A stretch of 22,298 bases of DNA from a virus: the IMG/VR virus record IMGVR_UViG_3300040806_001368, positions 1 through 22,298 of that record, one strand, 5' to 3'. Numbering within the stretch: position 1 is the first letter of the stretch; each line of letters opens with the position of its first letter. The notes under the pieces were generated by a model. That model was given only the letters and a program-made list of their open reading frames with translations. It was not told the origin of the DNA and searched no databases. The position numbers were made by a program, and so were the translations under genes. This document shows, in pieces, positions 1 through 22,298 of the stretch.

Positions 1-960
1 ACAGGAACACCACCAACAGCAGAAGAACAAGCACAACTGCGAGTAGCAATGGGTGTGGGTGTAGATGGTGTGCAGTTTACTAGTATAATCGATACATTGG
101 GTGATATATCATGGTATGACTATGATAACATACCATCTGTGTATGAGGGAACTACAACCCCACTCAAACTATATATTGGAAATAAAGTAAGGACAATAAA
201 TGATAACGCATTTGATGGATTATTTAGGGTAACCAATGGATTTTCACCATTGACGCTACCCGACAGTATCGCATCCATCGGCGCATTTGCGTTCAGATTG
301 TGTGATGCATTCTATGAAGACCAGCTTAGACTACCTAGATACGTCGAAACCATAGGAGAGAGGGCATTTGAAAATTGTATCAATTTACGTTCGCAGCAGC
401 TAGTGTTACCTAGATCGATCACAGAGGTTGGTGATTATGTATTCGTTGGTTGTAATTTGGGTGGGGGGTTGACGCTACCAAATACAAATGTTTCTTATGG
501 TATAGGCGCATTTAGCGCGTGTGGCCTCACTGGTGGTTTAGTTCTTCCAGATAATATGACGATAATCCCAGACCACATGTTCCAAAACAACGCTGGGTTA
601 ACCAGTATCACACTTGGTAGTTTGACCGAAACTATTGGTAATGAGGCATTCCGAGGGTGTAACGGGATTACAGGTGAGTTGATTATACCAGATCTTGTCA
701 CATCGATTGGGGAGGCATCCTTTTCAGCTATTGACGATATTACAAAGGTAACTATTGGTAGTTCTATGTCTTATTTGGGCGAGATGGCGTTTTTCAACTG
801 CACATCCCTTTCGCGTGTTGATTGTTTCGCACAAGTTGCGCCATCGCACGGTAATATGGTATTTCTTCTTTGTAATATTGCAGAGTTCCACGTTCCTATT
901 GGCGCGACTGGGTATACTGGTGGAATTTGGGACGCAGAGAACATCATTTACGATCTATAA
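1..960 (+). CDS. Leucine-rich-repeat (BspA-type) tail adhesin, 5' end missing
   Basis: The frame is open to the left edge, so the true start lies outside the window; the ATG at 49 is internal. The first residues (TGTPPTAEEQAQLRVAMGV) are typical of phage tail-fibre stalks. The rest is a series of about 23-residue BspA-type repeats (LRR_5 family): a short beta strand such as LTLPDSIASIG followed by AFxxCxxL-like segments (AFRLC, AFENC, AFRGC, AFFNC). It ends in the usual cap (HVPIGATGYTGG, then W and a hydrophobic end). Such repeats form surface solenoids that bind host glycans or proteins, so a receptor-binding role at the fibre tip is inferred. The downstream neighbour is a tail-associated DUF4376 gene, starting 3 bases after the stop, which supports this. 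Base composition is richer in G+C than the baseplate genes, compatible with module exchange. The fold is clear; the receptor is unknown. Confidence 0.85.
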   Translation, partial: TGTPPTAEEQAQLRVAMGVGVDGVQFTSIIDTLGDISWYDYDNIPSVYEGTTTPLKLYIGNKVRTINDNAFDGLFRVTNGFSPLTLPDSIASIGAFAFRLCDAFYEDQLRLPRYVETIGERAFENCINLRSQQLVLPRSITEVGDYVFVGCNLGGGLTLPNTNVSYGIGAFSACGLTGGLVLPDNMTIIPDHMFQNNAGLTSITLGSLTETIGNEAFRGCNGITGELIIPDLVTSIGEASFSAIDDITKVTIGSSMSYLGEMAFFNCTSLSRVDCFAQVAPSHGNMVFLLCNIAEFHVPIGATGYTGGIWDAENIIYDL

Positions 961-963
961 AAT

Positions 964-1530
964 ATGAAAGACATATCAATACACTCAAAAAGTTATACTA
1001 TCGTTCAAATTGCAGATGTTGGACAGATCACGCTTATTAGTGATAACTTTCACATCGCAACCATTACTGAGGGGGAGGCATCGAAGATCACACCCACATC
1101 AAAATTTTATGATGGTGAGGTTAAGTCTTTCGAAGAAATGATGGAGATTGAATCTAAAATTCGTGATGAAGTTCTATATACTGAGAACCCAGAGATATTC
1201 CGCGCTCGTAAACGCCGCGAGATAGTAAATGCGCGTAACGCTGAATATACTTCAGTGTTAGTTACCTCTGATGGTCTACATTTCAAAACTGATCTGGAAA
1301 CGATTATCGATGTTAAGACTATTATCGAGACATTGTCATCGGATACTGATGTTTATCAATCATATAAAAATGCAGATGGTTCATATAATGATATTACAAA
1401 AGCGCAGTTTCAAACTAGTATCTCTGAAGGTATCATGCGTAAAGGGGCGGCATTTCTCAAGCAGAAAACATTGGTAGATGCCATTAATGCTGCCCAAACA
1501 AAAGAGGAACTAGACCTAATTGTTTGGTAG
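964..1530 (+). CDS. DUF4376-type tail-fibre-associated protein
   Basis: A 188-residue protein with a variable N-terminal half and a C-terminal region resembling DUF4376. The features seen are a basic helix (RARKRREIVNARN, about 80-92), the hallmark SDGLHFKTD strand (102-110), a helical stretch (about 145-175) and the terminal EELDLIVW. DUF4376 proteins are found next to tail-fibre genes and are often fused to tail-fibre assembly domains; a chaperone or small fibre-tip role is the usual guess, not proven. It starts 3 bases after the stop of the repeat-containing adhesin, so the two are probably one transcript, and the adhesin is the likely partner. No Shine-Dalgarno sequence is evident; the stop of the upstream gene and the ATG are close enough for reinitiation. 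Confidence 0.7.
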   Translation: MKDISIHSKSYTIVQIADVGQITLISDNFHIATITEGEASKITPTSKFYDGEVKSFEEMMEIESKIRDEVLYTENPEIFRARKRREIVNARNAEYTSVLVTSDGLHFKTDLETIIDVKTIIETLSSDTDVYQSYKNADGSYNDITKAQFQTSISEGIMRKGAAFLKQKTLVDAINAAQTKEELDLIVW

Positions 1531-1561
1531 TCTAGAAATTAGTATACAACTTCCCTAGCTA

Positions 1562-2032
1562 ATGTGGATATCTACTGAAATACATTATACGCCCTGCAAA
1601 GTATACAAAAAAACTTGGTATGGGAAATCTGTAAAAAATGGTTATCAGTTAACTCAATCGTTATACTATAGGTACAAGGATAATGCGATATTTGCATTAC
1701 CTATAGGCTATGTATTTGATGGTCCGTCTTATCCAAAATTTTTAGAAAAACTGGTTGGTGAACGTGATGCAGAGGCATGTATCGCAGCATCGGCTATGCA
1801 TGATACTATGAATAATATGCCGATTATGTATAGTTCGTTAAATGAAATTAAATATACTAAATTTAAAATTAAAAAGGGGGCAAAGTTGTATCGCAAGATG
1901 ATTAAACAATGGCCTAATAAAGAGGATAAACCAAACTCATTTAAACGTAGGATTCAATATATTGGTTTAATTTTATTTCAAAGACTATATTCCGTTATGT
2001 CTTCCGAAGAAAATTGGAAAAAATACACTTAA
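1562..2032 (+). CDS. DUF1353 family protein
   Basis: A 156-residue protein matching the DUF1353 pattern: a hydrophobic lead-in (LPIGY, 46-50), the signature FDGPSYP (52-58), then a helical segment with a His-Asp pair (AMHD, 78-81) and a later helix (KGAKLYRKMIK, about 104-114). Family members occur widely in tailed phages, often near tail or lysis genes; their function is not established, though the conserved Asp and His-Asp residues have led to suggestions of a hydrolase. The C-terminal 40 residues are basic. It lies 31 bases after the DUF4376 gene in the same direction. Start at the first ATG after an in-frame stop; no ribosome binding site is recognisable. No membrane segment or signal peptide is clear. 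Confidence 0.7.
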   Translation: MWISTEIHYTPCKVYKKTWYGKSVKNGYQLTQSLYYRYKDNAIFALPIGYVFDGPSYPKFLEKLVGERDAEACIAASAMHDTMNNMPIMYSSLNEIKYTKFKIKKGAKLYRKMIKQWPNKEDKPNSFKRRIQYIGLILFQRLYSVMSSEENWKKYT

Positions 2033-2034
2033 AT

Positions 2035-2042
2035 TATAAATA
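2035..2042 (+). promoter_or_regulatory. T4-type late promoter octamer (exact)
   Basis: Exact TATAAATA followed by ATTAAAAAG. Unlike most copies here it lies 23 bases before the next ATG (2066), and an AGGA Shine-Dalgarno-like run (2058-2061) sits 4 bases before that ATG. This transcript would therefore have a short ordinary leader. Confidence 0.75.
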
Positions 2043-2065
2043 ATTAAAAAGAATATTAGGATAAT

Positions 2066-2260
2066 ATGTTTAAAAAAATAAAAAAATTTCTAGGTATTAC
2101 CACAGTTGAGTGGGTCGATAATACACATATTAATTACCCTCATCTTGAATCAAAGGAATATCTATTAGTGTATTCTTCGGATGAGGGGTCGTTGCTCTTT
2201 TCACCGTCACAGGTTAAGCGAGCAAAGAAAAGGGCAGAAACCCAAAAGGAAGATTCATAA
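2066..2260 (+). CDS. Small basic protein of unknown function
   Basis: A 64-residue protein I do not recognise. It opens with a lysine-rich helix (MFKKIKKFLG) and ends in a charged segment (SQVKRAKKRAETQKEDS), with a beta-like middle (EYLLVYSS). The start is supported by a late-promoter octamer 23 bases upstream and by an AGGA run with 4-base spacing, one of the few plausible ribosome binding sites in the window. It is followed after 9 bases by another small gene. The amphipathic, basic N-terminus would suit association with membrane or nucleic acid, but nothing specific can be claimed. Confidence 0.6.
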   Translation: MFKKIKKFLGITTVEWVDNTHINYPHLESKEYLLVYSSDEGSLLFSPSQVKRAKKRAETQKEDS

Positions 2261-2269
2261 ATCTTCATA

Positions 2270-2449
2270 ATGAAAGAGGATTTTTCAGACTCAAGCTTGT
2301 TTAAAAAACTTTCTTCTGAGTGCGAGGAAATCCAGAAACTAAAATGGATAGAGTCTGAAAAAGAAAGGCGCGACATTGGATATAGTCGCGCCTTATTAAT
2401 TTGGGTTAAAAACCACCATGCTAAATGGTGGGATGAATATATGGATTAA
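2270..2449 (+). CDS. 59-residue conserved small protein (KWIESEK type)
   Basis: Short open frame starting with ATG at 2270 and ending TAA at 2447-2449. The core KWIESEKERRDIGYSRAL (25-42) followed by a W-V-x-x-H-H-x-x-W-W segment resembles a small helical family I have seen in phage and bacterial genomes: Trp-Ile-Glu-Ser-Glu, Asp-Ile-Gly, Ala, then Trp and His-x3-Trp. Function is unknown to me. Its stop overlaps the stop of the convergent minus-strand gene through a shared TTAA. Two hairpins lie inside its coding sequence and appear to be terminators for the opposing gene, so its codons carry a second layer of information. Family resemblance is recalled, not searched. Confidence 0.65.
   Translation: MKEDFSDSSLFKKLSSECEEIQKLKWIESEKERRDIGYSRALLIWVKNHHAKWWDEYMD
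2358..2392 (-). terminator. Intrinsic terminator, distal, for the minus-strand gene
   Basis: A perfect GC-rich stem, GGCGCGAC (2367-2374) with GTCGCGCC (2385-2392) around a 10-base loop; two flanking A-T pairs extend it to 10 bp. Read on the minus strand the stem is followed at once by TTTCTTTTT (2366-2358), the classic rho-independent layout. It lies about 55 bases past the stop of the minus-strand gene, inside the plus-strand 59-codon gene. On the plus strand the stem is followed by TTATTAATTT, so weaker bidirectional activity is possible. Confidence 0.75.
2408..2431 (-). terminator. Intrinsic terminator, proximal, for the minus-strand gene
   Basis: A perfect 7-bp stem, CCACCAT (2413-2419) with ATGGTGG (2425-2431) and a 5-base loop. 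On the minus strand it is followed directly by TTTTT (2412-2408). It sits 14 bases past the minus-strand stop, upstream of the stronger hairpin at 2358-2392, making a tandem pair. The stem is moderate (four G-C pairs), so confidence is lower. Confidence 0.55.
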
Positions 2450-2970
2450 CTAGGTAATCCTCCACCATGATCTTTCCATGATGCATGTGTTTGTGAAGTT
2501 GGGTCAGATAATGTTTTATCAATCTTAGGTTCTTCACCTTTGTAATTTTGTTTCCTCTCCTTTTCTTGTTGGTTTTTGGACAGAGGGGGTAGATTGACTC
2601 CGTTATTAACACCAACTAAAGCATTCATAGGAACAGTTACGATATTTTTATAAAGCCCCAATGCATATTGTTCCCCAACTGTGACAACATATTCTGTTTC
2701 CATAGCTGGGTTATTTTCTTGAGAACCATGTGAACCATATGCCATAGGTTTTTTACCAGAAATAGATGTTGCAATAAGAATATTATCAGTTTGATCAATC
2801 ATCTCTTTGATACGTTGACCTGTACTAGTGTTAGCGATATCTGGTAGCTTTTTAGCCCAATCCTTAGCAAATTCTACTTGATCACCTTGATGGATTGGTA
2901 AATGTTCTTGTGCAATTACACCCTCAAGGAACATTTTAGAATATTTTTTAAATTTTTTATTAAATTTCAT
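2446..2970 (-). CDS. Unknown protein, minus strand, likely virion-associated
   Basis: A 174-residue protein I do not recognise. The N-terminus is very basic (MKFNKKFKKYSKMF); the middle has a beta-rich core (about 70-125) with segments DNILIATSI and YVVTVGEQYALGLY; the last 45 residues are polar, Lys/Gln/Pro-rich and probably disordered, ending GGGLPS. There is no membrane segment. It is a one-gene transcription unit on the opposite strand to its neighbours: a late octamer lies 18 bases upstream of its ATG and two hairpin-plus-T-run terminators lie just past its stop. The late promoter and its position beside baseplate genes suggest a virion or assembly role; this is inference only. Confidence 0.65.
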   Translation of the reverse strand: MKFNKKFKKYSKMFLEGVIAQEHLPIHQGDQVEFAKDWAKKLPDIANTSTGQRIKEMIDQTDNILIATSISGKKPMAYGSHGSQENNPAMETEYVVTVGEQYALGLYKNIVTVPMNALVGVNNGVNLPPLSKNQQEKERKQNYKGEEPKIDKTLSDPTSQTHASWKDHGGGLPS

Positions 2971-2988
2971 ATTAAATATAGTTTTAAT

Positions 2989-2996
2989 TATTTATA
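2989..2996 (-). promoter_or_regulatory. T4-type late promoter octamer, minus strand
   Basis: Exact TATAAATA on the minus strand, followed by ATTAAAAC, 18 bases before the ATG at 2970. It stands back to back with the octamer at 3029-3036, forming a divergent pair with 32 bases between them. Confidence 0.8.
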
Positions 2997-3028
2997 AAAT
3001 TGGAATGTTTTTTCAAATCAATTTTTGT

Positions 3029-3036
3029 TATAAATA
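3029..3036 (+). promoter_or_regulatory. T4-type late promoter octamer before gp25 gene
   Basis: Exact TATAAATA followed by ATTAAA and the ATG of the gp25 gene at 3043: a 6-base spacer. With the T4 late start position (about six bases past the octamer) the mRNA would begin at or within one base of the start codon. Confidence 0.85.
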
Positions 3037-3042
3037 ATTAAA

Positions 3043-3510
3043 ATGGCAATTTCTATTCAATTTGAAAAAAATTTTAAAACAGATTACACCTATTCTGACC
3101 TTTCTTTGGATATGGAAAATGAATATACTCCGTATGGTGAATCTAATTTAACAAGAGGTGGTGGTAATGGTGACATCAAAACAGATTTTGATGAACATGC
3201 TATTGCGAATTCATTGCGAAACCTTTTTTCAACACGACCAAAACAAAGGCTACTCGACCCAGAATATGGGTTGGATTTATCTCAATTTTTGTTTGAAAAT
3301 GCAAATGAATATACCGCTAGATTAATTGGTCGTAAAATCGAACAAGGTATTCGCAAATATGAATCAAGGGTAACACTTAAATTTGTTGAAGTTGTTGTTG
3401 ATGAAGAATACAATAGTTATGATATATCATTAAACCTAACTATACCATCACTCAATAAGGATGTTGTTTATCGTAGCATTTTTACTGAGAATGGGTTCAC
3501 AAATATTTGA
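3043..3510 (+). CDS. gp25: Baseplate wedge protein, gp25 family
   Basis: A 155-residue protein of the GPW/gp25 family. In contractile tails gp25 joins the baseplate wedge and helps nucleate the sheath. The family core is visible: DIKTDFDEHAIANSLRNLFS (44-63), the turn RPKQRLLDPEYGLDL (65-79), QFLFENAN (81-88), and the helix ARLIGRKIEQGIRKYE (92-107) before the final beta strands. The T4 Glu-Pro-Arg turn corresponds to STRPKQR here. The N-terminal 40 residues are a variable arm with a Gly-rich turn. It starts 6 bases after an exact late octamer, with no Shine-Dalgarno sequence. The gp6 gene follows after 30 bases, the order expected of T4- and P2-type baseplate operons. Family assignment is secure. 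Confidence 0.92.
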   Translation: MAISIQFEKNFKTDYTYSDLSLDMENEYTPYGESNLTRGGGNGDIKTDFDEHAIANSLRNLFSTRPKQRLLDPEYGLDLSQFLFENANEYTARLIGRKIEQGIRKYESRVTLKFVEVVVDEEYNSYDISLNLTIPSLNKDVVYRSIFTENGFTNI

Positions 3511-3526
3511 TAAATCAAAAATATTT

Positions 3527-3534
3527 AATAAATA
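3527..3534 (+). promoter_or_regulatory. Late promoter octamer before gp6 gene (7/8 match)
   Basis: AATAAATA followed by ATTGAA and ATG at 3541. It differs from the consensus at the first base only and keeps the 6-base spacer of its neighbours, so it is probably a working but perhaps weaker copy. Confidence 0.65.
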
Positions 3535-3540
3535 ATTGAA

Positions 3541-5310
3541 ATGGCAGAAAACTACATAAACTACAATTTACCAACAGATGCGTATCTAAACTTTGATGCT
3601 GAATCATTTAAATCTTATATGATTCAGAAACTATCTGATAATGAATGGTTTACAGATCAAAAATTCGTTGGTAGCAACTTAAATAATCTACTAGATATAT
3701 TAGCATATGCTAATAATACTCTTTTATTCTATTTAAACCAAACATCTAAAGAGTCTATGTTTTCGGAGGCAGAGTTTTACGAAAACGTTAACAGGATTGT
3801 TAAGTTGATTGCATATAAACCAAGAGGGGTTGTAACTGCTACATTGGGATTTACCGCTACATCTACACTCGCAAAAGGTGTATATAGTATCCCAAGATAT
3901 TCATTCTTTAATATTGATGGTATAAGCTATTCTTTAGTTAAAGATGGAACATTCGTTAAAACCACAGATACCCAAGAAACTCTCACGGAGTTTTCTAACT
4001 CATATATTTTATACAATGGTAAGTATGAGAGATTAGGTGACTATACATCTGTTGGCGATGCATCAGAGATTATCACTCTTTCAGCAAGTGATAAATACAT
4101 TGATTCAAATACAATCGACGTATATGTTCAAAGAAATGGGGTGTGGTCAGAATGGAAACAAGTTGAGGATTTATACTTTTCAGATTATGATGAAACTAAT
4201 TTTTCTGTTCGTTTAAATGAAAATTCAGATTATGATATTATTTTTGGTGATGGTATTAATGGTTCAGCATTACAACGTGGGGATATCGTAAGTGTATTTT
4301 ATTTAAATAGCCAAGGCGAAGAAGGTGAAGTTACACAAGATTTCCTTAGTGGTCAAATGACTATATTTAGCACACCTAGAATAAATCAAATTTTATCAGA
4401 TATTAATGATATCAACTATATATCAACATCAGATGTTTCTAATATTTCGTTCTCAAATAATTTACCATCGACTAAATCATCAGTTAAAGAAAGTGTTGAT
4501 AATATTAAATCGAATGCGTCCATTTTCTATCAAAGCCAAAATCGTTTAATTAGTAAAAATGACTTTACATCGTTTGTTAAAAATAACTATAGTGGTATAA
4601 TCAGTTCAGTTAAGGTTATAAATAATCGAGATTTTCTTGAAAACCATATTGGATATTTATCACAAATTGGTGTAGCGTATCCATTTGAAGATGGTCGTAT
4701 TTTAACAAATCAATATTTCTTTTCAACTCCATGTAATTTTAATAACGTTTATATATATGTTGTCCCAAGAGTTGAGCAGAAATTTTCTACATTAAGACGA
4801 ATTAATTATATCAATCCTGCTCAAAAACAAACTATTATCGATGCGATGGAAGATAAGAAGGAAATATCTCTTGACATTATAATTCAAGACCCAGTTTATA
4901 TGGGGGTTGATATCGGCATCACTGGTATTGGGGATACTGTATCGTTAGGTGATATATCGGAAACAACGCTAGAAGTTACAACAAGTTCATCTAATATTGA
5001 TATTAAAAATATTAAAACACAAATTGTAAATATTTTTAAAAATTACTTTCTCCCTTCAAATTTTGAACTTGGACAAACAATAAATCTTCAAGAATTAAAC
5101 AATAAAATATTAAATATAAATGGTGTTTCGTCTATATCAACAAAAAATGGGGATAGAGTTTCTAATGGGTTGAATCTTTATATTTGGGATGTTGTGTATG
5201 ATACAAATTATACCAGTACATCACAAAATTATAATTTAGAAGATTTTCAATATGCATTCTTCTATGATTTAGATAATCTTTCTGAAAAAATTAATGTAAC
5301 AAATGGATAA
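3541..5310 (+). CDS. gp6: Baseplate wedge protein, gp6 family
   Basis: A 589-residue protein of the gp6/J-type baseplate wedge family; in T4 gp6 dimers with gp7 form the core of each wedge. The N-terminus carries the typical signature: a helix around DAESFKSYMIQKLSDNEWFTD (20-40), then GSNLNNLLDILAYANNTLLFYLNQTSKESMF (44-74) and the segment NRIVKLIAYKPRG (84-96). The middle has IIFGDGINGSALQRGDIVSVFYL (about 233-255), the usual FGDG-x-x-G turn of this family. Length is close to that of the T4 protein (about 660 residues). Its stop overlaps the start of the 1624-residue gene by 8 bases, so the two products are probably made together. Assignment rests on motifs plus the position directly after gp25. 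Confidence 0.88.
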   Translation: MAENYINYNLPTDAYLNFDAESFKSYMIQKLSDNEWFTDQKFVGSNLNNLLDILAYANNTLLFYLNQTSKESMFSEAEFYENVNRIVKLIAYKPRGVVTATLGFTATSTLAKGVYSIPRYSFFNIDGISYSLVKDGTFVKTTDTQETLTEFSNSYILYNGKYERLGDYTSVGDASEIITLSASDKYIDSNTIDVYVQRNGVWSEWKQVEDLYFSDYDETNFSVRLNENSDYDIIFGDGINGSALQRGDIVSVFYLNSQGEEGEVTQDFLSGQMTIFSTPRINQILSDINDINYISTSDVSNISFSNNLPSTKSSVKESVDNIKSNASIFYQSQNRLISKNDFTSFVKNNYSGIISSVKVINNRDFLENHIGYLSQIGVAYPFEDGRILTNQYFFSTPCNFNNVYIYVVPRVEQKFSTLRRINYINPAQKQTIIDAMEDKKEISLDIIIQDPVYMGVDIGITGIGDTVSLGDISETTLEVTTSSSNIDIKNIKTQIVNIFKNYFLPSNFELGQTINLQELNNKILNINGVSSISTKNGDRVSNGLNLYIWDVVYDTNYTSTSQNYNLEDFQYAFFYDLDNLSEKINVTNG

Positions 5311-8300
5311 GCCAACCTTTCAAATATTATCAGATACTGAGTTATATTCTAATCAATTAACTCCACTACGGGTATCATCGATACCATCCGATGAATATAG
5401 TTCGAACTACTATATATGGGATTTTGGTGATGGTAATCGATCAATTGGTCAAACTGTTGAACATGTTTATGAAACCGTTGGTGATTTTGATATAACATTA
5501 ACACAATACCTTCCAAGTGGTGAACCTGTTAAATCGGAACCACAAACAGTAACTGTTAGAAATTTAATCCCAAATCTTATGGAATGGGATAGTGGTTCTT
5601 ATAGTGGGGGATCAATAACCGCATCTGTTAAAAATGATACAGCATTTATTGCCAATGTTTATAACAGTTGGCAACAATATTGTGAAGACTCATTTCTACA
5701 TTTATACGCTGAAAATTCAAAGAGCATCCCTTTTGATATTACAGATAAAAGAATACATTTAAAACCAAATTGGAGATTTTTAGATACTGATGACAATGTG
5801 ATCGAAACTGTTACATTATCCCAAGATAAAATATATGCTCAAAAAATAAATGGAGAAATTTATCTAGATACAAACGAATCTAGTGACAGTGTATTTGTTG
5901 GGGTTAGTTCACAAGCGAAATTCTTTTTTGTTGATGACACGCCATCTGGTATTTCTCCAGATGAAGATTATTTACCGTCAACTATCATTGTAACGCAAAA
6001 TTTATCTGGTGTTTATGGGGATGAAAAATTTAAAAAAGAAGATTATTTACAATACCCATCATTGATAAATTCGGTGTTTGTTGATAATATTGTTCCAGAA
6101 AAATTATCCATAACATCAAATGGTGTATTCGATATTTCTAATATTAAATTCATTAATACACAAATACCTTACAATATTAGATTAGTAGATTCAAATAATA
6201 ATTTCATTAAAACCGATCCTATTGAATCTGATGTAATAAGTTCACATGAAATTAATATAGGGTTTATAGGGGATGTTTCTAAAGAGAGTTTACCATCATT
6301 TGAAGGTAATACATTAGAAAGATTTGTCCCAGATTTCAGTAATCTCGGTGGGTTTTTTGAATCTTATTTTATAGTTACACAACCAACAACAGAAGCCGTC
6401 ACTCTAACAGCATCAACATCTATCGATTACTCACTTAATAAGATATTGACGAGGTATGGTATATTCTCTGATGAAAACTCAAATAAAATTTATAGAACAT
6501 CATTTATTGATGGGTTTGATAAAAGCTATATAAGAAAAGATTCCGATGTAATAGGTAATGAATACGATGGGGTTACTTCAAATAAATTTGGTGCATTGAT
6601 CGATACAAATTATAATGCTGTATTTTTAGATTCAGATGATTCACGAATTGAAATATATGATACTTCATTTGAATTGATTAGCTCAATTGAATTATCGAGT
6701 TATGATGAATTTATTTTATCTTCAGATGGTTTAACGTCATATCGGGGGGTGTCATCTCCTGCTCAAATACAAATGGATAAAGTTGGCGATTATTTTATAA
6801 CCCTTCACGATACTGCTGATTTATTATACGTTACTGGTGATGAGGTCAAAAAAATAGATTTATACCCGCAAATAAGCGGGGAGTTTGTTACATTAAGTGG
6901 TTCACCTATTATATATAATGGTGGTATAGAATTGTCGAGTTATGTCTATATTGATAATGAAGATGGATTTGTCTATCAACCAGCAGCATTGGATATTTTA
7001 AGTGACAATAAAACGATATATATAGCATATACAGGTGGTGGATATAATTTTGTTCAAAAATATGTGTTGGATAGATCAACTGATCCATATACGTTATCAT
7101 CTATCGGGACGATTGGTTTATCAAGTGATGTTCCTGTTGATATGTTATCTAATAGAAGTGGGGATTCGTTGTATATTTTAGCTACAAATTATTATAGTGG
7201 GGAGAGCTATATTAAAAAATATTCAACAATTGATAATTCATCAAGCAGTAATGCTATAGGGTATGACGCTGAATTTATAACCATTGATACAAATCAAAAT
7301 GTTTGGTCTATCGTTAAAAAACACGATGTTGGGACAGATTATAATAGACTTGTAGAAATAGATTCTACAAGTAATGAGGTGATCGTACATCCATATGAAA
7401 AAGAAATTGAAAATGAAAATTATACATCAATATCCCCAGAATTATCAACATCGTGGATAGTTATTACATATTATTGGGAACAAACCAGTGGTGATGATTT
7501 GGATACTAGAACTTCCATAATACAGGATGGTGAGTTTTGGAGTGGGGTTGAGGTTGGATACGATAGGGATACATATGTTGGTAACAGTGCAACTGATTAT
7601 GTTATGCTGTGGGGTGGGGATAATACAGCATCTGGATATGAGAGCGTTGTTGTCGATGTTGCCAATTTAAAGGAAAATGGGGGTTCCGATTATATGTCCA
7701 TTCGTTTAGCGGCACATTGGTTTGGTTCAATGGGAAACGGGGCTGTGACAATTGGTGTAAAAACATATAGTGGGGGAACTATAAATATATCAAACAACAC
7801 AATAACCGTAGTTGGGGGAACGTTATTAAATACGTATTTATCTGATGTTGTAACTATTACAGAAACCAACGATTCATTAGAATCGGGTCAATTTATTGGA
7901 GAAGTTCCCATAGAGTTAGTTACGGGGGGGATAGGCGGCTCAGTTGTACATGGGTATAAAAATATAGGTGGCATAACGGGTGACTCATATGGACATGTGT
8001 GGGTTTTAAATAGCGATGATGATGTTGTTGATATTATTGATGTAGACGATACCAATAATACCACAAAAATCACAATAAATGAAGATATCGACAATGAAAA
8101 AAATAAATATGTCGCATATGGTGATTGGAATGGGTTTAGGTGGTTTAATAAATTCGGATTCGACGGAACAATTATTACATATGATTTGAGTGGGCAATCA
8201 GCGCCATTTAATATTTACCCACAAGATAAATATAATATCCAGAAAATAAATGAAGATTTTGATGCTACTGAAACATTGAAATCATACAGGACAACTGATT

Positions 8301-10177
8301 TAATGTTAAATTATGATAATCTTTTTGATAATTTCTTGGGTAGCATATATGGAAATAGATTAGATGATGGGACATATATCGGTAAAAACATCTATGAAAA
8401 AATTGCAAATTTTGTAATGAATCATGGTGACATTGAAACTTGTTCTATTGATGCACTTGAATCGTTTTGTGAGGAAACTGGTATCGTATTCGATACAAAA
8501 TTAAATCTTCCGAGAGATATTAAAAGAATTGTTGATTTATTTAGTATTAAATTTAAAAAACTTTGGGGCGAAGATTATAAAACTGGATTCATTGAAGACT
8601 ACCGTGGGGATGAAATAAACACATTAACATATGAGGTATCTGCTGATCCGCAAACTAAGTTCATTGCCAAAGAAAAATTTAATAATTATTATTCAATAAT
8701 TACACCACTGATGATAGATGGTTTAAGTTCGTATCCAATAAGTTCTTACGAGCAATCTTGGGGGTGGGGTTTATCTATTCCAACTGGTGGGAAACTTGAA
8801 GATTATTACGAGTTTTACGAGTTCAATAGTGTTGATGAAGATAGGTTGATTTCTATTATTGATTGGGATAACCCATTAACTGATAGTAGTATTAAGCCAT
8901 TATCATCATTCGGTAATTATATGGATGAGGGTGGAATTGTCTCAGTATCGATAGGTGATAAATTGCGCAGGGGGTTAGATTTATATGTTACTGTTCAAGC
9001 AGAAGATGGTGATGGTGATGGTGATGGTGATGGTGATGGTGATGGTGCGCCTAAAACATATCACGTAACCGCCAAAAAAATCCCACTTGGGGCTGGGATT
9101 GTTAGTAGTAATATTGGGGCAACAACGGTGGGTGATTGGGCTGTATTTACACCATCCAACATGGATGACGATGGTATAACATCATATAACCCAACAACTG
9201 AGGAATTCCAAGTTAGTGCTCCAATCCCAGACGGAAATGGTAGTTTTCTACACGAAACAACCATTGGGGATTGGGCTGTATTTGGTGCGGATCGTTCAGA
9301 TTATTTCGTTGCATATAATCCTATAACGGATACTTATAAGGTGTCTCCACAATATACGACATCATCGTTCAAAAAAACAGAAGGTCTTACGGTCGTTGGG
9401 GATTATGTAGTATTTGCTCCACATGGTGATAGTAAAATCACTGCGTGGGATGTTGAGAATAACACACTACTAACTAATACTGATATACCTACAGCCGAGT
9501 TGGAAAATTTCTGGTCTGTTGCCGCAACAACTGTGGGGGATTGGGCTGTGTTTGCTCCACATTGGGGTGAGTATATTTATGCATGGAACCCAATTACAGA
9601 TACGGTAGTAAAGTCCGAATTCATTACATTAAATAATGGTTGGGATGAGTTTGTGGATGCTGTAACTGTAGGAGATGTCGCGGTTTTTTGGCCTAAATAC
9701 CACACCCATATTGTGACATTTAATCCAGTTAGTAACACCCTCCGACAAACTGAGCTTCCATACGTTCCAGATAATATTTCGTCGATTGGATACCATACCG
9801 TAACCAATGTGGGGGATTGGGTAGTATTTCCTCCGTGGACTAATTCGGCGGGAGGTATAAAGGATAGTCGTATATTATCATATAACCCAATAACTGATAC
9901 ATTCCAATACTCTGAGCCATTATCATATGTTGATGCAGCATTCACTGGCTCAACCAATATTGGTAATTGGGTTGTATTTTCTCCGTGTGATACGGGATAC
10001 TTTATCAATGCGTATAACCCTATTGATAATATACTATTGGAAAGCACCGTAGATGAGACTGAGTGGGCTGGTTATGCTTGGGTTTATAGTGAGGGTATAA
10101 CAGCGGTTGGGAATGTTGCTGTAACTGCACCATACTTTAATGGTGATATAATTCAATATGAAATCATTGAAGTTTAG
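5303..10177 (+). CDS. Giant multidomain baseplate protein with PKD and beta-propeller regions (possible gp7 equivalent)
   Basis: A 1624-residue protein starting inside the gp6 stop region. Domains seen: a PKD fold (about 5-88; WDFGDG at 39-44, HVY at 54-56); beta-rich regions to about 350; propeller-like strand repeats to about 990, interrupted near 715-845 by a domain with DLDTRTS and WGGDNTASGYESVVVDV; a helical segment (about 1000-1110) with LFDNFLGSIYGN, a Cys-containing helix and KRIVDLFSI..KLWG; a linker of seven Asp-Gly pairs (1235-1248); and a C-terminal propeller (about 1250-1624). The propeller shows eight repeats of the type T-V-G-D-W-A-V-F-x-P alternating with YNPITDT; the terminal QYEIIEV and initial TYHVTAKK would close the ring. 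Gene order gp25-gp6-this matches T4 6-7 and P2 W-J-I, so the helical segment may be the wedge core and the propellers surface appendages. That role is inferred. Confidence 0.7.
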   Translation: MDKPTFQILSDTELYSNQLTPLRVSSIPSDEYSSNYYIWDFGDGNRSIGQTVEHVYETVGDFDITLTQYLPSGEPVKSEPQTVTVRNLIPNLMEWDSGSYSGGSITASVKNDTAFIANVYNSWQQYCEDSFLHLYAENSKSIPFDITDKRIHLKPNWRFLDTDDNVIETVTLSQDKIYAQKINGEIYLDTNESSDSVFVGVSSQAKFFFVDDTPSGISPDEDYLPSTIIVTQNLSGVYGDEKFKKEDYLQYPSLINSVFVDNIVPEKLSITSNGVFDISNIKFINTQIPYNIRLVDSNNNFIKTDPIESDVISSHEINIGFIGDVSKESLPSFEGNTLERFVPDFSNLGGFFESYFIVTQPTTEAVTLTASTSIDYSLNKILTRYGIFSDENSNKIYRTSFIDGFDKSYIRKDSDVIGNEYDGVTSNKFGALIDTNYNAVFLDSDDSRIEIYDTSFELISSIELSSYDEFILSSDGLTSYRGVSSPAQIQMDKVGDYFITLHDTADLLYVTGDEVKKIDLYPQISGEFVTLSGSPIIYNGGIELSSYVYIDNEDGFVYQPAALDILSDNKTIYIAYTGGGYNFVQKYVLDRSTDPYTLSSIGTIGLSSDVPVDMLSNRSGDSLYILATNYYSGESYIKKYSTIDNSSSSNAIGYDAEFITIDTNQNVWSIVKKHDVGTDYNRLVEIDSTSNEVIVHPYEKEIENENYTSISPELSTSWIVITYYWEQTSGDDLDTRTSIIQDGEFWSGVEVGYDRDTYVGNSATDYVMLWGGDNTASGYESVVVDVANLKENGGSDYMSIRLAAHWFGSMGNGAVTIGVKTYSGGTINISNNTITVVGGTLLNTYLSDVVTITETNDSLESGQFIGEVPIELVTGGIGGSVVHGYKNIGGITGDSYGHVWVLNSDDDVVDIIDVDDTNNTTKITINEDIDNEKNKYVAYGDWNGFRWFNKFGFDGTIITYDLSGQSAPFNIYPQDKYNIQKINEDFDATETLKSYRTTDLMLNYDNLFDNFLGSIYGNRLDDGTYIGKNIYEKIANFVMNHGDIETCSIDALESFCEETGIVFDTKLNLPRDIKRIVDLFSIKFKKLWGEDYKTGFIEDYRGDEINTLTYEVSADPQTKFIAKEKFNNYYSIITPLMIDGLSSYPISSYEQSWGWGLSIPTGGKLEDYYEFYEFNSVDEDRLISIIDWDNPLTDSSIKPLSSFGNYMDEGGIVSVSIGDKLRRGLDLYVTVQAEDGDGDGDGDGDGDGAPKTYHVTAKKIPLGAGIVSSNIGATTVGDWAVFTPSNMDDDGITSYNPTTEEFQVSAPIPDGNGSFLHETTIGDWAVFGADRSDYFVAYNPITDTYKVSPQYTTSSFKKTEGLTVVGDYVVFAPHGDSKITAWDVENNTLLTNTDIPTAELENFWSVAATTVGDWAVFAPHWGEYIYAWNPITDTVVKSEFITLNNGWDEFVDAVTVGDVAVFWPKYHTHIVTFNPVSNTLRQTELPYVPDNISSIGYHTVTNVGDWVVFPPWTNSAGGIKDSRILSYNPITDTFQYSEPLSYVDAAFTGSTNIGNWVVFSPCDTGYFINAYNPIDNILLESTVDETEWAGYAWVYSEGITAVGNVAVTAPYFNGDIIQYEIIEV
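9005..9046 (+). repeat. Tandem hexamer (GATGGT)x7 encoding an Asp-Gly linker
   Basis: Seven perfect copies of GATGGT in frame, coding seven Asp-Gly pairs (residues 1235-1248) between the helical/beta part of the giant baseplate protein and its C-terminal propeller. Because the unit is two codons, slippage changes linker length without breaking the frame. Confidence 0.95.
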
Positions 10178-10248
10178 CAATTTCATATCGAAAACCACAC
10201 TGTAGATTTTTAGTGGTAAGTATCTTTGATGATGGTTCTCGCCAATAT

Positions 10249-10256
10249 TATAAATA
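10249..10256 (+). promoter_or_regulatory. T4-type late promoter octamer
   Basis: Exact TATAAATA followed by ATTAAA and the ATG at 10263 (6-base spacer), identical in layout to the gp25 promoter. It probably drives the small gene and phoH behind it. Confidence 0.85.
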
Positions 10257-10262
10257 ATTAAA

Positions 10263-10484
10263 ATGAGCAATGTAGATAATATTATAAACGAATACTTAAA
10301 GTCTAGAGTAGTGACTAAAAGAGAGATGCGCCCAAGGGGTTTTGATTTACATGATAACGTTGATAAACTAATTAAGTTACAAATTAAAAAGTTTAAACGA
10401 GAAGGTATGTCGAATCAAAAGATTATATCTAAATTTTCAAAGTTGATACCTTTTTTGGTTGACGAAGTTGATAAAGAAGTATAG
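10263..10484 (+). CDS. Small charged helical protein, unknown
   Basis: A 73-residue protein I do not recognise. It is predominantly helical and basic in its middle (KLIKLQIKKFKREGMSNQK, about 35-53) and acidic at the end (LVDEVDKEV). The phrase KFKREGMSNQKIISKFSKL looks like a small helical, possibly helix-turn-helix-like, unit but no family can be assigned. It starts 6 bases after a perfect late octamer and is followed by phoH after 15 bases, so the two are likely co-transcribed. The start is well supported by the promoter spacing; no ribosome binding site is visible. Confidence 0.6.
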   Translation: MSNVDNIINEYLKSRVVTKREMRPRGFDLHDNVDKLIKLQIKKFKREGMSNQKIISKFSKLIPFLVDEVDKEV

Positions 10485-10499
10485 TCTAAAGACTAATTT

Positions 10500-11252
10500 A
10501 TGACAAAAAAGAAAACTCCGAGAGATTATCGTGAAGAAGATGTTATTCCTCACGAATTAGAAGTTAAAAAACCAAACTTTAAAATTAAAACGTTAAAGTT
10601 TAAAAGCCAAAAGCAAAAAGACTTTTTTGATTTATGTCGAGACGAAGATGTTAAGTTGCTAGTGTGTGACGGACCCGCTGGAACGGGTAAGAGTCTCTTA
10701 GCACTGTATTCCGCATTAAAGTCTCTTAAATCTGGGGTGTATGATCGTATAATGTATGTTCGATCACCTGTAGATAGTTCAGATGGTGGTATTGGGTTTT
10801 TACCTGGGGATTTAAATGATAAAATAATTAATTACATGATACCGTTAGATGAAAAGCTGTCAAAGCTCTTAGACTACAACGATATCAAATCATTATATAA
10901 AGATGATTTTATAGAATTTACCGTTAATACATTTATGCGTGGTAGAAGTATTGAAAATACAATATTGATTATTGATGAATTTCAAAATAACACCATGCAA
11001 GAAGCATTAACTCAAATTTCACGTATTGAAGAAACTTCCAAAATCATTGCCATTGGAGATCATATGCAATCCGATATCGGTTTAAAATCCTGTTTAACCA
11101 AAGTTACAGCTATGTTTAAAGATCGACCAGAAGCAATCCAAAATGGCGTTGCTACATTTGAGTTTAACAATGAAGATATTGTAAGAAGTAAACTTGTTAA
11201 ATATATTGTGGGTGAATTTGAACGCACGATGAAAATGTCAAGAGGCGGATAA
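10500..11252 (+). CDS. phoH: PhoH-like P-loop ATPase
   Basis: A 250-residue PhoH-family ATPase. Walker A is GPAGTGKS (58-65), Walker B is LIIDE (156-160), followed by FQNNTMQEALTQISRIEE (161-178), the characteristic PhoH segment (Q-N-x-T-x-x-Q/E...), and GDHMQSD (186-192). PhoH proteins are related to RNA-helicase-like ATPases; phoH is common in phages, especially marine ones, and its role there is unsettled (phosphate stress or RNA metabolism have been proposed). Length is typical of phage versions. The first 35 residues are lysine-rich. It follows the preceding small gene after 15 bases and probably shares its late promoter. Near the end a basic tail (MKMSRGG) is seen. The family call is firm, the physiological role is not. 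Confidence 0.92.
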   Translation: MTKKKTPRDYREEDVIPHELEVKKPNFKIKTLKFKSQKQKDFFDLCRDEDVKLLVCDGPAGTGKSLLALYSALKSLKSGVYDRIMYVRSPVDSSDGGIGFLPGDLNDKIINYMIPLDEKLSKLLDYNDIKSLYKDDFIEFTVNTFMRGRSIENTILIIDEFQNNTMQEALTQISRIEETSKIIAIGDHMQSDIGLKSCLTKVTAMFKDRPEAIQNGVATFEFNNEDIVRSKLVKYIVGEFERTMKMSRGG

Positions 11253-11290
11253 TTAATCCTTGCATTTTAAAATAATTGTGGTATAGTTGA

Positions 11291-11716
11291 ATGATGGGTG
11301 AAAAAGAACCTCCGTCAGATTTAAATATACAACTTGATTCTTTGATCAAAACCAAAGAAAAACTCTCTAGAGAATATATAGAGGGTAAATGGGTTGGTGG
11401 GTTTATTATCAAAAGGTTTATTACTTTTTGTAGTTGGGACATCAATGTATTAAAAGATTTAGTTCCATATATCAATAATATTAAAATTTCTGATATAGAA
11501 GATAAATGGGATCAATATTTATATTTATTTTATACATTACCACATCTACCAAACGCCGAATTCTATTATGTCGGTAAGGGTAAGGATAAGGGTAGGAACC
11601 CAAAGAAGAGTAAAGAGATAGAAGAAAAAATTACCCTATTTGCTGATATACTTGAAATATCAAAACGAGAAAGTAAATATTTACTAGAAAATAACTATAT
11701 AGATATAAAATTATGA
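11291..11716 (+). CDS. Possible sliding-clamp-loader small subunit (gp62-like), otherwise unknown
   Basis: A 141-residue protein. Three segments recall the phage clamp-loader A subunit (T4 gp62 type): GGFIIKRFITF (36-46) where relatives have a conserved Phe-x-x-Asn-Arg helix; YLFYTLP followed by AEFYYVGKGK (78-98) where they have a Pro-Lys-x-Lys-Arg/Tyr-Ile-Lys-Lys turn; and LEISKRESKYLL (121-132) where they have a Tyr/Glu-x-Ser-x-Arg-Glu helix. The resemblance is by memory and moderate, so the call is tentative. A clamp loader would also be needed to activate T4-type late promoters, which this window contains. Two tandem ATGs (11291, 11294) open the frame. The next gene overlaps its end by 4 bases (ATGA), suggesting translational coupling. 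Confidence 0.35.
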   Translation: MMGEKEPPSDLNIQLDSLIKTKEKLSREYIEGKWVGGFIIKRFITFCSWDINVLKDLVPYINNIKISDIEDKWDQYLYLFYTLPHLPNAEFYYVGKGKDKGRNPKKSKEIEEKITLFADILEISKRESKYLLENNYIDIKL

Positions 11717-12015
11717 AAATTAGCGTTACCGAAAAATATGATATTCAATTAGAGGAAGTATATAATGGTGTTATTTTAAAAACCAAAGAAGGTAACACGG
11801 TGGGTATTTGTATGAGAGATGATACATTTGAGTTTACTGTAAAGGGTGTTAACTCAAATTTACAACGAACATTTAGGTTATTATTAGATGGTGATCCAAA
11901 TGTTGAATTTATGAGTGAGAAAGAAGTATCGGAATACCATAATCTAGATACTAGATTTACAGGTGTTTCATCACAACCGTTGTGTATGCCATCAAGAGAC
12001 TGTAAAATTATATAA
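11713..12015 (+). CDS. Unknown 100-residue beta-rich protein
   Basis: I do not recognise this protein. It reads as mostly beta strands in the first 55 residues (MKISVTEKYDIQLEEV, GVILKTKEGNTVGICM, DTFEFTVKG) and then a helix/loop region (RTFRLLLDGDPN) with a final Cys-containing segment (LCMPSRDCKII). There is no signal peptide or membrane segment. Its start overlaps the previous gene by an ATGA, and the next gene begins 8 bases after its stop, so it sits in a tightly packed run behind phoH. The overlap supports both the start and its reality as a gene. Confidence 0.6.
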   Translation: MKISVTEKYDIQLEEVYNGVILKTKEGNTVGICMRDDTFEFTVKGVNSNLQRTFRLLLDGDPNVEFMSEKEVSEYHNLDTRFTGVSSQPLCMPSRDCKII

Positions 12016-12023
12016 TCATAATT

Positions 12024-12623
12024 ATGATAAATGAACATTTTGAAGAAGAATTAAAAATTCTAGAAAAAACAGTTGATCCAACTGAAGAAGATAACGATTT
12101 AATCATTCGTGATTACATCCCTGCAATTAGAGAAATCTTAAAGATTGCAGCAAAACAGGGTCATTCTGGAATGTCGATTCAATATTATGCTGCATCAATA
12201 GCTAACACTATTAAAAATGCGTTGTTGTTGAAACCGTTGTCACCATTAACTGGTGAAGATAGTGAGTGGGTAATCCATGATTGTGATGGTATGTATGCGC
12301 AGAATAATAGAAATTCTGCAATATTTAAAGACGAGAAAGATAGTAAACCATATTTCTTAGATGCTATTATTTTTCAAGGTGAAGATGAATATGATACATT
12401 TTCTGGATCAGTTGGTGGTATTTCTAGTAGACAATATATTAAATCATTTCCATTTACGGCTAAGACGTTTTATATCGATGTTTATAGAGAATTGTATGAC
12501 CCAAAAAAACATGGAGAAGGTGATGGTGTAGAAGTATCTGTGTGTGGTGATGGTGATTATGTTTACTTTATTAAAGATGAAAAACAATTAGACGAAGTTT
12601 GGGAATATTATGATAGATTCTAA
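12024..12623 (+). CDS. Conserved phage protein of unknown function (PLTGEDSEW type)
   Basis: A 199-residue protein. It contains a helix with KQGHSGMSIQYYAASIANTI (44-63), then LLLKPLSPLTGEDSEW (67-82), NNRNSAIFKD (93-102), and a Thr/Phe-rich strand FPFTAKTFYIDVYRE (142-156). The combination 'HSG...L-x-PLTGxDxEW...N-x-R-x-S-x-x-F' is one I associate with an uncharacterised family widespread in phages; I know no function for it. It is soluble and acidic at the N-terminus. The following small gene starts 14 bases before its stop, so translation is probably coupled. Family resemblance is recalled only, and the protein could not be tied to a pathway. Confidence 0.65.
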   Translation: MINEHFEEELKILEKTVDPTEEDNDLIIRDYIPAIREILKIAAKQGHSGMSIQYYAASIANTIKNALLLKPLSPLTGEDSEWVIHDCDGMYAQNNRNSAIFKDEKDSKPYFLDAIIFQGEDEYDTFSGSVGGISSRQYIKSFPFTAKTFYIDVYRELYDPKKHGEGDGVEVSVCGDGDYVYFIKDEKQLDEVWEYYDRF

Positions 12624-12831
12624 AGAAACACATATTTATGGTGCATATAAAGAGTTTAATGATAATCCATCTAGATATGGTGGAAGATTGAATTCACATA
12701 TCGATGCAAAATGGACATATCCAGATCATTTTGCGCATGATAATTATCAACGTGGACATTTACCTCAAGTATGTATTACAGCTAGTGGGTGGAAAGCTGT
12801 AATATTGGCATTTATTTTTCGTGCAGACTAA
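12610..12831 (+). CDS. Unknown 73-residue protein
   Basis: Not recognised. It is rich in His, Tyr, Asn and Arg in the first 50 residues (for example YGAYKEFNDNPSRYGGRLNS, DHFAHDNYQRGHLP) and ends in a short hydrophobic stretch (GWKAVILAFIFRAD) that could be a buried helix or weak membrane segment. It overlaps the preceding gene by 14 bases and its TAA shares a base with the next ATG (TAATG). Coding status rests on this packing and on codon use similar to its neighbours; some doubt remains because it is short. Confidence 0.5.
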   Translation: MIDSKETHIYGAYKEFNDNPSRYGGRLNSHIDAKWTYPDHFAHDNYQRGHLPQVCITASGWKAVILAFIFRAD

Positions 12832-12968
12832 TGGAAGAAAAAATAGAAAAATTAGAATATATTATAAATGATGTATTAGAATTTATAAATGAACACGAAA
12901 TGATTGATTCGATTGACAGAGAAGAATTGATAATGATTTTGGAGCAAATTGAAGATTTAAAGGGGTGA
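12831..12968 (+). CDS. Very small acidic helical protein
   Basis: A 45-codon frame beginning at the ATG of a TAATG overlap and ending TGA at 12966-12968. The product is almost entirely a heptad-like acidic helix (EEKIEKLEYIINDVLEFI, then REELIMILEQIEDLKG), a plausible coiled coil. The next late octamer starts 2 bases after its stop, which supports a real gene boundary here. Function unknown; small acidic helical proteins of this kind in phages sometimes act by binding host proteins, but nothing shows that here. Confidence 0.5.
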   Translation: MEEKIEKLEYIINDVLEFINEHEMIDSIDREELIMILEQIEDLKG

Positions 12969-12970
12969 TT

Positions 12971-12978
12971 TATAAATA
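12971..12978 (+). promoter_or_regulatory. T4-type late promoter octamer
   Basis: Exact TATAAATA followed by TTTAAA and the ATG at 12985 (6-base spacer). The spacer differs from the common ATTAAA only at its first base. Confidence 0.8.
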
Positions 12979-12984
12979 TTTAAA

Positions 12985-13410
12985 ATGCCATTTATATCAA
13001 GAGAAGGATTAAAAAAATTATTATACAACCACTGTGTTGAAATTAAATATCAAAGAAGACACCCGTTAGTTGATTCTGCAACATGTCGTCTTTTTTGTGT
13101 TGGGTCTTATCCAACCTTCCAATCTAGTCCATTCTTAGCTTCTATGGGTGCTCAGAATGCTTTTTATAGATACCCAAAGGGTAAAGCACCGTATCCCCCA
13201 AAACCCTTTTATAACCCAGATGATAAGAATTTGGTTCTGACTTTCAGCATTTTTGACCAAAATTATCGTAGCATCTCAATCAACAGAGCAAACGTAATTA
13301 GAGCATTTCCAGTTGATACAAAAGAAAATATAAAGAATTTCTGGGAGTATTTTAATACAAAAATCGCTAAGATGAGTATTCAAGAAAGAATCGATTTTAA
13401 GAGAAGGTAG
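12985..13410 (+). CDS. Possible WYL_2/Sm-like SH3-barrel protein
   Basis: A 141-residue protein. The start, LLYNHCVEIKYQRRHPLVDSATCRLFCVG in outline (12-40), and a later segment LTFSIFDQNYRSISINRANVIRAF (85-108) fit the pattern of the phage WYL_2 (Sm-like SH3 barrel) family: a Val-x-Val-x-Phe/Tyr strand, a Cys-containing strand after an Arg, then an 'x-V-x-D-x-x-x-x-x-R-S-x-x-x-x-x-V' strand pair. Between them is a Pro- and aromatic-rich loop (about 41-80) that relatives also vary. In T4-like phages such proteins are of unknown function. It has its own late promoter 6 bases upstream. The assignment is tentative. Confidence 0.5.
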   Translation: MPFISREGLKKLLYNHCVEIKYQRRHPLVDSATCRLFCVGSYPTFQSSPFLASMGAQNAFYRYPKGKAPYPPKPFYNPDDKNLVLTFSIFDQNYRSISINRANVIRAFPVDTKENIKNFWEYFNTKIAKMSIQERIDFKRR

Positions 13411-13433
13411 CAGTTGATTTGTATATCATAAAA

Positions 13434-13441
13434 TATAAATA
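13434..13441 (+). promoter_or_regulatory. T4-type late promoter octamer
   Basis: Exact TATAAATA followed by ATTTT and the ATG at 13447 (5-base spacer). It would drive the 119-residue gene and the coupled helicase gene. Confidence 0.8.
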
Positions 13442-13446
13442 ATTTT

Positions 13447-13806
13447 ATGATAGACAAAAACCAAGAACTGGAAAAACTTATTTTTGATAAACTTATTCAA
13501 TCAACTGTTGACATCTACACTTATGATGATAATAAAGGAGTTGTATTATTAAAATCTGGGAAGTTACTAAATTTTAACATTAAGATTCCATTTTTATATT
13601 TTATGATGGAGTATAAATCAAAAATGCGAGATTTCCCAATACCCCAACCATTTAAGTTTAAATGGGATGGTGAGAAATTGATTATGTCATATGAATTAAA
13701 AGATTCGGTAAATAATAAAAAAATCGTTGACAGGATGGTAGAAATCGGTAAAGATAGTGAATCGAAATTTTTCGATAAGAAAATTTATATAAAACCGATT
13801 TTATAA
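13447..13806 (+). CDS. Unknown 119-residue protein upstream of the helicase
   Basis: Not recognised. It has an N-terminal helix (NQELEKLIFDKLI), beta-like segments (VDIYTYDDNKGVVLLKSGKL, 21-40) and an aromatic, lysine-rich middle (IPFLYFMMEYKSKMRDFPIP, about 47-66); the end is basic (KKIYIKPIL). No signal peptide. Its stop and the helicase start share a base (TAATG), so the two are likely co-translated and may act together; a helicase partner or loader is a reasonable but unsupported guess. The start lies 5 bases after a late octamer. Confidence 0.6.
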   Translation: MIDKNQELEKLIFDKLIQSTVDIYTYDDNKGVVLLKSGKLLNFNIKIPFLYFMMEYKSKMRDFPIPQPFKFKWDGEKLIMSYELKDSVNNKKIVDRMVEIGKDSESKFFDKKIYIKPIL

Positions 13807-15482
13807 TGGATAAAGACCTATTTAAACACTTCCCAGAGGGAAAAGACCCTAGAGAAAACCAAGTAAAACTACTACTACAGCTTCAAGATGCTTTTAAGAG
13901 TGATAAAAAGTTTGTAGTCGTTAATGCCCCAACAGGTGTCGGTAAAAGCTTTTTGGCAGCAACAATAGCTAACTCCAGTGATAACCCATCGATTGATTTT
14001 AAGCAGTTTGTAAATTCATATAGGATATGGAACCCAGTAGATGGTAAAGATGAGGCATATAAATTTCCACACTATGGCGCTGCTGTTTTGACTGTAACAA
14101 AAAATCTTCAAGATCAATATACAAAAGATTTTGATAATTTACATCTACTAAAAGGTAAAACAAATTATCTATGTGAATATGATGGTGAATCAGATGTTGA
14201 AAGCGCACCATGCACTAGTCAGAACTCTTTAAAACGACAGTGTTGGGATTGTGACCGCTGCACTTATTATACTGATAGGAATAATAGCATATCTAATCAA
14301 TTCGGTGTGTTTAATTATGACGTTTGGTTGCACCTACCAGATCATGCTCGTAGAAAAGAAATCTTAATTTGTGACGAAGCTAGTGAGATTGAGAATGTTA
14401 TTATCAGTTTCTTTTCATTAGATATAAGTTATGAATGGGTTGAAAAATTATTAGAGGTTCAAAAATATCCGAGAATACCTTCAGAAGAACCAAACAAAGC
14501 TTATGATTGGTTGATGGAATTAAAAGAATTGATTGATGCAACTATTGATGAAAATAAAGAATTATTGGAATCACCAAAACATAAAAAGAATAAAGGTTTA
14601 AAATTCCGCCAAAAGGGATTAGAAAGATTGCAAAATGATTTTAGCAAAGTGATTGGTAATTTTGCCAAGAATGGTGAAAATCAAGATGCGGTTGAATATG
14701 TTATTGAAAGGGTTGCACCAGATAGATTTAACAAGAATGTTAAAGAGGGCGTTACATTTACACCATATCGCGCAAATAAGTTAGCAAAAAAATTATTTAA
14801 TAGTGTCGAAAAGGTAATGTTCTTGAGTGCAACGATTATCGATCATAAAAAAGAAATGAGTGATTTAGGTATCGAGCGTGATGAATACACATATATTGAA
14901 GCACCTAGCGCATTTGATCCAATGAAGTCACCTATCTATGTTGTTGGTAATTTTCCATTGACATATAATCTAATGGAAAAAAATCTACCAAAGGTTACAG
15001 AAATTACTAGTAGAATTTTAGATAAACACTCGAAACATAAGGGGTTGATCCATACTGTAAGTTTTAAAATCACAAAAGCTGTTGAAGAGGGTATCATTAA
15101 TGATAGGTTGATATTCCGTGATGATGGTAAAACAAATGATATCTTACTGAAGGAACATAGTGAAAGTGATGAACCTACTGTTATGGTTAGTCCTTCAATG
15201 AGTCATGGTGTTGATTTAAAGGGTGATTTGGGGCGTTTTCAAGTGATTATGAAGGTTCCATACCTTCCACTTAGTAACAAACGTATAAAGCGTTTAAGTA
15301 AAGAGGATTATAAATGGTATTTAAATAAAACTCTATCGTCACTTGTTCAAATGGCTGGTCGATGCACCCGCACTGATACAGATAAAGCTGTAACTTATAT
15401 TGTTGATGGGGCGGCAGCTAATTTATTAAAACGAAATTGGAACAAACTACCTAAATATTTTAGGGATAGGATCAAAGTATAA
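13806..15482 (+). CDS. XPD/DinG-like superfamily 2 helicase with Cys cluster
   Basis: A 558-residue helicase. Walker A is APTGVGKS (41-48); a Cys-rich insert follows (C123, C136, C146, C149, C152), as in the iron-sulphur domain of XPD/DinG helicases; motif II is CDEAS (189-193), with Ser in place of the usual His; then SATI near 345, SPSMSHGVDLKGD (about 460-472) and the arginine-finger motif QMAGRCTR (515-522). These enzymes unwind DNA (5'-3' for DinG), often on R-loops or repair intermediates. Length is shorter than E. coli DinG (about 716). Expressed from a late promoter through the coupled gene in front. Its TAA stop overlaps the next late octamer (15478-15485). The family call is good; the substrate is unknown. 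Confidence 0.85.
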   Translation: MDKDLFKHFPEGKDPRENQVKLLLQLQDAFKSDKKFVVVNAPTGVGKSFLAATIANSSDNPSIDFKQFVNSYRIWNPVDGKDEAYKFPHYGAAVLTVTKNLQDQYTKDFDNLHLLKGKTNYLCEYDGESDVESAPCTSQNSLKRQCWDCDRCTYYTDRNNSISNQFGVFNYDVWLHLPDHARRKEILICDEASEIENVIISFFSLDISYEWVEKLLEVQKYPRIPSEEPNKAYDWLMELKELIDATIDENKELLESPKHKKNKGLKFRQKGLERLQNDFSKVIGNFAKNGENQDAVEYVIERVAPDRFNKNVKEGVTFTPYRANKLAKKLFNSVEKVMFLSATIIDHKKEMSDLGIERDEYTYIEAPSAFDPMKSPIYVVGNFPLTYNLMEKNLPKVTEITSRILDKHSKHKGLIHTVSFKITKAVEEGIINDRLIFRDDGKTNDILLKEHSESDEPTVMVSPSMSHGVDLKGDLGRFQVIMKVPYLPLSNKRIKRLSKEDYKWYLNKTLSSLVQMAGRCTRTDTDKAVTYIVDGAAANLLKRNWNKLPKYFRDRIKV

Positions 15483-15485
15483 ATA
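15478..15485 (+). promoter_or_regulatory. T4-type late promoter octamer overlapping the helicase stop
   Basis: Exact TATAAATA containing the TAA stop of the helicase gene (15480-15482), followed by ATTATTT and the ATG at 15493 (7-base spacer). Confidence 0.8.
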
Positions 15486-15492
15486 ATTATTT

Positions 15493-16521
15493 ATGAGATT
15501 AATAACGAAACAAGAGGGGTTTGCGTTAAAATACGCAAGACAAAAAGAATTAGCAGAATATTCTGACAAGTATCAACTCCATTGTGGAGGGGCTTGTGCT
15601 CATTATGGAAAAATACCAAAGGGGTGCGCAAGTTGTCTTTTTTCTGATGTTTATGCAAATGGGTCGTTTTTGGGGTATACGTTTAATTTACCCAACGCAT
15701 GTAATGCAAACTGTAAGCATTGTTTTACCCCACTTGGGGATAAGCCACATGAAAGAACATGTAACCCTAATTTTAAACTTCCCGATGGTTGGAGCAACAT
15801 TGTTGATGCGGAATTACTTAATGGTAGTATGAGTCCCATAAATGAGATAGTTAAGTCAAGTAACAATAAAAACCCAGTTGCATTGATTTCTTTTAGTGGG
15901 GAGGGGTCAGAACCCCTCTTATATTATCCTGTAATTGAAAAGGTTGTTAAACATTATAAGGAAAATGTAGAACCATATATCGATAAACCTATAACATATA
16001 AATTATATACTAATGGTAAATTATTAACAGAAGAAATGATCGAAAAGTTAGTAAATATCGGTATCAATGAGGTAAGGATAAATTCATCTGCATTTAATTT
16101 TCATGACATAATTATAGAAAATATGAGAAATGCATGTAAAGCATTTCCCGTTGTTACTAGTGAATTGGGGCTATTCCCTAAATACTATGATGATATATAT
16201 AGGTTAATGCCAGTATGGGATGAAATGGGGTTAACTCACTTGAGTTTATGCCAACCTAAGTATAAAGATAAGAATGTGTTTAAACAAAATATTGACTTAT
16301 TTCCTAAAGATGCAGTATGTTATCCAGCGTCGAATGATTGGCTCATGGTTGATGATGGGGGTGAAGCAGAAAAAATGATAAAATATGCTATAGATACTAA
16401 TATATCATTTTCTATCATAGATTGCAATTGCTTTGTGATGAATCAAGAAGACGGTGGTAATGGTATATCTAAACAATTGAATTATTTAGATTTTAATGAT
16501 GTTATCGAAATGAACGTATAA
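15493..16521 (+). CDS. Radical SAM enzyme with extra cysteine clusters
   Basis: A 342-residue radical SAM protein. The SAM-binding iron-sulphur motif is CNANCKHC (C70, C74, C77). FSGEGSEP (134-141) is the glycine-rich SAM-binding strand and YTNGKLLTEE (172-181) the typical later strand. Ahead of the core lies CGGACAHYGKIPKGCASC (C31, C35, C45, C48), and near the end are C253, C276 and the pair C311/C313, which could ligate further iron-sulphur clusters. Such enzymes use a 5'-deoxyadenosyl radical to modify peptides, RNA or small molecules; the class here is not identifiable. Alternatives include a peptide-modifying or an activase-type enzyme. It has its own late promoter 7 bases upstream and is convergent with the oxygenase/fibre operon. 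Late expression points to a virion or host-modifying role, which is inference. Confidence 0.85.
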   Translation: MRLITKQEGFALKYARQKELAEYSDKYQLHCGGACAHYGKIPKGCASCLFSDVYANGSFLGYTFNLPNACNANCKHCFTPLGDKPHERTCNPNFKLPDGWSNIVDAELLNGSMSPINEIVKSSNNKNPVALISFSGEGSEPLLYYPVIEKVVKHYKENVEPYIDKPITYKLYTNGKLLTEEMIEKLVNIGINEVRINSSAFNFHDIIIENMRNACKAFPVVTSELGLFPKYYDDIYRLMPVWDEMGLTHLSLCQPKYKDKNVFKQNIDLFPKDAVCYPASNDWLMVDDGGEAEKMIKYAIDTNISFSIIDCNCFVMNQEDGGNGISKQLNYLDFNDVIEMNV

Positions 16522-16525
16522 TACG

Positions 16526-16551
16526 TAATATTACCCTATAAAGTAATATTA
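16526..16551. repeat. Inverted repeat at a convergent gene junction
   Basis: TAATATTAC (16526-16534) and GTAATATTA (16543-16551) form a 9-bp A+T-rich stem with an 8-base loop, between the stop of the radical SAM gene and the end of the minus-strand gene (it overlaps that gene's last codons). A bidirectional terminator is possible, but neither strand shows a T run after the stem, so this is a structural observation. Confidence 0.5.
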
Positions 16552-17042
16552 TCGGGTATCATTAGCACCAACCAAATTTGATCGGTATCGGACTTATCGA
16601 TCCTATGGACATCTGCGCTATTAAATTCTATAGCAGAATATTTTGCGACTTTGATTTCTTTTTTATCAGATTTAAAAATAACGCTGTTATTATCTGTCAT
16701 TGCTATGCAAAAGAATTTACCAATTGTGTTCTTTTGCCACCCATCATAATCCATCCAATCCAAGAAATCACCCTTTTTGAATTGTAGTAAACTTGCGGAT
16801 AAGATTAAATCATTTAAACCTATTTTAGATGATAAACCTTCAATTTCATCAAAAAGGTCATTATTTTCTAATATCTTTTTAAAGGATATGAAATCATACT
16901 TGGAAATATTATATCTTTGGTGAGAGTTCCCAACTCTTACATCAATTTCATCGACTGGTTTAAATCCAATATTATTTGCTAATGTAATTATAGATTCACA
17001 TTCTTTTTTAATATCTTTTAATTTATGTATTTTTCTATTCAT
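16536..17042 (-). CDS. Possible degenerate 2OG/Fe(II) oxygenase-like protein
   Basis: A 168-residue protein, last gene of a minus-strand operon. The C-terminal half looks like a double-stranded beta-helix: LQFKKGDFLDWMDYDGW (86-102), IGKFFCIAMTDNNSVIFKS (107-125), VAKYSAIEF (132-140), DVHRIDKSDTDQIWLVL (144-160). It can be laid against the neighbouring 182-residue oxygenase: the strand with the metal motif there (PHVD) aligns with DWMD here, so the first metal His is Trp and only the Asp (D98) is kept, while a distal His (H146) remains. It may therefore be inactive, use another ligand, or belong to a cupin-like fold. It starts 10 bases after the oxygenase stop. The alignment was made by eye and is tentative. 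Confidence 0.45.
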   Translation of the reverse strand: MNRKIHKLKDIKKECESIITLANNIGFKPVDEIDVRVGNSHQRYNISKYDFISFKKILENNDLFDEIEGLSSKIGLNDLILSASLLQFKKGDFLDWMDYDGWQKNTIGKFFCIAMTDNNSVIFKSDKKEIKVAKYSAIEFNSADVHRIDKSDTDQIWLVLMIPDNITL

Positions 17043-17052
17043 AATTATTTAA

Positions 17053-17601
17053 TTAAAATAACATTACCAAACTATAACGCAATTTATTTACAGGTGGAAC
17101 CCAATGTATAGGGGTTGTCCCCTCAAAGTGATACCCTACCCCCTTTTCATCTCTAAAAATCTTTACTAATCCATTTTTTACTGCATCATCTAAACATGTA
17201 TTGTTATAATATACATCTGGATCACCAAAAACTAATTTGTTTTCCGAGTTAGTTTGTAATGGAACTATTATAGTGTGTAAACTCATCCCTTTGTCAACAT
17301 GTGGTGGTATGAATGACCCCTGTTCATATTTATTTATTTGAACCTCTTTTACAGGGAACCCATCTATCTCTACGTTGACAAAATATTTTTCCCACAAATC
17401 GGTTAAAGATTTTGGGCTAACTTCTGCTGCATAATATTTACCCAAATCGCCACGAACACTATAATTGGGATAATACTTACTCCTATCTATAAAAATATTG
17501 GGGTTGTTATGGATATACTCCAACAACTCATCACAAGTGTTCACAGATAAGAAATCTACATATTTGTGCAACAAATCTTTTATCTCATCTAAATGTGCCA
17601 T
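17053..17601 (-). CDS. 2-oxoglutarate/Fe(II)-dependent oxygenase
   Basis: A 182-residue protein with the 2OG/Fe(II) oxygenase signature: NKYEQGSFIPPHVD (90-103) gives the iron-binding His101 and Asp103; a second beta strand region (LHTIIVPL, 108-115); and IHWVPPVNKLRYSLVM (165-180) supplies the distal His166 and a 2OG-binding Arg175, nine residues later as in prolyl-hydroxylase-like members. Such enzymes hydroxylate protein side chains, nucleobases or small molecules; the substrate is unknown here. T4-like phages of aquatic hosts often carry several. Its ATG shares a base with the stop of the tail-assembly-like gene in front (TAATG on the minus strand), placing it in one unit with two fibre genes, which makes a fibre protein a candidate substrate (inferred). 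Confidence 0.85.
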   Translation of the reverse strand: MAHLDEIKDLLHKYVDFLSVNTCDELLEYIHNNPNIFIDRSKYYPNYSVRGDLGKYYAAEVSPKSLTDLWEKYFVNVEIDGFPVKEVQINKYEQGSFIPPHVDKGMSLHTIIVPLQTNSENKLVFGDPDVYYNNTCLDDAVKNGLVKIFRDEKGVGYHFEGTTPIHWVPPVNKLRYSLVMLF

Positions 17602-18104
17602 TATAAATCATTGATCCTTTCATAAAGACCGCCCTTTAATATTTTTTTGTTGAGTTCTTCTTCGTCTTCTTTAGATATATAATCCCATTCTGGGTTATTT
17701 TTATATGCGTTTTTATATCGCGCATTAAGTAATCGTTTTTTACCTATAAAATCGTGAATTTTTTTAAATCTATCAATAGATTCACCAGATAAGTTATTTT
17801 GTTGTATAATATCATTTAAAACATCTGATATAATATTTAATTGCTTATATAGAGGATATTCTTTAGATATTGACTCTTCACACATTTGGTTTAAATTGGT
17901 TTCTTTAACCTCTGGTTTAGCTTCAGATATAGCTATAACTTTACCATTAATGATGTCACCACCATCCCAGATATGGGTTGTTGGATCAAATTCAAACTCC
18001 TTAAAAGATAGAAATTCTGAATCAATTTGATTTGTTTCTTTAGAATATGTTGTTCCAAAATATTCTCCAGATTGTTTATTAAAAAGTATAATTATTTTAG
18101 CCAT
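17601..18104 (-). CDS. Tail-fibre-associated protein, assembly-factor-like
   Basis: A 167-residue protein. The N-terminal half has short beta strands and a tail-fibre-assembly-like phrase (KIIILFNKQSGEYFGTTYS, 3-21; FEFDPTTHIWDGGDI, 37-51); the second half is helical (SISKEYPLYKQLNIISDVLN, 78-97; DRFKKIHDFIG, 110-120; KNNPEWDYISKEDEEEL, 134-150). The pattern of a short beta head with a helical tail and an I-x-x-K/E-Y-x-x-x-K/R-Q-L segment is common in small phage proteins encoded right after tail-fibre genes. Position supports this: the two upstream minus-strand genes are fibre-like. A fibre chaperone or tip-attached protein is the best guess. It is linked by a 1-base stop/start overlap to the oxygenase gene. 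Confidence 0.5.
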   Translation of the reverse strand: MAKIIILFNKQSGEYFGTTYSKETNQIDSEFLSFKEFEFDPTTHIWDGGDIINGKVIAISEAKPEVKETNLNQMCEESISKEYPLYKQLNIISDVLNDIIQQNNLSGESIDRFKKIHDFIGKKRLLNARYKNAYKNNPEWDYISKEDEEELNKKILKGGLYERINDL

Positions 18105-18124
18105 AATTTGTATGAGTTATAGGG

Positions 18125-18727
18125 TTATATTGCGAATGTATCAGTTCTAGCCCATACATTACCCGCATTAACAACAAATACACTAACAGATGATGTTTGT
18201 CTATATGAAGTTCCATTGCTATAATGCGACAACTGATACCCCCAATTTACTATTACCTTACTCCCAACAGGTAAATTCGGGTATATTTGTTTGGCGGCAT
18301 TTATTACACTAGTATATGAATTGTTAATATTTGATCTACTTGGGTCTGTTGCAAATATTGATCCAGCCAAATTGACATAGTATATATTATCTTTTGAGGT
18401 ATCATAATCAGTAATTCTACCATCAATATAATCTTTTATCCTTTTTTCTGTCACAATAGCCGAATCTGAATTAAACTCGGAACTATCACTAGAGTCCAAT
18501 AAATCAATTTCATCTGGCACGTCACTTGTTTGTGATAAATTTCCAATAACTTTTTTGCCCCCAATAGTGTCTAATTGGTTTATTGGTAAAGTTATATCAC
18601 TTTTCTTAATTTTATGAGATGTTGCCCCTCTTTGAATAAAGAAGTAGTCCGTTCCCCTATTTTTGGGATCGGCTTCCTGTAAAATATTGATAGTATCAAT
18701 TTGTGTATTTGGTGTAACCTGTGGCAT
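18125..18727 (-). CDS. Tail-fibre-like protein (shorter paralogue)
   Basis: A 200-residue protein. It shares with the 248-residue upstream gene a layout of two blocks: an N-terminal DYFFIQRGATSHKIKKSDI (27-45) and a middle KVIGN...SDVP (59-71) followed by DSAIVTEKRIKDYID (88-102). The C-terminal 90 residues are beta-rich and different (SIFATDPS, SKVIVNWGYQLSHYSNG, SVFVVNAGN). The N-terminal block would anchor to the virion or a partner fibre and the variable C-terminus would bind host or be the tip; this is inferred from shared-anchor/variable-tip logic. It lies 5 bases after the upstream gene. The second of a likely fibre pair in a late minus-strand operon. Confidence 0.65.
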   Translation of the reverse strand: MPQVTPNTQIDTINILQEADPKNRGTDYFFIQRGATSHKIKKSDITLPINQLDTIGGKKVIGNLSQTSDVPDEIDLLDSSDSSEFNSDSAIVTEKRIKDYIDGRITDYDTSKDNIYYVNLAGSIFATDPSRSNINNSYTSVINAAKQIYPNLPVGSKVIVNWGYQLSHYSNGTSYRQTSSVSVFVVNAGNVWARTDTFAI

Positions 18728-18732
18728 AATAT

Positions 18733-19479
18733 TTACGCAAAGACCCTAAATCTAAATTGCCAATTTGCTGGACTGGAAGCTGGGTCAAATGTAGTACCAT
18801 CGCTGTATTTGGCATAGTTTAATTGGTTAAGAGTTTTATATTTAATAGTTGTATTATTTACAATTAATGTAGAATATGCTGACCCATTATCACTTTGGCT
18901 GTTGCTTATAATAAGTTCATCATCTTGTGAAAATCCATTATTAGCAATTAAACATTTGTAGTATAACACTACAATCTGTGGAGTTTGTGTAAAACCAATA
19001 CCGCTAAGATCACCCGTAACAATATTCCCAGGTAAAGGCGACCCGCTAAATTCACCATCAACCGATTCTGAAAATATAGAAGGAAGTGAATCAATATAAT
19101 TAATCACGGCATCACTAGTCGGGATATTATCATCACTCGCATTAGTTAAATTTGTAATCACATTTACTTGACTTGGAACATCGCTACTATCCGTTGTGTT
19201 GCCGATCACTTTCATACTGTCGATATTTTGTAGTTTTGAAAGCTCTACAGCAGCGTCTGCTAATTGTGCAGTGTCTACACCACCCGCCTTTATGTTTAAT
19301 TTATTAGAAGTTGATTCGATTGTAGAATCATCTGGTAACCCTGCAACCAAATCCGAGTATTTAAATTTATATGATTTAAGGTTCTTCTGAATCAAAAACA
19401 AATCTGTAGAGCTTGCGTCCCCAAGGTTTGATAGGTTATTGATTAATTTTAACTGTGCAGTTGTAGTCATTGAAGTCAT
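18733..19479 (-). CDS. Tail-fibre-like protein (longer paralogue)
   Basis: A 248-residue protein with the style of phage tail fibres: a stalk-like phrase GGVDTAQLADAAVELSKLQ (67-85) as in trimeric fibre shafts, then KVIGN (90-94), SDVP (99-102) and TSDAVINYID (121-130), followed by a beta-rich C-terminus (about 135-248). The N-terminal DLFLIQKNLKSYKFKYSDL (26-44) matches the equivalent block of the next gene. The start at 19479 is supported by an exact late octamer with a 6-base spacer; another ATG three codons later (19470) is possible. It heads the minus-strand operon and faces away from the large gene at 19536, the two sharing a 56-base divergent promoter region. Confidence 0.7.
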   Translation of the reverse strand: MTSMTTTAQLKLINNLSNLGDASSTDLFLIQKNLKSYKFKYSDLVAGLPDDSTIESTSNKLNIKAGGVDTAQLADAAVELSKLQNIDSMKVIGNTTDSSDVPSQVNVITNLTNASDDNIPTSDAVINYIDSLPSIFSESVDGEFSGSPLPGNIVTGDLSGIGFTQTPQIVVLYYKCLIANNGFSQDDELIISNSQSDNGSAYSTLIVNNTTIKYKTLNQLNYAKYSDGTTFDPASSPANWQFRFRVFA

Positions 19480-19485
19480 TTTAAT

Positions 19486-19493
19486 TATTTATA
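19486..19493 (-). promoter_or_regulatory. T4-type late promoter octamer, minus strand
   Basis: Exact TATAAATA on the minus strand followed by ATTAAA and the ATG at 19479 (6-base spacer). It is back to back with 19522-19529, 28 bases apart. Confidence 0.85.
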
Positions 19494-19521
19494 AAATATA
19501 ATTGAAATAAACGATTTGTGT

Positions 19522-19529
19522 TATAAATA
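19522..19529 (+). promoter_or_regulatory. T4-type late promoter octamer before the large right-end gene
   Basis: Exact TATAAATA followed by ATTCAA and the ATG at 19536 (6-base spacer). Confidence 0.85.
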
Positions 19530-19535
19530 ATTCAA

Positions 19536-22298
19536 ATGGCATTTTTTCTCGATTATAAAATTCTCAAATACTCTATTGTTAATACGATAGAGACTTCAGA
19601 AACTAAAAAAGATTCACAAGAACCTTATCCGTTTATTGATTTCATCAAAAATCTGGATATTGATAATATTGGTAATGAATTTGTTGTCGATTCATATAAC
19701 AAATACTTGATTGAGTGGACTAAAATTAAGAATCAAGATATTACATCTTTTGAAGATATTCGTAAATCTAAATATGTTGATCTTTTAAAAAATATTCAAC
19801 TAAATTATCTAAACCAAGACGAACAACGAATTTTGGGTGATATTAATTTTGATGACCCCCTTGAATTAGATGTGGCTATTCCATTTTTCGTAGAAAAAAT
19901 TAAAGACATTATTGAATATTACATCAATAAGCGCAGAGATGTTCAGAATAGTAAAGCCAAGTGGAGTACAAAGGGTAGCAAACGATTCTTAGAAAATGTT
20001 ACTGCAAAATACATCATTGATAATTATACAAAAAATGAAAACACATTTCAAAGATATAAACAAAATTATCAAGAACTTAGCTCATTCCAAAGAAATTATG
20101 AGTTAACATATGATGGACTTTATGATTTAAATGATTATCGTGCAAAAGAATTTGATTTAGATGAATCTTTATTTTTAAGTTCATCTAGTGATTATGATCT
20201 AAGTAGCTTACCTATAACAAGTTATAGTGCTTATTATGAATCTGAATCAACTTTAATTTCAGAGCTTAAGAAAGATATCTATAAAAAATATATTTCTACA
20301 GATAGACAATATATTAAAGATGGCGTCTCAAAGGAAATAAAAAGCACAACACCTTTTTATGACCCATATAATTATGATACACCGTATATTTCAAGAATTT
20401 CTGATACGACAAATCTTCTACGTGATGCTGATATCGGATATTACTTTACCAGTAAATATATTTATACGAGTAATTATTATTCGCCATATGGGATATCAAC
20501 ATCGAATACAGATAATTTGGTTGGATTATTACCAAAACTTAATGTTTATAGAAGCGAAGATTATAAGGATTATTATTTCTGGAGTAAATACACTGCATCC
20601 GATCAAGGGTTGATCGGAAAACCAGTTTTCGATAAAAGATTAAAGCGGTTTTATGGGTATCAAAGCCGCGATTTGAATATTGGTGATAGTGTCGGGGGAG
20701 TCGAAAAATATACTGACAATGTCCAACTATGGAAAGGTGATAAAAATGAATCTTGGGCAAATGAGGATATTTTTGATAAATTCAGCGGTAACGTATTAAA
20801 CCGCGATCTTAAAAACAAGTTCTTATTTACTTTGGAGGAAAACGAATCTGTTTATAAATACGTTTGCGATATTTATGGGAATCAATATTATTTAATCAAA
20901 AAAATAAATACACCAAAATCGGCTTCAGAAAATATTTATACGTTAAATACATCTAATGTTGATGACTCACTTGCTATTTCAAATATATCATTATTGGGGC
21001 AAAGGTTGTCTACATTAAATAGTTTAGATGCTATTCAGATTAAAGATAATGTCGGTCTTGGTTTCTTTATGACAGCAGTTGATATCTCACAAGAGGTCAT
21101 TGAAACTATAGAAGACTTTAACACGATAGATGTTGGTTATTATGACCTATTGCAATCAAACACCTTATTTGATACTAAGTCAATTTCATCTGATGAGTAT
21201 GATTCACAAAAATCAGTATATGAAAATCAATATACAGTTGGTAAAATATATGTTAGAGATGTTAATAGTAAGCACGTTAAAAATATAAATGAATTTTTAG
21301 ATTTAGATGGTGGTTTAACAGGACTAATAAATGTCGATGTTATCAATGATTTTATCATTTTTACAACGGGGACTAATATATACACATCTAAAATAAAGTA
21401 TGATTATTCGTCAAGTGACCTTAGTTTCCAAGAAATAACTAAAAATGAATTGCCATTTTATAATGACCCACTAATAAAGACATCGGCGTATTGGTATGAA
21501 ACGAATAGTAGACGTGTTTATTTTGCTGATGTTAACCACGCGCTCAGTTCGTATGAGTTATATTATATCGAAACTGAAACAAATACAAAAGTATCATATC
21601 GTATTGATGATTCAAATATTGATTATATGTTAGGCAACATAATATCAATTGCAACAATCTCAAAACCACAATTAATCAAACGCGATAACTTTTTATATCT
21701 AATCATCTTACTATCTGATACATGCAATAATTATTATTACCAAATTATTGTATTTGAAATCGTATCCAAAAATAATCTAACTGCGATTTCAAATACAATA
21801 TATCATCCATCTAGTCTAACCATAACAAGTGATATAAAGGGTGATTCACTTGCAATGTCAACACCTGAATTATCATCATATAATCTATCCTCATTTCCTT
21901 TGGATACAATATATCGTTGGGCTAATGGGCAGGAAACATTTAACCTACCATATATAACATATTCCAATAATGTCACATACTATGATAACGATAGTGGGGT
22001 TACAACTATAAGTAAACCACCAACAACATATAATCTGAGTGATATTATAATCAATGCTAATGTAACACCAGTTTCAAATATAACAACAACCGAAGATTCA
22101 TACTATTATGACTGTGGTTATATTTACACTCCTGTAGATATTGTTGTTGATTTTAGAGAAATACCAAATATAACATCATATGTGCCAAATGATGAGCCGA
22201 TCTATAAAATTGAATATTTTATAAATGGTAAAATTAAATCCAGTTTCATACTTGATACAAATGATATTGAAACAGATACATTACTATATAATACGACA
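19536..22298 (+). CDS. Large structural-type protein, truncated by the window edge
   Basis: Reading from ATG 19536 gives 921 codons without a stop up to the window edge, so the 3' end is missing. The product is Tyr-, Asn-, Asp- and Ser-rich with many short beta strands (for example DFIIFTTGTNIYTSKIKYDY, AYWYETNSRRVYFADV) after a helical N-terminal region (about 1-180; FIDFIKNLDIDNIGNEF, KDIIEYYINKRRDVQNSK). The repeated strand-turn pattern in the second half suggests a beta-propeller or fibre-like fold, but no family can be named. Size, composition and position beside baseplate and fibre genes point to a virion structural or tail protein. The start is well supported by the exact late octamer and 6-base spacer; no ribosome binding site is seen. 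Confidence 0.65.
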   Translation, partial: MAFFLDYKILKYSIVNTIETSETKKDSQEPYPFIDFIKNLDIDNIGNEFVVDSYNKYLIEWTKIKNQDITSFEDIRKSKYVDLLKNIQLNYLNQDEQRILGDINFDDPLELDVAIPFFVEKIKDIIEYYINKRRDVQNSKAKWSTKGSKRFLENVTAKYIIDNYTKNENTFQRYKQNYQELSSFQRNYELTYDGLYDLNDYRAKEFDLDESLFLSSSSDYDLSSLPITSYSAYYESESTLISELKKDIYKKYISTDRQYIKDGVSKEIKSTTPFYDPYNYDTPYISRISDTTNLLRDADIGYYFTSKYIYTSNYYSPYGISTSNTDNLVGLLPKLNVYRSEDYKDYYFWSKYTASDQGLIGKPVFDKRLKRFYGYQSRDLNIGDSVGGVEKYTDNVQLWKGDKNESWANEDIFDKFSGNVLNRDLKNKFLFTLEENESVYKYVCDIYGNQYYLIKKINTPKSASENIYTLNTSNVDDSLAISNISLLGQRLSTLNSLDAIQIKDNVGLGFFMTAVDISQEVIETIEDFNTIDVGYYDLLQSNTLFDTKSISSDEYDSQKSVYENQYTVGKIYVRDVNSKHVKNINEFLDLDGGLTGLINVDVINDFIIFTTGTNIYTSKIKYDYSSSDLSFQEITKNELPFYNDPLIKTSAYWYETNSRRVYFADVNHALSSYELYYIETETNTKVSYRIDDSNIDYMLGNIISIATISKPQLIKRDNFLYLIILLSDTCNNYYYQIIVFEIVSKNNLTAISNTIYHPSSLTITSDIKGDSLAMSTPELSSYNLSSFPLDTIYRWANGQETFNLPYITYSNNVTYYDNDSGVTTISKPPTTYNLSDIIINANVTPVSNITTTEDSYYYDCGYIYTPVDIVVDFREIPNITSYVPNDEPIYKIEYFINGKIKSSFILDTNDIETDTLLYNTT

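Follow-up and report, generated by a model that had tools for sequence, protein, structure and literature searches.

Late promoters placed against start codons in an uncultivated family of T4-type phages: probable leaderless late mRNAs

Does late transcription in some T4-type phages begin at the start codon itself? The question is raised by a 22,298-base IMG/VR fragment (hereafter the window, meaning the whole stretch of DNA analysed), in which octamers resembling T4 late promoters stand almost against the ATG of several genes. Late transcription in T4 is a textbook system that produces leadered mRNAs translated with the help of a Shine-Dalgarno (SD) sequence, and the uncultivated family to which the window belongs appears to depart from it. 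Searches of open-access papers yielded no description of leaderless late mRNAs for T4-type phages.

Octamers and start codons in the window

An earlier note on this DNA had listed ten T4-type octamers. All ten are present where they were placed; nine are exact copies of TATAAATA and one, at 3527, is AATAAATA, in place of which the orthologs in the related contigs G001 and G002 carry TATAAATA. The distance of 5–7 bases given for the interval between octamer and ATG holds for eight of the ten. The first of these putative fused late promoters (3029..3036, + strand) is followed by the spacer ATTAAA (6 nt) and by the ATG (3043) of a predicted late gene encoding a gp25-like baseplate wedge protein (3043..3510, +; PF04965, E 5e-15). 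The second (3527..3534, +) is followed by ATTGAA (6 nt) and by the ATG (3541) of a predicted late gene encoding a gp6-like baseplate wedge protein (3541..5310, +; phrog_219, E 1.6e-42). The others are located at 10249..10256 (+; ATTAAA, 6 nt; ATG 10263), 12971..12978 (+; TTTAAA, 6 nt; ATG 12985), 13434..13441 (+; ATTTT, 5 nt; ATG 13447), 15478..15485 (+; ATTATTT, 7 nt; ATG 15493 of a radical SAM protein gene), 19486..19493 (− strand; ATTAAA, 6 nt; ATG of the 19479(−) gene) and 19522..19529 (+; ATTCAA, 6 nt; ATG 19536 of a large ORF that leaves the window). Besides the gp25-like, gp6-like and radical SAM proteins, the octamer-led genes of the window include several of unknown function. The description of the spacer as "mostly ATTAAA" was loosely worded, as only three of the eight are exact, but six of the eight differ from it by at most one base.

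The two remaining copies would be leadered late promoters. The exact octamer at 2035..2042 (+) is separated by 23 nt from the ATG at 2066, giving a predicted leader of 18 nt, and the AGGA reported there does precede this ATG, within TTAGGATAAT. The other (2989..2996, −; TATAAATA) lies 18 nt from the ATG of the 2970(−) gene. As had been claimed, no SD precedes any of the eight close-spaced ATGs; an SD was found for only one of the 23 genes of the window. Six more exact octamers that had gone unlisted (4617, 7780, 11516−, 20459−, 20853 and 20933−) have no gene start downstream.

The abundance of TATAAATA in the window (15 copies vs 7.5 +/- 2.8 in shuffled sequences) is about twice the expectation, a modest excess. 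The signal therefore lies in the position of the octamers relative to ATGs and not in the number of copies. When the ATGs of ORFs of at least 60 aa were considered and the 55 alternative arrangements of its letters served as control, seven of the 15 copies were found 5–7 nt before an ATG vs 11 of 492 permuted octamers (Fisher p = 1.1e-7). In the lineage of the window, the same test gave 45/153 vs 117/6039 (p = 1e-36).

The uncultivated family and the conservation of the spacing

Relatives of the window were gathered by helicase, motif, gp6 and gp23 searches. One contig, G004, overlaps the window with about 100% amino-acid identity, and four others (G001, G002, G072 and G073) have 9–13 genes in common with it, at 51–59% identity. 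G004 overlaps G006 (79%), which itself overlaps G007 (62%). A homolog of the late sigma factor gp55 (phrog_234) is encoded directly beside gp47 in G005 and G007, the nearest available contigs that cover this region, and is also found across the wider family; its tie to the window runs through the overlapping contigs to G005/G007, as the window fragment itself carries no gp55 and all genomes of its lineage are incomplete. The wider family (G070, 158 kb; G049, 132 kb; G076, 120 kb; and others) encodes gp55, gp46/47, gp44, gp17, gp18, gp20 and gp23. A gp45-like protein is recognizable by sequence only in G070, G075 and G077 among its members, and the single query used for the gp33 co-activator (C48C1) gave no match.

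The gp23 of G004 is 63–71% identical to those of the wider family, and no close isolate was found in the phage collection (best gp23 identity to G004 about 33%). At least 530 gp23 loci of this family are found in IMG/VR, where it is aquatic and common. Two host searches, one with gp6 and one with gp23, each across 84,980 species genomes, found no relative. In a gp6 tree, which has long branches and a midpoint root, the family is split from Kyanoviridae (cyanophages and pelagiphages) by a 100/100 branch.

Across these relatives, the octamer-to-ATG distance, whose computation the earlier note had proposed, shows a sharp peak at 5–7 nt and not a scatter of random distances. In the lineage, spacers after TATAAATA are of 5 nt (n=5), 6 nt (n=37) and 7 nt (n=3), and none is of 0–4 nt. 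The core TAAATA, counted across the wider family, is followed by spacers of 5, 6 and 7 nt in 105, 64 and 26 cases, respectively. As the 82 contigs fetched by an exact 17-mer are biased toward a spacer of 6, loci fetched by protein (gp6 or gp23) were taken as an unbiased check; they gave 61/51/32 and 84/54/30 for spacers of 5/6/7 nt. In these loci, the reversed hexamer ATRAAT is an invalid control because ATAAAT sits inside ATAAATA. Start codons at a spacer of 5–7 nt are ATG in 45 cases vs GTG/TTG in none in the lineage, and 44 vs 5 in the wide set. An SD precedes none of the 78 late-fused genes of the lineage and one of the 213 of the wide set.

Orthologs with about 40–75% identity keep both the module and its spacing while the flanking sequence has diverged. 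The alignments of the orthologous proteins begin at residue 1, which supports the start codon assignments. The PhoH, helicase and PKD-domain protein genes lack the module both in the window and in its near relatives. In the lineage, 52 of 71 module genes vs 94 of 246 others occupy an operon-start position (divergent, or separated from the preceding gene by 20 nt or more). An upstream gene lies less than 20 nt from the fused module in 21/78 cases in the lineage and 70/213 in the wide set, so these genes may also be carried by a read-through mRNA.

Predicted transcription starts and rival explanations

The octamer of T4 late promoters spans −13 to −6 (PMC2988020). If this numbering is applied to spacers of 5, 6 and 7 nt, the predicted 5′ leaders are of 0, 1 and 2 nt, respectively, the T4 start-site rule being carried over here to distant gp55 proteins. 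A spacer shorter than 5 nt would cut into the AUG, and this is where the observed distribution ends.

A second class of promoters points to the same start. In genes devoid of octamer, TTGA is found 33–36 nt and TATAAT 12 nt before the ATG. Pairs of the type TTGA-16/18-TANNNT have the start of their −10 box 12 nt upstream of the ATG in 48 genes of the wide set (n=1002) and in 11 of the lineage (n=322), and no spacing of 16 nt or more is represented by more than 4. The peak is repeated in the protein-fetched loci (12 and 20 at position 12); the reversed-box control gives a smaller rise at this position (n=9). In the standard sigma70 frame, a −10 box at 12 nt again places +1 on the AUG, so the mRNAs of the earlier class look leaderless too. 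Zheng et al. (2011, PMC3160421) took a TA-like signal located about 12 nt upstream as the mark of a leaderless gene. In the window, a candidate sigma70-type promoter (TTGCAT-16-TATAGT, 11260..11287, +) lies ahead of the gene annotated from 11291, for which orthologs were compared; its −10 box begins 12 nt upstream of the second ATG (11294), on which +1 would thus be placed, and the gene follows the −12 rule if this codon is the actual start.

The SD sequence seems to be missing where no leader could hold it. The family gp23 genes carry an SD-like sequence in 48 of 80 loci vs at most 17% of genes in family contigs. For testing the octamer, gp23 was rejected, since no octamer is fused to it and this SD-like sequence is present in most loci.

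These data suggest the following model. The octamers would be T4-type late promoters, i.e. −10-like boxes read by the host RNA polymerase associated with the phage sigma factor gp55. In the window phage and its uncultivated family, transcription would start on the A of the AUG or 1–2 nt before it. The first mRNAs of late operons would thus be leaderless and the ribosomes would directly recognise their 5′-terminal AUG instead of an SD. Many genes devoid of octamer would possess sigma70-type promoters of equal geometry, their −10 box beginning 12 nt ahead of the AUG. Some genes (2066 and 2970−) would remain leadered, and downstream genes such as gp23 could use an SD. As late proteins mostly come from downstream cistrons, the absence of leader would concern only the first genes of operons. 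Systematic leaderless expression from promoters fused to start codons is the best reading of these data and, in our view, a strongly probable one, although we infer from sequence where the mRNAs actually begin, that gp55 and sigma70 read the boxes, and how ribosomes bind. The leaderless late mRNAs proposed by the earlier note are supported by every sequence test available, namely the spacing at orthologs, the limit at five bases, the presence of gp55, the contrast with T4 and the sigma70 class.

The same note had raised an alternative, according to which the A at −3 and −6 is a translation signal of a host that ignores the SD, such as a member of Bacteroidota. In the form considered here, the AT-rich octamer would also be mainly part of this signal, and transcription would start further upstream. 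The rarity of the SD in the window is consistent with this proposal, and so is the presence in the window of surface-type domains (BspA LRR, PKD), which occur in Bacteroidota and their phages. In Flavobacterium johnsoniae, A−3 and A−6 tune initiation, and 87% of transcripts have leaders longer than 10 nt (PMC6847099). This explanation nevertheless appears unlikely. The octamer is specific against its 55 permutations, and the Pelagibacter phages described below keep a distance of 5 nt with the spacer GTANN or another one that is not A-rich. In addition, ATTAAAA adjoins the octamer of the 2970(−) gene, whose ATG is about 15–18 nt away, in the window and in G001, G002, G072 and G073; as it stays with the octamer in these five genomes when the ATG is distant, ATTAAA would belong to the promoter. 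As to the use of the SD, the picture is mixed: SDs are rare overall, but an SD-like sequence precedes gp23, which counts against an SD-blind host. Promoters of the Bacteroidota type (−7 TAHHTTTG with TTG at about −33) were sought in the lineage, and none of 16 candidates had the TTG (1 of 22 in the reversed control). By contrast, 14 of 19 had it in pT24, a Tenacibaculum phage taken as a control infecting Bacteroidota, which has no gene in common with the window at the threshold applied. A Bacteroidota host was considered but is unsupported, the lineage being devoid of −7/−33 promoters. Lastly, a translation signal would hardly account for two promoter types, predicted to be read by different sigma factors, that lead to one and the same +1.

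It could also be proposed that genome compaction squeezes promoters into short gaps, their closeness to the ATG being without function and many mRNAs reading through. Intergenic gaps are indeed short, and 19 of the 71 module genes of the lineage have an upstream gap of less than 20 nt. However, compaction would give a broad range of distances above a minimum, whereas a peak at 5–6 nt is seen and distances of 0–4 nt are nearly empty. Moreover, divergently transcribed genes keep the spacing even where the gap is long, and the two promoter types, although unrelated, predict a common +1; compaction as the main cause is therefore very improbable. Random matches in AT-rich DNA, which the octamer count of merely about twice the expectation might suggest, are refuted by the position relative to ATGs (p = 1e-7 for the window, 1e-36 for the lineage) and by conservation at orthologs, and we give them practically no weight.

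If the leaderless reading is true, a large part of a T4-type programme can be expressed without leaders. It would also provide a sequence rule for locating true start codons in the genomes of the family, and it would hint at hosts whose ribosomes accept leaderless mRNAs.

Comparison with known systems

The late promoters of T4 (gp55/gp33/gp45, Straboviridae) resemble those of the window family by the octamer TATAAATA, by the associated gp55 homologs and by the control of baseplate and tail genes; published T4 late sites likewise have no conserved −35 element. They differ by an octamer-to-ATG distance of 12–35 nt with an SD in between, vs 5–7 nt without SD in the family. The arrangement had been called unusual for T4-like phages. 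The contrast with T4 stands, but the arrangement is not peculiar to one phage, as it is family-wide and is partly found in Pelagibacter phages. Two other T4-type phages with octamer late promoters also differ from the family: the spacers of the Methylophilales phage Melnitz are of 16–29 nt with an SD or near-SD, and those of the Synechococcus phage S-SSM5 are of at least 19 nt, commonly with an SD.

Leaderless bacterial genes (PMC3160421) have a −10 box about 12 nt before the start and no SD, and the sigma70-type genes of the family fit this pattern. What differs here is that the genes belong to a T4-type phage family and that the promoter of a phage-encoded sigma factor is involved. Far-T4 phages (Roux et al. 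2015, PMC4360716) are, like the window family, uncultivated aquatic relatives of T4 to which no host has been assigned; the two, likened here by description, may be one group. Promoters go unmentioned in the paper on Far-T4 phages (PMC4360716).

A similar spacing is seen in the isolated Pelagibacter phages HTVC008M and Mosig EXVC030M (Kyanoviridae): in the stretches examined, 12 of their genes have the octamer exactly 5 nt before the ATG, in most cases with no SD. In HTVC008M, these include the genes at 6280, 7562, 18916−, 19456, 31132 and 49760. Unlike in the window family, their other late genes are leadered (16–28 nt) with an SD or near-SD, the spacer is GTANN or another sequence instead of ATTAAA, their gp6 falls outside the uncultivated family and, in HTVC008M, sigma70-type promoters are not fixed at −12. 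The distribution of their octamers is bimodal: those 5–8 nt from the ATG (11 in HTVC008M and 5 in the stretch of Mosig examined) mostly lack an SD, those at 16–28 nt mostly have an SD or near-SD, and none is found at 9–15 nt. The close-spaced starts of HTVC008M are those of the deposited CDSs.

Taking these phages into account, it is reasonably probable that, in the whole uncultivated family, the promoters for the host sigma factor and those for gp55 have both shifted onto the start codon. Early operons as well as late ones would then begin with leaderless mRNAs, and the phage sigma factor would in practice determine which codon is translated first, the Pelagibacter phages being intermediate with both modes. 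As isolates that combine both modes in one genome, the latter make the leaderless question directly testable.

In the gp6 tree, HTVC008M and Mosig fall outside the uncultivated family and group with relatives that are leadered. This placement, tentative given the long branches, suggests that the closeness of promoter and ATG may have arisen more than once. Both HTVC008M and Mosig were grown on Pelagibacter HTCC1062.

Start codons and gp55 in the wider family

Across contigs of the wider uncultivated T4-type family (wide set, G008 to G094), five ORFs starting with GTG lie exactly 5 nt downstream of TATAAATA and none was found at any other spacing after this octamer. This restriction to 5 nt suggests that GTG may be the start codon of some leaderless genes. 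If such genes exist, calling based only on ATG may overlook them. On G070, a 158-kb relative from the wider family, the match to the profile of the late sigma factor gp55 (93717-94160, minus strand) crosses one in-frame TGA and is not contained in the called 203-aa ORF.

Family distribution and the region upstream of gp23

At least 530 gp23 loci from IMG/VR belong to the uncultivated T4-type family. Its gp23 had no match among 84,980 GTDB species genomes, and no close isolate was found when gp23 was compared with the phage collection. A GC-rich element (GGTCGAC, CCTTGGGGTCGA, TACTTGAGGTA and similar forms) recurs about 25-40 nt upstream of gp23 (loci L267 to L346) in this family, which is AT-rich elsewhere, and is possibly an RNA element or a processing site.

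Other features of the window

The gene at 12024-12623 likely plays a counter-defence role, as its predicted product resembles Tad3, an inhibitor of type I Thoeris (PF25185, E = 1.4e-21); the homolog from the near relative G072 is 59% identical. The GC content reaches about 42% in 1-1000 and 9001-10000, versus 30% elsewhere, and these stretches coincide with a BspA-type LRR protein and the end of a 1624-aa PKD-domain protein.

Follow-up and report, generated by a model that had tools for sequence, protein, structure and literature searches.

The window analysed here is a 22,298-base IMG/VR virus record of T4-like character, encoding gp25-like and gp6-like baseplate wedge proteins, PhoH and a DinG/Rad3-like helicase. 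The gene for a radical-SAM protein, P0001, sits between the baseplate and helicase block and a pair of fibre-like genes that start 1.6 kb downstream of it. The features of this segment are as follows.

13806..15482, (+): DinG/Rad3-like helicase, upstream (PHROG 2488, E=7e-94), 65-66% identical in the related loci L016 and L017; conserved left border of the slot
15478..15485, (+): TATAAATA, a T4-type late promoter motif that shares bases with the stop codon of the helicase gene and is separated from the P0001 ATG by 7 nt
15493..16521, (+): radical-SAM protein P0001, 342 aa from ATG to TAA (Pfam PF04055 and family profile)
16536..17042, (-): right neighbour, a convergent gene for a 168-aa protein matching phrog_14616, a PHROG family with no assigned function
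17053..17601, (-): probable 2OG-Fe(II) oxygenase of 182 aa, a weak call (Pfam E 0.03-0.08, PHROG 61 E=1e-4)
18125..19479, (-): two appendage- or fibre-like proteins (200 aa and 248 aa) whose N-termini look alike, called by appearance only

The two fibre-like proteins have no Pfam or PHROG match, and no sugar genes were recognised in the window. Among PHROG families, the putative oxygenase best matches one annotated as DNA endonuclease (E=1e-10), an annotation that may be wrong. No terminator is claimed between the convergent stop codons, because the hairpin at 16510-16565 is no better than shuffled sequences (z=-1.2).

The slot that follows the helicase is an exchangeable, variable cargo site, because L017, the helicase of which is 66% identical, holds a different radical-SAM cassette there: its helicase is followed by a 197-aa ORF, two radical-SAM/SPASM genes, and then GT-like and aminotransferase-like genes. 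Different radical-SAM cassettes are thus exchanged among related T4-like phages at a shared genomic site. The L017 cassette, at 6674-11226, occupies the position of the P0001 gene, and its aminotransferase-like ORF is of the PLP type. Elsewhere in the window, 12024-12623 (+) encodes a Tad3-like type I Thoeris inhibitor (Pfam, E=1.4e-21); the corresponding stretch of L016 and L017 holds a co-chaperonin-like ORF of 143 aa instead.

The TATAAATA motif occurs 15 times in the window against 7.5 expected, which is mildly above chance by count alone. For seven of the 15 copies, a called start codon on the matching strand follows at a distance of 8-30 nt, a placement that only 1.3% of positions provide (p=3e-10), and because of this enrichment we regard the motifs as real T4-type late-promoter-like signals. 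The private late promoter that a first-pass annotation had proposed for the P0001 gene is therefore well supported. Copies at 3029, 10249, 12971, 13434, 15478 and 19522 (+) and at 19493 (-) end 5-7 nt before start codons, with a spacing that is typically TATAAATAATTAAA-ATG and is conserved in L016 and L017, where TATAAATA, 6 nt and an ATG are kept before two orthologous genes. Almost no window gene carries a Shine-Dalgarno sequence. Transcription from T4 late promoters starts about 6 nt after the motif; if it does so here, the spacing suggests that late mRNAs in this phage group would be nearly leaderless. Late action of P0001 fits its promoter, but the promoter does not imply the role in virion assembly that had been read into it, because an identical motif also precedes genes of the PhoH and helicase block.

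P0001 belongs to the radical SAM superfamily: the Radical_SAM model (Pfam PF04055) matches residues 66-232 with E=5.8e-8 and 33.5 bits against a gathering cut-off of 29.5. Cysteine accounts for 3.8% of its residues (13/342) as compared to 0.68% in the remaining window proteins (p ~1e-6). The positions reported previously for C31-x3-C35-x9-C45-x2-C48, C70-x3-C74-x2-C77, C253, C276, C311 and C313 are all exact; C90 and C215 are further cysteines absent from that list. The motifs of the protein map onto the gene as follows.

15583..15597, (+): C31 and C35, private cysteines, not conserved across the family alignment
15625..15636, (+): C45-x2-C48 (KGCASC), the GC-x2-C motif, 19/19 in the family alignment; predicted half of the auxiliary site
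15700..15723, (+): C70-x3-C74-x2-C77 (CNANCKHC), the canonical radical-SAM cluster motif (Pfam and alignment)
15910..15915, (+): E140-P141 of the GGEP-like SAM-binding motif, EP invariant in 19/19
16006..16017, (+): YTNG motif, residues 172-175, with Y, T and G family-invariant
16249..16431, (+): stretch with C253, C276 and C313, none of them conserved in the family alignment, around C311
16423..16425, (+): C311, in a D-C near the C-terminus, 19/19 and also aligned in the profile match; predicted third ligand of the auxiliary cluster

As the sole query, P0001 found no relative in IMG/VR and generic cores only in GTDB contigs, plasmid searches gave no useful match, and a search of 199 genomes returned two Clostridia-sample members of the family described below, matched through residues 152-314. 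Two usable seeds came from a tblastn search of phage records, namely MT836297 and LR756501, a phage of 735 kb. The alignment of their proteins with P0001 extends from GC-x2-C through the C-terminal D-C. Profiles of these seeds led to six IMG/VR contigs, and later to one more, and to relatives in two genome samples, one centred on Acidobacteriota (3 of 247 genomes) and one on Bacillota (9 of 299). A profile of 18 relatives built without P0001 gives P0001 107 bits over residues 4-320, spanning both the GC-x2-C motif and the C-terminal cysteine. The control radical-SAM ORFs of the retrieved loci (generic proteins, including those of L004-L009 and L018-L023, which were used only as controls) score at most 45 bits, and those inspected match the core only. 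By this full-length profile match, P0001 is a member of what we define here as the GC-x2-C radical-SAM family, a family not specifically named by any of the NCBIfam, Pfam or PHROG models used in this work, and one to which a phage cargo gene is hereby tied.

P0001 is a very divergent member of this uncharacterised family of giant phages and bacteria. Its identity to each relative in the alignment is 16-24%, and its end branch of 3.04 changes per site is the longest in the tree, in which its placement is without good support. The giant-phage clade (LR756501, or L003, and the IMG/VR contigs L010-L015 and L060) shares with P0001 the six invariant cysteines described below, EP, YTNG, ExR, E224, an aligned C-terminal DC-xxx-M and a similar length (~320 aa), but is only 21-24% identical to it; P0001 furthermore has extra residues behind GC-x2-C, ahead of C70 and within GGEP, where it reads SGEGSEP and is longer by two residues. 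The bacterial relatives from the Bacillota- and Acidobacteriota-centred samples (L024-L034) have the same six cysteines, the core motifs and a full-length profile match. Unlike P0001, they are larger (~370-520 aa, some with a C-terminal extension) and reside in cellular genomes among unrelated neighbour genes. The family is thus common to phages and bacteria. MT836297 (L002) is a phage by record, yet its radical-SAM protein groups with Clostridia-sample proteins in the tree, so this DNA may be of bacterial origin.

Four residues that are invariant across the 18 relatives are replaced in P0001 (P226G, N251S, S288D and S312N in the 19-sequence alignment), and the giant-phage clade is among those from which P0001 differs in this way. 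These near-invariant positions played no part in defining the family, and P0001 does not conform to them. Since these family-shared residues are absent, the chemistry of P0001 may differ from that of its relatives.

Exactly six cysteines are invariant in the 19 aligned proteins, down to 16% identity: C45, C48, C70, C74, C77 and C311. C31, C35, C253, C276 and C313 are private or scattered. The N-terminal four-cysteine group noted at first is thus present as spaced but is not a unit, since only C45 and C48 of it are conserved, and the alignment rules out C31 and C35 as half of a conserved four-cysteine cluster. Likewise, the expectation of extra cysteines is borne out by C45, C48 and C311 and not by C253, C276 and C313, so that an observation of many cysteines is narrowed to three residues.

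From the six family-invariant cysteines we infer two iron-sulphur clusters. Because only C45, C48 and C311 are conserved besides the SAM cluster, the auxiliary site is likely formed by these three cysteines and split between the N- and C-terminus, rather than by an N-terminal four-cysteine cluster, and the second cluster possibly has one free iron. N251S and S312N adjoin the non-conserved C253 and C313, respectively, and since two of the four replacements thus lie beside private cysteines, the auxiliary site of P0001 may have been remodelled. Taken to its extreme, this would mean that P0001 founds a branch of its own, in which a cluster on two N-terminal cysteines and one C-terminal cysteine has its coordination, and with it the reaction, changed by C31, C35 and C313, and that the phage uses the enzyme late in infection to put a new type of chemical mark on virions or the host surface, a proposition that we find distinctly unlikely.

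Assignment of P0001 to a named class was not supported by scores. None of the NCBIfam models reaches its cut-off for P0001 or three of its relatives. Clustering with a nucleotide-metabolism enzyme such as QueE or an anaerobic NTP-reductase activase, named earlier as grounds for refuting the first-pass annotation, finds no counterpart: no such model is above its cut-off, P0001 has no QueE or NrdG match up to E=10, and in the relatives NrdG-type models align with nothing beyond the shared core. The QueE/NrdG, viperin, SPASM and tetraether synthase (Tes) identities were all rejected on scores, the last with 7.2 bits from NF045702 against a cut-off of 450. Structure prediction adds little for P0001, the AlphaFold2 model of which has a mean pLDDT of 61, with values below 50 in the N-terminal cysteine segments, is too weak for cluster geometry and retrieves generic barrels only in Foldseek. 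The model of a giant-phage relative (pLDDT 75) has the viperin, SuiB, BlsE and MoaA barrels as its nearest solved folds, with TM ~0.4-0.5, which corresponds to the common core.

The surroundings of the relatives point to glycans in part of the phage clade. In L010, L012 and L013, family-2 glycosyltransferases lie on both sides of the radical-SAM gene, and a HAD phosphatase, a GHMP kinase and an NAD epimerase are nearby (Pfam calls for L013, ORF order for L010 and L012); these loci are close kin, so their context amounts to about one observation. In L003 the radical-SAM gene follows a glycosyltransferase, and no glycan genes flank it in L060, L062 and L011. The sugar or glycan clusters, at 1430-10117 in L010 and 1484-10870 in L013, also include a shikimate-dehydrogenase N-domain. 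A terminase-like large protein with an apparent intein-like insertion near its N-terminus is found beside the radical-SAM gene in L003 (4766-7033), L060 (3546-4906) and L062 (6995-9265). Bacterial relatives have as neighbours DMSO-reductase-type operons (L046-L048), B12-radical-SAM-like genes (L040) or nothing shared, and because these neighbours vary, the family is not tied to a single substrate. Region 1858-12872 of L040 holds three long ORFs starting with MDICLVNMP- or MDICLVYMP-like sequences, B12-radical-SAM-like by eye, together with two more radical-SAM-like ORFs and the GC-x2-C radical-SAM gene.

Combining these findings, we favour a reading, to which we assign a probability of roughly 0.4, in which P0001 is a late-expressed tailoring enzyme that acts on a surface or virion glycan, a sugar building block or an appendage protein. 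In its first step, as the motif suggests, the C70/C74/C77 cluster would bind S-adenosylmethionine and cleave it to the 5′-deoxyadenosyl radical, a reaction that is well established for the radical-SAM superfamily. In the second step, predicted from the six invariant cysteines, C45, C48 and C311 would hold the second iron-sulphur cluster and thereby draw the two ends of the protein together across the barrel opening. With three protein cysteines as ligands, one iron would stay available to the substrate or to another small ligand, a layout known from MoaA, TYW1, MiaB and LipA; alternatively, a private cysteine (C31, C35 or C313) may complete the cluster in this phage. The third step, the weakest of the three and drawn from gene surroundings, would be the abstraction of a hydrogen atom from one of the targets above; a surface or virion glycan or an appendage protein is proposed with modest confidence as the putative substrate. 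The outcome would be a change of progeny virions or of the infected cell's surface late in infection, brought about by an exchangeable cassette in a variable cargo slot beside fibre-like genes.

That P0001 modifies a peptide or protein, as the first-pass annotation had suggested, is possible, and we consider it rather unlikely. The auxiliary cluster would then serve to bind or oxidise a peptide, with cross-linking, epimerisation or oxidation of a virion protein or of a small peptide of the phage as the outcome. The best NCBIfam core matches are indeed peptide or protein maturases, but they cover the shared core only, at ~31 bits against curated cut-offs of 300-500, and the SPASM domain (PF13186) has no match in P0001. 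Matches to solved structures include TigE and the anaerobic sulfatase-maturating enzyme, again through the common core only. L026, a relative from bacteria, is surrounded by B12-type radical-SAM-like genes, a kind known from peptide clusters, and the nearby fibre-like proteins would offer virion targets. No candidate precursor peptide or precursor-like small ORF was found beside the P0001 gene, which led us to abandon a local RiPP reading.

The members L032, L033 and L034, which directly adjoin molybdopterin-oxidoreductase-type genes, suggest a role in which the enzyme matures or activates a cofactor or a metalloenzyme. These members form a clade of their own (100/100) that is far from P0001 in the tree, and no molybdoenzyme or cofactor genes were found in the window, so that this role is very unlikely for P0001. 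The GC-x2-C genes that adjoin DMSO-reductase-type molybdoenzyme operons in L046, L047 and L048, a separate clade, encode a possible maturase of these enzymes.

We see only a slim chance that the SAM cluster alone matters and that P0001 is a degenerate cargo gene with a functionless auxiliary site: the long end branch and the four replaced residues would fit such decay, but all six invariant cysteines, EP, YTNG, E193, R195 and E224 are retained in an open frame that starts at a promoter. The slightest probability goes to a viperin-like enzyme making or removing a modified nucleotide. In its favour are a pVip profile match (E=5e-8), 30.8 bits from the NCBIfam viperin model and the Foldseek result that viperin barrels come nearest to the giant-phage relative model (TM ~0.46-0.52). 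Against it, the 30.8 bits compare with a cut-off of 180 and span residues 66-187 only, a TM near 0.5 is also given by other radical-SAM barrels, and GC-x2-C and C311 are invariant in the P0001 family, whereas viperins are not known to have a second cluster.

The favoured late tailoring reading has a partial parallel in T4-like phages of another group. The host-recognition islands of pelagimyophages, as described in PMC7029224, are variable and combine radical-SAM cassettes with glycosyltransferases and tail fibres; their position differs from that of the P0001 slot. In the COG2108/MJ0021-like radical-SAM proteins of archaeal and bacterial origin, which may be similar to P0001, GC-x2-C presumably precedes the SAM motif and is accompanied by a CSS at the C-terminus.

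Auxiliary cysteines ahead of the SAM motif are not new in themselves, and the earlier statement that such N-terminal placement matches no known class holds for the arrangement and not for the position. They precede the SAM motif in LipA (Cx4Cx5C), TYW1 (Cx12Cx12C) and MiaB/RimO (PMC5352715), as well as in tetraether synthase, in which C73, C77 and C80 plus a His hold the auxiliary cluster (PMC9433317). Tetraether synthase (Tes/GDGT-MAS, 7TOL) resembles P0001 in that its Cys motif immediately precedes the SAM motif, and a profile alignment with it extends across both motifs (E=1.7e-8); its His ligand and further metal sites (PMC9433317) set it apart. P0001 has no above-cut-off match to the MoaA, TYW1, MiaB/RimO or LipA families, which, as described in PMC5352715, carry an auxiliary cluster on three cysteines with a free iron. 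Their three cysteines lie in one segment, whereas P0001 has two at the N-terminus and one at the C-terminus, a combination that none of LipA, TYW1, MiaB/RimO and tetraether synthase uses as described in these sources. Should one iron of the second cluster be free, as a site with three cysteines suggests, the GC-x2-C family would join the few radical-SAM enzymes that bind the substrate or a sulphur source there, with the giant-phage proteins as tractable representatives of such enzymes.
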